This document shows positions 1 to 64,000 of a stretch of DNA of 64,000 nucleotides, piece after piece (within the stretch, counting starts at the first letter, position 1; each line of letters opens with the position of its first letter). Source of the stretch: Demequina phytophila (GTDB lineage: Bacteria; Actinomycetota; Actinomycetes; Actinomycetales; Demequinaceae). The translations under genes and the position numbers were made by a program. The notes beneath the pieces were generated by a model. It saw nothing but the letters and a program-made list of their open reading frames with translations. It did not search any database and was not told the origin of the DNA. Where the stretch lies: assembly GCF_000971135.1 (NCBI RefSeq), contig NZ_BBLW01000004.1, forward strand, positions 1-64,000. The letters are read 5' to 3'.

Positions 1-276
1 TGTTCAATCTACCCGATCGATCGCATCCCTCCAAATCGGCCTGCCGGCTTCTTGGTGAGTTCGTTCTCTCGAGCGGCTCTCTACTCTACACCGTTTCGTC
101 CGGTTTGTTGACCGGTCTGACGGGGCTTCGGGAGCCTCGTCACCAGGCGTTTTCCCTTGCGGGCCCCGTCCTGGCGACTCGGAATAAGTTACACACTTGT
201 TTCGGCGATGTCCAACCGAGACGGCGATGACTTGGTTACCCCAGGTAGACGGCATGCAGATCCGCGAGCCGACGCC
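1..276. other. non-coding stretch at window edge
   Basis: No convincing gene is seen here. The stretch is visibly less GC-rich than the rest of the window between about 50 and 240, which fits intergenic DNA. The only longer open frame, on the - strand, has no ribosome binding site and a composition unlike its neighbours. Confidence 0.5.
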
Positions 277-1113
277 TCAGACCGTCTCGACGAGCCAATC
301 GAGCAGCGTCTCCGCGTACGTCAGAACGGAGATGTGGCCGTCGTCGGGGAACACCCGGGTCCCCGCGCCCTCGATCTGCCGTGACAACCACTCGCCGTGG
401 GTGAAGGGCACCACCCGGTCCTTGCCGCCGTGCGCGATGAGCGTCGGGACGGCACCGGCGTCCGCCACCGTGAAGCCCCAGTCGCTCACATACGCGAGGT
501 CGTCGTCGACCATGCCGTCCGGCCCGAGCTCGAGCGCGGCGTTCACGATCCCGTTGAACCATCCCCACTCCCCCGCGAGCGCGGCGTGATCCGCGGCCAT
601 GAACGTCTCCGGGTCCCACTCGGCCTCCAGCTGGGCGCGCAGCGCCGCCGGACCGAGCGCAGCGGCCTCGAGCTCGAGCCGTCCTCCGTGCGCCATGCCG
701 CCGTACCAGTCGAGCCCGCCGGCCTCGAATGGCGCCAGGCCCGCGATGGAGACGCACGCCTGCACGCGCTCGGGCAGGAGCGCCGCGCACGCGAGGGCGT
801 GAGGTCCGCCGCCGGAATGCCCGACGGCGGCGAACCTGTCGATCCCCAGCTCGTCCGCGACGGCGGCGACGTCCTCGACGACGTCCGCGACGCATCTTCC
901 TTCCCGGCGGGTCGACCCGCCGTAGCCGGGCCGGTCGAGCGACACCCACCGGATGCCGCGATCCGTCGCGGGCTTCATCAGCGGCCCCGGCGGCTGGCCG
1001 ATGTTGGGGGTGCCGTGGTGCCAGAAGATCACCAGCGACGCGTCATCGGGACCGTCCGTGTACCAACGCACGGTCCGGCCGTCGGGCCGGTCGATCTCTC
1101 CCTTGCTCGCCAT
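277..1113 (-). CDS. alpha/beta-fold hydrolase
   Basis: A 278-residue alpha/beta hydrolase, probably a cytoplasmic esterase or peptidase-like enzyme of unknown substrate. The oxyanion-hole HHGTP segment lies at about residue 32. The nucleophile elbow GHSGGG puts the catalytic serine at residue 100. An acid residue follows in GGKDRVVP and the catalytic histidine in DDGHIS, near residue 258. No signal peptide is visible. It is transcribed away from the sigma-factor array that follows and shares no obvious operon. The fold is certain from the ordered triad; the substrate cannot be read from the sequence. Confidence 0.88.
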   Translation of the reverse strand: MASKGEIDRPDGRTVRWYTDGPDDASLVIFWHHGTPNIGQPPGPLMKPATDRGIRWVSLDRPGYGGSTRREGRCVADVVEDVAAVADELGIDRFAAVGHSGGGPHALACAALLPERVQACVSIAGLAPFEAGGLDWYGGMAHGGRLELEAAALGPAALRAQLEAEWDPETFMAADHAALAGEWGWFNGIVNAALELGPDGMVDDDLAYVSDWGFTVADAGAVPTLIAHGGKDRVVPFTHGEWLSRQIEGAGTRVFPDDGHISVLTYAETLLDWLVETV

Positions 1114-1227
1114 GGACCGACCCTAGCCCGGGCGCCCGGCGCGCCTCGTGAGCGCACCCAACGTTTCCGCGCCAGGATGCGTTCTCGGGGCCGGAGAAGC
1201 ATCCGGACAGTCGGCGATGGGGGTCGC

Positions 1228-1788
1228 GTGAGCAGTTGGGGGGCCGCGCTCGACGCGGTGCTGCATCAGAGGGGCGGTGCGCTGTTCGCCTACGCGTTCG
1301 TGCTCACCGGGGATCCCCACGCGGCGGAGGACCTGGTCCAGGAGGCGCTCGTCCGCGTGTTCCGGAAGGGCCGCGCGCCCCAGAGCGTCGACGCGGCGCA
1401 CGCGTACGTCAAGCGCGCGATCCAGACGAGCTTCATCGACACGCACCGCCGCGCGCAGGCGCGTCCACGGCCGGACGACCGCACCGCCGAGCGCGTCGCG
1501 CCCGACCCGACCGACGCGGCGGACCTCCACGCGGCCCTCATGGAGGCGGTCCTCTCGCTCCCGCCCCGCGAGCGCACGTGCCTCGTGATGCGGTACTTCG
1601 ACGGGCTGAGCGCCGTCGCGATCGCGGAGCAGCTCGGCATCGCGGCAGGGTCCGTACGCCGCTACCTGCATGACGGGATCGCGACGTTGCAGCGCACCCA
1701 CGGCGACTTCGGGCTCGATCCCTCGGACGCGTCCGAGGGCGGCGGGGAGTCTCACGTGATCGTGTCCACGAAGGGAGGCCGCCGATGA
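1228..1788 (+). CDS. SigE-family (ECF-like) sigma factor, cassette 1
   Basis: A 186-residue sigma-70 family protein of the actinobacterial SigE-family/ECF type. Region 2 is intact: LFAYAFVLTGD, then AEDLVQEALVRVF (core binding), then AHAYVKRAIQTSFIDTHRRA (-10 recognition). Region 4 follows, with LPPRERTCLVMRYFDGLS and the helix-turn-helix IAEQLGIAAGSVRRYLHDG. The GTG start at 1228 was chosen because the second array member begins with the same M-S-x-W pattern from GTG. A C-terminal tail DPSDASEGG follows region 4 and recurs in the sister genes. It overlaps the next gene by ATGA, so the pair is translationally coupled, the usual arrangement of an ECF sigma factor and its membrane regulator. 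Confidence 0.88.
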   Translation: MSSWGAALDAVLHQRGGALFAYAFVLTGDPHAAEDLVQEALVRVFRKGRAPQSVDAAHAYVKRAIQTSFIDTHRRAQARPRPDDRTAERVAPDPTDAADLHAALMEAVLSLPPRERTCLVMRYFDGLSAVAIAEQLGIAAGSVRRYLHDGIATLQRTHGDFGLDPSDASEGGGESHVIVSTKGGRR

Positions 1789-3215
1789 CCAGCGTGCTCG
1801 AGGAGGCCATGGCCCGCCGCGCGACGGCCGGCCTGGCTCTGTATGCGCCGGGGTCCCTGGAGGCCGCCGCCCATTCCCGGGTCCGGCGCGCGAGGACGAT
1901 GCGCGGGCTCGGCATCGCCGGCGTCGCGGCGGCCGTCGTGGTCGCCGGGGCATGGGGCGCGGTGGCGCTCGACGGTCACCGCGGTGCGGTGGCGCCGGCG
2001 GTGACATCCCCGACGCCCTCGCCCAGCGCATCGTCCGGCGCGGACGCCACCCCCGGCGTGCTCACGGCCGAGGATCTGACCGGCGCAGGCGGCACCGTTC
2101 CCGATGCGGACTCGCTGCCCGCGTACCTCTGCACCAGCACGCTCCCCCGGAGCTGTGAGGAGCTGTTCGTACCGGCCCGCGGCCTGTTCTCGATGGCACC
2201 GGGGTCCACGCGAGTGGAGGTCTCCGCGCTGGAGTCGTCCGCCGAGGTCACGTGGGAGCTGACGTACACGGGCGACGAGCCCGCGCGGGTCGCCACCGGA
2301 TGGATCCTGCCGGTCGCCCGCGCGACCGACGACTACGTCGGACCGGCCGACACTCTCGAGGGTCTCAGCATCCAGCTCCCGCAGGATCTCCGCGACGTCG
2401 GAGCGGGCACCACCGTCGCAAGCAGCACCGTCGTGAGCCTCGGGTCGGCGCCGAGCTTCGCGGTGGGCACGGCGGTGATCGTCGACCTGCTGGTCCCCGT
2501 CGCCTTCGCCGATCCGGACGCGACGCGAGAGCTCTGGATCCTGGTCGACGGCGGGAACCACCCCGTGACCGCTTCCGACGGCGACGCGGCCGCCGGGACC
2601 GTCACCGCCGACGAGCTGCGCACGGAGGCCTTCACACGTCACCGAGAGGACTACGACCTGGGCACCCACGCGCAGACCGCCCTCGACTGCAGGCTCGACG
2701 CGTCGCTCAACCCCCGCACATCCACGAGTGTCGAGGACGTGAGCGCACCCGCGTGCGACGCCGTGGTGCTCACCACGGAGGCGCCGCTGATCGCGGTCAC
2801 CGAGATGCGTTTCGACGTCGATGACGTCGCGCACACGCTCACGGTGCGCTGGACGGCGCAGAACGTGTCGGGCCAGCGCCTGAACTTGGACACGGGCGCC
2901 GCCGCCGTCGCTCTCGAGACGGAGTACGAGTCGACGGAACCGGGTGCAAGCGAGTTCCTCGGCGCGGGGCGCGCCGGCACACTGCTCGCCCAGACGCTCT
3001 GGGAGACCGAGACCACGCGCCACGGACTGCTGCGACGCGCGACCTCGGTCGAGACGCTCGAGCCGTGGCAGCTGTTCGCGGGCACCGGCACGTTCGACGT
3101 GCGCGAGGTCCCCGACTTCGCCGCCGCGCTCGCCACGGTGCAGGTACGTGTGGCCGGCGCGGACGACTTCGCCGGCGACCGCGAGCTGATCCTCGAGGCG
3201 TCCTGGAACAACTGA
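1785..3215 (+). CDS. single-pass membrane partner of sigma factor, cassette 1
   Basis: A 476-residue protein of unrecognised family. About 40 cytoplasmic residues with an RVRRARTMR positive patch are followed by one transmembrane helix (about 41-62) and a Ser/Pro/Thr linker beginning AVAPAVTSP. The long extracytoplasmic part has two cysteine pairs, LCTSTLPRSC near 107 and LDCRLDASLNP...PACDAVVL near 300-325. It ends RELILEASW. Position and ATGA overlap with the sigma gene argue by analogy for an anti-sigma or sigma-regulating sensor. No zinc-type anti-sigma motif (HxxxCxxC) is present, so binding of the sigma factor is inference. Genes of the same plan occur at 3847, 5886, 8025 and, with a different ectodomain, 10857. 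Confidence 0.75.
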   Translation: MTSVLEEAMARRATAGLALYAPGSLEAAAHSRVRRARTMRGLGIAGVAAAVVVAGAWGAVALDGHRGAVAPAVTSPTPSPSASSGADATPGVLTAEDLTGAGGTVPDADSLPAYLCTSTLPRSCEELFVPARGLFSMAPGSTRVEVSALESSAEVTWELTYTGDEPARVATGWILPVARATDDYVGPADTLEGLSIQLPQDLRDVGAGTTVASSTVVSLGSAPSFAVGTAVIVDLLVPVAFADPDATRELWILVDGGNHPVTASDGDAAAGTVTADELRTEAFTRHREDYDLGTHAQTALDCRLDASLNPRTSTSVEDVSAPACDAVVLTTEAPLIAVTEMRFDVDDVAHTLTVRWTAQNVSGQRLNLDTGAAAVALETEYESTEPGASEFLGAGRAGTLLAQTLWETETTRHGLLRRATSVETLEPWQLFAGTGTFDVREVPDFAAALATVQVRVAGADDFAGDRELILEASWNN

Positions 3216-3292
3216 GACACGCGACCCTGCACTTCCTGCCCACCGTGCGTCCTCTCCACTGAGAAGATGCACCGCAGGCAGGGGGAGGAACC

Positions 3293-3850
3293 GTGAGCAG
3301 GTGGTCCGAGACGCTCGACGCGTTGATGCGTGAGCGCGGCAGGGCGCTGTATGGATACGCGTTCGTGCTGACCGGCAATCCCGCCGACGCCGACGACCTG
3401 CTCCAGGACGCCCTGGTCCGCGCCTTCAAGCGGGGTCGCGGCCCCGAGAACGTCGACGCCGCGCACGCCTATGTGAAGCGCGCGATCCAGACCACGTTCA
3501 TCGACACCCACCGGCGCGCGTCCGTCCGGCCCCGCCGCGACCACCGCGACGCGGACCGCGTGATCGACGACCCGAGCGGCGCGTCCGCCACGCGGGACGC
3601 CGTTCACGAGGCGGTCCTGTCGCTCCCGCCGCGCGAGCGCACCTGCGTGGTGATGCGGTACTTCGACGGCCTCGCCTCCCCCGCCATCGCGGAGGAGCTG
3701 GGCATCTCCGCCGGCACGGTGCGCGGCTACCTCGCGAGCGCGGTGGAGACGCTGCGCCGCACGCACGGCGACTTCGGATTGGACCCGACCGACGCCCTGG
3801 AGGGCGGAGACGAGCACGTGGTGATCACCTCGAAGGGAGGCGCGCGATGA
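3293..3850 (+). CDS. SigE-family (ECF-like) sigma factor, cassette 2
   Basis: A 185-residue sigma-70 family protein, the closest sister of cassette 1. Region 2 is complete (LYGYAFVLTGN, ADDLLQDALVRAF, AHAYVKRAIQTTFIDTHRRA). Region 4 has LPPRERTCVVMRYFDGLA and the helix-turn-helix IAEELGISAGTVRGYLAS. The tail reads DPTDALEGG. The GTG start at 3293 sits behind an excellent ribosome binding site (GGGGGAGG, 3280-3287). It overlaps its membrane partner by ATGA. The gap upstream (3216-3292) is long enough for its own promoter, which could be autoregulated; no confident -35/-10 was assigned. Confidence 0.9.
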   Translation: MSRWSETLDALMRERGRALYGYAFVLTGNPADADDLLQDALVRAFKRGRGPENVDAAHAYVKRAIQTTFIDTHRRASVRPRRDHRDADRVIDDPSGASATRDAVHEAVLSLPPRERTCVVMRYFDGLASPAIAEELGISAGTVRGYLASAVETLRRTHGDFGLDPTDALEGGDEHVVITSKGGAR

Positions 3851-5337
3851 GCAACGAGCTGATGGATTCCCTCGCGCGGCAGGCGGAGGCCGGCGGCACG
3901 CTCTACGACGCGCGCGGCGGGGTGGACGATGCGGTGGTCGCCCCCGCACGCCGTCGCGTGAGGCGGGCGCACACCCTGCGCGCGGCCGGCACGCTCGGCG
4001 TGACGGCGCTGGTGCTCGCCGGCGGCCTCACGGCCGTGCTCGAGTGGCAGGGCGACCGCGGCACGGTGGCGCCGGCCGTCACCGACGTGCCGAAGGTGGA
4101 CCCGGATGCGCTGACGGCTGACGACCTCCGTCCCGACTCCACGGCCCGGACCCTCGACGACGGCCGCACCGGCCAGACCGGGATCCTGTGCTCCATGCCG
4201 GTGAAGGACAATCCGTACGCGGGCGCGGACTTCAGCCGCGCCGACTCGTGCCCGGCGGTCTGGGTCGCGGACCTACCGCTGCTCGAGGTCACCCGGGCCG
4301 ATGTCACGCTCGACGGCGACGGCACCGTGCACATCGCGTGGGTGCTCGCGAACACCTCCGACTCGGCGATCACTGTCGATGAGGGCACCTTGAGCATCGC
4401 GCTCCTGTCCGACCCCGACGCTGCGATGACCGCCGAGGGCTACACCTCGGGCGACCGCCAGCTGATCGCCACGTCGCTGTGGTCCAGCGAAGAGGATCGC
4501 GTAGTCCAGATGGAGGGCGACAGCTCGCGCGTGACGCTCCGCTCTGGGGACACGATCGAGGGCGCGGCGACTCTCGACCCGCAGATGTTCTCCGGCCTGG
4601 GCACCGGCGGGCTCCTCGACGGGATGTCCGACGGCACCATCGAGCCGACCGTGACCCTCCAGGTCCGAGTGCCCCCCGCCGGCGATGCAGGCACGCGCGA
4701 GCTGTTCCTCGAGGCGAGCGCAGTGGCCACCACCACCGGCACCATGGATCCCGCCTCCGCATCGTTCGAGGGACTCGAGCCGCGCGTCGAGGGCGAGACC
4801 CGTGACGACGCCCAGGAGGCGGTCGTGTGCCACGTCGGCGAAGCCGACAACCCACGCTTCCAGCCCGATGACGGCGACGGGGTCGCGAACTGGAGCACGC
4901 CCACCTGCGAGGCGGTGTGGATCCCGGGCGGCAAGCAGCTCGAGCTCTCCGACGTGAGCATCTCTGAGATCGACAAGTTCAGCAGCGTCATCGATTGGAG
5001 CGCGACCAACGTGTCCGGGCGGACGCTCGATCTCGACAACGCTTCGATGGGCGTGAGCATCAACCTCGGCGACGTGGGCTACATCATGAACTCCGGCGGC
5101 ACGAGCGTCGGGTGGAACCCCTGGAACAGCGACGGGACGCGCCACGCGCTGCTCTCGTCCGAGAGCGACCCGATCGCCCTCGCCCCGGGCGCCGAGCTCT
5201 CCGACGAGAAGATGTTCGAGACCGACCCCAAGACGCTCGACGCGCCCGGCTCGATCCTCATCCGCGTGGTCCGCGAGGACGACCAGGACGGCACCCGCGA
5301 GCTCCTGCTCGAGCTCCCGTGGAGCCTGAAGGGCTGA
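3847..5337 (+). CDS. single-pass membrane partner of sigma factor, cassette 2
   Basis: A 496-residue protein with a cytoplasmic N-terminus of about 45 residues (ALYDAR-type stretch, then RRRVRRAHTLR), one transmembrane helix (about 50-70), the linker TVAPAVTDVP, and the clearest two-module ectodomain of the array. Module 1 has LCSMPVKDNP...SCPAVWVADLPLLEV and ends QVRVPPAGDAGTRELFLEAS. Module 2 has VCHVGEADNPRF...TCEAVWIPG and ends GTRELLLELPW. The repeated Cys...Cys-x-x-V-W pattern suggests one disulfide per module. Family not recognised. Coupling to the sigma gene suggests it senses an extracytoplasmic or membrane signal and controls that sigma factor; this is inference from gene order. Confidence 0.75.
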   Translation: MSNELMDSLARQAEAGGTLYDARGGVDDAVVAPARRRVRRAHTLRAAGTLGVTALVLAGGLTAVLEWQGDRGTVAPAVTDVPKVDPDALTADDLRPDSTARTLDDGRTGQTGILCSMPVKDNPYAGADFSRADSCPAVWVADLPLLEVTRADVTLDGDGTVHIAWVLANTSDSAITVDEGTLSIALLSDPDAAMTAEGYTSGDRQLIATSLWSSEEDRVVQMEGDSSRVTLRSGDTIEGAATLDPQMFSGLGTGGLLDGMSDGTIEPTVTLQVRVPPAGDAGTRELFLEASAVATTTGTMDPASASFEGLEPRVEGETRDDAQEAVVCHVGEADNPRFQPDDGDGVANWSTPTCEAVWIPGGKQLELSDVSISEIDKFSSVIDWSATNVSGRTLDLDNASMGVSINLGDVGYIMNSGGTSVGWNPWNSDGTRHALLSSESDPIALAPGAELSDEKMFETDPKTLDAPGSILIRVVREDDQDGTRELLLELPWSLKG

Positions 5338-5376
5338 CCCCTAGGAACCCACCGCCGCCGGTGGCACCATCGAAGG

Positions 5377-5889
5377 ATGAGGCCATGGGCGGCGATGCTC
5401 GAGGCGACCATGCGCACGCACGGCCCCGCGCTCCTCGCCTACGCGACGCGGCTCACCGGGGGTCCGTCCGCGGGCGCGGCCGTCCTCGAGGACGCGCTGG
5501 TGCGCACGTTCGCGCGGGGCAGGCCGCCGGAGTCGGGGGACGATGCGCGGGTCGCCGTGCGCGACGCGGTCCGGTTCGTGGCGGTGCGGCGGGAGCGGCC
5601 GGCACCCGCGACCCCGCCGCCCGAGGCGACGGAGGCGCCAGAGGTGACCGACGCATCGTCCCTCCGCGAGGCGCTCGCCGGCCTGAGCCCGCGAGAGCGG
5701 GCGCTGCTCGCCATCCGCTACGGCGACGGCCTCGCCGTCCCCGCGATCGCGTCCTCGACCGCGCTCCGCGAGCACCAGGTGCGCGACGCCCTCGCGAACG
5801 CCGCGGCGGCTCTGGGCCTGGATGTGTCGGACACGGTCGAGGGCGGCGTGGTCGACACCACCACCGTGGCGGTGGGTGACGCGCCGTGA
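5377..5889 (+). CDS. degenerate sigma-70-like protein, cassette 3
   Basis: A 170-residue paralogue of the sigma factors at 1228 and 3293. The start ATG 5377 matches their N-terminus (MRPWAAMLEATMRTHG). Region 4 is recognisable (LSPRERALLAIRYGDGLAVPAIA...) and the tail DVSDTVEGG is kept. Region 2 is badly eroded: the core-binding AEDLVQ motif is replaced by GAAVLEDALV, and the -10 recognition helix AHAYVKRAIQTxFIDxxRRA is gone. It may be a decaying sigma gene, or a protein using only the C-terminal DNA-binding helix. GGAACCC at 5344, 33 bp upstream of the start, resembles an ECF -35 element. ATGA overlap with the next gene is retained, so the pair is still coupled. Confidence 0.72.
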   Translation: MRPWAAMLEATMRTHGPALLAYATRLTGGPSAGAAVLEDALVRTFARGRPPESGDDARVAVRDAVRFVAVRRERPAPATPPPEATEAPEVTDASSLREALAGLSPRERALLAIRYGDGLAVPAIASSTALREHQVRDALANAAAALGLDVSDTVEGGVVDTTTVAVGDAP

Positions 5890-7436
5890 CCGCCGAGCTG
5901 CTCGACGCGCTCGAGCCCGCCGCGGACCTCGACGGCGAGGACCGGGCGTGCACGGCGATCGCGACGAGCGCCGCGCACAGGATCACGCGACGCCGACGGC
6001 TCCGCCTGGCCGGGTTCGGCGCGGCGGCAGCCATCCTGCTCGCCGTGGCGGGCGCGGTGGCGCTGACCGCGCCTCGCGAGCTCCCACCCTCGACGGAGCC
6101 GGCGGAGCCCGACGTCATGGCCTCGCAACCGGGCAGCGGCGTGGTCTACGCGGAGGAGCTGCTCCGCGGCGCGGCGTCGCGCCTCCGCACGGCGGACGGC
6201 TCGGCGCTCCGCCAGGAGGCGCTCGCCTGCCGCGAGCGCACCGACGCCTCGACGCCGGTGCCGTGCCGCGCGGTGTGGGTCGGGGACACGCCCTTCCTCG
6301 AGCTCGACCCCGAGATGACCCTCGCGACGCTCCACGTCACCGACCGGCTGGTGCGGCTCGACGTGCGCTGGACCGTGCGAAACACCGGCGTGCGGCCCCT
6401 GCTGCTCGATCGTGCGGACCTCGCCGTGGCGGTCCTCACCGATCCCGACGGGGTCGCCGACCCGGTCGCGGACCAGGCAACCGATGCGCTCACCTCGTCG
6501 TGGTGGGCCGACGACCGCTCACGTCTCGCGCTCAACCGCGAGGCCCAATCGCTCGAGCGCATCGAGCCGGGCTCGGCGATGCGCGGGTGGGCCACGTTCA
6601 CCGCCGCCGCGCCCCGGAACGGCGCCGCGCGCGACCCCCTGTGGGACGTCGCGGACGGCGTCGCGGCGACCACCCTCACGCTGCAGGTGGGCATTCCTCA
6701 CACGCGCACCGCCGACCCGACCGCGGCGGACGTGATCGTGGAGTCGTCGATGCCACTCACGGACATCAATCCCGCGATCGCGGCGGACCACCTGCTCGAG
6801 ACATTCCGGCCGCGCGCACGCGGAGGGGCCACCCCCGCCGACGCGCAGGCGGCGCTCCTGTGCGACGTCCCCCGCAGCATGCGGTCCTCGACGTTCGAGA
6901 ACTACAACATCCCGTACCTGGCCCGGCAGGTCGCCTGCGAGCCCGGGTGGGTCGACGGCCCCGTGCTCGTCGACGCGGGCACGGCGGAGGTGCGACCCGG
7001 CACGCCGGCCTCCGTGGTGGTGTGGGACGTCGCCAACGCGTCCGGCGCGACGCTCCAGGTCTCGCGGCTCCAGCTGCTGCTTGAGGGGCGTGCGGACACG
7101 GTGCGCGCAGGCGGCGACGGCCTGACGCTGCTGGGCACCGCCGCGGTCACACCCAGCAGCGCGTGGCTCGCGGACGGCCGCCGCCTCGGGTGGCTGAGCA
7201 ACGCGTTCTACGACTATCCGTTGATCCCCGACGCGGTGGTCGGCGGGCGGGACCAGCTGTTCCCCGGGATGCTCTCCTCGGGCGAGATCGTGGGCGAGGA
7301 CGTGATCATCGAGGCCCTCTACGGCGGTGGTCGCGCCACCGCGGTCGCCACGGTCCCGTTCCTCGACGACCCGTCCCGGGTCATACTGCTGGAGACGCCG
7401 CTCGCCGTGGCGCCGCGGGCGTCCGCGTCCCCGTGA
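5886..7436 (+). CDS. single-pass membrane partner, cassette 3
   Basis: A 516-residue member of the array family: a short cytoplasmic part ending RITRRRRLR, a transmembrane helix (about 40-60), a Pro-rich linker, and two ectodomain modules. Module 1 carries ACRERTDASTPVPCRAVWVGDTPFLEL. Module 2 carries LLCDVP... and a second cysteine at ACEPGWVDG. It ends SRVILLETPLAV, equivalent to the RELILEA end of its sisters. The second module is the more divergent. The function is inferred only from the cassette context; its sigma-like partner looks degenerate, yet this reading frame is intact. Confidence 0.72.
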   Translation: MTAELLDALEPAADLDGEDRACTAIATSAAHRITRRRRLRLAGFGAAAAILLAVAGAVALTAPRELPPSTEPAEPDVMASQPGSGVVYAEELLRGAASRLRTADGSALRQEALACRERTDASTPVPCRAVWVGDTPFLELDPEMTLATLHVTDRLVRLDVRWTVRNTGVRPLLLDRADLAVAVLTDPDGVADPVADQATDALTSSWWADDRSRLALNREAQSLERIEPGSAMRGWATFTAAAPRNGAARDPLWDVADGVAATTLTLQVGIPHTRTADPTAADVIVESSMPLTDINPAIAADHLLETFRPRARGGATPADAQAALLCDVPRSMRSSTFENYNIPYLARQVACEPGWVDGPVLVDAGTAEVRPGTPASVVVWDVANASGATLQVSRLQLLLEGRADTVRAGGDGLTLLGTAAVTPSSAWLADGRRLGWLSNAFYDYPLIPDAVVGGRDQLFPGMLSSGEIVGEDVIIEALYGGGRATAVATVPFLDDPSRVILLETPLAVAPRASASP

Positions 7437-7503
7437 CCGGCCGCGTCGCCTTCCGCGCGCGCCGCGCACGTGCGAGACTCGCACGCATACCAGGGGGGTC
7501 GAG

Positions 7504-8028
7504 TTGAGCGGTCGATCGGAGACGCTCCGCGCGGTGATGCGCGGCCACGGCGCGGACCTGCTGGCCCGCGCGCTCCTTCTCACGGGGGACGATGCTGCGG
7601 CCGGGTCGCTGGTCGAGCGCGCCCTCGCGCACGGGACGGGCCGCGGCCACCTGGCCGACTCCCCCGACGAGGCGGCCACCGAGGTGCGGCGCGCGCTGCA
7701 TCGTGCCTTCCGCCGTGACAAGGACGCTGAACCGCCCCTTACTCCCGTCACGGATCCGGACCCGACCCCTGAGGCCGACATCCGCGAGGCGCTCCGGCTG
7801 CTCACGCGCCGCGAGCGGGTGGCGTTGGTGCTGCGCTATCTGGACGAGATGGCGGCGACGGCGATCGCCGCCGAGCTCGACGTGTCCGTCAAGGCCGTGG
7901 TGGCGGACCTGCGCTCGGGCGCCGAGCGCCTCGCGGCCACCCGGCCCGACCTCCGGATCGACGTCGAGGACGCGGTCGAGGGCGGGGTCGAGGAGGAGCT
8001 CACCGTGGCGTTCGGGGCGCGCCGATGA
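7504..8028 (+). CDS. degenerate sigma-70-like protein, cassette 4
   Basis: A 174-residue paralogue of the array sigma factors. TTG 7504 was chosen as start because GGGGGG lies just upstream and the product then begins SGRSETLRAVMRGHG, aligned with its sisters. Region 4 is conserved (LTRRERVALVLRYLDEMAATAIAAELDVSVKAVVADL), as is the tail DVEDAVEGG. Region 2 has lost its signature: AGSLVERALAHG replaces AEDLVQEAL, and the -10 recognition helix is replaced by TEVRRALHRAFRRDKDAE. It is therefore doubtful as a promoter-melting sigma factor. It overlaps the following membrane-protein gene by ATGA. Confidence 0.7.
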   Translation: MSGRSETLRAVMRGHGADLLARALLLTGDDAAAGSLVERALAHGTGRGHLADSPDEAATEVRRALHRAFRRDKDAEPPLTPVTDPDPTPEADIREALRLLTRRERVALVLRYLDEMAATAIAAELDVSVKAVVADLRSGAERLAATRPDLRIDVEDAVEGGVEEELTVAFGARR

Positions 8029-9668
8029 GCACTGCGCTGACGGCGGCGCTCGCACGCGAGGAGCAGCGCGGGATCGCCGCCAGCCGGGTCGAGCTCGCGG
8101 CGCTCGAGGAGCGCTCGCTCGCGCGGCTGCGCCGCGGCCGCACCGTGACGCGGGCGCTGGTCGCGGGCGGCTCCGCGGCGGTGGTGGGCGTGGTCGCGGT
8201 CGGGCTCGCGTGGGGCACCGACCCCTCCACCACGGCCGCGCCGGCGACCACCCCGTCGCCGTCTGTCTCGCCCGCGATCGACGAGTCGTGGGTGCCCACG
8301 GGTGGCAACGTGTCCGCGGAGGCGCTCATCGCGAGCTCGACGCCGCGCGTGCTCGGGCAGGACCTCGAGAAGCCACGTCAGGCGGCGCTGCTGTGCGAGA
8401 TGGACCCCGCGATCAACCCCTGGCGCGACGCCTACGCGACCGAGTCCACGCTCACGGAGACCAAGGAGTGCGAGGCCGTATGGGTGGGCGATGAGCCGCT
8501 GCTCACCGACGATTCCGTGTACGCGATGCTTCACGTGGGCGCCGACGCGACCGGCGGCCGCATGCTCCTCGACTGGGTCATGTACTCGCCGATGGAGACG
8601 GACCTCACGATCGACACCGCCGCGATCGCCGCGACGTTCGCGACCGCGCCCGACACCGTCTCACCGCCCGGGTTCCGCACCCGCGGCTCCTACGTGGGCG
8701 AGTCCCTGTGGGTGTCGCCCACCCAGCGGCTCGCGGTGCTGGGCAACGCGTCCGATCCGCGGTCGCTCGCCGATGGCGCGACCGCCCTGGGCAGCGCCGA
8801 GGTCGACACCCAGCCCCAGGGATCCGTGCTCCACTCCGACGAGGTCTGGGCCATCGCGCACGGCGACGTGGACCCCGAGGTGGTCCTCCAGGTCCGGGTC
8901 CCGCCCGACGGCGCGGCCGGCGGCCAGGAGCTGATCCTCGAGGTCCCCGTCAACGTCGAGGTCGACCAGATCGGCGTCACGGCGGAGAATCTTCTGACCG
9001 GCTGGGAGCCGCGCCGCCGCGAGGACGACCGGGACCCGTCCCGGCAGGCGGCCAGCCTGTGCGAGGTGCCCGAGTCCGCAGAGGCACCTCGCATGTTCAT
9101 CACCATGGACTGGGTGATGCCCTTCGAGACACTGGAGTGCGATCCGATCTGGCTGGATGAGCGGCTGCTCGGAGCGCCCCGCTACTCGATCGAGTACTCG
9201 AGCGAGCAGAACGGCGGGCCCGGCTCCCTGTACATGGACTGGCAGCTGGACCTCAACCTGGGTTCCGCCCTTCAGGTGGCGCAGTCGACGCTCCTGGTCG
9301 AGACGGCGCCGTCGACCGCCGGCTCGGAGGCCGACATGACGCGGGTCGAGACGCTCGGCTTCACCACGAGCGCATGGACCGCCGCGGGCACCCGGCTGCT
9401 TCCCGTCGCGAGCATGCTCGACGGGATCTTCGTGGGACACCTCCAGGGCGACAACGGCGTCTGGGGCGGCGCCTACGTGGACCCCTACACGCTCGGGGAC
9501 AACGCGGAGCTCACGCCCAAGGAGATCCGGCGCGCGATCGTCAAGGGCGCGCCATCGACCGCGCTGGTCGCGGTGCCGTTCGCCCGGGACTCGTCGCGCG
9601 TCCTGGTGCTCGAGGCACCCCTGGGCAAGCCCGAGATCCGCAAGTCGACGTTCGAGACCGAGGGCTGA
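8025..9668 (+). CDS. single-pass membrane partner, cassette 4
   Basis: The longest of the array membrane proteins, 547 residues: cytoplasmic N-terminus with ARLRRGRTVTR, one transmembrane helix (about 43-65), an Ala/Thr/Pro/Ser linker, then two modules. Module 1: LLCEMDPAINP...ECEAVWVGDEPLL. Module 2: SLCEVPESAEAP...LECDPIWLDERLL. It ends SRVLVLEAPLGKPE. Each module keeps the Cys pair and the V/I-W motif seen in cassettes 2 and 3. No enzyme motif was found. The most likely role is sensing or holding a sigma-like partner, inferred from context. Confidence 0.74.
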   Translation: MSTALTAALAREEQRGIAASRVELAALEERSLARLRRGRTVTRALVAGGSAAVVGVVAVGLAWGTDPSTTAAPATTPSPSVSPAIDESWVPTGGNVSAEALIASSTPRVLGQDLEKPRQAALLCEMDPAINPWRDAYATESTLTETKECEAVWVGDEPLLTDDSVYAMLHVGADATGGRMLLDWVMYSPMETDLTIDTAAIAATFATAPDTVSPPGFRTRGSYVGESLWVSPTQRLAVLGNASDPRSLADGATALGSAEVDTQPQGSVLHSDEVWAIAHGDVDPEVVLQVRVPPDGAAGGQELILEVPVNVEVDQIGVTAENLLTGWEPRRREDDRDPSRQAASLCEVPESAEAPRMFITMDWVMPFETLECDPIWLDERLLGAPRYSIEYSSEQNGGPGSLYMDWQLDLNLGSALQVAQSTLLVETAPSTAGSEADMTRVETLGFTTSAWTAAGTRLLPVASMLDGIFVGHLQGDNGVWGGAYVDPYTLGDNAELTPKEIRRAIVKGAPSTALVAVPFARDSSRVLVLEAPLGKPEIRKSTFETEG

Positions 9669-10208
9669 TCAGTCCACCTGCCGCCCATTGAGCTCCGCCC
9701 GGTGCTCGCGCCAGCCGGGCAGGTGGCGGTCCATCACGGCGTAGAAGCCAGGACCGTGGTTGGCCTCGATGAGGTGGGCGAGCTCGTGCACCACCACGTA
9801 CTCGACCAGGTGGTAGTCCTTGCGCGCGAGCTCGACGCTGAACGTCACGGTGCGCGTGGTCTTGTTGCAGCTGCCCCACCGCGAATGCATGATCCGCATC
9901 CGCCACGTGGGGTGCGGGACACCCATGCGGGGTACCCATTCGTCGAGCAGCGACTCGAGCACCGGCGCGAGCGACCGTCGCAGCGAGTCCGCCTCCGGCC
10001 CGGGCGCGAGCGGCGCCGGGTGATCGAGCGCCTCGGCCTGCTTGGCGGTGATCCACGCCGACTTCGAGCGCACCCACGCATCGATGTCGCGCTGCGGCAT
10101 GCGCATCGGGGCGCTCACGCGCACCTCGCCCGTGCCGTGGCGCACCACCATGCGCACGTTCTTCATCCGCTTGCGCGTGAGCGTGTAGGCGGGAACCGGG
10201 CCGGGCAT
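9669..10208 (-). CDS. YgjP-like (SprT/M48-type) metallopeptidase
   Basis: A 179-residue protein of the YgjP/DUF45 metal-dependent hydrolase family. The zincin signature HELAHLIEANHGPGFYAVM is near the C-terminus (about residues 142-160): two histidines of HExxH plus a third in NHGP(G)F. RWGSC, another family hallmark, lies upstream near residue 110. The start was set at 10208 (MPGPVPAY) because longer versions add low-complexity sequence without a ribosome binding site. It is the only - strand gene inside the sigma array and abuts the end of cassette 4 (stop to stop), so it looks like an insertion into an array that was once continuous. Substrate unknown. Confidence 0.88.
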   Translation of the reverse strand: MPGPVPAYTLTRKRMKNVRMVVRHGTGEVRVSAPMRMPQRDIDAWVRSKSAWITAKQAEALDHPAPLAPGPEADSLRRSLAPVLESLLDEWVPRMGVPHPTWRMRIMHSRWGSCNKTTRTVTFSVELARKDYHLVEYVVVHELAHLIEANHGPGFYAVMDRHLPGWREHRAELNGRQVD

Positions 10209-10249
10209 GCGACCACTGTAGGCGCGGCGTCCGACGCCACCCGCGCATC

Positions 10250-10267
10250 GTCCCCAACCTTGGGGAC
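10250..10267. promoter_or_regulatory. 18-bp perfect palindrome upstream of cassette 5
   Basis: GTCCCCAACCTTGGGGAC is an 8-bp inverted repeat around CC in the divergent gap between the YgjP-like gene and the fifth sigma gene, 42 bp before its ATG. It overlaps a GCATCGTCC copy of the dispersed motif. It could be an operator for either gene; no binding protein can be named. Confidence 0.45.
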
Positions 10268-10308
10268 CGTGGGTGCGTACTACCCGGCATGAGAGGGAAC
10301 CCGACCGC

Positions 10309-10860
10309 ATGAGCACCTGGGCGAGCATGCTCGACCGCCTGGTCCGCGAGCGCGGGCCCGCGCTGTTCGGCTATGCGTACGTGCTGACCGGCGACCGAGA
10401 GCGCGCGGAGGACCTGCTGCAGGATGCGCTGGTGCGCACCTTCCGCACGGGGCGGGCGCTCGGGTCGCTCGACTCGGCGCATGCGTATGTCAAGCGGTCC
10501 ATCACCACGGCGTTCATCGACTCGGGGCGGCGCGCGGCGGCACGGCCGCAGCCCGCAGGCGTCGACGTGCACGAGCGGCCCGACGTCGCGAGCGCTCCCG
10601 ACGCGTCCGGCACGGTGGACGATGCGCTGGACCTGCAGGCCGCCCTTCTCACCTTGTCGCCGCGCGAGCGGGCGTGCGTGGTGCTGCGCTACCTCGAGGA
10701 CATGACGGTCGCCGGCGTCGCGCAGGCGCTCGGGCTGGCCGAGGGCACCGTCAAGCGCTACCTGTCCGACGGCGTGGCCCGCCTGCGCGAGGCGGCGCCC
10801 GGAGTCGACTTCACCCCCGCCGAGACCGTCCCGATCCATCCGCATGGAGGCACATCATGA
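10309..10860 (+). CDS. SigE-family (ECF-like) sigma factor, cassette 5
   Basis: A 183-residue sigma-70 family protein with both functional regions intact. Region 2: LFGYAYVLTGD, AEDLLQDALVRTF, AHAYVKRSITTAFIDSGRRAA. Region 4: LSPRERACVVLRYLEDMT and the helix-turn-helix VAQALGLAEGTVKRYLSDG. The ATG 10309 has GAGAGGGAA upstream. It lacks the DxxDAxEGG tail of the other four. It is coupled by ATGA to a membrane protein whose ectodomain is MltG-like rather than the cysteine-pair type, so this cassette has exchanged its sensor part. Confidence 0.9.
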   Translation: MSTWASMLDRLVRERGPALFGYAYVLTGDRERAEDLLQDALVRTFRTGRALGSLDSAHAYVKRSITTAFIDSGRRAAARPQPAGVDVHERPDVASAPDASGTVDDALDLQAALLTLSPRERACVVLRYLEDMTVAGVAQALGLAEGTVKRYLSDGVARLREAAPGVDFTPAETVPIHPHGGTS

Positions 10861-11807
10861 GCACCGCGCACCAGGCACTTCGCGACCTCGAGCGTTCCGG
10901 GGCCGCCACCTTCGACGCCACCCGCCTCGCGGGCGACCTCTCCCCCGTCACCCGGCGGGTGCGTCGGCATCGTGCCGTGCGTGCCGGCGCGGGGTCCGTG
11001 GCCGGGCTGGCGGTGCTGGGCGCGGGAGCTTACGGGGTGCTGCGGTGGGGCACCGACCGCACCGTTGCGCCCGCCGTCACCTCGCCCGCACCGACGCCGA
11101 GCACGTCGGGGGCACACGGCCCGTCGCCTTCGCCGTCCGTGGCCGCACCAGAGCTGACCGCCGCAGACCTGGTGATCCCTGGCGAGCGCGTCGACGACAC
11201 CATCGCACGGCTCGCGGCGCACTACGGTGCCTCCGAGAACAGCGTCCGCGAGGCGATGGTGCTCGCGCTGCCGCCGGAGGCGAACGGCGAGCCTGAAGGC
11301 TGGGTCGCACCGGGCGACTTCCCCGCCCCGGCGACCGCCCAGGAGGCGGCGGGGATGCTGGTCGCGAGCCAGCTTCAGAACTTGGAGTCCATGGGCGTCG
11401 CCCGCGAGGACTGGCTGCGCACGGTCACCCTCGCGTCGATCCTGGTGAAAGAGGCACCGGATCCGTACGACCAGCCTGCGGTGTCGAGCGTGATCTGGAA
11501 CCGCCTCGACGCCGGGATGATGCTCGAGCTCGAGTCGCCGCTGATCTACATCACCCGTGCCGATGAGCGCACGGTGTCCGACGACGGCTTCGCGGTCGAC
11601 TCGCCGTACAACACCTTCATGTACGAGGGGCTCCCGCCGGCGCCCATCGGCGCCTCAGACCTCGGGGCGATCGACTCCGCCGCGCACCCCTCCGCGGGCT
11701 CTCAGCTGTACTTTGTGCGCGACCCGAAGTCCGGCGCGGTGCTGCTCGCGGAGACATTCGAGGAGCACCGCCAGAATCTCATCGAGGTGGGTCTCCTCGA
11801 CGAGTGA
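10857..11807 (+). CDS. membrane protein with MltG/YceG-like ectodomain, cassette 5
   Basis: A 316-residue protein. Its N-terminus is of the array type (MSTAHQALRDLE...RRVRRHRAVR, transmembrane helix about 46-64, linker TVAPAVTSPAP). It is fused to a C-terminal MltG/YceG-like region from about residue 175: LASILVKE, IWNRLDAGMMLELESPLIY, SPYNTFMYEGLPPAPIG, AHPSAGSQLYFVRD, FEEHRQNL. MltG enzymes are inner-membrane endolytic transglycosylases that cut nascent peptidoglycan. The family signature ASIVEKE reads ASILVKE here, so the first glutamate is valine and only the second remains; activity is uncertain. A glycan-sensing role in controlling the coupled sigma factor is an attractive inference. 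It is shorter than typical full-length MltG. Confidence 0.8.
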   Translation: MSTAHQALRDLERSGAATFDATRLAGDLSPVTRRVRRHRAVRAGAGSVAGLAVLGAGAYGVLRWGTDRTVAPAVTSPAPTPSTSGAHGPSPSPSVAAPELTAADLVIPGERVDDTIARLAAHYGASENSVREAMVLALPPEANGEPEGWVAPGDFPAPATAQEAAGMLVASQLQNLESMGVAREDWLRTVTLASILVKEAPDPYDQPAVSSVIWNRLDAGMMLELESPLIYITRADERTVSDDGFAVDSPYNTFMYEGLPPAPIGASDLGAIDSAAHPSAGSQLYFVRDPKSGAVLLAETFEEHRQNLIEVGLLDE

Positions 11808-11816
11808 GCGGGTCGC

Positions 11817-12941
11817 TCAGCCCTCGGGCGCGGGGACCACCTCGCGGGTCCACCCGTGGCGGTCCTCGGCGCGGCCGTACTGGATGTCGGTGAGCAGCGC
11901 GCGCATCGCGGTCGCGACGGACGGGCCGTCCTCCTCCGAGCGCTCGGGCAGCGAGACGTCGAGGTCGTCGGAGACCAGGCGCGCGATCGGGGTCACCACG
12001 GCGGCGGTGCCCACGGCGAACAGCTCGGCGATGTCGCCGGACTCGATGCCCTCGACCAGCTCCGTCAGCGCGATGTCGCGCTCCTCGACCGTGCGGCCCT
12101 CGTCACGGAGAAGCGTGAGGATCGAGTCGCGGGTGACGCCAGGAAGGATGGTGCCGGACAGGCGGGGCGTGAGGATGGACCCGTCCGCGCGCACCGCGAC
12201 CAGGTTCATGCCGCCGAGCTCCTCGACGTAGGTGTCCTCACGCGCGTCGAGGAACAGCACCTGCCCGCAGCCATGCTCCTTCGCCTCCTTCTGCGGCAGC
12301 ATGCTGGCGGCGTAGTTGCCGGCGGTCTTGGTGTCGCCCGTGCCGCCCGCATTGGCGCGGTGGTAGCCGCGCGAGACCCAGATCGAGACGCCCACGTCGC
12401 CGTTCGACAGGTAGTCGCCCACAGGCGACGCGGTCACGATGAAGTCGACCTCCGCGGCGGGCTGCACCAGCAGGCTGGCTTCGGTCGCGATGACCAGGGG
12501 GCGCAGGTACAGGCTCGCTCCCTCGGCGCCCGCCACCCAGTTCTGGTCGGCCTCGACCAGCGCCTCGACGGCCGCGAGGAAGTCCTCCTCCGACACCTCG
12601 GGCAGCGCCATGCGGCGGCAGCTCGACGCGAGGCGCGCGGCGTTGGCCTCCGGACGGAACAGGCGGATCGATCCGTCCTCCCAGCGGTACGCCTTGAGGC
12701 CTTCGAAGGCCTGCTGGGCGTAGTGGAGCACGGCGGCGCCGGGGTGCATCGGGATGGGGGCCAGCGGGACGATGCGGCGGTCGGCCCAGCCGTCCTCCTC
12801 GCGCCAGGTGGCACGCGCCATGTGGTCGGTGAAGACCTTGCCGAAGACCGGGTCCTCCATCGCGATCCAGCGCTCCTCGTCCGTCGCGGGACGACGGTTG
12901 GGGATGACGGTGAACTGTGCGGTGGGCGCCTGCGTCTCCAT
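11817..12941 (-). CDS. ilvE: branched-chain amino acid aminotransferase (first copy)
   Basis: A 374-residue fold-type IV PLP enzyme that transaminates 2-keto acids to Ile, Leu and Val in the cytoplasm. The lysine that binds PLP is K205 in GTGDTKTAGNYAASML. Other family marks: HYAQQAFEGLKAYR near 73-87, LYLRPL near 144, EELGGMNL near 241, and GIESGDIAEL...GTAAVVTPIA near 305-325. A second ilvE lies at 22372. The two differ around the active lysine (TGDTKTAGN against TGAAKCGGN), so they may differ in substrate. It is last in the - strand run beginning at the toxin-antitoxin genes and converges on cassette 5. Confidence 0.95.
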   Translation of the reverse strand: METQAPTAQFTVIPNRRPATDEERWIAMEDPVFGKVFTDHMARATWREEDGWADRRIVPLAPIPMHPGAAVLHYAQQAFEGLKAYRWEDGSIRLFRPEANAARLASSCRRMALPEVSEEDFLAAVEALVEADQNWVAGAEGASLYLRPLVIATEASLLVQPAAEVDFIVTASPVGDYLSNGDVGVSIWVSRGYHRANAGGTGDTKTAGNYAASMLPQKEAKEHGCGQVLFLDAREDTYVEELGGMNLVAVRADGSILTPRLSGTILPGVTRDSILTLLRDEGRTVEERDIALTELVEGIESGDIAELFAVGTAAVVTPIARLVSDDLDVSLPERSEEDGPSVATAMRALLTDIQYGRAEDRHGWTREVVPAPEG

Positions 12942-12967
12942 GGGGCGAGCCTAGACCCGTCGCGACA

Positions 12968-13339
12968 TCACGAGCGCGGCTCGATCCTGAGCCGAGCAGC
13001 GATCGACGCCACATCGTCGAGCGTGCCGTCCGCGATCGCCCAGACCAGGTCGAAGGCCTCCGCCTGAGTCCCGGTCACCCTGAAGCCGTTGAATCCGACG
13101 AACACAACCGTCGCCAGCCATCCGAGCCGCTTGTTCCCATCCGCGAGCGCGTGGTTGTTGACCAGGGAATGCAGCAGCGCCGCCGCCTTGAGGGAGAGCG
13201 TTGGATACGCGTCTGCACCCATGAGGGTGGTGCCTGGCCGCGCGAGGGCCGATTCGAGCAGGCCGACGTCGCGCACCGGACCGAGTCCCGCCACTCGGAC
13301 CATGGCGAGGAGCTCGTCGAGCTCGATGTACTCCGGCAT
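12968..13339 (-). CDS. doc: Doc-type Fic-fold toxin
   Basis: A 123-residue Fic/Doc protein. The active motif HALADGNKR spans residues 63-71: the Fic histidine, an acidic residue, and the N-K-R of Doc in place of the second arginine of AMPylating Fic proteins. Doc proteins inactivate EF-Tu by phosphorylation. Length and the PEYIELDELLAM start fit the Doc family. It starts 3 nt after the end of a ribbon-helix-helix antitoxin gene, the usual antitoxin-first order, so both are made from one transcript. Confidence 0.88.
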   Translation of the reverse strand: MPEYIELDELLAMVRVAGLGPVRDVGLLESALARPGTTLMGADAYPTLSLKAAALLHSLVNNHALADGNKRLGWLATVVFVGFNGFRVTGTQAEAFDLVWAIADGTLDDVASIAARLRIEPRS

Positions 13340-13342
13340 GCG

Positions 13343-13549
13343 CTACTCGGAGCCGAGTCGCGCGAGAGTCTCGCTCCACTCCTGCAGCGCCTCATCCGTG
13401 AGCGACGCGAGCCTCTTGCTCCGGCTCAGCTTCTCGGCTCGTTCCAGGACCGCGCGACGCACGATCTCCTGACGCGAGAGCCCCTCTTCTCGAGCGAGGA
13501 GCTCAAGCGCGTCCTCGAGCACAGAGTCTGTCCGCAGAGTCATCGCCAT
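13343..13549 (-). CDS. ribbon-helix-helix antitoxin partner of Doc
   Basis: A 68-residue protein: beta-strand-like MAMTLRTDS, then two amphipathic helices (VLEDALELLAREEGLSRQEIVRRAVLERA), then a charged tail suited to binding the toxin. This is the CopG/Arc-type ribbon-helix-helix layout of many antitoxins that repress their own operon. It replaces the more usual Phd partner. Direct repeats just upstream of its start are a likely operator. Confidence 0.8.
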   Translation of the reverse strand: MAMTLRTDSVLEDALELLAREEGLSRQEIVRRAVLERAEKLSRSKRLASLTDEALQEWSETLARLGSE

Positions 13550-13557
13550 GATTCGAC

Positions 13558-13578
13558 GGTATCACTCTGGTATCACTC
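13558..13578. promoter_or_regulatory. tandem GGTATCACTC repeats, likely antitoxin operator
   Basis: GGTATCACTC occurs at 13558-13567 and again at 13569-13578, an 11-bp period, 9 to 29 bp upstream of the antitoxin ATG. Ribbon-helix-helix antitoxins commonly bind such tandem sites for autoregulation. The role is inferred from position and spacing. Confidence 0.5.
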
Positions 13579-13905
13579 CGGCAACGGCCTCGCCACGCTG
13601 ATGACCGTGCCCGCCACCACGGCGACCGCGTGCACCCCGAGCAGGATCGGGGCGCCGAGCACGGCGTAGAGCGGCAGCGCCGCGAGAAGGATCAGCGTGC
13701 GGGCCACGATGGTGGGGGTCCGGCCCAGGGGACGGCGCGCCTTCGGCGAGAGGTACGTGCCCCAGAAGGCCGCGACGGCGACGGGCAACGCGACCGCGAG
13801 CGCCCAGCTGAACGGGCCGTCGAACCGTGCGAGCGGCCACCAGGCGAGCGAGAACAGCAGGGACAGCTCCGCGAGGAAGACGAGAGTCGCGCCGAACCAT
13901 CGCAT
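13573..13905 (-). CDS. YrdB-like (DUF2568) membrane protein
   Basis: A 110-residue integral membrane protein with three to four hydrophobic helices and the motif AAFWGTYLSPKARRPL in the middle, typical of the YrdB/DUF2568 family of unknown function. The pattern matches over nearly the whole length. It starts 11 nt after the stop of the preceding - strand gene (13917-14798), so the two are likely co-transcribed. Its 3' end overlaps the tandem repeats before the antitoxin. Confidence 0.75.
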   Translation of the reverse strand: MRWFGATLVFLAELSLLFSLAWWPLARFDGPFSWALAVALPVAVAAFWGTYLSPKARRPLGRTPTIVARTLILLAALPLYAVLGAPILLGVHAVAVVAGTVISVARPLPE

Positions 13906-13916
13906 GCCGCGCTCCC

Positions 13917-14798
13917 CTACAGTTGGATCCGTCCGGGACGGGCAGCAGGGCCCTTGGGCTCGGGCTCGGTCGGCTCAGCCGCCTTCGAGGAGACCACGTT
14001 CGCGGCGGTCGCGTCGGCGAGGTCCGCGAGCGGGATCGCGTGGTCGATCCGGGCCCAGTTGCGCTTGAAGTCGGCGGCGATCGCCGCCTCGACGTCGCGC
14101 TCGACGGCCCGCGCCGCGCTCTTCCCGCTGTCGCCGCCCTCGTGCTTGGCGGTCGCAAGCCGCGTCGCGGCCGCGAGTCGGAGGTCACGGACCGTCCACC
14201 AGTGGTCGACGAACGCGTCGCGCGCGTCGTGCAGCAGCTGCTGCGCCCGCCGGTACCGGACGATCTCGGCGACCAGAGCATCGTCCCCCGTCATGGCCGC
14301 GTGGGCCTCGGGGTTGTCGATGCGCGGGATGACGTCGGCGGGCGTCGGGTCCTTGAGGATCGCCTGCCGCGCGAGCTTGGTCACCAGCTTGTGCTCGAGG
14401 GTCTGCGGGGCGGCCGCCATGACCGTCTCGATGCGCAGGTCGAGCGCGCGTCCGCGCACGGTCATGTCCTCGAGCGCGCGGCTGATCTCGAGCAGCATGT
14501 CGATGGCGGGGACGGCCTCGCGCTGGCGGGTGGTGCCGCGCTCGAGGCGCGCCACCTGCTCGCGCAGGCCGCGGGTGATCTCCTCGGCGGGGACCAGCGA
14601 GGTGGGGTCCTTGGGCAGCGGCGGGGTGAGCAGGTCGTGCGCGCTGGACAGGGCGATCGGCGCCTCCTGCGCGAAGGCGCGGCGTCGGGTACGGCGCTCC
14701 TCGACGCGGCGCGACAGGTCCATGAAGCCCCCCACCGACGCGCCCGCGAACAGGGCGATGATCAGGCCGGGGACCAGGAACGACCAGTCGATCGACAT
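13917..14798 (-). CDS. membrane-anchored hypothetical protein
   Basis: A 293-residue protein of unrecognised family. A hydrophobic N-terminal helix (about 6-25, WSFLVPGLIIALFAGASVGGF) is followed by a charged segment RRVEERRTRRR and a long alpha-helical body rich in Ala, Arg and Glu with no cysteine. The C-terminus is Pro-rich (PEPKGPAARPG). The layout suggests one membrane anchor with a cytoplasmic helical domain. Probably in one transcript with the YrdB-like gene. Confidence 0.65.
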   Translation of the reverse strand: MSIDWSFLVPGLIIALFAGASVGGFMDLSRRVEERRTRRRAFAQEAPIALSSAHDLLTPPLPKDPTSLVPAEEITRGLREQVARLERGTTRQREAVPAIDMLLEISRALEDMTVRGRALDLRIETVMAAAPQTLEHKLVTKLARQAILKDPTPADVIPRIDNPEAHAAMTGDDALVAEIVRYRRAQQLLHDARDAFVDHWWTVRDLRLAAATRLATAKHEGGDSGKSAARAVERDVEAAIAADFKRNWARIDHAIPLADLADATAANVVSSKAAEPTEPEPKGPAARPGRIQL

Positions 14799-14855
14799 GT
14801 CTCGAATCTAGGGCAGGCGCGAGCGCCGGACCAGGACCCTGGGCGCATACGCGTG

Positions 14856-15104
14856 CTACATGCGGGTGGTGCGGAGGTCGTCGAGGCGGAGCCAGGCACG
14901 ATGCTCGGCGAGGGTGACCAGGTGCTGGTGCACCAGCGCGCCCTCCTTGAGCTTGTCGTAGGACTCGCGCACCAGGCGCTGGATCAGCGCGCGGTCGAAC
15001 TCCATGAAGTGCTGGGAGAGATGGGTGACAGCGTCGTCGAGCGCGCGGTCGACGTGCTCGTGGGCGTGCTCGCGGTCGAACTGGTTCGCCGGGGTGATGG
15101 TCAT
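14856..15104 (-). CDS. small three-helix-bundle-like protein
   Basis: An 82-residue mostly helical protein (HEHVDRALDDAVTHLSQHFMEFDRALIQRLVRESYDKL). Its layout resembles the small actinobacterial proteins annotated as three-helix-bundle dimerization proteins; that match is from memory only. The start was placed at 15104 (MTITPANQF) because AAGGGAGA precedes it; an upstream in-frame start would add 13 residues without a ribosome binding site. Function unknown. Confidence 0.6.
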   Translation of the reverse strand: MTITPANQFDREHAHEHVDRALDDAVTHLSQHFMEFDRALIQRLVRESYDKLKEGALVHQHLVTLAEHRAWLRLDDLRTTRM

Positions 15105-15200
15105 GGCGGTCTCCCTTCCGCGCCGTTGCGGAGGCGTGTTCACCTGCTGTTCATCTTCTCGCGCGGCTCGGTGCGTCGCAATCGCGCCCGGCCCGTCGCG

Positions 15201-15794
15201 CTACTGTCCCGCTGGCACCAGGATCTTCTCGAGCTGCGCCCATCCGGCGTCGAGCGCGGCCGGGTCGACGGCGCCGCTGAGCGGGACGGTGAGGTTGGTG
15301 ACGTTCCACATGCCCGTGCCAGCGTCGAGCGCGAGCGCGAAGTCCCCGTCGTTGGTGGCGGCGTCCGCGCCGGGCCAGGCATAGGTGATCCAGTCGTCGG
15401 CCGCAGGCATCGCCGTGATAGGCCGCAGCGCGTACTGCGTGGCCACTGTGCCGAGCTCGGCGTCCTCCGCGACGTCGAGCGCGAATCGACCGTCGTCGCG
15501 GAAGGATACGTCTACCACGCCCGCGTAGTCGTCCGTGATCGCGAGCCCACGCTCCGCGAGGCTGTCCGTGGCATCGTTCGAGCCACCGGAGAAGATCCAC
15601 ATGCCCACGCCGACGGCCGCCGCGATCACGAGCACCATCGCGACGGGGATGATCCACACGCGTTCACGCGCCTCGGGCGGCTCCGCGCCGTCGCCGCCGG
15701 GGTTCACGCCCGCGATGCGCGGATCGCGCGCCTTGCTCGTGTGATGGCTGGCCGGCCCCAGCACGAACCGATTGACCCCAGCAGACGGATCCAC
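15201..15794 (-). CDS. single-pass membrane hypothetical protein
   Basis: A 197-residue protein: about 46 cytoplasmic residues, one transmembrane helix (about 47-68, VWIIPVAMVLVIAAAVGVGMW), then a soluble extracytoplasmic domain of about 125 residues. No cysteine, enzyme motif or lipobox is present. The domain reads as beta-rich. The family is not recognised; neighbours give no functional clue. Confidence 0.65.
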   Translation of the reverse strand: MDPSAGVNRFVLGPASHHTSKARDPRIAGVNPGGDGAEPPEARERVWIIPVAMVLVIAAAVGVGMWIFSGGSNDATDSLAERGLAITDDYAGVVDVSFRDDGRFALDVAEDAELGTVATQYALRPITAMPAADDWITYAWPGADAATNDGDFALALDAGTGMWNVTNLTVPLSGAVDPAALDAGWAQLEKILVPAGQ

Positions 15795-15846
15795 GGCTAC
15801 CCCCCTCGGTATGGTCCGGAGCCTAGCGTCCAGGCACGATGCGCGG

Positions 15847-16497
15847 CTACACCTGGTTCACGCGCTCCACGCCCGGCAGGATCGCGGCGAGCTCGCCGCG
15901 GGTGGTGCGCTTGCCGTAGGCGGGGGTGTCGCGCTCGACCCGCCATGACTCGGCGAGCGGGCCGACGTCGACCGAGTCGTAGCCGATGGCGTCGAGGAAC
16001 GACGCGACCAGGCTCTTGGCGGCGGCATCGTCACCCGCGATCGGGAGGGCACGGCGGTCGGGCGTGAGCGCCGGGCTGCCATGGGTGGGGATCTCGGCTG
16101 CGTAGATGTTGTTGAAGGCCTTCACCACGCGCGCACCGGGGACCAGGTCCTGCAGCAGCTGCGAGGTGGTCCTGCTGTTGTCGTCGAGCGCCGGGATGCG
16201 ACCGTCGCGCTGCGGGTAGTAGTTGTTCGCGTCCATCACCACCTTGCCCCGGAGCGCTTGGACCGGTATCGCGTCCTCCAGCTTGCCCAGCGGGACGGCG
16301 ACGAGGACGAGGTCGCCGGCGGCCGCGGCCTCGGCGGCGGTGGCGGCGCTCGCGTGGGGGCCGAGCTCCGCGACCAGGTCTCCGAGCGTAGCGGGGCCGC
16401 GCGAGTTGGAGAGGACAACGTCGTAGCCCGCCGCGACGGCGGCGCGAGCGACGTTGGCGCCGATGCGCCCAGAACCGATGAAGCCGATGGTGGTCAT
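15847..16497 (-). CDS. NADPH-dependent F420 reductase-like oxidoreductase
   Basis: A 216-residue Rossmann protein beginning MTTIGFIGSGRIGANVARAA, with a GxGxxG dinucleotide site at residues 7-12. VLVAVPLGKLEDAI, VVMDANNYYP and VVKAFNNIYAAEI follow, the conserved blocks of the NADPH:F420 reductase / YqkL-like family. Such enzymes transfer hydride between NADP and a cofactor such as F420, or act as general NAD(P)-binding reductases. The start ATG 16497 begins the Rossmann strand directly. It is divergent from vsr across a gap carrying a GGGACGATGCG copy. Confidence 0.82.
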   Translation of the reverse strand: MTTIGFIGSGRIGANVARAAVAAGYDVVLSNSRGPATLGDLVAELGPHASAATAAEAAAAGDLVLVAVPLGKLEDAIPVQALRGKVVMDANNYYPQRDGRIPALDDNSRTTSQLLQDLVPGARVVKAFNNIYAAEIPTHGSPALTPDRRALPIAGDDAAAKSLVASFLDAIGYDSVDVGPLAESWRVERDTPAYGKRTTRGELAAILPGVERVNQV

Positions 16498-16618
16498 GGT
16501 GGGCGCAACCGGAAGCTGGCGGCGGGTATTCCGAGGGACGATGCGGGGGCTAGCTTCTCGCGGCGGGTTCCGTGAAGCTGCCGGCAAGAGTTCACAGCTC
16601 ACGTCATAGCCTTGGAGG

Positions 16619-17065
16619 ATGCCCAGTCGCGAGTCGTGGGCCTCGAACCCTGGCGTCGCGCGCTCGATGCAGGCCAACAAGAAGCGCGACACCCAGCCGG
16701 AGCTCGCCGTGCGCCGCCTGGTCCACGCGTCGGGCCTCCGCTACCGCGTGGCCGCGACGCCCATCAAGGGTGTCCGGCGCACCGCCGACCTGCTGTTCCG
16801 ACCGACGAAGGTCGCCGTGTTCATCGACGGCTGCTTCTGGCATTCCTGCCCGATCCACGGCACGTTCCCCCGCGCCAACAGCGACTACTGGCTACCCAAG
16901 CTCCAGAGGAACCGTGAACGCGACGCGGAGACGACCGCGTTGCTCACCGATGCCGGCTGGCTGGTGCTGCGGTTCTGGGAGCACGAGGATCCGGCCACCG
17001 TCGCGAGGACCATCGTCGCCGCGGTGCTCGAGCGGCGCGACCCGAGCGTCACGGCACGCGGCTGA
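16619..17065 (+). CDS. vsr: very short patch repair endonuclease (solitary)
   Basis: A 148-residue Vsr-type endonuclease. Vsr nicks next to T:G mismatches arising by deamination of 5-methylcytosine. The family blocks are present in order: NKKRDTQPELAVRRLVHASGLRYR near 20-45, RTADLLF with the metal-binding aspartate near 57, VAVFIDGCFWHSCPIHG near 68-84, NSDYWLPKLQRNRERD near 88-103, and VLRFWEHE near 117-124. Vsr genes usually sit beside a C5-cytosine methyltransferase; none occurs in this window. The gene is therefore solitary here, and its partner methylase, if any, is elsewhere. Confidence 0.92.
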   Translation: MPSRESWASNPGVARSMQANKKRDTQPELAVRRLVHASGLRYRVAATPIKGVRRTADLLFRPTKVAVFIDGCFWHSCPIHGTFPRANSDYWLPKLQRNRERDAETTALLTDAGWLVLRFWEHEDPATVARTIVAAVLERRDPSVTARG

Positions 17066-17141
17066 GCCCGCGCGACCCGAGCATCGTCCCCCACCGAGCG
17101 AACCCTGCACGCGCTCGCGATCCGGTGCCTATCCTGGCGAT

Positions 17142-17708
17142 ATGGGCCGCCTCATCGTGGAACAGATCGTCAGCGTCGACGGCTTCGCCGCGGGTCCCGA
17201 CGGCGAGCTCGACTTCATGCGGATGGCCGGTGGCTTCGACACCACGGACGCGGGTCAGCTCGCGATGCTCGCGCGGGTCGACGCGATCCTGCTGGGCCGC
17301 AACACCTACGCGATGTTCGAGGAGTACTGGCCCGGCAAGACCGTCGACGAGGAAGCCGTGGCCGACTTCATCAACGGCACACCCAAGCACGTGGTCTCCA
17401 ACACGTTGCGGCGCGCACCGTGGGGCGACTACTCGTCCGCGCACGTCGAAGTGGGTGAGCCGCGCGACACGGTGCGCCGGCTCAAGAACCGCTACAGCGG
17501 GGACATCATCCTGTGGGGCAGCCTGATGCTCGCCGGCGCGCTCTTCCAGGCGGAGCTGGTCGACGTGGTGCGGCTCCGCGTGGTCCCGGTGCTCATCGGC
17601 GAGGGACGCACCGCGACGCCCGGGCTGCGCCACCCGCGCACCCTGCGGCCAGTCGAGATCGACGCCCTGCCGAGCGGGCACGTGACGCTCGTGTACGACG
17701 TCCTCTGA
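17142..17708 (+). CDS. dihydrofolate reductase-fold / RibD-C family protein
   Basis: A 188-residue protein of the RibD C-terminal / dihydrofolate-reductase-like family: LIVEQIVSVDGFAAGPDGELDF at the N-terminus, DAILLGRNTYAMFEEYWPG near 45-63, IILWGSLMLAGALFQAELVDVVRLRVVPVLIGEG near 118-150, with the G-x-L/x-x-x-L pattern that binds NADPH phosphates. These proteins are NADPH-dependent reductases; most stand-alone members have no known substrate. Short intergenic distance to vsr (77 nt) leaves co-transcription possible. Confidence 0.85.
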   Translation: MGRLIVEQIVSVDGFAAGPDGELDFMRMAGGFDTTDAGQLAMLARVDAILLGRNTYAMFEEYWPGKTVDEEAVADFINGTPKHVVSNTLRRAPWGDYSSAHVEVGEPRDTVRRLKNRYSGDIILWGSLMLAGALFQAELVDVVRLRVVPVLIGEGRTATPGLRHPRTLRPVEIDALPSGHVTLVYDVL

Positions 17709-17718
17709 CGCCCGCGGC

Positions 17719-17940
17719 TCAGACGGCGAGCGGCGTCACCCTGACGCGGCGACCGCAGCAGGCGCAGTAGCCGCTCCACTGGCGGATCCAGCGCACGCCC
17801 TCACGGAACCGCTTGTCGGCCCGTGCCAGCTTCGCATCGAGACGGACCTCGTCGATGAAGCGGTGACCCCTCGCCTCACACGCGAACGGCGCGTCGAGCG
17901 CCATCTCCCCCACCTCGACCCGAGCAAGCACCTCCGGCAT
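17719..17940 (-). CDS. small CxxC protein
   Basis: A 73-residue protein with a single C-A-C-C cluster near the C-terminus (GYCACCGRRVRV). The start 17940 was chosen because AGAGGAG lies at the right distance upstream. With only one cysteine cluster it would need a partner or dimer to hold a metal. No family recognised. Confidence 0.5.
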   Translation of the reverse strand: MPEVLARVEVGEMALDAPFACEARGHRFIDEVRLDAKLARADKRFREGVRWIRQWSGYCACCGRRVRVTPLAV

Positions 17941-18092
17941 GGCGGCTCCTCTCTGAGCTGCGCGTCGCCCGCGTGGCTGCCCCCGATGGCCGCCCATGTG
18001 ACGATGGGGTCCACCGTAAGAACCCTCCAACGTTGAAGGCAAGGTGACCTTGGTCCCAGTTCGTCACATTCGTGCCGGGCCCGGACAGCAGA

Positions 18093-18149
18093 CGACTCCG
18101 AGGTCGGGAACCCGGAACTGGAAGGAAAGGGCACCCGACCTCGGAGTCG
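18093..18149. repeat. 16-bp inverted repeat with 25-nt loop
   Basis: CGACTCCGAGGTCGGG (18093-18108) is perfectly complementary to CCCGACCTCGGAGTCG (18134-18149). The loop is purine-rich. It lies in the 270-bp gap between two - strand genes, where no other gene is seen. The stem is long and stable enough for a terminator or structured RNA, but no T-run follows on either strand. A shorter palindrome, CAAGGTGACCTTG, occurs at 18040-18052 in the same gap. Confidence 0.5.
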
Positions 18150-18210
18150 AGTCAATTATCGGCGACGCTGCCGAGGCTTGGATACCGAAACGGCCGAGTT
18201 CACCGCGAGT

Positions 18211-18618
18211 TCAGTCGCAGTAGTCGCACATCCCGGTCGAGGGCAGGTTGGTGAAGCAGGTCGCGCAGGTGGGGATGACCGCCTCCTGGACCTTCTCCGC
18301 GACGGCAGCGAAGCCCTTGGCCGCGGCCTGGTGCGCGGGAAGCTCGACCCAGTAGTTGTCGCCCTCCTCGGGGTGCACAGCGATGTAGCCGTGCGAGATG
18401 AACGCGACGGGGCTGGCGGCACCCGCGGGCTCGAGCGCGATGAACGCGCGCGACTCGGGGATGTACACGTGCTCGTAGCGGAGACCGCGCACGGTCTCGA
18501 CGATCTGGTCGATGTTCTCGGCCGGCGGCTTGAAGTCCGCCAGCGCGGCCTCGAAGGTGCGGAAGTACGTCCGGGGCTCGATGTCCTGCGTCAAAGTCAC
18601 CGGAGAATCATTCCCCAT
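18211..18618 (-). CDS. hypothetical protein with C-terminal zinc-ribbon-like motif
   Basis: A 135-residue protein (ATG 18618; a GTG at 18639 would add seven residues). The body reads as a mixed alpha/beta domain. The C-terminus CATCFTNLPSTGMCDYC holds two CxxC knuckles 11 residues apart, a likely zinc ribbon. The ATG is preferred because the alternative GTG lies inside a palindrome that looks like an operator. Function unknown. Confidence 0.65.
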   Translation of the reverse strand: MGNDSPVTLTQDIEPRTYFRTFEAALADFKPPAENIDQIVETVRGLRYEHVYIPESRAFIALEPAGAASPVAFISHGYIAVHPEEGDNYWVELPAHQAAAKGFAAVAEKVQEAVIPTCATCFTNLPSTGMCDYCD

Positions 18619-18633
18619 CCACGAACTACTTCG

Positions 18634-18661
18634 TGACACCTTTGGTCCCTGACAGGTGTCA
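18634..18661. promoter_or_regulatory. TGACACCT-N12-AGGTGTCA operator-like palindrome
   Basis: TGACACCT (18634-18641) and AGGTGTCA (18654-18661) form a perfect 8-bp inverted repeat with a 12-nt spacer, just upstream of the zinc-ribbon protein gene and downstream of the ABC permease gene. Symmetry, position and local AT content suggest an operator for a dimeric repressor of the 18211-18618 gene. Confidence 0.5.
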
Positions 18662-18696
18662 ATGACATTGCCACCAGGGACGATGCGCGGTCCGGT

Positions 18697-19545
18697 TCAT
18701 CGCGGGTCGCGGTACTTCCACATGGTGAGCGAGCCGAAGACGGCCACGAGGCCCGCAGACCACGCCAGCGACATCCCGAGCTCCGGCCCGACCGGGGTGC
18801 CGTTCATGAACGCACGGACGGCGGTCACCAGACCGGACACGGGGTTCACGTCGACCCATGCCTGCAGCCAGCCGGGCATGGTCGACGGGTCGACGAAGAT
18901 GTTGGAGCCGAACAGGACCGGCATGAGCACGATGGTCGACACCGCGGTGACCGATCCGGGCGTGCGGAGGATCAGCCCGAAGAACAGCCAGACCCATCCG
19001 AGCCCGAACGCGAAGATGAGCAGAACGGCCACTCCGGCGAGGACGCCGAGGAATCCTCCCTCGGGTCGCCAGCCGATCGCCAGGCAGACTGCCGCAGTGA
19101 CAGCCGCGCCGAGCGTGTAGCGCACGGCATCGCCCAGCAGCATCCCGATCAAGGCGGACGCGCGCCAGATCGGGAGCGACCGGAACCGGTCGAAAACGCC
19201 GCGATCGATGTCGGTGCGCAGCGTCGACGCGCTGTACATGGTGATGAACAGCACGGACTGCACCATGACGCCCGGTGCGATGTACGCGATGTACGACTCG
19301 ACCGAGCCCGAGATCGCGCCGCCGAACAGGTAGGTGAACAGCAGGGTCATGATGACGGGGAACAGCGTGACGTCAGCCAGCTGCTCGGGTACGTGCTTGA
19401 TCTTGAGCAGCGCCCGCCAGCCGAAGGACATCGACGCGCTGAGCGCTGAGGGCCGGGGCGGACGCTCGACGCTGGTGAGCGCCGAGGCGATCGCGTCGAC
19501 CTGCGGGGCTCGCGGCGCCTCCTCCGCCGTCGACTGTGCGCTCAT
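18697..19545 (-). CDS. ABC-2 type (DrrB-like) transporter permease
   Basis: A 282-residue ABC-2 permease with six predicted membrane helices, including [21 protein letters not shown] near 62-82 and the hallmark [23 protein letters not shown] near 90-112. [15 protein letters not shown] near 118-132 is the loop that contacts the ATPase in daunorubicin-resistance (DrrB) type exporters. It overlaps the ATPase gene by ATGA and forms one operon with it. Substrate unknown; drug or lipid export is typical. Confidence 0.92.
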
Positions 19546-20513
19546 GCCGCCTCCTCCGCGTCCTGCGTGGGCTCCTCCGCGGCGTGTCCGGTGAGCGCGA
19601 GGAACACCTCGTCGAGCGTGGGCTGACCCAGCGAGAACTGTGCGAGCCCGATGTCGGCGTCCTCGAGCGCGGTGAGCGCCCGCGTGACGCCGGACCGGTC
19701 TTCGAGCCCCGCGACCAGCGCCTGCGGATCGTGGGTGGTCTCGAAGTCGACGCCGAGCTCCCGCACGAGGATCGCGCGGGCCGCGTCCCGATCATCGCGG
19801 TGCATGACGCGCACGTGGAGCGTCCCCGACCCGACCGACGCCTTGAGCTCGCTCGACGTGCCCTCCGCGATGATCCTCCCGCGGTCGATCACGGAGATCC
19901 TGTCCGCAAGCTGATCGGCCTCGTCCAGGTACTGCGTGGTGAGCATGACGGTGGTGCCGTGCGCGACCAGGGCCCGGATGATGTCCCACACCTCGTTGCG
20001 CGCGCGTGGGTCGAGGCCCGTGGTCGGCTCGTCCAGGAACAGCAGCTCGGGGCTCACCACGAGCGAGGCCGCGATGTCGATGCGCCTTCGCATGCCGCCG
20101 CTGTACTTCTTGACCTGGCGGTCCGCCGCGTCCGCGAGGCCGAATGCCTCGAGGAGCTCGTCCGCGCGCCTCGTCGCCGCACCGCCGCGGAAGCCGTAGA
20201 GCTTGGCGATGAGCCGCAGGTTCTCGCGGCCCGTGAGGTCCTCGTCCACCGACGCGAACTGGCCGGTGAGGCTCACCAGGCCGCGGACGGCGTCCGCCTC
20301 GCGGACCACGTCGCGGCCGAGCACCTTCGCGCTGCCCGCGTCCGGCCGGATCAGGGTGGCGAGCATGCGGATCGCGGTGGTCTTGCCCGCGCCGTTCGGC
20401 CCCAGGAATCCGTGCACGCCGCCCCGGGCGATGGCGAGATCGATCCCGTCCACGGCGCGCGTATCCCCGTAGACCTTGGTCAGCCCTGCGGTCTCGATCG
20501 CGAGATCGGTCAT
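19542..20513 (-). CDS. ABC transporter ATP-binding protein (DrrA-like)
   Basis: A 323-residue ATPase. Walker A GPNGAGKT is at residues 38-45, the Q-loop LTGQFAS near 88, the ABC signature YSGGMRRR near 139, Walker [17 protein letters not shown] near 157-172, and the switch histidine after [10 protein letters not shown] is replaced by Q in TTQYLDE, as in many DrrA proteins. The C-terminal 100 residues are the DrrA-type extension. Together with the overlapping permease it forms a homodimeric-type export complex at the cytoplasmic membrane. Confidence 0.94.
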
Positions 20514-20596
20514 GGTGGCCCTCCCCGACGTCGCATGACCCCGTCAGGCTACGTCGAACCTCCGACACGGTGGAGGTCAGGGGGACGATGCGGCCG

Positions 20597-21544
20597 TCAC
20601 CCCCACCATTCGGCCGCCAGTCGGGCGTGGCGCACCGGGTCATCGAGCCAGGGCTGGTGGCCCGATCCCTCCATCACATGCACGGTGGATCGCGGCGCGT
20701 GCGCCGCCCACGCGCGCACGCGCTCCGGGGTCGCGAACGGGTCGCGGTCGCCGACCACCCACAGGCTCGGCATGGACAGGGCCTCGAGTTCGGCCCGGCC
20801 CGCGATCCACTCCGGCCGCAGCCCCCGCCACGTGGCGGTGCGGCGGATGAGTGCGAGCTCGTGCCAATACGTGTCCGTGTACCGGGACAGGGCCACACGC
20901 CATGCAAACTCCTCCGCGGGCGGTCCCCCTGCGTCGAGGAGGTCGCCGTGGCCCATCGCGCGGAAGGATCTGCGCAGGTCGCCCTCGTTGATCCGATGCC
21001 TGGACACCACGCGCGCGACCGGCGTGAGCGCGGTGAGGCGGAGCGGTCGCGGCAGCCGCATGCCCCGGATCGCCGGAACCCCTTCGAGGATCACGCTGCG
21101 GACCAGGTCCGGCCGGCGCGCGGCCGCGACCACCGCGGCGCCCCCTCCCGCGGAGTTGCCGAGCAGGTCCGCCCGGCCGTCAGCACGCGCCTCGATCACC
21201 GCGGCGAGGTACGCGGTGATCGCGACTCGCAGGCCCTCCGGCGTCATCTCCGAGTAGTCGAGCGGCTCGCTCAGTCCGCAGCCCGGCCGGTCGACCACGA
21301 TGGCGCGCACGCCCTCCATCGCCGCGACCAGCGGCACGAACACGTTGCCCGCCGTCGGGTTGCCGTGCACGAACACCACCGCGCGTCCCTCGCCGTGCTC
21401 GAGCGCGCGGACGCGGATCCCGTACCCGGGGACCTCGATCCACCGCTCGGTGGGCTGCATCCCGTGGTGGGCCCAGACGGCCGCCTCCGCCTCGCGGTAG
21501 CGAGCGTCGTCGCGTCGCGAGACGCGCGGAGCCACGGCAGTCAT
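20597..21544 (-). CDS. alpha/beta-fold hydrolase
   Basis: A 315-residue alpha/beta hydrolase of the epoxide-hydrolase/haloperoxidase-like type. HGNPTAGN is the oxyanion segment near residue 60. GNSAGGG gives the nucleophile serine at 131. The acid residue is in VVGDRDPFA near 265 and the histidine in MEGSGHQPW near 297. A cap region rich in Arg and Trp lies between. No signal peptide. Transcribed alone; the upstream gap holds a repeat element. Substrate unknown. Confidence 0.88.
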   Translation of the reverse strand: MTAVAPRVSRRDDARYREAEAAVWAHHGMQPTERWIEVPGYGIRVRALEHGEGRAVVFVHGNPTAGNVFVPLVAAMEGVRAIVVDRPGCGLSEPLDYSEMTPEGLRVAITAYLAAVIEARADGRADLLGNSAGGGAAVVAAARRPDLVRSVILEGVPAIRGMRLPRPLRLTALTPVARVVSRHRINEGDLRRSFRAMGHGDLLDAGGPPAEEFAWRVALSRYTDTYWHELALIRRTATWRGLRPEWIAGRAELEALSMPSLWVVGDRDPFATPERVRAWAAHAPRSTVHVMEGSGHQPWLDDPVRHARLAAEWWG

Positions 21545-21642
21545 CTCTCCTCCTCGGGAGCACGCGGGGGCTATCCCTCAGGATGCGTCCGATGCGCGCC
21601 GGTGGCCACCCGAACCCGACCGTCGGGGTGCGCGCCCCCACG

Positions 21643-21788
21643 CTCGCCGTTTTCATGCACTCCCGCGAGCGCGCGAGGGCCTCCGCTGCCGTTCAGAAGG
21701 GTGCTCGGGGCGACCACAAGCTCACCAGGCGTCGCCACAGGCGGTGACCGCCGCATCGTCCCCCGCCAAAGTGCATGAAAACGGCGAG
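21643..21788. repeat. inverted-repeat-bounded intergenic element, copy 1
   Basis: CTCGCCGTTTTCATGCACT (21643-21661) and its exact reverse complement (21770-21788) enclose 108 bp. The same 19-bp ends enclose a different core at 39589-39808. The AT-rich centre of each end stands out in this genome. A GCATCGTCCCC copy of the dispersed motif lies just inside the right end. No open reading frame or transposase is inside. It occupies most of the 290-bp gap between a hydrolase gene and a PEBP gene, both - strand. It could be a miniature inverted-repeat element or a regulatory DNA site. Confidence 0.7.
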
Positions 21789-21834
21789 GGGGGTGCACGG
21801 ACCCGCGCGACCGCGCGCGGAGGGCGGCGTCGGG

Positions 21835-22278
21835 TCAGCGCGAGTAGGTCGCGACCAGGCGCGCCTGCTCGACGATCGCGTCGGCGTACTCGTGGAGGAA
21901 CTCGTCGCGGGACGGCTCGCCGATCACGGGTCGCGTCAGTGCGTAGACCCAGAAGTAGTAGCGGTGGTCGCCGTGCCCGTGCGGCGGGAACGGACCCACG
22001 TAGCCGAGCCCGCCGTCATCATTCGGGCCGGGGCGGCCAGCGGCGGTGTCGATTGGGCCCGCGACGGGCGCGAGGCCGTACAGCGTCCAGTGGGTGAAGC
22101 CGTGCGCCATCGGCGCGTCGGGGTCGTGGCACACCAGTGCGAGCTCAACCGCCTCCGGCGGGATGCCGTCGACCGTCATGCGCGGGGTCTCCGCGCCGAA
22201 CTGGCCGGCGAACCGGTCCTCGATGCGCCCCCCGCCAGCGATGTCGGGGCTGGTGAGGACAAGATCCTTGACGGGCAC
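21835..22278 (-). CDS. YbhB/YbcL-family PEBP-like protein
   Basis: A 147-residue phosphatidylethanolamine-binding-protein-like protein, a small cytoplasmic ligand-binding fold of unclear role in bacteria. Family marks: VLTSPDI at the N-terminus, LALVCHDPDAPMAHGFTHWTLYGL near 49-72, GYVGPFPPHGHGDHRYYFWVYAL near 95-117 (the ligand pocket with DPDAP and PPHGxxHRY). GTG 22278 was chosen as start because AAGGAGG lies six nt upstream. It is the last gene of the - strand run leuB-ilvE2-PEBP. Confidence 0.88.
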   Translation of the reverse strand: MPVKDLVLTSPDIAGGGRIEDRFAGQFGAETPRMTVDGIPPEAVELALVCHDPDAPMAHGFTHWTLYGLAPVAGPIDTAAGRPGPNDDGGLGYVGPFPPHGHGDHRYYFWVYALTRPVIGEPSRDEFLHEYADAIVEQARLVATYSR

Positions 22279-22371
22279 AGGCTCCTCCTTGAATGCGGCT
22301 CCGCCACCCATCTTGCAGGCGCGACGCGCCGGACGCGAGCATGGCGCGCGCCCGGCGCGTGCATCGTCCCG

Positions 22372-23481
22372 TCAGAGGATGCGGTACATCCAGCCGTAGA
22401 CGTCCTCGGCGCGGCCGTACTGGATGTCGGTGAGGCGCTGGCGCGTGGCCAGCGTGACGGGGCCGGCGTCGCCGGAGCCGACGGTCACCTCGAAGCCCTC
22501 GCCGCCGATCCGGCCCACCGGCGTCACCACGGCGGCCGTGCCGCACGCGAAGATCTCCGCGACCTCGCCCGACTCGATGCCGTCGCGCAGCTCCGCGAGC
22601 GTGACGTCGCGCTCGACCACCTTGAGGTTCTGGTCCTCGAGCAGCTGGATGATCGACGAGCGCGTCACGCCCTCGAGGATGTTGCCGTTGATGATCGGGG
22701 TGAGGACGGTGCCGTCCTTCTGGACCACGAACACGTTCATGCCGCCGAGCTCCTCGAGCACGGCGTTGGTGCGCGCGTCGAGGAAGAGCACCTGGTCGTA
22801 GCCGCGCTCCGAGGCGCCGATCTGCGGGCGCAGCGCCGCCGCGTAGTTGCCGCCGCACTTGGCAGCGCCGGTGCCGCCGGGGCCCGCGCGGTGGAAGTCG
22901 CGCTCGACCCAGATGCTCACGGGCTTCACGCCGCCCTTGAAGTACGGGCCGGACGGAGAGGCGATGAGCAGGTACTCGACGCGCTTCGAGGGGCGCAGGC
23001 CCAGGAACACGTCCGTCGCGATGAGGAACGGGCGCAGGTAGAGCGAGGTCTCGGGCGCGGTGGGGGTCCACTCGTGGTCGAGCTCGACGAGCGCGTGCAG
23101 CGAGGCCATGAAGTCCTCGGTGGGGAGCTCGGGGAGCGCGAGGCGCCACGCGGAGCGCTGGAGGCGCTGGGCGTTCTTCTCGGGGCGGAAGGTGCGCACG
23201 GAGCCGTCGGCCCAGCGGTACGCCTTGAGGCCCTCGAATACCTCCTGCGCGTAGTGCAGCACGGACGCGGCGGGGTCGAGCAGCAGCGGGCCGTAGGGCT
23301 CGACGCGGCGATCGGCCCAGCCCTCGTCCGACGTCCACGTGATGCGTGCCATGTGGTCCGTGAAGCGGGTACCGAAGGCGAGGTCCTTGAGACGCTCGGC
23401 GCGCTCGGCATCCGTCGCGGGGTTGGGGTTGCGGACGACCCGGAAGGCCTCCGCGGTGGACGATGCGGTCGTGTCGGTCAC
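22372..23481 (-). CDS. ilvE: branched-chain amino acid aminotransferase (second copy)
   Basis: A 369-residue PLP aminotransferase, the last step of Ile, Leu and Val synthesis. The PLP lysine is K208 in TGAAKCGGNYAAAL, the usual actinobacterial form; HYAQEVFEGLKAYR near 77-90 and EELGGMNVF near 245 are also present. It starts at GTG 23481 behind AGGAAGG. It lies 122 nt downstream of leuB on the same strand, with a hairpin between them. Among the two copies in this window it is closer to the common IlvE pattern and is next to a leucine gene. The dispersed motif falls in codons 5-8 (TASS). Confidence 0.95.
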   Translation of the reverse strand: MTDTTASSTAEAFRVVRNPNPATDAERAERLKDLAFGTRFTDHMARITWTSDEGWADRRVEPYGPLLLDPAASVLHYAQEVFEGLKAYRWADGSVRTFRPEKNAQRLQRSAWRLALPELPTEDFMASLHALVELDHEWTPTAPETSLYLRPFLIATDVFLGLRPSKRVEYLLIASPSGPYFKGGVKPVSIWVERDFHRAGPGGTGAAKCGGNYAAALRPQIGASERGYDQVLFLDARTNAVLEELGGMNVFVVQKDGTVLTPIINGNILEGVTRSSIIQLLEDQNLKVVERDVTLAELRDGIESGEVAEIFACGTAAVVTPVGRIGGEGFEVTVGSGDAGPVTLATRQRLTDIQYGRAEDVYGWMYRIL

Positions 23482-23551
23482 TGTCTTGGCCTTCCTGTGA
23501 GTGCGGGTTCAGTTGAGAGTACTGGGAGCGTTGCTCCCCGGTGACGCCTGA

Positions 23552-23578
23552 GGGCTCGCACAACGCGTGTGCGAGCCC
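23552..23578 (-). terminator. hairpin between leuB and ilvE2
   Basis: GGGCTCGCACA (23552-23562) pairs perfectly with TGTGCGAGCCC (23568-23578) around a 5-nt loop, 26 nt after the leuB stop. No T-run follows, so it is either a weak GC-type terminator or a processing stem separating leuB from ilvE2. Confidence 0.5.
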
Positions 23579-23603
23579 CCAAGGCGACGGCGTGCGGGCG
23601 AGG

Positions 23604-24653
23604 TTAGCCGCGGATGCGGGCCGCGAGGGCGTCGCCTACCTCGGAGGTGGAGCGCGGGCCCCAGCCCTCGGCGGTCTTGGCCGCGGCATCGTCCGCGACG
23701 GCCTGCTCGACCTTGGCCGCCAGGTCCTGGTAGCCGAGGAAGTCGAGCATCATCGCGACGGACAGGACGGTGGCGGAGGGGTCCGCCTTCTGCTGGCCGG
23801 CGATGTCGGGGGCGGAGCCGTGGACGGGCTCGAACATCGACGGGCCGGTCTTGTCGGGGTTGACGTTGCCGGACGCCGCGAGGCCGATGCCGCCGGAGAT
23901 CGCGGCCGCCTCGTCCGTGAGGATGTCGCCGAAGAGGTTGTCGGCGACGATCACGTCGAACGATGCGGGGGCCGTGACGAGCTTGATGGTCGCCGCGTCG
24001 ACGTGCAGGTAGTCCCAGGTGACGTCGGGGAACTCGGGCGCGACGGCCTCGACGGTGCGGCGCCACAGGTGACCGGCGTGGACGAGCACGTTGTGCTTGT
24101 GGACCAGCGTGACGTGCTTGCGCTCGCGCTTGGCGGCCACGTCGAAGGCGTAGCGGACCACGCGCTCGACGCCGTGGCGGGTGTTGACGGAGACCTCGGT
24201 GGCGATCTCGTGGGGGGTGTCGACGCGCAGCGCGCCGCCGTTGCCCACGTACGGGCCCTCGGTGCCCTCGCGGACCACCACGAAGTCGATGTCGCCCGGG
24301 TCGCTCAGCGGCGAGACCTCGCCGGGGTACAGGCGCGACGGGCGGAGGTTGACGTACTGGTCGAGCTCGAAGCGGAGCTTAAGGAGCAGGCCGCGCTCGA
24401 GGACGCCGGACGGGACGGTCGGGTCGCCGATGGCGCCGAGGAGGATCACGTCGTGGCCCTTGATCGCGGCGAGGTCGGCGTCGGTCAGGGTCTCCCCCGT
24501 CGCGTGCCAGCGCTTGGCGCCCAGGTCGAACTCGGTGGTCTCGAACGTGATGTCCGTGCCCTCGGTGGCGGCGGCGAGGGCCTTGAGCCCCTCGGCCACG
24601 ACCTCGGGTCCGATGCCGTCACCGGCGACGACTGCGAGACGATACGTGGTCAT
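23604..24653 (-). CDS. leuB: 3-isopropylmalate dehydrogenase
   Basis: A 349-residue beta-decarboxylating dehydrogenase that oxidises 3-isopropylmalate to 2-oxoisocaproate with NAD in leucine synthesis. The N-terminus [20 protein letters not shown], substrate-binding [19 protein letters not shown] near 92-110, [15 protein letters not shown] near 125-139, and the metal/substrate site [13 protein letters not shown] near 217-229 are all present; [12 protein letters not shown] near 275 closes the NAD site. The short actinobacterial form. GGGAGA precedes the ATG. Confidence 0.97.
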
Positions 24654-24717
24654 GGGCTCTCCCTCGATCGAGTGGCGGTGTTGCTGCTCATCCTAGGGCA
24701 CATGTCCACATATTGAA

Positions 24718-24746
24718 GCCAGCGTCTCGCATCGCGAGACGCTGGC
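24718..24746 (-). terminator. 13-bp stem, probable terminator
   Basis: GCCAGCGTCTCGC and GCGAGACGCTGGC pair perfectly around ATC. On the - strand the hairpin follows the stop of the 24787-25632 gene by about 40 nt and is followed by TTCAATAT, so it is best read as that gene's terminator. It also lies 65 nt before leuB, where an attenuator role cannot be excluded. Confidence 0.6.
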
Positions 24747-24786
24747 GTGGCGGCGATGGATCCGCGCTCCCGGTGGTGCGGCAGCG

Positions 24787-25632
24787 CTACCTCGGGTCCT
24801 CGAAGCGAAGGGCGTCGACCATGCGCTGCGTGGCGCGCGCGAGATCGCCAGAACTCTCACCACCTGCCGCACCAAGCAGCTCGACGACCACGTTTCCGCC
24901 GCCCCAGTCCAGGAGATAGAGGCGCAGGCCCCGCCCCGGCGCCGCGTACCGGGTGGGCTGCGCCCCCGCCCCGAACGCGAGCACGGCCACCGCGGGTGCA
25001 GCCGACGACCACGCGCAGGCCCCCGGCCACTCCTCGGCGGGCGCGACATCCACGAGCCATCCGGCGAGCCCGCCGAGGGCGACGCGACGCTCGCGCACCA
25101 CCCGCACGCCAGAGTTGTGGTGGATGGCCGCGCGAAGCTCGTCCGCTCCCCCAGCACGCGCCTCGACGGTCTCGACACAGCCGTCCACCACGGCGCGCGC
25201 GTCCCGGTGAACCCCGACCGCCGGCCTTGCGCTGTCGACCATGGCGGTGCCGTCCGTGAACCTCACCACGAACGAGTCGAGCGTGTCCGTGTCGATGGTC
25301 CATCCCCCGGGCACGTCGAGCTCGACGCCGGGCACGAACGCGCTCGAGGCACGCTCGCCCGGCGCGAGGTCCGCGACGCACCCGGTCCCGGTCCCGGTCC
25401 CGGACGGACTCGCACACTCCGCGGCGCCCGAATCGGCCGCGGCCGGTCGCGTGAGATCGGCGGTCACCATTCCGAGGATGCCCCCGGCGGCTAGCCACGC
25501 GACCGCCCACAGGACCCTCGCCCGGGTCCCCGCGGGCAGGCGCCGCTCCCGGTGTGACTCCGCCGGGTCATCGTCGACCTCACCAAGGAGCCACGTGACG
25601 TTCGGGTTGTCCGAACCGTGCCCGACTCGCAT
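24787..25632 (-). CDS. single-pass membrane hypothetical protein
   Basis: A 281-residue protein. ATG 25632 was chosen because GGGGAGGG lies upstream. About 40 cytoplasmic residues precede one transmembrane helix (about 41-62, VLWAVAWLAAGGILGMVTADL). A short linker with two cysteines and a Gly-Thr repeat (GTGTGTG) leads into an extracytoplasmic domain of about 190 residues: GVELDVPGGWTIDTDTLDSFVVRFTDGT, ending LARATQRMVDALRF. This resembles a secreted ligand-binding or lipid-carrier fold, but no family is recognised. It is the first of two - strand genes divergent from the large STAND regulator. Confidence 0.65.
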   Translation of the reverse strand: MRVGHGSDNPNVTWLLGEVDDDPAESHRERRLPAGTRARVLWAVAWLAAGGILGMVTADLTRPAAADSGAAECASPSGTGTGTGCVADLAPGERASSAFVPGVELDVPGGWTIDTDTLDSFVVRFTDGTAMVDSARPAVGVHRDARAVVDGCVETVEARAGGADELRAAIHHNSGVRVVRERRVALGGLAGWLVDVAPAEEWPGACAWSSAAPAVAVLAFGAGAQPTRYAAPGRGLRLYLLDWGGGNVVVELLGAAGGESSGDLARATQRMVDALRFEDPR

Positions 25633-25751
25633 GATGCCCTCCCCTACCGGCACTCCCTGCGGCGAGCACCGACGCCCATGGATAAGACGGTCGAGGCCCG
25701 CCGCAGGGTTGCGTGAGAGCACCCACGTGCGGCGAACTCCGATCGAATCGA

Positions 25752-26264
25752 CTACTCCGCGTAGACGGGCAGCCCTCCACCGATGGGCTCGTATGTGCGC
25801 TTGGCGTAGTCCGGCAGGCCGCCGCTGATCGGCTCGTAGGTGTCGATCGCGTACGTGGGAACGCCACCCGAGATGGGCTGGTAGCCGAGCGGGTTCGCAG
25901 CGGGCAGCGCGTGCCACCCCTCGACCGCGTAGTCGGGCAGGCCGCCGGTCATGGGGTCCGTCGCCACCATCGGGACGACACCGTTGAGTGTGAGCGGCTC
26001 CGGGTGCAGGGGAGACAGGTTGTCCGCAACTCCGAACTGGGAGTGCCTCTCGGGCACGACGAACTGGGAGGACCGCTCGGGCACGTACGAGACCGCCTGG
26101 ACGCGCGTGATGATGTCGGGCAGGTGGGGACCCGTTCCGGGCTTCGGTTCCATCCCGGAGCGCATGGTGGCGCCGATCGCGGCTCCCACGATGAGCGCGA
26201 GGATAGCGGCCGTCACGGCGAGCGCGACGTGGCCGGGGTGCGAGATGTGGATGCGGTGTGACAT
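25752..26264 (-). CDS. membrane-anchored protein with C-terminal 15-residue repeats
   Basis: A 170-residue protein: a short N-terminus, one transmembrane helix (about 13-34, VALAVTAAILALIVGAAIGA), then an extracytoplasmic part. The last 65 residues carry four copies of a unit of the type P-[ISM]-x-G-G-[LV]-P-x-Y-A-x3-[YW]-[EH]: PMTGGLPDYA, PISGGVPTYA, PISGGLPDYA, PIGGGLPVYA. A shorter duplication, SSQFVVPER/HSQFGVAD, precedes them. No family recognised; the repeat recalls adhesive or scaffold segments. It is divergent from the SARP/STAND gene, 132 bp away. Confidence 0.65.
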   Translation of the reverse strand: MSHRIHISHPGHVALAVTAAILALIVGAAIGATMRSGMEPKPGTGPHLPDIITRVQAVSYVPERSSQFVVPERHSQFGVADNLSPLHPEPLTLNGVVPMVATDPMTGGLPDYAVEGWHALPAANPLGYQPISGGVPTYAIDTYEPISGGLPDYAKRTYEPIGGGLPVYAE

Positions 26265-26315
26265 GGTGCGCCTCCTTCCGAGGACGCCTCCACGGCACCA
26301 CCACGCACCATCCGG

Positions 26316-26343
26316 GCGGTATCGCGCGGTATTCCGGCGGTGT
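26316..26343. promoter_or_regulatory. GCGGTAT direct repeats in the divergent promoter
   Basis: GCGGTAT at 26316 and 26326 and GCGGTGT at 26337 form three heptamers with a 10-11 bp period between the repeat-protein gene and the SARP-like gene. SARP-type regulators bind heptamer direct repeats with this spacing, so the site could be autoregulatory. Assignment is inference from spacing and position. Confidence 0.4.
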
Positions 26344-26396
26344 CCGGGCCGTCCACACCGCTTGACCCTCGGTCGCGACGCGCGAAAACTGAGGGC

Positions 26397-29300
26397 GTGA
26401 CCGTGGAGGTCCTCGGCGAGACCGCCGGCACGGAGGCACCCCACCACAATCGGCGGGAGCGCGCAGTCCTTGCCGCCCTGCTGGTCCAACGGCCCGCCGC
26501 CGTGAGCCCCGACGTGATCGCCGAAGCGGTCTGGGGAAGCGGCCCGCCTGCGACGTGGGCCAAGCAGATCCAGGCGGCGATCTGGCGGCTCCGTAGCGCT
26601 CTCGGCAACGCCGCGATCCAGACCGTCGGCCGTGCCTACCGGCTCGAGCTCCCCCGCGGCGCGGTCGACGTGGACGTGTTCGAGGACGAGGTCGCCCGTG
26701 CCGCGGCGCTCTCCCATGATGGTGAGCACGCACGCGCCGCGATCGCGCTCGAGCGCGCGCTCGGGCTGTGGAACTGCGTCGAGCCCTACGCGACGGTCGC
26801 TGACTGGCCGCCCGCGACGGTCGAGATCGAGCGGCTCTGCGCGATGAGGCTGCAGGCCGAGGACGATCTGCTCGCGGAGCGCCTCGCCGCGGGCGACCAC
26901 CGCGGCGTAGCGTCGGCGGCGGCCGCGCTCGCCTCCGCCGAGCCGTTGCGGGAGTCGCGGTGGCTCTCGCTCGCGACCGCGCTGTACCGGTGCGAGCGCC
27001 AGGCCGATGCGCTGGCGGCGCTGCGACGTGCCCGCGCAGTTCTCATGGACGAGCTGGGCCTCGACCCGTCGCCGGCACTCGTCCGCCTGGAGGGGGCGAT
27101 CCTCCGCCACGACCCGGAGCTGTCGGTCGCACCGCCCGTCGTGGCGCCGGACGACAGCTGCCCGTACAAGGGGCTCAGCGCGTACGAACCCGGGGACGCG
27201 GAGGTGTACTTCGGGCGTGACGCCGACATCGCGCGCGCGATCTCGACACTCGATCGCATGCGGTTCCTGGTCCTTGCGGGCGCGTCAGGGACCGGGAAGT
27301 CGTCGCTGCTGCGCGCCGGTGTGCAGCCGGCGCTCGCGGCCCGCGGCACCGTCATCGTGGAGGCGTCCGCCGCGAGCGTGTCCGCGGAGACCATCGAGCG
27401 TTCCCCCGCCCACGCGACCATCGCGATCGACCAGTTCGAGACCGTCTTCTCCCCAGCGCTGCGCGAAGACAACGCCCGCGCCGTGTGCGAGGCGCTCGCC
27501 GCACACCATCGGCGCGGCGGCGGCATCGCCATCGCGCTGCGGTCCGACCACCTCGACGCGTGCGCGGCGGATCCCGCGATCGGGCCGCTGGTCCTGTCGA
27601 GCCTGCACCTGGTCACGCCGCTGCGCGGCGCCGGGCTGCGGGCGGCGATCGAGGAGCCGGCACGCCACGCCCACCTGACCCTCGAGCATGGCTTCGCCGA
27701 CGTGGTGCTCGCCGACGCGGAGGCCGCCGCCGGTGCGCTCCCGCTCCTGTCGCACGCCCTCGCCGAGACGTGGCATCGCCGCGAGGGCTCCACCCTCACC
27801 ATCGACGGTTACACCGCGTCCGGCGGCCTGCGGGGGGCGGTCGCACGCTCCGCCGAGCTGCTGTTCACCAATCTCACGGTCGAGGATCGCCGCCGATGCG
27901 CGATGATCCTCCGGCGGCTGGTCACCCTCACGGAGACGGGCGCCGTGGTCGCGCACCCGGTCGACGTGCGCACGCTCACGGATCCCGACCTTGAACGCGT
28001 GGTGAGCCGCCTGGTGCAGGCGCGGCTCCTCGGATCGCGCGAGCACCATCTCGAGCTCGCCCACGAGTCCCTGGTCCACGCATGGCCGCGCCTGCAGGGA
28101 TGGCTCGAGTCGGACATGGAAGGGCAGCGGGTGCTCGGGCACCTGTCGACCGCGGCGGCCACCTGGGATGCGCTCGGCAGGCTGGACTCGGACCTGTATC
28201 GAGGTCCACGCCTCGCGCTCGCCTGGGACTGGGCGGCAGGTGCCGAAGGCTCCCTGACGCCGCTGGAGAGCGACTTCCTCGCGGCCTCACGTGAGGCAGA
28301 GGCGGCCGCGCGGGCCGCCGCCGACGAGGCCGAGCGGCGGGAGTCGAGAGCGCGGAGACGCGTGAGGACGATGCGCTGGTGGGCGGCCGCGGCCGCGGTC
28401 ACCGCGCTCGTGGGCCTGGCGGCCGCGACGATCGCCTACAAGTTCGCGGAGAGCAGCGGCCACACGGCGGATCAGCAGACGGAGAAGGCGCAGCTCGAGG
28501 CGCTCACCAAGGACTTCGCGTCCGCGATGGACCACTCCCGCACCATCGGGCTGCTGCTCGCCGTCGAGGCGTACCAACGGTGGCCCAAGGATCCCGCCAC
28601 GCAAGGCGCGCTCCTGACCGCGTTCGCCGCAGAGCCGAGCTTCCTCGGTGACCTCAACTACGCCAAGAGCCTCGATGTCGACCAGGCCCCGAACGTGGCG
28701 CTCGTCGGCGACGACCGCCACGCGATCCTCGCCACCTCGGACTGGCTGTTGGTGACCGACCTCGATTCCCACGAGGTCGAGCACAGGATCCCGACCACCG
28801 TCGAGTGGCCGCCGGGAGCGGCACCTGAGGTGGCCGTCAGCTCCGACGGCACCCGCGCGGTCCTGGTGGGGTGGTCGCAGCTGGCGCAGTCGTCGGCGCC
28901 CTGGAAGCTGGTGCTCGCCACCTACGACCTCGGTCGCGGAGCAGAGCTCACCGTGCGCGTGATCGGGGGAAACGACGATTCGTCGTCGGGGGTCGCGGTC
29001 AGCACACGCGGCACCTACGTTGCCGTGACCGACGATCGCTCGGGCACGATCACCTTGAGAGAGGTGGCCACCGGCCGCGTGACGGCGGCCGTGAATGTCG
29101 CGAGGCCGCAGTCCCCGGCGACCCGCTCGCCCGGGCGTGCGGCGTTCCTCGACGACGCCACGGCGCTGATCACGAGCGCGAAGGGCGACGTGCTGATGGT
29201 CGAGGCTGCCAGCGGCAAGGTTCGGCGCACCTACGCGTCACCCGCACTCCGCTCGAACACCGCCATCGCGCTCGTCGACGATGACACGGTGATCGCTGCG

Positions 29301-30626
29301 GGCGACGAGGGCCTGGTCGCGATCGACCTCCGGTCCGGGCGCGTGCGGTGGACACGCCTGCACGAGGTCATGGATCCGGGCGCCTGCCAGGCCGTCGCGG
29401 TGGCGGAGGAGCGCGGCGTCCTCTACTGCGGCAGCGCCTCGGGCACCATCCGTGGCTACTCCTTGAGCACGGGCGACCCCACCGACACCGTCCGCACCAC
29501 CCAGCACGGCGCGGTCAGCGCACTCGCGCTCAGCGACGACGACACGACGCTCACCGCGTTCGCCGCGGACCACGCCGTGCTCTCCCGTTGGAGCCTCGAC
29601 GGCACGGGACCCATCACCGAGGTGGTCGCGCCGGGTCGCCAAGCGGTGGACCGATGGGGCGCGCAGGGCACGCAGCTCATCACCGTGAGCCGCGACCCCG
29701 TCGCCAACGCCGCCGGCGACTTCCGGGCCTACCGAGTCTGGGACGTCGCGTCGGCCTCTCCCACCCGAGCCGCGCCGGCCGCGCTCACGGACATGACCTG
29801 GTTCGGCGACGGCCAGGTCATCGGACGGTCCCCCACCACCGGCGAGTTCGACGTCTATGACGCCGCCTCCGGACGACTGCTGGCCGCCGACGCGGTGCCG
29901 CGGCGAGCATCGTCCCTCGCGGTGAGCCCGGACTGGTCCCGCGCGTACGCGATGTTCGACGACCACACCCTCCGGACGTACGACACCAGGACGTTCCGCC
30001 AGATCGGGCCCACGGTGCACACGCTCGGCGTGCCGTCCCACGTCTCCGCCTCCGCCGGGGGAGCGCTGATCGCCGTCTCCGAGGATCTCGAGTACGCATG
30101 GATCACGCAGTTCCTCGACGGCGACACCGGCGCCACCATCGGGAACCCCGCCACAGAGGTGCGCGACACCGTCCTCGCGCCAGACGGCAGCGGGATCGGC
30201 ATCCACTCCGACAATCAGTACGTGCGGCGCTTCGACCAGTCGAACCCGCAGATCTGGCGGGCGCTTTCCGCTGCCAGCCCGATCGACGCCGTCGAGCTCA
30301 ACGCCGACGGCACGCGACTCCTCATCTCGACCCTCGACGGCAAGGTCTCGCTCCACGACGCCAAGACCGGCGAACGGATCGGCGCACCGCTCTCCGCGAA
30401 CGCGCCCGGCACCGTCGCGGGCCTGCTCCGACCCGACGGCCTCGCCATCGCCCTCAACGTCGAGCAGGGCATCGCGGTCTGGAACCTCGACCCCGAGGCC
30501 ATGAAGGACGCCGCCTGCGCGGCCGCGGGACGCAACCTCACCAAGAGCGAATGGACGAGATACCTCGGCGAGATCGGAGAGTGGCACGCGACATGCCCGG
30601 GATACCCCACGCTCTCCGACTGGTAG
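26397..30626 (+). CDS. SARP-like / nSTAND1 NTPase / transmembrane / beta-propeller regulator
   Basis: A protein of about 1,409 residues (GTG 26397; GTG 26340 would add 19). Residues 1-90 form an OmpR/SARP winged-helix DNA-binding domain (VLAALLVQRPAAVSPDVIAEAVWG...IWRLRSALG). Residues 90-240 are the bacterial transcription-activation helical domain (ARAVLMDELGLDPSPALVRLE). An nSTAND1 NTPase begins CPYKGLSAYEPGDAEVYFGR, with Walker A GASGTGKSS near 295. A transmembrane helix lies near 658-682 (MRWWAAAAAVTALVGLAAATI). The C-terminal 720 residues are beta-propeller repeats, ending in a cysteine-containing tail. The helix would put the propeller outside and DNA-binding inside: a one-piece sensor. 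The target is unknown. Confidence 0.85.
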   Translation: MTVEVLGETAGTEAPHHNRRERAVLAALLVQRPAAVSPDVIAEAVWGSGPPATWAKQIQAAIWRLRSALGNAAIQTVGRAYRLELPRGAVDVDVFEDEVARAAALSHDGEHARAAIALERALGLWNCVEPYATVADWPPATVEIERLCAMRLQAEDDLLAERLAAGDHRGVASAAAALASAEPLRESRWLSLATALYRCERQADALAALRRARAVLMDELGLDPSPALVRLEGAILRHDPELSVAPPVVAPDDSCPYKGLSAYEPGDAEVYFGRDADIARAISTLDRMRFLVLAGASGTGKSSLLRAGVQPALAARGTVIVEASAASVSAETIERSPAHATIAIDQFETVFSPALREDNARAVCEALAAHHRRGGGIAIALRSDHLDACAADPAIGPLVLSSLHLVTPLRGAGLRAAIEEPARHAHLTLEHGFADVVLADAEAAAGALPLLSHALAETWHRREGSTLTIDGYTASGGLRGAVARSAELLFTNLTVEDRRRCAMILRRLVTLTETGAVVAHPVDVRTLTDPDLERVVSRLVQARLLGSREHHLELAHESLVHAWPRLQGWLESDMEGQRVLGHLSTAAATWDALGRLDSDLYRGPRLALAWDWAAGAEGSLTPLESDFLAASREAEAAARAAADEAERRESRARRRVRTMRWWAAAAAVTALVGLAAATIAYKFAESSGHTADQQTEKAQLEALTKDFASAMDHSRTIGLLLAVEAYQRWPKDPATQGALLTAFAAEPSFLGDLNYAKSLDVDQAPNVALVGDDRHAILATSDWLLVTDLDSHEVEHRIPTTVEWPPGAAPEVAVSSDGTRAVLVGWSQLAQSSAPWKLVLATYDLGRGAELTVRVIGGNDDSSSGVAVSTRGTYVAVTDDRSGTITLREVATGRVTAAVNVARPQSPATRSPGRAAFLDDATALITSAKGDVLMVEAASGKVRRTYASPALRSNTAIALVDDDTVIAAGDEGLVAIDLRSGRVRWTRLHEVMDPGACQAVAVAEERGVLYCGSASGTIRGYSLSTGDPTDTVRTTQHGAVSALALSDDDTTLTAFAADHAVLSRWSLDGTGPITEVVAPGRQAVDRWGAQGTQLITVSRDPVANAAGDFRAYRVWDVASASPTRAAPAALTDMTWFGDGQVIGRSPTTGEFDVYDAASGRLLAADAVPRRASSLAVSPDWSRAYAMFDDHTLRTYDTRTFRQIGPTVHTLGVPSHVSASAGGALIAVSEDLEYAWITQFLDGDTGATIGNPATEVRDTVLAPDGSGIGIHSDNQYVRRFDQSNPQIWRALSAASPIDAVELNADGTRLLISTLDGKVSLHDAKTGERIGAPLSANAPGTVAGLLRPDGLAIALNVEQGIAVWNLDPEAMKDAACAAAGRNLTKSEWTRYLGEIGEWHATCPGYPTLSDW

Positions 30627-30631
30627 AAGCG

Positions 30632-30667
30632 CCGCAGGGGAGGCCCCTGACGGAGCCTCCCCTGCGG
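30632..30667. terminator. bidirectional terminator between STAND gene and ilvC
   Basis: CCGCAGGGGAGGC (30632-30644) pairs with GCCTCCCCTGCGG (30655-30667) around a 10-nt loop, between two convergent genes that end at 30626 and 30682. Strong stem, little T-run. Confidence 0.7.
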
Positions 30668-30681
30668 TCGAGCGGAACGGA

Positions 30682-31800
<1,119 letters not shown>

Positions 31801-32322
31801 CTAGGCGGTGGCGACGCGGTCGAGCGCGCGCTCCGTGATGGAGCGGGCGCCGCGGCCGATGGCGACGGTGCCGGACTGGACGATCTCGCGGACGTCGTGC
31901 GGCGCGAGCGCCGCGAGGAGGGCCTCGAGCTTGTCGGGCGTGCCGACGGCCTCGATGACCACGGAGTCGGTGGAGACGTCGACCACGTGGGCGCGGAACA
32001 GGTCCACGATCTGGAGGACGTCGGTGCGCTGGCGCGCGTCGGCGCGCACCTTGACGAGCAGCAGGTCGCGCTGCACGGAGCGGCCCTGCTCGAGCTCGAC
32101 GATCTTGAGGACGTGCACCAGCTTGTTGAGCTGCTTGGTGACCTGCTCGAGCGGGAGCTCGTCGACGTCGACGACCACGGTGATGCGGGAGATCTCCGGG
32201 TGCTCGGTCTGACCCACCGCGAGCGAGTGGATGTTGAATGCGCGGCGCGAGAACAGGCCGGCGACGCGCGCGAGCACGCCGGGCTTGTTCTCGACGAGCA
32301 CGGAGAGCGTGTGCTTGGTCAT
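31801..32322 (-). CDS. ilvH: acetolactate synthase small (regulatory) subunit
   Basis: A 173-residue regulatory subunit that binds valine and activates the IlvB catalytic subunit. The N-terminal ACT domain is clear: HTLSVLVENKPGVLARVAGLFSRRAFNIHSLAVGQTE. The second half, HVVDVSTDSVVIEAVGTPDKLEALL, is the C-terminal ACT-like domain. It starts 5 nt after ilvB ends, so the subunits are made from one transcript. Confidence 0.96.
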   Translation of the reverse strand: MTKHTLSVLVENKPGVLARVAGLFSRRAFNIHSLAVGQTEHPEISRITVVVDVDELPLEQVTKQLNKLVHVLKIVELEQGRSVQRDLLLVKVRADARQRTDVLQIVDLFRAHVVDVSTDSVVIEAVGTPDKLEALLAALAPHDVREIVQSGTVAIGRGARSITERALDRVATA

Positions 32323-32327
32323 GGGGG

Positions 32328-34199
32328 TCAGTCCTCCCGGTCCCACTTGGGGGCGATGCCCTGGGCGTACTGGATCTCGTCGTTGCTGGTGCCGGCGGCG
32401 ACCATGGGCCACACCATCGCGTCGCGCGACACCGTGAAGTCCACGACCACGGGCTGATCATCGATCTCGTTGGCGCGCTTGATGGTCGCGTCCACGTCCG
32501 CGTCGGACTCGCAGCGCAGGCCCACGCAGCCCATGGCCTCCGCGAGCTTGACGAAGTCGGGGACGCGGCGCGTGCCGTGGCCGGTGTGGAGGTCCGTGTT
32601 GGAGTAGCGCCCCTCGTAGAACAGGGTCTGCCACTGGCGGACCATGCCCAGGGACGAGTTGTTGATCAGCGCGACCTTGATGGGGATCTCGTTGATCGCG
32701 CAGGTGACCAGCTCCTGGTTGGTCATCTGGAAGCAGCCGTCGCCGTCGATCGCCCACACCGTCTGGTCGGGCACGCCCACCTGGGCGCCCATCGCGGCCG
32801 GCACGGAGAAGCCCATGGTGCCGAGGCCGCCGGAGTTGATCCACGTGTTGGGGCGCTCGTACTTGATGAACTGGCTCGCCCACATCTGGTGCTGGCCCAC
32901 GCCGGCCGTGTAGATGGTGGTCTCGGGGTCGTTGAGCTCGCCCAGGCGCTGGATCACGTGCTGGGGGCTCGACAGGCCGTCCTTGGTGGGCGTGTAGCCC
33001 AGCGCGTAGGTGGTGCGCCAGTCGTCGAGCTGCGCCCACCAGGCCTCGAGGTCGGGCTTCCCGTGCTGGGCGTGCTCCTCGGCGAGGGCGGGGACCAGCG
33101 CCTCGAAGACCTCCTTGAGGTCGCCGACGATCGGCACGTCCACGGCACGGTTCTTGCCGATCTCCGCGGGGTCGACGTCGGCGTGCACGATGGTCGCGTG
33201 CGGCGCGAAGCTGTCGAGGTTGCCGGTGACGCGGTCGTCGAAGCGGGCGCCCAGGGCGACGATGAGGTCGGCCTTCTGGAGCGCCGCCACCGCGGGCACG
33301 GTGCCGTGCATGCCGGGCATGCCCAGGTGCTGCGGGTGGCTGTCGGGCAGCGCGCCGCGCGCCATCAGCGTGGTCACCACGGCCGCACCGGACAGGTCGG
33401 TGAGCTTGCGCAGCCCGGCTGCGGCGCCGGAGCGGATCACGCCGCCGCCGACGTACAGCACGGGACGACGGGCGGTCGCGAGCAGGCGTGCGGCCTCCTG
33501 CACCGTCTTCTGGTGGGGGCGCACGCCGGCGTTGAAGCCGGGCAGCTCGATGCGGCCGGGCCACTGGAACGTGGTCTTGGCCTGCTGCGCGGACTTCGCG
33601 ATGTCGACGAGCACCGGGCCGGGGCGGCCGTGGCTCGCGATGTAGAACGCCTCCGCGATGGCGCGGGGGATCTCAGCCGGGTCCGTCACCAGCACGTTGT
33701 GCTTGGTGATCGGGGCCGTGATGCCCACGATGTCCGCCTCCTGGAACGCGTCCGTGCCGATCATGGCGGCGCCCACCTGGCCGGTGATCGCGACCATGGG
33801 GATCGAGTCCATGTTGGCGTCGGCGATCGGGGTGACCAGGTTGGTGGCGCCCGGGCCGGAGGTGGCGATGCAGACGCCCACCTTGCCGGTGGCGTGCGCG
33901 TACCCCTGGGCGGCGTGGCCGGCTCCCTGCTCGTGGCGCACCAGGATGTGGCGCAGCTTCTGCGAGTCCATCAGCGGGTCGTAGGTGGGGAGGATGGCGC
34001 CGCCCGGAAGGCCGAAGACCTCCGTCGCACCCGCGCACTCGAGCGCGCGGATGATCGCCTGCGCGCCCGTCATCTCGACGCCGTTGAGCGACGGATCGGG
34101 GTTCGACTGCGGCGTGGGCCGCGCGAGCGACGGGGCGCTCGGGGCCTGGCGGGCGATGCGGGCGGCCGGGATGCCCGGCTTGGCCTGGATCTGAGCCAT
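32328..34199 (-). CDS. ilvB: acetolactate synthase large subunit
   Basis: A 623-residue thiamine-diphosphate enzyme, the first common step of branched-chain amino acid synthesis. The catalytic glutamate lies in [17 protein letters not shown] near 55-70. Quinone/FAD-region blocks [21 protein letters not shown] near 90 and the ThDP/Mg motif [16 protein letters not shown] near 480 are intact. The first 40 residues (Pro/Ala-rich) are an extension typical of actinobacterial IlvB. The gene is preceded by a leader peptide and attenuator (34250-34353), so its expression should fall when charged Ile, Leu or Val tRNA is plentiful. Confidence 0.97.
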
Positions 34200-34249
34200 C
34201 TTCTCTCCTGATCGGTGGGGGAAGGCGGTCCCTGCGTCCGCCTCGCATG

Positions 34250-34280
34250 AAGAAACCCCTCAGCCGGGTGGCGTCGGGGT
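34250..34280 (-). terminator. ilvB attenuator terminator
   Basis: On the - strand ACCCC ... GGGGT (34280-34255), with a nested GCC/GGC stem, is followed by TTTCTTC (34254 downward). It lies 22 nt after the leader-peptide stop and 51 nt before ilvB. This is the layout of a transcription attenuator. Confidence 0.7.
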
Positions 34281-34302
34281 CAGCGCGCGGACGAGTTCGG
34301 GG

Positions 34303-34353
34303 CTACCGGTCGCGGTCCGCGCGCCTGATAACTCGTACAAGGATCGTCTGCAT
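34303..34353 (-). CDS. ilvB operon leader peptide
   Basis: A 16-residue frame, MQTILVRVIRRADRDR, followed by TAG. Five of residues 4-9 are Ile, Leu or Val (I-L-V-R-V-I). They use codons that are rare in this genome (CTT, GTA, GTT, with CGA between), which suits ribosome stalling when branched-chain aminoacyl-tRNA is short. A -10-like hexamer TAGAGT ends 7 nt before its ATG and no ribosome binding site precedes it, so the transcript is probably leaderless. A terminator-like hairpin follows before ilvB. Leader-peptide attenuation of ilvB is known in actinobacteria; this instance is read directly from the sequence. Confidence 0.85.
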   Translation of the reverse strand: MQTILVRVIRRADRDR

Positions 34354-34360
34354 GGATGCG

Positions 34361-34390
34361 ACTCTACGCCCGGGTCGGGGCGGGTGTCAC
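34361..34390 (-). promoter_or_regulatory. ilvB operon promoter
   Basis: On the - strand GTGACA (34390-34385), an 18-nt spacer, and TAGAGT (34366-34361), followed 7 nt later by the leader ATG. Further upstream, an AT-rich stretch (34395-34440) contains TCAC-N11-GTGA half-sites that could bind a regulator. Confidence 0.7.
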
Positions 34391-34484
34391 CATACGGACA
34401 CCTAATCTCATATCGTGGTTCACCATCTTGAATAGTGAGACGTCGGGCGACGGGTGCGCGGGCCTGTCCCCGCGCATCGTCCCC

Positions 34485-35891
34485 TCACTCCCCCATGAGC
34501 AGGCCGTCGAGGCCCCCGTCCTCGATCATCTCGCTGTAGGCCGCGGCGACGCGGACCGAGTAGTCCATCAGCGTCATGGTCGGGCTCATCAGCCAGCCGT
34601 CGCCCTCGTGCACCAGCGTCACGCTGATGTCGTCGATGCCGGTCTGACCGACCATCGGGATGTCCGCGACGCAGATCTCGCCGGCGCCGTCCGCCGTGAC
34701 ACAGCCCTGGCGGTAGGTGCCGGATGTGGGTGCGGACAGCCCGTCCTGGGGGTCGAAGCTGAAGTCGAACGCCACCAGCTCGGCGGACGCGACGTCACCG
34801 TCGACCGTCGCCGCGACCTCCGTGACGTCGAGGGCGACCACGGGCAGGGGCATTGCGTCGCGCAGGACCGCCTCGCCGTAGAGCGAGACGATGCGCCGCT
34901 CGGGCAGCGGGAGCACCGAGGCGAGCGTGACGGCGTCGCCGGTCGCGAAGAAGTCCTCGACCGCCGCGGCGGTGCCGGTGACCGCTTCTTCCGGCGTCGC
35001 GAAGGCCACGGCGTCTGCGATCTCGGCGCCACGGTCGCCCGGCTCGAGCCCGGCCGCAGCCGCCATCTCCGCGACCGTGAGCATGGGGCTCACGTACCAG
35101 CCGCCCTCCTCGACCGTCATGAAGGCGATAGGCGACGCGTCGGTCGGGACGGCGTCCGATTCCTGCCAGCCGTCGACCTCCTCCGCGATGTCGAACGTCC
35201 ACGGGAAGGTCTCGTCGACCCAGGTCTCGACGCCTTCGCGTGAGGCGGCGAGCTCCTCGTCGATCATCGCCTGGTCGTAGCCCAGCTGCTCGAAACCGGC
35301 GGCGGCGCTCAGCGCGGCCTGCTCCATCACGGCGTCCACGAAGGGCGCCTTGTCCACGTCGGCGGTGACCGTGCCCGCCTCGACGCGCACGACGGCCACG
35401 CCCTCGGCGATCTCCTCGGTGGCGTACTCGACGTCGGCGACCGAGACCTCGACGGCGTCGAGGATCGCCTCGAAGTCGACGTCCGTGGGAGCTGTCGCCT
35501 CCGGCTCGGGGAGGGTCGCCTCGAGCGTCTCGCGCGCGCGGTCGCTGATGTCGAGGAACAGGTCCCGCTCGGCCGGCGAGATCGCGGCCCCGAGCGCGAT
35601 GAGGTTGCCGTCCACGGCACCGTTCACGAGCCGCTCAACCGCGCCCTGAGGGCTGGTCGCGCCGCGTCCGAGGTTCAGGTAGAGGTAGGCCGCGCCCGCG
35701 CCCAGCGCGAGGACGACCGCGCCCGAGGCCACCCCGGCGATGACGAGTCCGCGCCGGCGCGTCCGCGGCGCTGCGGGGTCCGTCACGTCCACGCTCTCGG
35801 GGGCCGGCGCGGGGGCGGGCTCGACGGCCGCCGGCGCTGCCTGGAGACCGGCCGCCTCCGGGTCGGAACCCTCCGGATAGAACGTGGTCAT
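34485..35891 (-). CDS. single-pass membrane protein with large ectodomain
   Basis: A 468-residue protein: a Pro/Ala-rich cytoplasmic N-terminus of about 47 residues, a transmembrane helix (about 48-72, GLVIAGVASGAVVLALGAGAAYLYL), and an acidic ectodomain. The ectodomain appears to contain two related halves: SPQGAVERLVNGAVDGNLIALGAAISPAER and TPEEAVTGTAAAVEDFFATGDAVTLASVLPLPERR both begin a segment of about 200 residues that ends with W(Y/L)(V/M)SPML/T...; this is the look of DUF4878-like lipocalin/NTF2-type folds. Exact family not assigned. One cysteine pair (GCVTADGAGEICVAD). It lies upstream of and divergent in direction from nothing; it is a lone - strand gene next to the ilv leader. Confidence 0.7.
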   Translation of the reverse strand: MTTFYPEGSDPEAAGLQAAPAAVEPAPAPAPESVDVTDPAAPRTRRRGLVIAGVASGAVVLALGAGAAYLYLNLGRGATSPQGAVERLVNGAVDGNLIALGAAISPAERDLFLDISDRARETLEATLPEPEATAPTDVDFEAILDAVEVSVADVEYATEEIAEGVAVVRVEAGTVTADVDKAPFVDAVMEQAALSAAAGFEQLGYDQAMIDEELAASREGVETWVDETFPWTFDIAEEVDGWQESDAVPTDASPIAFMTVEEGGWYVSPMLTVAEMAAAAGLEPGDRGAEIADAVAFATPEEAVTGTAAAVEDFFATGDAVTLASVLPLPERRIVSLYGEAVLRDAMPLPVVALDVTEVAATVDGDVASAELVAFDFSFDPQDGLSAPTSGTYRQGCVTADGAGEICVADIPMVGQTGIDDISVTLVHEGDGWLMSPTMTLMDYSVRVAAAYSEMIEDGGLDGLLMGE

Positions 35892-36037
35892 GCTTCCCCC
35901 TCACGATGTTCACGGGGCGGCGTCCACCGCCTCGTTCAAGGCCCGCGCGATACCGCAGGGCGCGACGCCCGACGTGACCGTAGCAGTCACCATCTACCTG
36001 GATCGACGCGCCACACCGAACGTGCATGGCGGCGTCC

Positions 36038-37594
36038 CTACCTGCGGGTCACCACCAGGCTGCCGTCGAGCTCGACCTCTCTCGTGAGGACTTGGCCGGC
36101 GGACGTCACGAGCACCGTGCCCGAGGGTGACCACGTCGGCGCGGAGTGCGCCCAGCCCCGCTGCTTGTCGCCGACCTGGCTCGCGCCGTCGTCGGTCACG
36201 AGCACCAGGCGGGAGGAGTTGTGCTCATTCGGCTCGCGCCACTTGTTCACCGCGACCAGGACGCCCGAGCCGTCCGCTGTGAAGGCACCGCCCGCCACCC
36301 ACTCCCCGGTCGTCAACGGCACGTCGAGCACCGTCATGCGACCGCTCGCCACATCGACCAGCGCCAGATCCGTGCGCTGGCTCCCGTGATGACGCTTCAC
36401 CATCACCGTCGAGGCGTCCGGCGCCCAGCCCACGATGCGCGCGCGCGACACCTGCAGCCCGGCGACCTCGCGGTCGCTCGAGCCCCAGGTCGAGGCGATG
36501 CGGAGCGCGCGTCCTTCGGACGCTCGGTCCAGATACGCCACCTCGGTACCGTCGGGCGCCGGCACGATCTCGGAGCCGTAAAGCTGCTCCTGGTTGCCCA
36601 GACCCGCGCCCGCTCCGAGCGGTGAGACCTCGAAGGTTGCCGGCGCCGCCCGCATGAGGCGGACGGGACCGGACCCCTCGGCCGAGCGGAAGGTGAGGCC
36701 ACCGTCCGGAGCGAACGTCGGGAACGCACCGCCGCCGAGGTGGCTGGAGAGTCCGTCGGCGACCCGGATGATCGTGATCTTGTGCACGCCGACCCGGCCC
36801 TCGCCACTGGTGGGGACCGACATGCTGCGGGAGGAGAGCGCGAGGCAGGCACCGTCGGTCGACCAGGACAGCGACTGCGGCTCCATGGAGAAGAAGCGCA
36901 CGAGGGTCATCGCCTCGCCGGAGGCGGGGTCCACGAGCTCGACAACGAGCCAGTCGTCGACCACGCGCGCGGTAGCGAGGAGGGTGCCCGTCGCGTCCCA
37001 CGCGAACGTCGCCGCGTCCTCGGACACGAGCGCCGCCACCTGCCCCATGGTGGCCGCGTCGAACACCCGCACGGTGTCGCGTCCCTCTCCGGTCTCGCGG
37101 ATCACGAGACGGGTGCTGTCGGCGGAGAACGCCGGCTCCACGAAGGCGGAGAAGTCCTGCGTGGGCTTCGGCGTGACCGCGGTGGTCGTCGCGCCGACGT
37201 CGCTCTGGAGCACCCCGTCCTCGCGCGCGATCGGCGTCACCGTCGCCGGGGACGGCGCGCAGGCGGCGAGAGCGGTCGACGGCAGATCATCGTCGCCCGC
37301 CGGGATCGGCTCGGACGTGGCGCCATCGACGGTCGGTTCGGCGCTCGGGGACGGGGACGGCGTGGACGACCCGGCCGCCACCACCACCTCGGCGTCGCCG
37401 GCCTCGGACGTCACAGGGGCGCTCGCCGCCGGGCTGGACGATGCCGCGACGCCCGCCACCGCATCGTCCCGTCGCGCGGCGGTCGTCATGATGAGGCCGA
37501 CCGACACCGCGATCACGGCGACGGCAGCCGCCGCGGGAATCCACACCTTGGGCGCCTTGAGCACCTCGAGCCAGCCGGCCCTGCCGTCCGTCAT
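36038..37594 (-). CDS. membrane-anchored TolB-like beta-propeller protein
   Basis: A 518-residue protein. ATG 37594 was chosen because GGGGGTAGAG precedes it. A short cytoplasmic part is followed by a transmembrane helix (about 15-37) and a low-complexity Ser/Pro/Ala/Thr linker of about 90 residues. A TolB/WD40-like beta-propeller follows: repeated SADSTRLVI, WDATGTLLATA, FAPDGGLTF, PDGTEVAYLD, WAPDASTVMV, TADGSGVLVAV, WSPSGTVLVTS blades. The function is unknown; such anchored propellers often serve as ligand sensors or scaffolds. An inverted pair of the dispersed motif encodes RDDAVAGVAASS right after the membrane helix. Confidence 0.78.
   Translation of the reverse strand: MTDGRAGWLEVLKAPKVWIPAAAAVAVIAVSVGLIMTTAARRDDAVAGVAASSSPAASAPVTSEAGDAEVVVAAGSSTPSPSPSAEPTVDGATSEPIPAGDDDLPSTALAACAPSPATVTPIAREDGVLQSDVGATTTAVTPKPTQDFSAFVEPAFSADSTRLVIRETGEGRDTVRVFDAATMGQVAALVSEDAATFAWDATGTLLATARVVDDWLVVELVDPASGEAMTLVRFFSMEPQSLSWSTDGACLALSSRSMSVPTSGEGRVGVHKITIIRVADGLSSHLGGGAFPTFAPDGGLTFRSAEGSGPVRLMRAAPATFEVSPLGAGAGLGNQEQLYGSEIVPAPDGTEVAYLDRASEGRALRIASTWGSSDREVAGLQVSRARIVGWAPDASTVMVKRHHGSQRTDLALVDVASGRMTVLDVPLTTGEWVAGGAFTADGSGVLVAVNKWREPNEHNSSRLVLVTDDGASQVGDKQRGWAHSAPTWSPSGTVLVTSAGQVLTREVELDGSLVVTRR
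37436..37470. repeat. inverted pair of the GGGACGATGC motif inside a gene
   Basis: GGACGATGC (37437-37445) faces GCATCGTCC (37461-37469) with 15 nt between. It is in frame within the linker after the membrane helix of the TolB-like protein, so the palindrome is tolerated in a disordered region. Confidence 0.8.
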
Positions 37595-37727
37595 CTCTAC
37601 CCCCCGATAGATCGCCGTCGTCCTGCCCGGCACCCTAGCGACACCGGATGACGGTTCCTCGCCTTCCAGGTCTCGTGTCGATAACGATGCCGACGAGGTA
37701 TCGGTTGGGTGCGCCTCCCTGACGCAC

Positions 37728-37762
37728 GAGCGCCCCGTCCGGACGGACCGGACGGGGCGCTC
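37728..37762 (-). terminator. ilvD terminator
   Basis: GAGCGCCCCGTCCG pairs perfectly with CGGACGGGGCGCTC around a 7-nt loop. It begins 22 nt after the ilvD stop on the - strand. Stable GC stem without a long T-run. Confidence 0.75.
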
Positions 37763-37783
37763 GCGAGCAGACGAGACCGGGGG

Positions 37784-39481
37784 TCAGCTGAGGACGGCGC
37801 CCTTCGACGCCGAGCCGACGAGCTTCTGGTACTTGCCGAGGACGCCCTTGGTGAAGCGCGCGGGGATGGGCTCCCAACCCTCCTTGCGGGCCTCGAGCTC
37901 CTCGGCGGAGACCAGGACCTCGAGCGTGCCGTGGGCGACGTCGAGGGTGATCCTGTCGCCGTCGCGGACGAACGCGATGGGGCCGCCGTCGACCGCCTCG
38001 GGGGCGATGTGGCCGACGCACAGGCCGGTGGTGCCGCCAGAGAACCGGCCGTCGGTGACGAGCAGGACATCCTTGCCCAGGCCGGCGCCCTTGATGGCGG
38101 CCGTGATGGCGAGCATCTCGCGCATGCCGGGGCCGCCCTTGGGGCCCTCGTAGCGGATGACGACGCAGTCGCCCTTCTGGATCTCGCCGGCCTCGAGGGC
38201 GTCGAGTGCGGCACGCTCGCGGTCGAACACCCGTGCGGTCGCCTGGAAGACGTCGTCGTCGAAGCCCGCGGACTTCACGACGGCGCCTTCGGGGGCGAGC
38301 GAGCCCTTGAGGATGGTGATGCCGCCCGACTTGTGGATCGGGTTGTTGAGCGCGCGGACCACGCGGCCGTCGATCTTGGCGGGCTTGAGCTCGTCCATGT
38401 TCTCGGCGAGGGTCTTGCCGGTGACGGTCATGACGTCGCCGTGCATGAGGCCCGCGTCGAGCAGGGTCTTCATCACGGCGGGCACGCCGCCCACGCGGTC
38501 GACGTCGTTCATCACGAACTGGCCGAACGGCTTGAGGTCGCCCAGGTGCGGGACCTTGGCGGCGACACGCGCAAAGTCGTCGAGCGTGAGGTCGACCTCG
38601 GCCTCGTTGGCGATCGCGAGCAGGTGGAGGACGGCGTTGGTCGAACCGCCGAACGCCATGACCACGGCGATGGCGTTCTCGAACGCCTCCTTGGTCATGA
38701 TGTCGCGCGCGGTGATGCCGAGCCGCAGCATGTTGACCACGGCCTCGCCCGACTTGTGGGCGTAGTAGTCGCGGCGGCGGTCGGCGCTCGGCGGCGCCGC
38801 CGAGCCGGGGATCGACATGCCGAGGGCCTCGCCCACGGACGCCATGGTGTTGGCGGTGTACATGCCGCCGCAGGCACCCTCGCCGGGGCAGATCGCCTTC
38901 TCGATCGCGAGGCGGTCCTCCTCGGACATGAGACCCGCGGCGCACGCGCCCACGGCCTCGAAGGCGTCGATGATGGTGACGTCCTTCTCGGTGCCGTCGG
39001 AGAGCTTGACGTGGCCGGGCATGATCGAGCCGGCGTAGAGGAACACGCTCGCGAGGTCGAGGCGCGCCGCGGCCATGAGCATGCCTGGCAGCGACTTGTC
39101 GCAGCCGGCGAGCAGCACGGAGCCGTCGAGCCGCTCGGCCATCATCACGGTCTCGACCGAGTCGGCGATGAGGTCGCGCGAGACCAGCGAGAAGTGCATG
39201 CCCTCGTGGCCCATCGAGATGCCGTCGGACACGGAGATGGTGCCGAACTCGAGCGGGTAGCCGCCGCCGGCGTGAACGCCGTTCTTCGACGCCGCCGCGA
39301 GGCGCTGGAGCGAGAGGTTGCAGGGCGTGATCTCGTTCCACGAGGACGCGATGCCGATCTGCGGCTTCGCGAAGTCGTCATCACCGAGACCGACCGCGCG
39401 GAGCATGCCGCGGGACGCGGTCGCCTCCAGGCCATCCGTGACCTGGCGCGACCGGGGCTTGATGTCGGGGGTCTGCGTCAT
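37784..39481 (-). CDS. ilvD: dihydroxy-acid dehydratase
   Basis: A 565-residue iron-sulfur dehydratase of Ile and Val synthesis. Cluster cysteines are in EITPCNLSL near 54, [12 protein letters not shown] near 124, and [16 protein letters not shown] near 195-210. Catalytic and metal residues lie in [14 protein letters not shown] near 272 and [15 protein letters not shown] near 485. Length is normal. It is about 3.6 kb from ilvB, outside the ilvBHC unit. A TACACT -10-like box ends 8 nt before the ATG and no ribosome binding site is seen, which suggests a leaderless mRNA. Confidence 0.97.
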
Positions 39482-39489
39482 GTTGCCGA

Positions 39490-39503
39490 GTGTAGGACGA
39501 TGC
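39490..39503 (-). promoter_or_regulatory. probable leaderless ilvD promoter
   Basis: TACACT on the - strand (39495-39490) ends 8 nt before the ilvD ATG. A GCATCGTCC copy (39503-39495) abuts it upstream. No clear -35 is seen. Confidence 0.5.
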
Positions 39504-39588
39504 GCGGGTCCCCCGTCGCCGCATCGTGGACAGGGACGCAGGGACGATGCCCCTGCCGGGCCGGTATGCCGACCCGCCTTCCGCGCCG

Positions 39589-39808
39589 CTCGCCGTTTTC
39601 ATGCACTTTCGCGGGCACGCGGGTGGGCGTGGACGGGGCGCAAGGGGGTCAAGAGACCGACGATGCCGGACGCATCGTCCGAAGCACCGCGGCGAAGGGC
39701 GCCTACCCGGACGGATCGTCCGCACGACGACCCGTCCGCCCGGGAGGTAGCGCCGCGACGCGTGCGCCGTCGAGCCCCACCCCCGCGAAAGTGCATGAAA
39801 ACGGCGAG
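39589..39808. repeat. inverted-repeat-bounded intergenic element, copy 2
   Basis: CTCGCCGTTTTCATGCACT (39589-39607) and its reverse complement (39790-39808) enclose 182 bp. The identity extends inward through TTCGCGGG, giving 27 bp at each end. The core contains an inverted pair of the dispersed motif (GACGATGC 39659-39666, GCATCGTC 39672-39679). The core is unrelated by eye to that of copy 1, so the ends, not the core, are conserved. Confidence 0.75.
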
Positions 39809-39883
39809 GGGGCGTGAACAACGCTGCCGAGAGCACGCCCGGGTGAGTTCGCGGACTTCGCCAGGCCCGGCCCGATCCGCGCG

Positions 39884-40285
39884 CTACCGGGTCTGCGGGA
39901 TCTCCATGCCCGGGGCATCGTCGGGGCGCGGGACGAACCCGTGGCGCGCGTAGAACGGCGCGCGGCCGCGCGCCGCGAACAGCTGGATCTGCGTCACGCC
40001 CGCCGACGCGGCGAGGGCGACCAGGCGGCGCAGGATCTCCGCGCCGACCCCGGCACCGCGCGCGTCCTCGCGCACGATCATCTCGTTGACATACGCGTGC
40101 ATCGCCCCGTCGGAGATCATCCGGCCGACCCCCACCAGCGCTCCCTCGGCGTCGCGCGCCGAGCACACCGCCCAGCTGCCCGCGAGCGCCCGCGCGCAGT
40201 GCTCCTCGGTGGGCGAGCCCCAGCCCGTCGCGAGGTACAGCGTGCGGAACTCTGTCGCCGCCGGCGGGTCCATCGAGTAGTCCAT
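39884..40285 (-). CDS. GNAT-family N-acetyltransferase
   Basis: A 133-residue acetyltransferase. The acetyl-CoA loop is VREDARGAGVGAEILRRLVALA near 71-92 (R/Q-x-x-G-x-G/A). The preceding beta-strand AYVNEMIV and the following IQLFAARGRAPFYARHGFVPRPDD complete the fold. Short but full-length for small GNATs. Substrate unknown. Its start region is divergent from the PHO-box promoter of the next gene. Confidence 0.88.
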   Translation of the reverse strand: MDYSMDPPAATEFRTLYLATGWGSPTEEHCARALAGSWAVCSARDAEGALVGVGRMISDGAMHAYVNEMIVREDARGAGVGAEILRRLVALAASAGVTQIQLFAARGRAPFYARHGFVPRPDDAPGMEIPQTR

Positions 40286-40310
40286 GAGCAGACGCTACGC
40301 GCCCGCGAAG

Positions 40311-40366
40311 GTTCACCGAGGGTTCACCGGTCGGCGCCCGATTCGTCACCTTCGCGTCGCTACGTT
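40311..40366 (+). promoter_or_regulatory. PHO-box-like direct repeats and -10 box
   Basis: GTTCACC occurs at 40311 and 40322, an exact 11-bp period, and CGTCACC at 40344 keeps the phase. This matches the PHO-box direct-repeat units bound by PhoP in actinobacteria. A TACGTT -10 box lies at 40361-40366. The site precedes a secreted protein of a family often annotated as phosphatase-like. Confidence 0.65.
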
Positions 40367-40404
40367 GAACGCGATCGTCCCTACCCGAGCCCATGGAGGC
40401 CTCC

Positions 40405-42090
40405 ATGTCACCCGTCACCCGCACGCACGCCCGCCGCGGTATCACCGTCGGTGCGATCGTCGCGCTCGGCGCGGCCGCCGCCGCCCCCGCGTACGCCGCG
40501 ATCGTCGACGACCCGATCACCGCGTCCGCCCCGAGCGCCGCCCTCGCGGTCGCGCCGATCGGGACCTACGAGACCGGGGTGTTCGATGCGTCCGCCGCCG
40601 AGATCGTCGCGTTCCACGCGCAGACGCGCCGACTCTTCTCGGTCGACGCCGAGGCCGGCCACGTGCGCGTCCTCGACGTGAAGAACCCGTCCCGCCCGAC
40701 GGAGCTCTTCGCGCTCACCACCGCCGGCATCGTCGCCTCCGACGGCTCGACCATCCCCGCGACCGCGGAGGCCAACTCGGTCGCCGTGCGCGAGGACGGG
40801 CTCGTGGTGGTCGCAGTGGAGAACGACCCCAAGACGGACGACGGATGGCTGGCCTTCTTCAAGGCCAACGGCAAGGGCAAGGCGCTCGGCGCGGTCCGCG
40901 TGGGCGCGCAGCCCGACATGGTCACGGTGTCCCCCGACGGCGCGTACGCGGTGAGCGCGAACGAGGGCGAGCCCAACGACGCGTTCGACGTCGACCCCGA
41001 GGGCTCGGTGAGCGTGGTCGCGCTTCCCAAGAACGAGAAGGCCCCGACGCAGGCGGATGTGCGCACCGCGACCTTCCACGCATACGAAGGTGCGGCGCTC
41101 CCCGCCGGCGTGCGCGTGTTCGGCCCGACCGTGGGCGACGGGCACCCGGTCTCGCGGAACCTCGAGCCGGAGTACGTGGCCGTGGACCCCGCATCGGCCA
41201 CGGCCTACGTGACCGTCCAGGAGGCGAACGCGGTGGCCGTGGTCGACCTGCGGTCGGCGACCGTGTCCGATCTCTTCTCGCTGGGCGCGAAGGACTTCTC
41301 GGCGGCGGGCAACGGGATCGACCCGTCCGACAAGGACAAGGCGATCGCGATCCGCACCGTCCCGGTGAAGGGGCTCTACATGCCCGACTCGATCGCCTCG
41401 TACGAGGTGGACGGCGCCACCTACCTGGTGACCGCCAACGAGGGCGACAGCCGCGACGACTGGGGCGGCTACGAGGAGTCGACCCGCGTCGCCGACCTGG
41501 CCGACGAAGGGCTCCTGTGCGACGGTCTGCTCACCGACGCGCAGCTGGACAAGAAGGACCTGGGTCGCCTCAAGGTGTCGACGGCGTCCGGCTTCGACGC
41601 GAGCACCGGCTGCTACGACGAGCTCTACGCGTTCGGCGGCCGGTCGTTCTCGATCTGGACCACGTCGGGTGCGCAGGTGTTCGACTCGGGCGACGACTTC
41701 GAGCGGATCACCGCGGAGGCCGTGCCCGCGTTCTTCAACGCGAGCAACGACGCGAGCGGATTCGATGACCGCTCGGACGACAAGGGCCCCGAGCCCGAGG
41801 GTGTCACCGTGGGCGAGGTGGACGGCCGCACCTACGCTTTCGTGGGCCTCGAGCGCGTCGGCGGCGTGATGGTCTACGACATCACCGACCCCGCCGCGGC
41901 CGCGTTCGTCACCTACGTCAACAACCGCGACTTCGGGGCGGACCCTGGGACCGGCGCCGCGGGCGACCTGGGCCCGGAGGGGCTGGCGTTTATCCCGGCC
42001 GAGGACTCGCCGACGCGCGCCCCGCTGCTCGCCGTGGGCAACGAGGTGTCGGGCACCACGACAGTGTTCTCGATCACCCCGCAGCGGTAA
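40405..42090 (+). CDS. secreted choice-of-anchor I / phosphatase-like beta-propeller protein
   Basis: A 561-residue exported protein. ATG 40405 has GGAGG seven nt upstream. A twin-basic N-terminus (RTHARRG) and hydrophobic core ending APAYA form a signal peptide cleaved near residue 34. The body is the choice-of-anchor I family fold, a beta-propeller sometimes labelled alkaline-phosphatase-like: GTYETGVFDASAAEIVAFHAQTRRLFSVDA, MVTVSPDGAYAVSANEGEPND, YLVTANEGDSRDDWGGYEESTRV, LYAFGGRSFSIW, PEPEGVTVGEVDGRTYAFVGLER, LGPEGLAFIP. The upstream PHO-box suggests induction by phosphate starvation. No C-terminal anchor is seen, so it is probably released. Confidence 0.85.
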   Translation: MSPVTRTHARRGITVGAIVALGAAAAAPAYAAIVDDPITASAPSAALAVAPIGTYETGVFDASAAEIVAFHAQTRRLFSVDAEAGHVRVLDVKNPSRPTELFALTTAGIVASDGSTIPATAEANSVAVREDGLVVVAVENDPKTDDGWLAFFKANGKGKALGAVRVGAQPDMVTVSPDGAYAVSANEGEPNDAFDVDPEGSVSVVALPKNEKAPTQADVRTATFHAYEGAALPAGVRVFGPTVGDGHPVSRNLEPEYVAVDPASATAYVTVQEANAVAVVDLRSATVSDLFSLGAKDFSAAGNGIDPSDKDKAIAIRTVPVKGLYMPDSIASYEVDGATYLVTANEGDSRDDWGGYEESTRVADLADEGLLCDGLLTDAQLDKKDLGRLKVSTASGFDASTGCYDELYAFGGRSFSIWTTSGAQVFDSGDDFERITAEAVPAFFNASNDASGFDDRSDDKGPEPEGVTVGEVDGRTYAFVGLERVGGVMVYDITDPAAAAFVTYVNNRDFGADPGTGAAGDLGPEGLAFIPAEDSPTRAPLLAVGNEVSGTTTVFSITPQR

Positions 42091-42135
42091 CGATCCGCGC
42101 AGGAAGCGCCCGGCGACCTCATGGTCGCCGGGCGC

Positions 42136-42166
42136 TTGACGTTGACGCGACGTCAACTTCTACCGT
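42136..42166 (+). promoter_or_regulatory. MerR-type promoter with palindromic spacer
   Basis: TTGACG (42136-42141) and TACCGT (42161-42166) are 19 nt apart. The spacer region holds a near-palindrome, GTTGACGCGACGTCAAC (42141-42157). An over-long spacer filled by a palindrome is the MerR-family signature; the site precedes a MerR gene and suggests autoregulation. Confidence 0.65.
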
Positions 42167-42173
42167 GGTGGTC

Positions 42174-42923
42174 ATGGACCTCGACATCTCCGCCGTCGCC
42201 CGCCTCACCGGCGTGACGAGCCGCACGCTGCGTCACTACGACGCGATCGGGCTGCTCTCCCCCGCGTGGACCGGCCACGACGGCCGCCGCCACTACGGGG
42301 ACGCCGAGCTGCTGCGCCTCCAGCACATCTTGGTGCTGCGCGAGCTCGAGGTGCCGCTGGAGACTGTCGCGAGCATCGTCGACACCGACGACCCCGTGCT
42401 CACCGCCGCGCTCATGCGCGACCACCACACCGCGCTGCTGGCGCGCCGCGACCGCTTCGCATCGCTCGCGGAGACCGTCGAGCGCACCGTCACCCGCCTG
42501 GAGAAGGGACTGCCCATGACCACCGACGACATGTTCGAGGGCTTCGACCACGCCCGCTACGAGCCCGAGGCGCGCGAGCGCTGGGGGGACGATGCGGTGG
42601 CCGACTCCAACGCCGCATGGAAGGGCCTCAGCGCCGAGGGTCAACGCGCCCACCTCGCCGAGCACGAGGCGATCGCGGAGGCGCTGGCGGCTCTCGCGGC
42701 GGCGGACGCGGACCCGGCGAGCACCGAGGTCCAGGCCGTGGTCGCGCGCCACCACGCCTGGGTGTCGGTGTTCTGGACGCCGGGCCGCGAGGCGTATACA
42801 GGCCTCGGCCGCATGTACGTGGACGATGCACGGTTCCGCACCACCTACGACAAGCACGGCGACGGCACCGCGGAGCTGCTGCGCGACGGGATCGAGGAGT
42901 TCTCGCGGGGGCTGCCGGAGTAG
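42174..42923 (+). CDS. TipA-like MerR-family transcriptional regulator
   Basis: A 249-residue regulator. Residues 1-70 are a MerR winged helix (ISAVARLTGVTSRTLRHYDAIGLLSP...GRRHYGDAELLRLQHILVLRELEVPLE). A coiled-coil follows (near 75-105). The C-terminal 140 residues are a TipAS/antibiotic-recognition domain (MFEGFDHARYEPEARERWGDDAV...WFTP-like HHAWVSVFWTPGREAYTGLGRMYVDDARFRTTYDKH). TipA proteins bind hydrophobic ligands and activate their own promoter. ATG 42174 was chosen; 42165 is an alternative. Confidence 0.92.
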   Translation: MDLDISAVARLTGVTSRTLRHYDAIGLLSPAWTGHDGRRHYGDAELLRLQHILVLRELEVPLETVASIVDTDDPVLTAALMRDHHTALLARRDRFASLAETVERTVTRLEKGLPMTTDDMFEGFDHARYEPEARERWGDDAVADSNAAWKGLSAEGQRAHLAEHEAIAEALAALAAADADPASTEVQAVVARHHAWVSVFWTPGREAYTGLGRMYVDDARFRTTYDKHGDGTAELLRDGIEEFSRGLPE

Positions 42924-43032
42924 CACGCAGGCGCGCCGGGAACAACGCGCGCACCAGGAGCGTTACAGCCCCCAATCGCCATCCGGGCGGGAGCTTCGCC
43001 ACCGCTTTGTTGATGTCGAGGAAGGACCGCCC

Positions 43033-43779
43033 ATGCCGGTCATCGGCCTCCTGCTGGGCCAGCTGCCCCAGGCGCGCACCACCCGTCTGCTCGCGTCGCT
43101 CCTGCACGCGGCCGCGCCGGCCGGCACCCGGCTGGTCGAGCTCACTCCCCCTGACCTGCCGCTGCACGCGCCGTACGTCGACGCGCCGCTGCCGCGCGCG
43201 GCGTTCGAGTGGAAGCGCGCCATCGACGCGGTCGACGGGCTGCTCATCGTCACGCCGACTCACGAGCGCTCGGTGCCGGGCGCCCTCAAGCACACGCTCG
43301 ACTGGGCGCACGCCTCGCCGTCCGCCCTGGCGGGGAAGCCCATCGCCATCGCGGGCGCCGCCGCCCCCCGCGCGGGAAGCTTCATGGCGCTCGTCCACCT
43401 GCGCACCATCCTGAGCGATGCCGGCGCGGAGGTCATGGGCCAGCCCGAGCGGACGCTCGCGGTCCAGGCCAGCGACTTCAGCGCGCACGGCCGCTGCCAC
43501 AGCGCGGACCTCGACGCGCAGGCCCACTCCCTGCTCGGCGCGGCCGCGGGCTACATCGCGCACCTCACGCGGATCGCCGACTCCGGCCAGATCCCGACGG
43601 TCCCCACCGATCCCGTCGCGGCGGTGCGCGCGGAGCGTGCGCCCGCGCCCACGAGCCCCGCCCTAGGGATCCCGGCGTTCGTCGGCTCGGTCACCACCGC
43701 GGACCCCCTGGTGATCACCGGAGACCCCACCTTCGCGATGGCCCACCTCGACTCGACCACCGGCGCCCCCGCGGCCTGA
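43033..43779 (+). CDS. NADPH-dependent FMN reductase-like protein (long paralogue)
   Basis: A 248-residue flavodoxin-fold protein of the NADPH-dependent FMN reductase family. ATG 43033 is preceded by GAGGAAGGA. The family block LLIVTPTHERSVPGALKHTLDWAH (near 72-95) is the partner of PEYSRSIPGVLKNALDW in the next gene; here Y-S is replaced by H-E. A C-terminal extension of about 60 residues, Ala/Pro-rich, is extra. Likely a flavin-dependent reductase of unknown substrate. Confidence 0.82.
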   Translation: MPVIGLLLGQLPQARTTRLLASLLHAAAPAGTRLVELTPPDLPLHAPYVDAPLPRAAFEWKRAIDAVDGLLIVTPTHERSVPGALKHTLDWAHASPSALAGKPIAIAGAAAPRAGSFMALVHLRTILSDAGAEVMGQPERTLAVQASDFSAHGRCHSADLDAQAHSLLGAAAGYIAHLTRIADSGQIPTVPTDPVAAVRAERAPAPTSPALGIPAFVGSVTTADPLVITGDPTFAMAHLDSTTGAPAA

Positions 43780-43821
43780 CGGCGCCCGCGCCGCCGCATC
43801 GTCCCCCTGCGAGCCCACTTG

Positions 43822-43872
43822 GATGACAAGTCATCTTCTGGAATAGTTGATGCGTCACCATCGTTGTGACGC
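43822..43872 (+). promoter_or_regulatory. two palindromes upstream of FMN reductase
   Basis: GATGACAAGTCATC (43822-43835), a perfect 6-2-6 palindrome, sits between TTGGAT and ATAGTT -35/-10-like boxes. GCGTCAC-N7-GTGACGC (43852-43872) follows. Both suggest repressor control of the 43926 gene; the regulator is unknown. Confidence 0.45.
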
Positions 43873-43925
43873 CCGTCCGACGGCGTTGTCGGAGCCTCCA
43901 ACCCACCCCTGAACAGGAGACCACC

Positions 43926-44489
43926 ATGACCCGCATCGGCATCATCGTCGGTTCCATCGCCGGCGCCTCCATCAACCGCCAGGTCGCCAACGTGCTGCCC
44001 GGCCTCGCGCAGGACTCGGACGTCGAGTTCACCTTCCTCGAGTACACGGATCTGCCGTTCTACGACTACGCCCACGACGCGGACTACCCGCAGGTCGCGC
44101 GCGACTGGAAGCAGGCCATCGCGGACGTCGACGGCGTCATCATCGTGACCCCCGAGTACTCGCGCTCGATCCCCGGCGTGCTCAAGAACGCCCTCGACTG
44201 GTCGGCCCGCCCGTGGGGCCAGGGCTCCTTCGCGGGCAAGCCCGTCGCGATCATGGGCGCGTCGATCGGCGCGGCCGGCACCGCCGCGGCCCAGCAGCAC
44301 CTGCGTGCGATCCTCGGCCACTACGACGCCCCCACCATGGGCCAGCCGGAGACCTTCTTCCAGTACAGCGCGGACGCCTTCGGCGCCGACGGCTCGCTGC
44401 AGAACGAGGCCTCGGCCGCGGTGCTCGGCGCGTTCGTGAACGCCGCCGTCGCGCACGTCCAGAAGCACTCGCTGGTGGCCGTCGCCTAA
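43926..44489 (+). CDS. NADPH-dependent FMN reductase
   Basis: A 187-residue flavodoxin-fold reductase with the full family motif set: MTRIGIIVGSIAGASINRQVA at the phosphate-binding loop, VIIVTPEYSRSIPGVLKNALDW near 73-94, and GKPVAIMGASIGAAGTAAAQQHLRAIL near 104-130. Members reduce FMN or quinones or azo dyes with NADPH. It is a tandem paralogue of the preceding gene but with its own promoter region and palindromes. A terminator follows. Confidence 0.92.
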   Translation: MTRIGIIVGSIAGASINRQVANVLPGLAQDSDVEFTFLEYTDLPFYDYAHDADYPQVARDWKQAIADVDGVIIVTPEYSRSIPGVLKNALDWSARPWGQGSFAGKPVAIMGASIGAAGTAAAQQHLRAILGHYDAPTMGQPETFFQYSADAFGADGSLQNEASAAVLGAFVNAAVAHVQKHSLVAVA

Positions 44490-44510
44490 GTCGCGCCGCC
44501 ACACTCGCGA

Positions 44511-44540
44511 GAGGCCCGTCGGAACACACCGGCGGGCCTC
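44511..44540 (+). terminator. terminator after FMN reductase
   Basis: GAGGCCCGTCGG and CCGGCGGGCCTC pair with one mismatch around AACACA and are followed by TTGCGTT. Confidence 0.75.
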
Positions 44541-44556
44541 TTGCGTTGGTGAGGGC

Positions 44557-45885
44557 ATGACCTCCGTGTGGTGGATCCGGCGCGACGCGCGCCTCGCCGA
44601 CAACCCCGCGCTCCTCGCGGCCCAGGAGGACGGCCCCGCAGCCGCGGTGTTCGCGTGGAGCCGCGGCGTGCACCTGTGGTCCGGGCGCCGGCGCGCCCAC
44701 CTCGCGCGCGTGCTGTGGAGCCTGCGCGAGGACACCGGCGGCGCGATCGGCGTGCGCCAGGGCGAGGCTGAGGACGTGGTGCTCGCGGTCGCGCGGGAGC
44801 ACGATGCGCGGGTCGTGTTCGCGGCGCGCGAGGCCTCTCCCGCGGGCGTCCGGGCGCAGGAGGCGGTGGCCGCGGCGCTCGAGGCGGACGGTCGCGAGCT
44901 GCGCCTGGTCGGCACCCCGTACGCCGTCGCGCCCGGGCGGGTGGTGAAGGGCGACGGGACGGAGTACAAGGTGTTCACGCCCTTCTCGCACGCGTGGCGC
45001 GAGCACGGCTGGCCCGCGCCCGCGGAGCGCGCGGATCCCGCGGGCCTCGCCCCCGTCGACTCCGACATCGACCTCGACCAGGAGGCCGCGCACGGCGACG
45101 CGGACGACCTTCTCGTGGAGCGGCACGAGTTCCGCGAGAGCCGCGTGCTCGACGCGTGGGACGAGTACGTCGGCGGCGACCTCGCCCGCTACGCCGAGGA
45201 GCGCGACCGCCCCGACCTCGACTCGACGTCGCACCTGTCGGCGCCGCTGGCGTACGGCCAGATCCACCCGCGGACCGTCCTGGCCGCGACCGCACGGGTC
45301 CGCGGCGATGCCGCGCGCAAGCTCGAGTCCGAGCTCGCCTGGCGCGACTTCCACGCCGACGTGCTCTTCAGGCACCCCCACGCGCAGCACGAGTCGCTCA
45401 CCGCCGTCATGCCCGAGGACGCCTGGGTCACGGGCAGGGACGCCGACGAGGCGTTCATGGCATGGCGCGACGGCCGCACCGGCTTCCCCTTGGTGGATGC
45501 CGGGATGCGCCAGCTCGCCGCGACGGGCACCATGCACAACCGCGTCCGGATGGTGGTCGCGAGCTTCCTGGTCAAGGATCTCCACCAGCCGTGGCAACGC
45601 GGCGCCGACTACTTCCGGCGCGCGCTGCTCGACTACGACCACGCGCAGAACCAGCTCAACTGGCAGTGGGTGGCCGGGACGGGCAGGGACGCCGCTCCAT
45701 TCTTCCGGGTCTTCAACCCGTCCGCGCAGGCCGACCGCTACGACCCCGACCGCCGCTACGTCGAGCGCTGGGTCGCGGAGGTCGACACGCCCACCTACCC
45801 GGCACCCATGGTCGACCACGCCACCGAACGGGCCGTCGCGCTCGCCGACCTCAAGCGGGGCAAGGCGACCCGCGCATCGTCCTGA
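44557..45885 (+). CDS. phr: deoxyribodipyrimidine photolyase
   Basis: A 442-residue class I CPD photolyase-type flavoprotein that splits UV-induced pyrimidine dimers using light. The N-terminal antenna domain starts SVWWIRRDARLADNPAL. The FAD domain includes KLESELAWRDFHADVLFRHP near 250-270, GFPLVDAGMRQLAATGTMHNRVRMVVASFLVKDL near 310-343, and NQLNWQWVAGTGRDAAPFFRVFNPSAQADRYDP near 367-400. Length is normal. The stop codon region overlaps a GCATCGTCC copy, so the final residues (TRASS) are written by the dispersed motif. Upstream terminator separates it from the reductase. Confidence 0.95.
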   Translation: MTSVWWIRRDARLADNPALLAAQEDGPAAAVFAWSRGVHLWSGRRRAHLARVLWSLREDTGGAIGVRQGEAEDVVLAVAREHDARVVFAAREASPAGVRAQEAVAAALEADGRELRLVGTPYAVAPGRVVKGDGTEYKVFTPFSHAWREHGWPAPAERADPAGLAPVDSDIDLDQEAAHGDADDLLVERHEFRESRVLDAWDEYVGGDLARYAEERDRPDLDSTSHLSAPLAYGQIHPRTVLAATARVRGDAARKLESELAWRDFHADVLFRHPHAQHESLTAVMPEDAWVTGRDADEAFMAWRDGRTGFPLVDAGMRQLAATGTMHNRVRMVVASFLVKDLHQPWQRGADYFRRALLDYDHAQNQLNWQWVAGTGRDAAPFFRVFNPSAQADRYDPDRRYVERWVAEVDTPTYPAPMVDHATERAVALADLKRGKATRASS

Positions 45886-46050
45886 CTCCGTCATCGACGT
45901 AACAGAGTTATTTCCCGACGGACACGCCGCCGACACACGCCCGCCGTAGCGTGGAGCCCGCCAGCGAGGGCGCCGCCAGGGCGCACGGCGCAGACCCCCA
46001 GGGGCCGGCCGTACCGCCCCGCCCGAGCGGCGTCCTGGGAAGGACACGCC

Positions 46051-46377
46051 ATGACACCCGCCTCCTCCGAGTACCTCGGCTATGTGGGTCATCCGGAGCT
46101 CCCGCACGGGTACCACCCGTACCTGGGCAGGCGTCCGGACGAGCGCCGCGACTGGCTCGCCGACGCCTCCGTGGCCGCGGGGGTGGCGCTGCTGTTCCCC
46201 GCCGCGATCGTCCTGGGCCACCTCGCGCTGCGAGCCGTCCGCGCCGGCGAGGCCCGGTCCGAGCGGCGCGCACGCCTGGGCCTCGCGCTCGGCTACGGGG
46301 TTGCCGCTGCCGCCAACGTGGCGTATCTGGTGCTCGCGGCCCAGCACGCGATGGCGGGAGGTGCGACCGCCGCCTGA
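46051..46377 (+). CDS. small two-helix membrane protein
   Basis: A 108-residue protein with a Tyr/His/Pro-rich N-terminus (YLGYVGHPELPHGYHPYLG) and two transmembrane helices, ASVAAGVALLFPAAIVLGHLAL near 38-59 and LGLALGYGVAAAANVAYLVLAA near 75-97. GGGAAGGAC precedes the ATG. A GC-rich untranslated stretch of about 100 nt follows a TAGCGT -10-like box at 45947-45952. No family recognised. Confidence 0.6.
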   Translation: MTPASSEYLGYVGHPELPHGYHPYLGRRPDERRDWLADASVAAGVALLFPAAIVLGHLALRAVRAGEARSERRARLGLALGYGVAAAANVAYLVLAAQHAMAGGATAA

Positions 46378-46486
46378 GCAGATCCTGAGCGCTGGGAGGG
46401 GATCGTCGCCGAGGGGCGATCCCGGCCCGCCGCGATGTCCGATGACCGCGAGCGCAACCCCAAGGAAGTGCGTCACACTCGTGGGC

Positions 46487-47932
46487 ATGTGGGACGACGA
46501 CACGCGCTATGCGGTGATCCGCGGCAAGGACGCGCGCTACGACGGGCAGTTCATCACCGCCGTCCACACCACCGGCATCTACTGCCGCCCGTCCTGCCCC
46601 GCACGCACGCCGGCCCGTGCGAACGTGAGCTTCTACCCGAGCGCCGCGGCGGCGCAGCGCGCCGGGTTCCGGTCCTGCCGGCGGTGCTTCCCGGACGATG
46701 CGCCGGGCTCGCCCCGCTGGAGGGTCGGGGAGGACGTGGCGAGCCGCGCGATGAGGCTGATCGACGACGGCCTGGTCGAGCGCGAGGGCGTCGCGGGGCT
46801 CGCGAGGCGCCTCGGCTACACCGAGCGGCACGTGGCGCGCGTGCTCGTGGACGAGCTGGGCGCGAGCCCGCAGGCGCTCGCCATCGCGCACCGCCTCCAC
46901 CACGCGCGGACGCTCCTCGAGGGCACGGCGATGCCGGTGTCGGAGGTCGCGTTCGCGGCGGGGTTCGGCTCGGTGCGCCAGTTCAACGACGCCGCCAAGG
47001 CGGCGTGGGCGCTGACGCCGACGCAGGTGCGCGGGCGGTCGTCGGGCGGCGGACCGGGTGCGGCGGGGGCGACGACGCTCGAGCTCAGGCTGCGTCACCG
47101 CGCCCCGGCGTCCGTGGGCAGGACGCTCGCCTTCGTGGGCGCCCGCGCGCTCGACGGCGTCGAGACGTGGGACGGGTCCACCTACGGGAGGACGATGCTC
47201 CTCCCGCACGGCGGCGCGCAGGTGCGCCTACGAGCGGAGGACGGCCACGTCGCGGCGAGCCTCGCGCTCGCCGACGTGCGCGACCTGGGCGCCGCGGTCG
47301 CGCGATGCCGCCGACTGCTGGACCTCGACGCGGACCCGACGGCCGTCGATCAGGCGCTCCGCGCATCGTCCCTGCTGTCCCCCATGGTCACGGCGGTGCC
47401 GGGACTGAGGGTGCCGGGCGCGGTGGACCCGTTCGAGATGGTGGTCCGCGCCGTCGTGGGCCAGCAGGTGAGCGTCGCGGGGGCGAGGCGGACCCTCGGG
47501 TCGGTCGTGGCGCGGTTCGGGGCGCCGCTCGACCCGGAGGCCCCGGAAGGCGCGCGGCTGTTCCCCACCGCGGAGGCGCTGGTCGAGGTGGACCCAGCGA
47601 CGGGGCTGATCCCGCAGGCGCGGTGGCGCGCGATCTCCGCGGTGGCGCGCGGGCTGCTCGACGGCACGCTGGACCTGGGCCCGGGCGCGGACCGGGCGGA
47701 GGCACGGGCGAATCTGTTGGCGGTGCGCGGGATCGGGCCGTGGACCGTGGAGTACGTGGCGCTGCGGGCGCTGGGAGACCCCGACGCCTTCCCGGCGGGG
47801 GACCTGGTGCTGCAGAAGGCGGCCGGGCTCGACGTGAAGGCGCTGACCGAGGCGGCCGAGGCGTGGCGACCGTGGCGCGCCTACGCGGCGATGCACCTGT
47901 GGACCGCGGTGACGGAAGGACGGATCTCATGA
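46487..47932 (+). CDS. Ada-type regulator / AlkA DNA-3-methyladenine glycosylase fusion
   Basis: A 481-residue three-part protein. Residues 1-75 are the Ada zinc domain, with Cys33, Cys37, Cys64 and Cys67 (YCRPSCPAR...SCRRC); one of these accepts methyl from DNA phosphotriesters. Residues 85-185 are an AraC-type helix-turn-helix pair (GVAGLARRLGYTERHVARVLVDELG). Residues 195-481 are AlkA: the helix-hairpin-helix LLAVRGIGPWTVEYVALRAL near 408-428 and the catalytic aspartate in DAFPAGDLVLQK near 440. It couples sensing of alkylation to base excision. ATG 46487 starts the Ada domain. It overlaps ogt by ATGA, so the two repair proteins are co-translated. Confidence 0.94.
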   Translation: MWDDDTRYAVIRGKDARYDGQFITAVHTTGIYCRPSCPARTPARANVSFYPSAAAAQRAGFRSCRRCFPDDAPGSPRWRVGEDVASRAMRLIDDGLVEREGVAGLARRLGYTERHVARVLVDELGASPQALAIAHRLHHARTLLEGTAMPVSEVAFAAGFGSVRQFNDAAKAAWALTPTQVRGRSSGGGPGAAGATTLELRLRHRAPASVGRTLAFVGARALDGVETWDGSTYGRTMLLPHGGAQVRLRAEDGHVAASLALADVRDLGAAVARCRRLLDLDADPTAVDQALRASSLLSPMVTAVPGLRVPGAVDPFEMVVRAVVGQQVSVAGARRTLGSVVARFGAPLDPEAPEGARLFPTAEALVEVDPATGLIPQARWRAISAVARGLLDGTLDLGPGADRAEARANLLAVRGIGPWTVEYVALRALGDPDAFPAGDLVLQKAAGLDVKALTEAAEAWRPWRAYAAMHLWTAVTEGRIS

Positions 47933-48423
47933 CCACGCTGACCTCGAGCACGTGGGTGCGGCGCGACGTCGACACCCCGCTGGGCCCGCTCACGCTGGTC
48001 GCGTCGGACACGGCGCTGGTGGGCGCGTTCTTCGCGGACCACCGGCGACGACCGGCGCTCGACGACGCCGCCTCCCCCGCGGTCCACGCGGTGCTCGACG
48101 GCGCGGCGGCCGCGTTCGCGGCGTACTTCACCGGCGACGCGGCCGACGTCCCGGTCGACGCTGTCGCGCCGGGCACGCCGTTCCAGCGCGAGGTGTGGGA
48201 GGCGCTGCGCGACATCCCCGCGGGTGAGACCCGGACCTATGCCGAGGTGGCGGACGCGATCGGGCGCCAGTCCGCGGTGCGGGCCGTCGCCGGGGCGATC
48301 GGCCGCAACCCGCTCACCGTCGCGGTGCCGTGCCATCGGGTGGTCGGGGCGGACGGCTCGCTCACCGGCTACGCCGGCGGGGTGGAGCGCAAACGGTGGC
48401 TGCTCGCCCACGAGCGCGGCTAA
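47929..48423 (+). CDS. ogt: methylated-DNA--protein-cysteine methyltransferase
   Basis: A 164-residue suicide methyltransferase that removes O6-alkyl groups from guanine. The acceptor cysteine lies in AVPCHRVV near residue 132, preceded by the helix-turn-helix TPFQREVWEALRDIPAGETRTYAEVADAIG and the asparagine hinge GAIGRNPL. The C-terminus GYAGGVERKRWLLAHE is standard. It overlaps the Ada-AlkA gene, forming an alkylation-repair operon. Confidence 0.96.
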   Translation: MTTLTSSTWVRRDVDTPLGPLTLVASDTALVGAFFADHRRRPALDDAASPAVHAVLDGAAAAFAAYFTGDAADVPVDAVAPGTPFQREVWEALRDIPAGETRTYAEVADAIGRQSAVRAVAGAIGRNPLTVAVPCHRVVGADGSLTGYAGGVERKRWLLAHERG

Positions 48424-48454
48424 ACGTACGACGGCGCGAAAAGGTTCCGTCTTT

Positions 48455-48610
48455 GGTCACAAAACGGTCACGACCACTGTGCAGGCCGCGCGGAACCGTC
48501 CTAGCCTGGCCAGGTGAGGCGCCCGAAGGGACCCACCTCCCGCCACGGGAGCGCCACAGCTGAGGGGCGGTGCCTTCCCCGCGATCGAGGGGGGCTCACG
48601 CGGGGAAGGC
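48455..48610. ncRNA. orphan promoter and structured leader, possible riboswitch remnant or small RNA
   Basis: Direct repeats GGTCAC at 48455 and 48466 (11-bp period, as bound by OmpR-family regulators such as MtrA or PhoP) precede a TAGCCT -10-like box at 48502-48507. Downstream are GGGACCCAC and a 12-bp perfect stem, GCCTTCCCCGCG (48572-48583) with CGCGGGGAAGGC (48599-48610). No + strand gene follows; the next gene is on the - strand and its stop lies inside the stem. The layout recalls the c-di-AMP (ydaO-type) leaders before cell-wall hydrolase genes in actinobacteria, but the match is partial. The stem may instead serve as the terminator of the - strand gene. Confidence 0.35.
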
Positions 48611-49546
48611 GCCCATCAGCACCAGGTTCACGGGCTCGTCGCCCGACCTGCACGCCGCGATCTGACGGCGCACCACGTCCGTGTACCGCCGGTTGGTGAG
48701 GTGCTCCACACCCGCGACATGCGGGACCACGATGCAGCCCGGTGCGGACCACAGCGGGTGGCCGTCGGGGAGCGGCTCGGGATCGGTGACGTCGAGGGCG
48801 GCTCGCAGACGGCCGGACCGAAGCTCCGCGAGCAGGGCGTCCGAATCGACCACCTTGCCGCGGCCCACGTTGATGAGCAGCGCGCCATCGGGCATCGCGG
48901 CGAGGAAGGCGGCGTCGACCATCCGGTCCGTCTCCTCGCTGTGCGGTGTGACGATGATGACGATGTCGTGGTGCGGGAGCACGGCCGGCAGGTCCCCGAC
49001 GGCATGGACGCGCGTGCCGTCGGGGGCGATCCGCGCGGTGCGGGCCACGCCCTCCACCTCGACCTCGCTGGCACGCAGCCGGGCGCCGATCGCCTCGCCG
49101 ATGCTGCCGTAGCCGACGACGAGCGCGCGCGAGTCCGCGAGCGACGGCGCCTGGAAGTCGGGCTCCCACACTCCCCGGCGCTGCGCGTCGAGGAAGGCCG
49201 GCAGACGGCGCTGGGACGCGAGTGCGAGCAGGAGCGTCATCTCCGCCACGCGGGTGTCGTGCACGCCACGCGCGTTCGCGAGCGCGACGCCCGGCGGGAC
49301 GAACGGGACGGCGTGCTCGAAGCCCGCGGACGGCAGCTGGATCACCTCGAGTTTCGCGCAGGTCGCGAGCCGCCCGTACACGCGGCGCCCGCCCGTGGCG
49401 TGCGCGAGGCACGCGATCGCGATGCGGTCGCGCTCGTCCTCGGGCGGGTCCGTCTCGGCGGGGTTCCACACGATGACGCGTGCGTCGGGACCGGGGTCGC
49501 CGAGCGCGTCCGCGACGGCCTGATCGGGCACGGAGACGGTGATCAT
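48596..49546 (-). CDS. D-isomer-specific 2-hydroxyacid dehydrogenase
   Basis: A 316-residue NAD(P)-dependent dehydrogenase. The Rossmann motif is [16 protein letters not shown] near 143-158. The substrate arginine/NAD block [19 protein letters not shown] is near 227-245, the glutamate in [15 protein letters not shown] near 254-268, and the catalytic histidine in [12 protein letters not shown] near 274-285. The N-terminal domain shows [12 protein letters not shown]. Substrate not assignable. It starts 28 nt after the ROK gene stop, so the two may be co-transcribed. Confidence 0.92.
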
Positions 49547-49574
49547 GCCGCCAGTGTGCCAGGCGGCTCGCCGG

Positions 49575-50753
49575 CTACAGCGCGACGAGCGGGACGCCCG
49601 CCGGGTCCTCGAGCAGCGGCGCGAAGGCACGCTCCGCAGCGCCGATGAGGAGGCGGTTGCGACCCAGCCGTGCGCGCGCGATCGCGACGTCCTCGGCGTC
49701 CGGGCGGAACGCGAGCTCACGCACGCGCGCGGCGACCAGGTCGCGACGCGCGTCGAAGAGCGCGCCCAGGTACCCGCCCAGCAGGACCAGGTCGGGGTCG
49801 AACGCGCACTCGAGGTTCGCGATCGCGGTCGCAAGCGTCGAGGCGAGCGCGTCGAACGCCGGGGCGTCGTGTGCGGCGGCATCCAGGCGGTGAGCGTTGA
49901 GCTCGGTCTCGAGGCAGCCGGACCGGCCGCACGAGCAGCGGTCGCCGTCCGAACGGATCATCATGTGGCCGAACTCGCCGCCGTAACCACGGCCGCCGCG
50001 GAGCATGCGGCCGCCCACCAATGCGGCACCGCCGATGCCGGATGCCGATCCGTTGAGGTAGACCACCGTGTCGACGCCGCGCGCCGACCCGAAGCTCCAC
50101 TCCGCGCGCAGGCCCATGTTCGCGTCGTTGCCCACGGCGATCGGGAAGTCGAACACCTCCGCGAGCGCGGCGCCCAGGTCGACGTCGCGCCAGCCCAGGT
50201 GGGGTGCCGCGACGACGGTCGACCCGTCGATCGCGACCAGCCCGGGGACGGCGGCACCGGCGCCGACCACGCGCAGGCCCGGCATCTCGGCGGCGATGTC
50301 GCGCGCGGCCTCGCGCGCGAACGCGACGGCGTCGGCGGGCGTGGGCGGCGCGTCGACCGAGGTGCGGCGCCGCGCGACCACCGTCCCGTCGATCGCGACG
50401 GCGCCCAGCTCGAGCGCGTCGACATCGGGGTGGAGCGCGAGCGCCGCGACGTCGACGCGCGGGCGCACGATCAGGCTCGGGCGGCCCACCGCGCCCGTCT
50501 CCGCGGCGGCGTCCTCGATCACGAGGCCGAGCTCGGCGAGCTCGGTGACCAGGCCCCCGATGGTCGACCGGTTGAGACCCGTGTCGCGGGTGAGCTGCGC
50601 ACGGGTGAGGGGTCCGCCGTAGTGGACCGCGGTGACGAGCGAGGAGAGGTTGTGGCGACGCGTGTGGTCGTTCCGGCTGCCGCGGGCGGCGGCCATGCGC
50701 GCGGGAACCTCCGGCTGTGCCGGCATGTCCGTGCCCGTCGCGTCCTCGGTCAT
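49575..50753 (-). CDS. xylR: ROK-family xylose repressor
   Basis: A 392-residue ROK repressor. The N-terminal helix-turn-helix is [42 protein letters not shown] near 33-75. The sugar-kinase-like domain follows: [29 protein letters not shown], and the zinc motif [23 protein letters not shown] near 262-285. ATG 50753 has GGGGAGG upstream. Divergent from xylA with a palindrome between, so it is most likely the xylose-responsive repressor of xylAB. Confidence 0.92.
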
Positions 50754-50901
50754 CGCACCTCCCCAGTGCTCGCCAGTATTCCGCACCGCTCCCCCTCGCA
50801 TGGACAGGCCACGCCCCTCCCGGGCGCCCGCCGCCACACCGCGCGGAAGCCCGCCGCGGCATCGTCCCGCGCCCGCTTTGACGAGACCCTCTCGCGGGTA
50901 T

Positions 50902-50920
50902 ATGTTCTCTGCGGGAACAT
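50902..50920. promoter_or_regulatory. xyl operator
   Basis: ATGTTCTCTGCGGGAACAT contains ATGTTC-N7-GAACAT, a perfect inverted repeat in the xylR-xylA divergent gap, inside an AT-rich stretch 32 bp before xylA. The likely binding site of the ROK repressor. Confidence 0.75.
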
Positions 50921-50951
50921 TTTAACCCGTTCGACGATGACTGGAGACGCG

Positions 50952-52142
50952 ATGTCCTTCACCCCCACCCCGGCCGACAAGTTCACGTTCGGCCTCTGGA
51001 CCATCGGCTGGCAGGGCGTTGACCCGTTCGGCGGCGCGAGCCGCGGGCCGCTCGATGCCGTCGAGGCGATCCACAAGCTCGCCGAGCTGGGCGCCTACGG
51101 TATGACCTTCCACGACGACGACCTGTTCCCGTTCGGATCCTCCGACGCGGACCGTCGCGCGGCGATCGACGCGCTCAAGAAGGGGTGCGAGGAGACCGGG
51201 ATGAAGATCCCGATGATCACCACCAACACGTTCAGCCACCCCGTGTTCAAGGACGGCGGCGTCACCTCGAACGACCGCGATGTCCGCCGCTTCACCGTCC
51301 GCAAGATCCTGCGCAACATCGATCTCGCGGCGGAGCTGGGCGCCACCACGTTCGTCATGTGGGGCGGCCGCGAGGGCGCGGAGTACGACTTCTCCAAGGA
51401 CATCCGCGTCGCGCTCGAGCGCTACCGCGAGGCCGCGAACCTCTTCGGTGCGTACGTCAAGGAGAAGGGCTACGACATCCGCTTCGCGATCGAGCCCAAG
51501 CCCAACGAGCCCCGCGGCGACATCCTGCTGCCCACGGTCGGCCACGCGATGGCGTTCATCAACACGCTTGACGACCCCGACATGGTGGGCCTCAACCCCG
51601 AGGTGGGCCACGAGCAGATGGCCGGCCTCAACTTCACCGCCGGCATCGCGCAGGCGTTGGACCACGGCAAGCTGTTCCACATCGACCTCAACGGCCAGCG
51701 CGGCATCAAGTACGACCAGGACCTCGTGTTCGGCCACGGCGACCTGCAGAACGCGTTCGCCCTGGTCGACCTGCTCGAGAACGGCGGACCCAACGGCGGC
51801 AACGCGTACACCGGCCCGCGCCACTTCGACTACAAGCCCTCGCGCACCGAGGACTACGAAGGCGTGTGGGAGTCCGCGAAGGCGAACATGCGCATGTACC
51901 TCATCCTCAAGGAGCGCGCCGCGGCCTTCCGCGCCGACCCCGAGGTCCAGGAGGCCATCGCGGCCACCAAGCAGCACGAGCTCGCGCAGACCACGTTGGC
52001 CGAGGGCGAATCCGTCGCGGACCTCCTCGCGGACCGCTCCGCGTTCGAGGACTTCGACGCGGACGCCTACTACAACGGCAACGGCTTCGGGTTCGTCCGC
52101 CTGCAGCAGCTCGCCGTCGAGCACCTGATGGGCGCCCGCTGA
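50952..52142 (+). CDS. xylA: xylose isomerase
   Basis: A 396-residue class I xylose isomerase that converts D-xylose to D-xylulose. The catalytic pair His54 and Asp57 lies in [10 protein letters not shown], matching the numbering of the well-studied actinobacterial enzymes. Metal ligands are in [10 protein letters not shown] near 181, [10 protein letters not shown] near 219, and [17 protein letters not shown] near 245-262. ATG 50952 behind TGGAGA. First gene of the xylAB operon. Confidence 0.98.
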
Positions 52143-52269
52143 CCCTCCCTCCTCCGGGCACGTCCCGGTACCCGCGCCCCGGCCGCCCTTCCTCCTTGGA
52201 GCGGCCGGGGCGCACCCCTCTCCCCCGCCTCCCTCATCCCAGGACCCACCGCACCGAAAGGCCCCGCCC

Positions 52270-53697
52270 ATGACGCTCGTCGCCGGAGTCGACTCCTCCA
52301 CCCAGTCCTGCAAGGTGGTGATCCGCGACCTCGAGACGGGCACCGTGGTCCGGCAGGGACGCGCCTCCCACCCCGACGGCACCGCCGTGGACCCCGAGCG
52401 GTGGTGGGACGCCCTGCTGAGCGCGATCGGGCAGGCCGGCGGGCTCGCCGACGTCGGCGCGATCTCCGTGGGCGGGCAGCAGCACGGCATGGTCGCACTC
52501 GACTCCGACGGCGTGGCGGTCCACGACGCGCTGCTGTGGAACGACACGCGCTCCGCCGGTGCCGCCGCCGACCTCATCGCGGAGCTCGGTGCGGAGACGC
52601 TCGCCGAGCGCACCGGCCTGGTGCCCGTGGCCTCCTTCACCTCGACCAAGCTCCGCTGGCTCCGCGACGCCGAACCCGCCCTCGCCGCCCGCGTCGCCGC
52701 CGTCGCTCTCCCCCACGACTGGCTGACCTGGCGCCTGCGCGGCTACGGGCCCGCGGCATCGTCCCCGCTGGGTCCCGTGCTCGAGGAGCTCACCACCGAC
52801 CGCTCGGACGCGTCGGGCACCGGCTACTGGAGCGCCGCCACCGGCGAGTACGACCGCGAGCTGCTCGCCGCCGCGCTCGGGCACGATGCGGTGGTCCCAC
52901 GGGTGCTCGGTCCGGGCGATCGCGCGGGCACCGTTCACGCCGACATCGCGCACCGCGACGACTGCGTGGTGGGCCCCGGTGCCGGCGACAACGCCGCGGC
53001 CGGCCTGGGGCTCGGCGCCACCGTGGGCGATGTGGTGATCTCCCTGGGCACCTCGGGCACGGTGTTCGCGGTGACGGAGACGTCCGTGCCGGACCCGACC
53101 GGCACCGTGGCGGGCTTCGCATCCGCATCGGGCGAGTTCCTTCCCCTGGTGTGCACGCTCAACGCGGCACGCGTGCTCGACTCCTTCGCGCGCGTCCTCG
53201 GCGTCACCCACGACGAGCTCGGCGAGCTCGCCCTGGCCGCCTCCCCCGGCGCCGACGGCGCCACGCTCGTCCCGTACTTCGAGGGCGAGCGCACGCCCAA
53301 CCTCCCCACGGCCACAGCGTCCCTCACGGGTCTGACACTCGCCTCGACCACGCGCGAGAACCTCGCCCGCGCGGCCATCGAGGGGATGCTGTGCGCGCAG
53401 GGCGTGGGGCTCGACGCGATCCTCGCGCAGGGCGTCGCGGCCAAGCGCCTGCTGCTGGTCGGAGGCGCGGCGCAGAACCCGGCCGTGCAGGCCATCGCGG
53501 CACAGGTGTTCGACGTGCCGGTGGAGATTCCCGAGCCAGGCGAGTACGTTGCGGCGGGAGCGGCCGTGCAGGCGGCGTGGGCCCTCACAGGCGCGCGTCC
53601 CTCGTGGCCGCTCGCGGTGGTGGCAGCACCTGCCCTGGACTCGCGCCCCGGCATCCGGGACGCGTACGACGCGGCGGCATCCGCATACGTGGCCTAG
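52270..53697 (+). CDS. xylB: xylulokinase
   Basis: A 475-residue FGGY-family kinase that phosphorylates D-xylulose. The ATP-fold start [18 protein letters not shown], substrate motif [11 protein letters not shown] near 73, LLWNDTRS near 93, and the catalytic aspartate in [15 protein letters not shown] near 236-250 are present, as is the signature [21 protein letters not shown] near 398. It lies 127 nt after xylA on the same strand. A GGCATCGTCCCC copy writes the residues AASSP in a loop before the FGGY domain-1 [14 protein letters not shown] block. Confidence 0.97.
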
Positions 53698-53739
53698 CCG
53701 GGTCGCATCACCCGGCGGCCGCGGCCGCCGCGCCGTGGC

Positions 53740-53783
53740 GAAGCCCTCACGGTCCCCCTCCTGTTCGGGGCCGTGGGGGCTTC
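53740..53783. terminator. bidirectional terminator after xylB
   Basis: GAAGCCCTCACGGTCCCC (53740-53757) pairs with GGGGCCGTGGGGGCTTC (53767-53783) with one bulge or mismatch, between convergent genes, followed by GTTCTG. Confidence 0.75.
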
Positions 53784-53828
53784 GTTCTGCGCGGGACGAT
53801 GCGCAGGGCGGCTATGCGCGAACGACGC

Positions 53829-54608
53829 CTACGCGTCGATGGACGCGAAGTACTCGAGCGCAGTGCGCGTCTTGGTCTGCTGCGGCGCACCCAGGTCGAC
53901 ACCCCGCGTCGCGAGGTACGCCTTGGTCTCCGCGGCCACCTCGAACGCGCGGTCGGGCGTGCACTTGGTCGACAGCTCGAGGATCTGGGAGCCGTCCGGA
54001 TAGGCCCACAGCTCCGCGACCATGCGATGCGCGAAGCCCTCGGGCGCGAACTTGAGCTTGAGCAGCGTGATGGGGCCCAGCACGCGGAGGTCGTCCCAAT
54101 CGACGCCCTCGGGCGCGTGGGCCTCGAACAGCGCACGCTGCTCCTTGGTGAAGAGGCGCCGCACAGGCCGGTCGCCCAGGAACACGCGCCGCAGGTCCTT
54201 GTCCTCCGCCTCGGCCTTCATGCGCGCCGAGCACACGAACCCGCCGGGCATCGCATCGATCTCGACACCGAAGCCGGGCGCGGCCCGCAGCTCCTCGCTG
54301 AGGTCGGCCGGGTCGACCGGCCGCAGCTTCACCACCGAGTCTCCCGGCTTCTTCTGGATGCGCCGCGCCCGCACCACCACGCCGGCGCGGTCGAGTGCGA
54401 GGTCCGCGGTGTCGAAGAACGCGACCTGCCGCAGCTCCGCCTCCAGCGGGTCCATGCCGAGGCGCTCGACCACGCGTCGCCTGTCGACGCCGGGCACGGT
54501 GGCCTTGAGCTCGACGGAGTCGCTGCCCGGCAGCAGCGCGAGGACCTCGGACAGCTGCTCCGCGGTCAGCGCCGGAAGGGGCGTGCCGGTGGTGGGTACG
54601 GTGCTCAT
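53829..54608 (-). CDS. CYTH-like domain protein
   Basis: A 259-residue protein that looks like a CYTH (adenylate cyclase / thiamine triphosphatase fold) member: SVELKATVPG near 31-40, then VAFFDTADLALDRAGVVVRARRIQKKPGDSVVKLRPVD, a strand order with charged residues along a tunnel. The hallmark ExExK reads S-V-E-L-K, so the first glutamate is missing. It lacks a CHAD domain. Substrate could be a triphosphate; activity is uncertain because of the motif change. Confidence 0.6.
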   Translation of the reverse strand: MSTVPTTGTPLPALTAEQLSEVLALLPGSDSVELKATVPGVDRRRVVERLGMDPLEAELRQVAFFDTADLALDRAGVVVRARRIQKKPGDSVVKLRPVDPADLSEELRAAPGFGVEIDAMPGGFVCSARMKAEAEDKDLRRVFLGDRPVRRLFTKEQRALFEAHAPEGVDWDDLRVLGPITLLKLKFAPEGFAHRMVAELWAYPDGSQILELSTKCTPDRAFEVAAETKAYLATRGVDLGAPQQTKTRTALEYFASIDA

Positions 54609-54802
54609 GGTGATGCTCCCGTCAGGGGGCCGTCGCCGTCGACGCCCCGCTCACGTCAGGATAGGCACGCACGCGCCCGGGTGCCGCGGCGAGGCCGGCG
54701 AGCGGCGCATCGTCCCTCGCCAGGCGGCTGTCGGAGCGCGCGCGTAGTGTCAGCGAGTGGGGGGCCGACGAGGGCCCGGGTCGACCGAGGAGGGCCCGCT
54801 TC

Positions 54803-56149
54803 ATGACCGTCAGCTTCGTGCTCGAGGCCGTCGTGGTGCTCGCGTGCATCGTGCTGGGCACGCGTGCCGGCGGCGTGGGCGTCGGCGTGTGGGGCGGCGT
54901 CGGCACGTTCATCCTCATCTTCGTGTTCGGCGAGGCGCCCGGCGAGGCTCCGGCAGCGGCCATCGCGATCATCCTCGGCGTCGTGACCGCGGCCGCGCTC
55001 ATGCAGGCCGCCGGCGGCATCGACTGGATGGTCGCCATGGCGGCGAAGGTGATCGAGAAACGCCCCAGGCAGATCACCCTCATCGCGCCGCTGACGGCGT
55101 TCCTGCTGTGCGCGGGGGCCGGCACCGGCAACGTCGTGTACCCGCTGCTGCCGGTGGTCTACGACCTGTCCGTGAAGAACGGGATCCGGCCGGCGCGGCC
55201 GCTCACGGTGACCGTCGTGCAGTCGGGCATCGCGCTCGCGGCCTCCCCCGTCTCCGCCGCGATGGCGGCGATGCTCACGCTCACCGACGTCGCGCCCTAC
55301 AACCTGGGGCTCGCGCAGATCCTCGCGATCACGTTCCCGGCGTGCGTGATCGGCATCGTCGTCACCGCCCTCGTGGTCAACCGCATGTGGAAGGACATGG
55401 ACGACGACCCGGAGATCCAGGCACGCATCGCCGCCGGCGCGCTCGAGGCGCCGCGGGACGATGCCGGGGGCACCGCATCGTCCCGTCTCACCTACACGGC
55501 ACGGGGCCGCAACTCGGCGATCATGTTCCTCATCGGGGTCGCGGCGATCGTGCTGTTCGGCATCTTCGAGAACCTGCGCCCGTCCTACTTGGTCGACGGT
55601 GAGACGGTGCGGATCGACATGACCAACACGATCGTGCTGGTGATGTTCGTGGTGAGCGCGGCGATCATCCTGGTGGGGCGGCCGAAGGTCGCGTCGGTAC
55701 CGGACCAGTCGGTGTTCAAGGCCGGCATGGTCGCCGCGATCGCGCTGTTCGGGATCGCGTGGCTGACCGCCACGTTCATCGCGGCGCACGAGGAGTACAT
55801 CGTGTCGACGGTGGGCGCGTGGGTCACGGACTGGCGGTTCCTGTTCGCGGTGGCGGTGTTCCTGGTCGCCGCGATGACCACCAGCCAGTCGACCGCGACG
55901 CGGACCATCGTGCCGATCGGGCTCGCGGCGGGGCTGCCCGCCGGGGTGGTGACCGGCATGTGGGCGGGCGCGCTCGGCGGTGTCTACACGCTGCCAGCCA
56001 ACGGCCCGCAGATCGCGGCCGCGAACTTCGACCTCACCGGCTCCACCAAGCTCGGCACGAAGCTCCTGGACCACAGCTTCTTCGTGCCGATGCTGATCCT
56101 GTCCGTCAGTACGATCGTCGCCGGCGCGGTGATCGGCGCGTTCTTCTAG
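54803..56149 (+). CDS. Dcu-type anaerobic C4-dicarboxylate transporter family protein
   Basis: A 448-residue membrane protein with about ten to twelve helices and family blocks of DcuA/DcuB: LGTRAGGVGVGVWGGVGTFILIFVFG near 18-43, LMQAAGGIDWMVAMAAKVIEKRPRQITLIAPLTAFLLCAGAGTGNVVYPLLPVV near 66-115, and GIRPARPLTVTVVQSGIALAASPVSAAMAA near 130-160. Dcu proteins exchange fumarate, succinate, aspartate or malate. The central cytoplasmic loop (near 215-235) contains an inverted pair of the dispersed motif writing RDDAGGTASSR. Followed 26 nt later by a dipeptidase, so the substrate here may be an amino acid or peptide-derived acid. Confidence 0.85.
   Translation: MTVSFVLEAVVVLACIVLGTRAGGVGVGVWGGVGTFILIFVFGEAPGEAPAAAIAIILGVVTAAALMQAAGGIDWMVAMAAKVIEKRPRQITLIAPLTAFLLCAGAGTGNVVYPLLPVVYDLSVKNGIRPARPLTVTVVQSGIALAASPVSAAMAAMLTLTDVAPYNLGLAQILAITFPACVIGIVVTALVVNRMWKDMDDDPEIQARIAAGALEAPRDDAGGTASSRLTYTARGRNSAIMFLIGVAAIVLFGIFENLRPSYLVDGETVRIDMTNTIVLVMFVVSAAIILVGRPKVASVPDQSVFKAGMVAAIALFGIAWLTATFIAAHEEYIVSTVGAWVTDWRFLFAVAVFLVAAMTTSQSTATRTIVPIGLAAGLPAGVVTGMWAGALGGVYTLPANGPQIAAANFDLTGSTKLGTKLLDHSFFVPMLILSVSTIVAGAVIGAFF
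55456..55484. repeat. inverted pair of the GGGACGATGC motif inside the transporter gene
   Basis: GGGACGATGC (55456-55465) faces GCATCGTCCC (55475-55484) with 9 nt between. It is in frame in the large cytoplasmic loop. The encoded RDDAGGTASS parallels RDDAVAGVAASS in the TolB-like gene. Confidence 0.85.
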
Positions 56150-56175
56150 CCCCCCTCACGGAAAGGCCATCCCTC

Positions 56176-57519
56176 ATGCCCGCAGCGGAGATCCAGGAGA
56201 AGGTCAGGGCGCTCATGCCCGGCGTGATCGAGGACCTCAAGGAGCTCATCTCGATCCCGTCGATCGCGTTCCCCGGCTATCCCGAGGAGCCCATGCATCG
56301 CATGGCCGAGCGCACCCTCGAGCTGTTCCGCGAGGCCGGCTTCACGGATGCGCACTACGGCGACGTGCCGCACGGCTACCCGCCGATCTACGCGGAGCTG
56401 CCCGGCCCTCCCGGGTCCCCGGTCGTGGTGCTGTACGCGCACTACGACGTGCAGCCGGCCCCCGAGTCGCAGGGCTGGACGTCGGACCCGTTCATGGCGA
56501 CGGTCAAGGACGACGGACGCATCTACGGCCGCGGCGCCGCCGACGACAAGTCGGGCCTGGCCACACACCTGGGCACGCTGCGCGCGTTCGACGGGAAGCC
56601 GCCGGTCACCATCCGGCTCATCCTCGAGGGCATGGAGGAGACCGAGAGCAACCTCGAGGAGTTCGTCGAGGCCAACCCCGATCTGTTCCAGTGCGACCTC
56701 TTCGTCATCTGCGACATGGGCAACCTGGTGTCCGCCGAGCCCGTGCTCACCACCGCGCTGCGCGGCGACGTGTCCTGTGTGGTGACGGTGCGCACGCTCG
56801 AGCACCCGCTCCACTCCGGGGTCTTCGGCGGCGCCGCGCCGGACGCGATGATGGCGCTCGCGCGCCTCCTGTCCAGCCTGGTGGACGATGCCGGGGACGT
56901 GGCCGTCGCGGGCGTCTCGGGCGGCGCGTGGTCGGGTGCGGTGCAGAGCGAGGAGAGCTTCCTCGAGGGGGTGCCGCTGCTCGACGGGGTGTCGCTCATC
57001 GGCACCGGCACCATCTCCGACCGGCTGTGGGCGAAGCCTTCGATCAACGCGATCGGCGTCGACACCACGTCGATCGCGGGGTCCTCGAACGTGATCCTCC
57101 CGCAGGCGTCCGCGAAGATCTCCATGCGGATCGTGCCCGGCTCGAACCCCGAGGCGGAGCTGGACGCCCTGGTCGCGCACCTCGAGAGCCACGCGCCGTG
57201 GGGCGCACAGGTGTCCGTGCGCCGGATCAAGGCGGCGCCCGCGTTCCTGGTCCCTGGCGGCGGCCCCGGCGTCGAGGCCGCGCGTGCCGCGATGGAGGAG
57301 GCGTTCGGCGCCGAGGCGTCGGAGGTGGGCTCCGGCGGGTCGATCCCGCTGCTCCAGACGCTCCACGAGGCGTGCCCGGCCGCGGAGTTCGTGCTGTGGG
57401 GCCCCGAGGACATGGAGAAGTCGCGCATCCACGCGTCGGACGAGTCGGTGGACCCCGCCGAGATCGAGCGCATGGTGGTGGCGCAGGCGCTGCTGCTCGA
57501 GCGGCTCGCCCACGGCTGA
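56176..57519 (+). CDS. M20-family dipeptidase
   Basis: A 447-residue zinc dipeptidase of the M20 (ArgE/DapE/CNDP) family. Metal ligands: VVLYAHYDVQPAP (His) near 90-102, GRIYGRGAADDKSG (bridging Asp) near 118-131, EGMEETES (Glu base and ligand) near 157-164, CDMG near 180, and the final His in SRIHASDESV near 418-427. It is likely cytoplasmic and cuts dipeptides. It follows the Dcu-type transporter gene by 26 nt in the same operon, suggesting uptake or exchange of the released amino acids. Confidence 0.93.
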   Translation: MPAAEIQEKVRALMPGVIEDLKELISIPSIAFPGYPEEPMHRMAERTLELFREAGFTDAHYGDVPHGYPPIYAELPGPPGSPVVVLYAHYDVQPAPESQGWTSDPFMATVKDDGRIYGRGAADDKSGLATHLGTLRAFDGKPPVTIRLILEGMEETESNLEEFVEANPDLFQCDLFVICDMGNLVSAEPVLTTALRGDVSCVVTVRTLEHPLHSGVFGGAAPDAMMALARLLSSLVDDAGDVAVAGVSGGAWSGAVQSEESFLEGVPLLDGVSLIGTGTISDRLWAKPSINAIGVDTTSIAGSSNVILPQASAKISMRIVPGSNPEAELDALVAHLESHAPWGAQVSVRRIKAAPAFLVPGGGPGVEAARAAMEEAFGAEASEVGSGGSIPLLQTLHEACPAAEFVLWGPEDMEKSRIHASDESVDPAEIERMVVAQALLLERLAHG

Positions 57520-57536
57520 GCACGGGCGCGTGAGCC

Positions 57537-59597
57537 TCAGGCCTCCTCGGGCTTGAGGCTCACGCGCCGCAGCAGCTGCGCGTTCAGCGCGACGACGATC
57601 GTCGAGAGGCTCATCGCGATCGCGGCGACGGCGGGCGGCATCGTGATGCCGGCCCACTGCAGCGCGCCCGCCGCGACCGGGATCGCGACCGCGTTGTAGC
57701 CGGTCGCCCAGACGAGGTTCTGGCGCATCTTGCGGTAGCTCGCGCGGGACAGCTCGATCACGCCGACCACTCCGCGCGGGTCGGAGCTCGCCAGGACCAC
57801 CCCGGCGGCCTCCATCGCCACGTCCGTCCCCGCGCCGATCGCGAGGCCCACGTCGGCGCGCGCCAGGGCGGGCGCATCGTTCACCCCGTCGCCCACCATC
57901 GCCACGCGCTTCCCGCGGCTCTGGAGGTCGCCCACGGCCTTGTCCTTGTCATCGGGAAGGACCTCGGCGAAGACGTCGTCGATGCCGAGCTCCGCCGCGA
58001 CAGCGTTGGCGACGGCCGCGGAGTCGCCGGTGATGAGCGCGACGGCGATGCCCCGGGCGTGGAGGGCGTCCACGGCCTGGCGGGACTCGGGCCGGATCGG
58101 ATCCGCCGTGGTGAAGGCGCCCACCACCTCCCCGCCCGCCACCACGTAGAGGACGGCGCCGCCCTTGTCGCGCCACCCGGCCGCCGCATCGTCCAGGCTG
58201 CCGGGGGCGGTGACGCCCAGGTGGTCGAGCAGGCTCGGCCCACCCACGGCGACGGCCTGGCCGTCGACGGTGGCGCGCACGCCGCGCCCGGGGAGGGTCT
58301 CGACGTCCTCGGGGCTGGCGATGGTGAGGTCGCGGCCCTTCGCCGCCGCGACCACGGCGCGCCCGATCGGGTGCTCCGCATCGGACTCGACGGCCGCGGC
58401 GAGCGCGAGCATCCGGTCCTCGTCCCAGCCGTCGACGGTCGCGACGCCGGTGAGCTCGTGGGAGCCCTCGGTGAGGGTGCCGGTCTTGTCGAACAGGACG
58501 GCGTCGACGGTGCGCATCGCCTCGAGCGCGGCGGTGTCCTTGATGAGGATGCCCTGCTTGGCGGAGCTCGAGGTGGCGATCGCGATCACCAGCGGGATCG
58601 CGAGGCCGAGCGCGTGGGGGCACGCGATCACGAGAACCGAGACCGCCGCGGACAGGCCCTGCGCGGGCTCCCCCGCGAAGACGTGGGCGACGAAGGTGAT
58701 CGCCGCCGCCGCGAGGGCGATCCAGAAGAGCCAGGCGGCAGCACGGTCGGCGAGCCGGCGGGTGCCCGAGCGGCTGTCCTGGGCCTCCTGCACCATCCGC
58801 TGGATCCCGGCGAGCGCGGTCTCGTCGCCGGTGGCAGTCACCTCGATGCGGAGGGAGCCGTCGGTGGCGACGGTGCCGGCGACCACGCGATCACCCTCGT
58901 CCTTGGCCACGGGAGCGGACTCGCCGGTGATCATCGACTCGTCGACGCTGGCGCGGCCCTTCTTGATGGTGCCGTCGGCCGGGACCCGACCGCCCGGTCG
59001 CACCACCACCACGTCACCCGTCGTCAGCTCGGCTAGCCCCACGTGCTCGGTGCCGCCGTCCGCGGTGGTGCGCTCCGCATCGTCCGGAAGGAGCTCGGCG
59101 AGCGCCGCGAGGGCGCCGCGCGCCTGACCCACCGCCTTCATCTCCTGCCAGTGACCCAGCAGCATCACGACGATCAGCGCGGCGAGCTCCCACCAGAAGC
59201 TCAGGTCGCCGATGCCGAGGGTGCTCGCTGCGGAGGCTCCGAATGCCACGGTGATCGCGAGCGAGATGAGGGTCATCATGCCGGGCTTGCGGGCGGTGAT
59301 CTCGTCGCGCCAGGCCATGCTGAGGAACGGCCAGCCACCCCAGGCGTAGATCACGGTGCCCAGCAGGGGCGGGATCCAGGCGCTGCCGGGAAGGTCGTAG
59401 CCCAGCCATCCCTCGACCATCTCGCTGGTCGCGATCACCGGGATCGCGAGCAGAAGGTTCCACCAGAAGAGGCGCCGGAACAGGTCCGCGTGGCCGCTGT
59501 GATCGGTGCCGTGGTGGGCGTGCGCGTCGTGTCCGGTGTGCTCGGCATGGCGGTGTGCCGGCGCCTCGTGCGACATGGTCGCGTGGTCGTGTGCCAT
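57537..59597 (-). CDS. copB: CopB-type copper-transporting P1B ATPase
   Basis: A 686-residue heavy-metal P-type ATPase of the inner membrane. A histidine-rich tail covers residues 2-37. The transmembrane metal site is CPH near 324 (CopB class) instead of CPC. Actuator TGES is near 211, the phosphorylation site DKTGTLTEG near 367, the HP motif [11 protein letters not shown] near 405, and the hinge [20 protein letters not shown] near 560. CPH-type pumps export copper or silver. A CueR-type operator precedes it. The upstream GGACCTCC-like region gives a good ribosome binding site (GAGGTCC on the - strand). Confidence 0.93.
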
Positions 59598-59629
59598 GGG
59601 GACCTCCTCGGGAGTGGCAGCTACTCCGC

Positions 59630-59661
59630 ACGCTATTCCTTCCAGTCGGATGGAAGGTCAA
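59630..59661 (-). promoter_or_regulatory. CueR-type copper promoter/operator
   Basis: On the - strand TTGACC (59661-59656) overlaps an inverted repeat CCTTCC-N8-GGAAGG (59657-59638), with TAGCGT (59635-59630) as -10 and a 20-nt spacer. The pattern is nearly that of the E. coli copA promoter bound by CueR. The CueR homologue itself is not in this window. Confidence 0.85.
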
Positions 59662-59738
59662 GAGTGCTCGCGCGGAAGTTCTCCACAGTCGGTTTCCGCT
59701 TTGTCCTGATTGTCAGACCCCGGTGGTGTGATGGTCAC

Positions 59739-61256
59739 ATGGATGCAGCACACCTGTTCGATGACTCGCCTGGCGGCTCTGGCGCCGGGTTCGCGTCGGC
59801 GTGTGTGGATGCCCGGGTCGCGGTGGGGACGATGCGTGCGCTGGCTTCCGTGGGCGGCTCGCCGGATGCGGTCGAACGGTTCGCGGCGGCGGCGCAGGTC
59901 GCCGCCGAGATGGACCTGGTCCTCGCACGTACCGCGCGCGATATCGAGGTCCAGTCCGATGTGCCCGGGGGTGGGCTCGCGAAGCGTCATGGCTTCCGCT
60001 GCGCGGCCGATCTGGTCGCGTCGCGGATGGGGACTCACAAGGCTGAGGCTGTCCGTCTGATCGAGGTCGGACGTGCGCTCGAGGAGCGCGAGAAGGGTGG
60101 CACGCCCAAGCCTGATCCTGAGCCGGATCCCGATGAGCCGGATCCCGATGAACCCGATGACGGTCCGGATCCTGATGATCCCGAGGGCAACGATCCTCCC
60201 GAGCCGCAGGGCCCTCAGCCCACCCCTCAGGTGCGCTACCGCGCGATCGTGACCGAGGCGCTCGACGCGGGACAGATCTCCGCGGATTGCGGGTCGCAGA
60301 TCCTCATCATGCTCGACTCGCTGTCGGAGGACGTGACGGATGAGGCGAAGGAGGAGGCCGCAGCCGACCTCGTCAAGCGCGCCCAGGGGTTGGATTCGGG
60401 CAAGTTCGCCTCGATCGTGCGCGGTTTCAAGGCCGCGCTGGACGTGGAGCAGCATGAGCGCACCCTGGCCCAGAAGCGTCGGGAACGGTATCTGAAGATC
60501 TGGAACAACCGTGAGGGCATGGTCGAGCTCCACGGCGTGCTCGATCCCGAGACCGCCGCACCCCTACAAGCAGCGTTGAGCAAGCGCGTCGGTGACGCGA
60601 TCCACGCCAGCCGCAACACCCCCGGCGAGGACGTCCGCACCACCGAGCAGATGCGAGCCGACGCGCTAGCCGACCTCGCCCGCCACGCCCTGGGCTGCGA
60701 GACCACCACCGCCTTGTTCGGCACCACCACCGTCGTCGTCCGCGCCACCGCAGCCGACCTCGAATCCGGCACAGGCCTAGCTGAGGTCGACGGCTGTGCC
60801 ACACCCATCGGGATGAGCATCGCGTTGCGCATGGCCGCCACCGCGATCATCGTGCCCGCCCTCGTAGGCACCCAGGGCGAGCTGCTCAAGCTCGGACACC
60901 GCATCTACCCGTTCTCCAAGGCTCAACGCATCGCCCTGGGCGAGCGTGACGGCGGCTGCGCGAAGTGCGGAGCACCCCCGGCATGGGCAGAAGCTCACCA
61001 CATCATCTTCTGGTCCAGAGGCGGCCCCACGAACCTGTCCAACGGGGCACTTCTTTGCTCCCACTGTCACCACGTGATCCATGATCAGGGCTGGCAGATC
61101 AGGGCCACCGACACCGAGATCTGGTTCATCCCACCCGCCACCGTCGACCCCACGCGGACACCCTGGCAAGGCGGACGAGCACGCTTCGGCACCCCCCGAC
61201 CCTGGAACAAGAAGGCCACCACCGACAGCGACGATTCCGCCCGCCCGCCCACATAG
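59739..61256 (+). CDS. DUF222 / HNH endonuclease domain protein (13E12-like)
   Basis: A 505-residue protein of the DUF222-HNH family, abundant as paralogues in actinobacteria. DUF222 covers about residues 20-330. The HNH nuclease at 407-450 has CAKCGAPPAWAEAHHIIFWSRGGPTNLSNGALLCSHCHHVIH, with zinc cysteines and the catalytic HH. Between residues 120 and 165 there is an acidic proline-rich repeat of the D-P-D-E-P type, written by GGATCC/GATGAG-rich DNA with more A/T-ending codons than neighbours. The gene could be acquired or a mobile paralogue. ATG 59739 starts the conserved MDAAHLF. A GGGGACGATGCG copy is read in the G-T-M-R frame. Confidence 0.88.
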   Translation: MDAAHLFDDSPGGSGAGFASACVDARVAVGTMRALASVGGSPDAVERFAAAAQVAAEMDLVLARTARDIEVQSDVPGGGLAKRHGFRCAADLVASRMGTHKAEAVRLIEVGRALEEREKGGTPKPDPEPDPDEPDPDEPDDGPDPDDPEGNDPPEPQGPQPTPQVRYRAIVTEALDAGQISADCGSQILIMLDSLSEDVTDEAKEEAAADLVKRAQGLDSGKFASIVRGFKAALDVEQHERTLAQKRRERYLKIWNNREGMVELHGVLDPETAAPLQAALSKRVGDAIHASRNTPGEDVRTTEQMRADALADLARHALGCETTTALFGTTTVVVRATAADLESGTGLAEVDGCATPIGMSIALRMAATAIIVPALVGTQGELLKLGHRIYPFSKAQRIALGERDGGCAKCGAPPAWAEAHHIIFWSRGGPTNLSNGALLCSHCHHVIHDQGWQIRATDTEIWFIPPATVDPTRTPWQGGRARFGTPRPWNKKATTDSDDSARPPT

Positions 61257-61268
61257 CTGCCCCGCCCC

Positions 61269-61296
61269 GCGGCGCCACCCACCCGGGCGGCGCCGC
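61269..61296. terminator. hairpin after DUF222 gene
   Basis: GCGGCGCC and GGCGCCGC pair around a 12-nt loop in the convergent gap, 13 nt after the DUF222 stop. No T-run. Confidence 0.5.
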
Positions 61297-61374
61297 ACAC
61301 GCACGTCCAGGCGCGTTGAGTCGTTGAGACCCCGGGGCCGGGTGTGGCCTAGGTGCCGCCGAGACCAGTAGCCG

Positions 61375-62031
61375 CTACGGCATCTCGGGCAGCACGAAGC
61401 TCCAGCCCTCGTCGAGCCGCTCGCTCACGACCTCGATGACGGCGTCGACTGTGCCGGAGCGGTTGCCCCCACCGTCGTGCAGCAGCACCAGCTCCCCCGG
61501 CACCATGGCCAGCCGCAGCCGCGACGCGAGCACCGCGGGGTCCTGCTCGACCCAGTCCTCGACGGTGTTCGCCACGTCGAGCGGCTGCATCCCGAGACGC
61601 ACCGCCACCGGCGCGGTCACGCCCCACGAGCCGTTGGGCGCCCGCCAGTACGGCACCGGGATGTCGCCCACGGCGGCCTCGATGATCTCGAGGTTGCGCA
61701 GCATGTCGTCGCGCACGTCGAGCGCGTTCCACTGCCCCATGTCCTCATACGACGTCGAGTGGTTGCACAGGACATGCCCGTCCGCGACGATCCTGCGCAG
61801 AACGTCCGCACCCGCGGGGATCGGCGTGCCGTCGGCGGAGATACCCGACGGCCGCAGGATCTCCTCGCCTATCACCGCGAACACGGCACGGATCCCGCGC
61901 GACTTGAGGAAGTCGAGCAGCCGCACCGTGTCGAGGCCGTTCGGGCCGTCGTCGAACGTGAGGGCGCAGGCGGGGCCGGAACGCGCGAGACCCCCGCTCG
62001 CGACGCGGCGAACGGGGGTCTCGCTGAGCAT
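61375..62031 (-). CDS. NodB-type polysaccharide deacetylase
   Basis: A 218-residue polysaccharide deacetylase. The catalytic/metal motif TFDDGPN is near residue 25, RAPNGSWG near 129, and LVLLHDGGG near 188. In canonical enzymes the second motif is H-(S/T)-x-x-H; here it reads NHSTSYED, with the second histidine replaced by tyrosine, so metal binding may be altered. ATG 62031 has GAGGAG upstream. No signal peptide is visible, unusual for a cell-wall-acting enzyme. It lies 25 nt after gatB on the same strand, so it probably shares the gatAB transcript. Confidence 0.85.
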   Translation of the reverse strand: MLSETPVRRVASGGLARSGPACALTFDDGPNGLDTVRLLDFLKSRGIRAVFAVIGEEILRPSGISADGTPIPAGADVLRRIVADGHVLCNHSTSYEDMGQWNALDVRDDMLRNLEIIEAAVGDIPVPYWRAPNGSWGVTAPVAVRLGMQPLDVANTVEDWVEQDPAVLASRLRLAMVPGELVLLHDGGGNRSGTVDAVIEVVSERLDEGWSFVLPEMP

Positions 62032-62056
62032 TCTCGAGGCTCCTCGGGTTCCGGGA

Positions 62057-63574
62057 TCAGCCCTCGACGCCCGCGCGCTGCAGGATGATCTCCCGCACCC
62101 GCCCGGCATCGGCCTGGCCGCGCGTGGCCTTCATCACCGCGCCCACGATCGCGCCCGCGGCCTGGACCTTGCCGTCCTGGATCTTGGCGAGCACGTCGGG
62201 CTGGGCGGCCAAAGCATCGTCCACGGCCTTCTCGAGCGCCGAGTCGTCGGACACGACCTCGAGACCACGGGAGGCGACCACCTCGGAGGGCGAGCCCTCG
62301 CCCGCGAGGACGCCCTCGAGCGCCTGGCGCGCGAGCTTGTCGTTGATCTTGCCGGAGTCGATGAGCCCCTGGAGCTCCGCGATCCCGGCCGGCGTGACGG
62401 GCAGCGCGGCGAGCGCGACCTCACGGTCGTTCGCGACGCGCGACAGCTCGCCCATCCACCACTTGCGCGCGGCCTGGGCCGACGTGCCGGCGGCCACTGT
62501 CGACGCGATGAGGTCCAACGCGTCCGCGGCCACGGCGTCGCGCATCTCCAGGTCGGAGAAGCCCCACTCCTCGCGCAGGCGGGCCCGCATCTTGGCGGGG
62601 TGCTCGGGGATGGTGCCCCGCAGCTCCTCGACCCACTCGCGGGCCGGCTCGACCGGCAGCAGGTCCGGCTCGGGGAAGTAGCGGTAGTCCTCCGCCTCCT
62701 CCTTGGAGCGGCCCGGCGTGGTCGAAGACGTGTCCTCGTGCCAGTGGCGGGTCTCCTGCACCACGGGCTTACCCGCGAGCAGCAGCGACGCCTGACGCGA
62801 GGCCTCGAACCGCACCGCGCGCTCGATGGCACGCAGCGAGTTGACGTTCTTGGTCTCGGAGCGCTTGCCGAACGGGACGTCGTCCTGCGACTCCCCCGCG
62901 ACCCCCTTGGGACGCAGCGACAGGTTGACGTCGGCACGCACCGAGCCCTGCTCCATGCGGCCGTCGGAGATGCCCAGGCCCCGCACGATGTCGCGGATGG
63001 TCGCGACGTAGGCGCGCGCCACCTCGGCGGTCCGGTCGCCCATGCCCGTGATGGGCTTGGTCACGATCTCGACCAACGGCACACCGCCGCGGTTGTAGTC
63101 GACCAGCGAGTAGTCGGCGCCCTGGATGCCGCCCGAGCCACCTACGTGGGTGTTCTTTCCGGCGTCCTCCTCCATGTGCGCGCGCTCGATGGCGACCGTC
63201 ACCACGGTGCCGTCGTCGAGGACCACGTCGAGCGAGCCCTCGTAGCACGTCGGCTCGTCGTACTGCGAGATCTGGTAGTCCTTCGAGAGGTCCGGGTAGA
63301 AGTAGTTCTTCCGGGCGAAGCGCGACGACTCGCGGATCGAGCACCCCAGGGCGAGGCCCAGGCGGATCGCCGACTCCACGGCCTTCTGGTTGGTCACCGG
63401 CATCGCGCCGGGAAGCCCCAGGCAGACCGGGCACACCTGCGTGTTCGGCTCCGCGCCGAACTCGTTGGCGCAGCCGCAGAACATCTTCGTCTTGGTGTTG
63501 AGCTCGACGTGGACCTCGATGCCGAAGACCGGGTCGAACTCCTCCATCGCCTGCTCGTACGTCATCGTGGTCAC
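62057..63574 (-). CDS. gatB: aspartyl/glutamyl-tRNA amidotransferase subunit B
   Basis: A 505-residue GatB, the kinase/tRNA-binding subunit of the amidotransferase that makes Gln-tRNA and Asn-tRNA from misacylated forms. [21 protein letters not shown] near 16 is the family start, with zinc cysteines in CGCANEF and [13 protein letters not shown]. Active-site blocks [18 protein letters not shown] and the C-terminal YqeY-like helical domain are present. GTG 63574 overlaps the gatA stop by four bases (GTGA), with GGAGGT upstream; ATG 63565 is the alternative. Confidence 0.97.
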
Positions 63575-64000
63575 TGGGCGACCTCCAGCTCGGGGGCCTG
63601 CGCGGACAACGGGCCGCCCCACTCGGCAGCGAGCGACGCCTCGAGGGCGGCGCCGATGCGGTACAGACGGGCGTCCTCATGGGCCGGCGCCAGGATCTGG
63701 AAGCCGACCGGCAGCCCGTCCTCGGGCGCGAGGCCCGACGGCAGCGACATGCCGGGGATGCCCGCGAGGTTGGCGGGGATCGTTGCGATGTCGTTGAGGT
63801 ACATCGCCAGCGGGTCGTCGATGCGCTCGCCGATCTTGAACGGCGTGGTCGGCGTGGTGGGCGACACCAGCACGTCGCACTGCGCGAACGCGGCGTCGAA
63901 GTCGCGCTGCACCAGCGTGCGGACCTTCTGCGCGGAGCCGTAGTAGGCGTCGTAGTAGCCCGCCGACAGCGCGTAGGTGCCGAGGATGATGCGGCGCTTG
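63571..64000 (-). CDS. gatA: aspartyl/glutamyl-tRNA amidotransferase subunit A, 3' part
   Basis: The C-terminal 142 residues of GatA, cut by the window edge. [29 protein letters not shown] is the family block at the edge, then [40 protein letters not shown] and [11 protein letters not shown], which line the amidase site. The catalytic Ser-Ser-Lys triad lies in the missing part. It is directly followed by gatB with a GTGA overlap. Confidence 0.95.

Follow-up and report, generated by a model that had tools for sequence, protein, structure and literature searches.

Why does one short word recur so often in the DNA of the actinobacterium Demequina phytophila, and what might read it? The question arose from a stretch of 64 kb (hereafter the window, analysed at its full length), for which a sequence-only reading had reported an 8-base motif, GACGATGC, at a density typical of DNA uptake sequences. 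We suggest that its sharper form, GGACGATGC, probably serves as a DNA uptake sequence, a label by which these bacteria would recognise DNA of their own kind.

Abundance in the window and the genome

We counted 53 copies of GACGATGC or its complement in the window, 25 on the plus strand and 28 on the minus strand (51 within 3925-62221; Table 1), against 7.25 +- 2.70, and at most 14, in 100 dinucleotide shuffles. The earlier figures of 47 copies and about 2 expected were thus both low, while the excess itself stands, as does the balanced orientation (previously 23 against 24). Longer words are sharper than GACGATGC: under an order-3 model, GGACGATGC occurs 46 times against 1.9 expected, and GGGACGATGC 28 times against 0.43. 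With our own simple gene caller, genes contain 34 of the GACGATGC sites (23 of the 58 called genes have one or more) and the other 19 are distributed over 15 gaps. The first estimate was some 28 genes and no fewer than 14 gaps; its pattern of sites in both places is retained. The codons said to be avoided yet forced by the word are a minor share: GAT encodes 148 of 1,349 Asp residues and GCA 147 of 2,881 Ala residues, with sites accounting for 17 of the GAT and 9 of the GCA codons. Within the window's genes, GGACGATGC occurs 28 times against 2.7 +- 1.3 (largest 7) in 100 synonymous-codon shuffles.

The 2.98-Mb genome holds 1,966 copies of GACGATGC (996 + 970; reversed control 58, 29 + 29) and 1,538 of GGACGATGC (772 + 766; reversed control 9 + 12), the latter spaced at about one per 1.8 kb. 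Over a contiguous 440 kb, gaps between sites are near random (CV 1.03, largest 10.1 kb), and site density shows no significant trend with G+C (rho 0.35, P 0.11); pieces with G+C below 0.69, a mere proxy for foreign DNA, carry 16 sites in 60 kb, roughly half the mean density. In 912.5 kb of the genome, 503 exact copies of GGACGATGC compare with 43 expected under an order-4 model, and 21 of its 27 one-mismatch words lie at or below expectation, the largest ratio being 2.8. Among 465 called genes in 504 kb, 174 in-gene copies compare with 23.0 +- 4.0 in 40 synonymous shuffles, and across the window and these 504 kb the excess inside genes is 7-10 fold. Neither outcome that the sequence-only reading had named as refuting its claim was seen: the count stays far from its codon-aware expectation, and sites are carried by many genes and gaps rather than by one repeated gene family. 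We conclude that the excess is genome-wide, operates at the DNA level inside genes, and has a sharp core.

Table 1. Copies of GACGATGC (sites) and head-to-head pairs of the word in the window.
Feature	Position	Strand	Context	Remarks
site	1895..1902	+	in gene	
site	2028..2035	-	in gene	
site	3925..3932	+	in gene	
site	5539..5546	+	in gene	
site	5653..5660	-	in gene	
site	7588..7595	+	in gene	
site	10245..10252	-	intergenic	
site	10618..10625	+	in gene	
site	12768..12775	+	in gene	
site	14278..14285	-	in gene	
site	16025..16032	-	in gene	
site	16537..16544	+	intergenic	
site	17081..17088	-	intergenic	
site	18679..18686	+	intergenic	
site	20584..20591	+	intergenic	
site	21753..21760	-	intergenic	
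site	22361..22368	-	intergenic	
site	23459..23466	+	in gene	
site	23686..23693	-	in gene	
site	28367..28374	+	in gene	
site	29907..29914	-	in gene	
pair (31766 +, 31787 -)	31766..31794		intergenic	hairpin z -6.4 (-37 kcal/mol); reaches to within about 5 bases of the stop end of a minus-strand gene, 31801-32322
site	34474..34481	-	intergenic	
site	34887..34894	+	in gene	
pair (37437 +, 37461 -)	37437..37468		in gene	hairpin z -2.0
site	39496..39503	+	intergenic	
site	39543..39550	+	intergenic	
GACGATGC pair (39659 + without leading G, 39672 -)	39659..39679		intergenic	hairpin z -2.3
site	39915..39922	-	in gene	
site	40727..40734	-	in gene	
site	42373..42380	-	in gene	
site	42588..42595	+	in gene	
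site	42822..42829	+	in gene	
site	43796..43803	-	intergenic	
site	45874..45881	-	in gene	
site	46694..46701	+	in gene	
site	47191..47198	+	in gene	
site	47363..47370	-	in gene	
site	50859..50866	-	intergenic	
site	52756..52763	-	in gene	
site	53795..53802	+	intergenic	
site	54707..54714	-	intergenic	
site	55353..55360	-	in gene	
pair (55457 +, 55475 -)	55457..55482		in gene	hairpin z -3.3
site	56884..56891	+	in gene	
site	58186..58193	-	in gene	
site	59077..59084	-	in gene	
site	59828..59835	+	intergenic	
site	62214..62221	-	in gene	

Dialects across Demequina

Extending the count to relatives, as the sequence-only reading had proposed, revealed dialects of the word among 44 Demequina genomes. 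GGACGATGC (dialect A) is found in 16, with 929-1,864 copies each; GGCCGATGC (dialect B) in 20, with 409-2,018 copies, 2 of the 20 being weak; and a CCGACGC form (dialect C) in 3, of which G009 is the sole clear genome and G003 and G012 are weaker. The other 5 have no clear word. D. silvatica belongs to dialect A, and D. flava and D. aestuarii to dialect B. G005, G027 and G032 were considered as bearers of dialect C, dropped, and classed as unclear. The B and C words also exceed synonymous shuffles (59 against 10.6, 41 against 4.9, and 41 against 4.0), as counted with a gene caller that is weak in low-G+C species, failing on G010 and G098 and covering roughly half of G003 and, in the 12-locus B set, 58%.

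Where A sites were compared with orthologous places in B species, 37 of 44 one-base differences were the exact A-to-B base, all from only 3 independent sites; one of the 15 'B' loci compared (L121) comes from G044, of another genus, and supplied 0 of the 37 switches. Judged from these genomes, dialect mostly tracks phylogeny; G004, of dialect A, is the sister of G001, which has no clear word. Outside the genus, the unrelated genome G341 holds 1,929 copies of GGMCGATGC. We rejected it as a dialect bearer because clear conserved flanks are absent around 43 GGCCGATGC sites there (30 loci), and the abundance of the word in G341 is probably a matter of codon usage.

Putative uptake machinery and candidate receptors

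A search for com and type IV pilus genes, also proposed at the outset, showed that the genome of the window encodes a type IV pilus ATPase, pilins and DprA, together with ComEA and ComEC, both recognised by their domains. Among 31 Demequina searched, all 31 have a PilB-type ATPase, N-methyl pilins and DprA, and 30 have ComEC. The ComEC of G009 is split, which we set aside as assembly errors because that genome has AlaS, PilC, MltG and further genes in pieces as well. G001 and G027 keep ComEC, PilB, DprA and a lone pilin, yet have no clear motif. In other families, a PF00437 search of 18 genomes gave 8 with a PilB-type match scoring over 400 bits, and these contain only 54-99 copies of GGACGATGC.

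The lone pilin, encoded outside the pilus locus in 21 of the 31 Demequina searched, was considered as a receptor; in the A-type genomes G011, G020 and G026 its best match lies in the pilus locus. Its mature form is strongly acidic (pI 4.1, net charge -13) and has one invariant cysteine pair, and identity to the G000 protein (40-68% in A-type, 38-60% in B-type genomes) does not sort by dialect. Known DNA-binding pilins are described as electropositive, and in Pasteurellaceae the receptor, ComN/PpdA, is itself only predicted (PMC12616744). The lone pilin lacks the ComP-type features of an electropositive stripe and two disulfides, and when the D. silvatica ortholog was modelled (P0001, mean pLDDT 84) and searched with Foldseek, nothing in the PDB matched at E <= 0.001, the best hit being a pseudopilus chain at E 0.53. 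Acidic and not sorted by dialect, it was rejected as a ComP-like receptor and is a weak candidate only. Within the pilus locus, the minor pilins fall into two types whose distribution does not match the dialects. When 42 pilins from 14 pilus loci were scanned for charge, 39 had a pI below 7; only three lie above it (in G000, G017 and G009, the third pilin each time), so that this set offers no shared basic candidate.

Self-specific DNA uptake is known from two families of Gram-negatives with unrelated words (PMC5031613), and it may be a peculiarity of those families or a general outcome of competence. On the genomic comparisons above, we think it reasonably probable that the Demequina word belongs to a third uptake-sequence system, independent of the other two and with dialects across the genus. 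We give slightly better than even chances to a fuller proposal, in which this third self-specific system evolved independently, is the first in a Gram-positive phylum, has at least three dialects across the genus that act as barriers to mating among species, and uses a receptor unlike the known basic minor pilins. The type IV pilus and ComEA/ComEC would read GGACGATGC during natural transformation, fragments of the cell's own dialect being taken up better than others. Biased uptake together with recombination would let copies build up, a molecular drive to which selection may add; a shift in receptor specificity would lead to the rewriting of a genome's dialect.

If so, Demequina would be naturally transformable, a property for which we found no report in the available parts of the literature searched; that literature likewise yielded no report of an uptake sequence in any Gram-positive. 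The genus would then provide a third natural replicate of self-specific uptake, in which changes of dialect, the evolution of the receptor and barriers between species would be directly testable, given culture-collection strains (NBRC), 36 genomes that fall into two main dialects, and a few sister species that lack the motif.

Placement, alternative readings and known systems

The alternative that survives best is that the word is the site of a cytoplasmic protein (an orphan methyltransferase, or a protein that organises the nucleoid or chromosome), with the word following as the specificity of that protein drifts from clade to clade. Such a reading is consistent with the sharp core, which suits any specific DNA-binding protein, with the retention of competence genes in motif-less species, and with the precedent of HIP1, an iterated word tied to methyltransferases (PMC4390886). 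However, GGACGATGC differs from its own complement and is thus non-palindromic, and its placement is the habit of uptake sequences: 19 of 25 neighbouring pairs within 80 bases are head-to-head, and sites are about five times denser between genes than inside them (1.90 against 0.39 per kb). The informative flanks, moreover, reach about 18 bases, which is long for a methyltransferase site. We consider a cytoplasmic reader unlikely.

A Chi- or KOPS-like recombination or segregation signal, with polarity along the replichores, would share the high copy number and a word that is 8-9 bases long and not a palindrome. Strong polarity marks Chi and KOPS, whereas the word uses both strands near-equally over 23 stretches (chi2 6.8), and over 440 kb its strand is linked neither to GC skew (rho 0.17, P 0.46) nor to gene direction (rho -0.10, P 0.65). 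The Chi-like alternative listed by the sequence-only reading is weakened by the absence of polarity over this length, and we regard it as improbable.

Dispersed elements, whether REP-like palindromes or intrinsic terminators spreading between genes, seem more improbable again. The 19 head-to-head pairs could fold as hairpins, one in the window reaching z -6.4, and 8 of the 12 pairs not wholly within a called gene lie at most 30 bases from a stop codon. But sites mostly stand alone, genes contain 174 of 276, and on the plus-strand side no TTTT occurs in the 12 bases after each head-to-head pair. The REP-like reading, too, is weakened because the shared sequence is limited to the logo of about 18 bases, with nothing conserved beyond. 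Codon usage or mutation bias, the apparent source of the word in G341, is disfavoured for dialect A and scarcely credible in Demequina, where the excess survives synonymous-codon shuffling, gaps are denser in the word than genes are, and words one mismatch away show no general excess.

The uptake-sequence analogy, one of several functions that the sequence-only reading listed without choosing, has gained from how dense the word is genome-wide, from its excess over the codon-aware expectation, from its even use of both strands, and from the head-to-head pairs and the dialects. Among known systems, HIP1 of cyanobacteria is likewise a short, highly iterated word (PMC4390886), but it is a palindrome, unlike the non-palindromic, clade-variable word of Demequina. 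Micrococcus luteus is a competent actinobacterium that also has comEA and comEC; it differs in using Flp/Tad pili, and the available text of the source mentions no uptake sequence (PMC6370729). The uptake sequences of Pasteurellaceae share a 9-base core, many copies and dialects (PMC5031613) with the Demequina word, and are unrelated to it in sequence. Those of Neisseriaceae, read by the receptor ComP, occur as inverted pairs and in permissive intergenic regions, with dialects that follow core-genome phylogeny (PMC3630211). Thousands of copies, inverted pairs, dialects and a type IV pilus are common to Demequina and Neisseriaceae; the sequences are unrelated, and Demequina is a Gram-positive actinobacterium in which we found no basic ComP-like pilin. 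Pasteurellaceae words have weaker flanking positions, which are A/T-rich; weaker positions also flank the Demequina word, where they are G+C-rich. In copy number, sharp core, excess beyond codon usage, strand balance, placement, dialects and accompanying machinery, the Demequina word resembles the uptake sequences of these two families.

A word iterated across the genome

The sequence-only reading had claimed that the 8-mer GACGATGC is highly iterated, and counting bears this out: the window holds 53 copies (25 and 28 by strand) against 7.25 ± 2.70 in 100 dinucleotide shuffles, and the whole D. phytophila genome (G000; 2,984,965 bases in 12 contigs) holds 996 and 970 on its two strands, against 29 and 29 for the reversed-word control. 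Longer words gave larger excesses in the window under an order-3 model, with 46 copies of the 9-base GGACGATGC against 1.9 expected, 28 of GGGACGATGC against 0.43, and 19 of GGGACGATGCG against 0.17; genome-wide, GGACGATGC occurs 772 and 766 times by strand (reversed control 9 and 12). The logo from 330 GACGATGC sites reads GGGGACGATGCGC.GGTCG, a 9-base core flanked on both sides by weaker positions. Exact cores numbered 503 in 912.5 kb of G000 against 43 under an order-4 model whose expectation is inflated by the word itself, and for the 27 one-mismatch words there the ratio of observed to expected ranged from 0 to 2.8 and did not exceed 1 in 21 cases.

Shuffling synonymous codons within each of 465 called genes of G000 left 23.0 ± 4.0 copies against 174 observed, and within the window's 58 genes 2.7 ± 1.3 against 28. 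Because the in-gene excess survives these shuffles, it is the DNA that is kept, rather than protein or codon usage, as the claim of selection on DNA had held. In-gene sites fall in several reading frames, also as claimed, 89 along the gene and 85 opposite to it. Neither of the two outcomes named beforehand as refuting, a count close to what codon usage predicts and restriction to a single gene family, was found. We conclude that the word is a real, genome-wide, DNA-level signal with dialects across the genus.

Placement, orientation and pairing

Sites are denser between genes (1.90 per kb) than within them (0.39 per kb) in a 504-kb sample of G000 with 276 sites, and for the 95 of 102 intergenic sites whose gap could be typed, density was 3.39 per kb in convergent, 2.51 in codirectional and 1.50 in divergent gaps. 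Overall density was 0.55 per kb; 5-kb pieces with G+C below 0.69 held 16 sites in 60 kb, and across a contiguous 440 kb the relation of density to G+C was not significant (rho 0.35, P 0.11). Orientation is balanced, as first noticed: the two strands are used about equally (chi2 6.8 across 23 stretches), and within the contiguous 440 kb the choice of strand was related neither to GC skew nor to the direction of genes. Inter-site gaps there are near random (CV 1.03), averaging 1.8 kb and reaching 10.1 kb at most.

Of 25 neighbouring pairs at most 80 bases apart, 19 are head to head, three ++, two -- and one tail to tail. Seven of the 19 are entirely intragenic; the remaining 12 include eight that are at most 30 bases from a stop codon. 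Besides the pair tabulated below, three further window pairs fold with z of -2.0 to -3.3.

Located features of the D. phytophila genome
Feature	Position	Observation
Head-to-head pair	window 31766-31794	hairpin, -37 kcal/mol (z -6.4)
Five tandem gene pairs (by eye)	window 1258-11807	short ECF-sigma-factor-like gene (~164-185 aa), then a 316-547 aa gene
Low-G+C stretch	contig C12, ~109-120 kb	few sites; type I restriction-modification-like and helicase-like genes (named by eye)

Other repeats were seen as overlapping k-mers: AGTGCATGAAAACGG, about 9 copies in 464 kb of G000 (window and loci L037-L056), and a string around GTACGCACATGAGCGTC, 6-7 copies in 100 kb of genome G009 (L006, L025-L028). 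The palindrome ATCGCGAT is raised in motif-less G001 (L001, L017-L020), at 36 against 7.4 under an order-3 model and 38 against 13 under order 4, both strands counted.

Dialects and descent

Three words were tallied in 44 Demequina and 75 other genomes, 119 in all. Sixteen Demequina use the A dialect (929-1,864 copies of GGACGATGC; C words 37-141) and 20 the B dialect (409-2,018 copies of GGCCGATGC; A words 83-275). In six A-type genomes the B word is present as well, at 394-664 copies, with the maximum in G022. We call G018 (409) and G007 (472) weak B because B words reach 434 outside Demequina, in the 7.8-Mb genome G107; in 140 kb of G018 the B word did not stand out under an order-4 model, though its count there exceeds that in synonymous shuffles, 14 observed against 3.3. 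A third form, C, came from prior-free k-mer counts in G009, where overlapping words read CCACAGCGTCGGGCA (complement TGCCCGACGCTGTGG); it is weaker in G003 and G012. Aligned, A reads GG-A-CGATGC and B GG-C-CGATGC, and CCGATGC in B corresponds to CCGACGC in C. Against 30 synonymous shuffles, the B word stood at 59 versus 10.6 in G015 and 41 versus 4.9 in called genes of 12 B loci, and the C word at 41 versus 4.0 in G009. No clear word appeared in the 40-120 kb examined of G001, G013, G027 and G032; G005 was likewise classed as unclear, on its word counts only.

Outside Demequina, A words reach at most 203 per genome, save 399 in G098, from another family (f20). Iterated words of similar look occur in 105 kb of G098 (L015, L016, L291-L293, L245; GGACGATGCC 12 against 0.49, CGATGCCGTC 16 against 0.78), with 599 GGMCGATGC in the genome, and may be a further dialect. 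Genome G341 (family f11; L294-L323) has 1,929 GGMCGATGC, well above its congeners; of the sites listed, most read GGCCGATGC, with flanks lacking clear conservation.

Dialect mostly follows descent. In a tree of six conserved proteins from 34 taxa, eight A taxa form one clade and 11 of 15 B taxa another, each with support 1.000; B-type D. oxidasica (G042) and G021 branch deeply, weak-B G018 and G007 adjoin C taxa, and A-type G004 stands apart from the main A clade as sister to G001. The labels of lignilytica, NBRC 110055, NBRC 110056 and B12 come from a single 21-kb locus each, and the long branch of G009 reflects split genes. Across aligned pilus loci of nine A and 15 'B' taxa, A sites were unchanged in 17, altered by one base in 44 and changed further in 458 of 519 comparisons (random aligned 9-mers: 5,158 of 38,759 unchanged). 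The exact A-to-B base accounts for 37 of the 44, from three independent places only. PilB of G000 is 99% and its pilin outside the pilus locus 91% identical to those of D. silvatica, and the G025 pilin is identical to that of D. silvatica; as judged from sequence, G000 is a Demequina close to D. silvatica.

Probable uptake machinery and known uptake sequences

The suggested check for com and type IV pilus genes came out positive. Among 49 genomes searched, 31 of them Demequina, ComEC was found in 30 of the 31 (none in G005, 85% complete), and a PilB-type ATPase, N-methyl pilins and DprA in all 31. The G000 comE locus encodes ComEA (SLBB, HHH_3) and ComEC (Competence, Lactamase_B), and its pilus locus L081 runs PilB, PilT, PilC, PilA, three more pilin-like genes, PilD, PilM, PilN, PilO, names other than PilB and PilA being given by order and resemblance. 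Across pilus loci L081 and L083-L098, the minor pilins and PilN/PilO region fall into two divergent types whose distribution cuts across dialect.

A pilin gene lies outside the pilus locus in 21 of the 31 Demequina, adjoining a metE-like gene (named by eye) in G000, G001, G002 and G004 among six whose neighbours were listed. Protein search gave 26 matches (54-91% identity over at least 90% of length), of which the 10 bearing an organism name are all Demequina; profile search also found weaker full-length relatives outside Demequinaceae. The solitary position recalls ComP, the receptor for the DNA uptake sequence (DUS) of Neisseriaceae. We disfavour this pilin as a ComP-like receptor: its mature form has pI 4.1 and net charge -13, its identity does not sort by dialect, and in A-type G011, G020 and G026 the best match sits in the pilus locus.

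A review assigns uptake sequences to two families (PMC5031613), and a research paper calls the requirement for them unique to those families (PMC3630211). Searches of open-licence literature, with few subscription journals and preprints, listed no report of actinobacterial uptake sequences, of one for Micrococcus luteus, of other novel uptake sequences, or of natural transformation or type IV pili in Demequina. On balance we take the Demequina word for a probable uptake sequence, which would account jointly for density, balance, pairing and dialects; no rival considered covers these as simply. Our confidence stays moderate because, among other reasons, motif-less sisters retain the machinery. 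Whereas the word differs from DUS in sequence, phylum and receptor, the two are alike in copy number, core length, strand balance, inverted pairs, intergenic excess and dialects.
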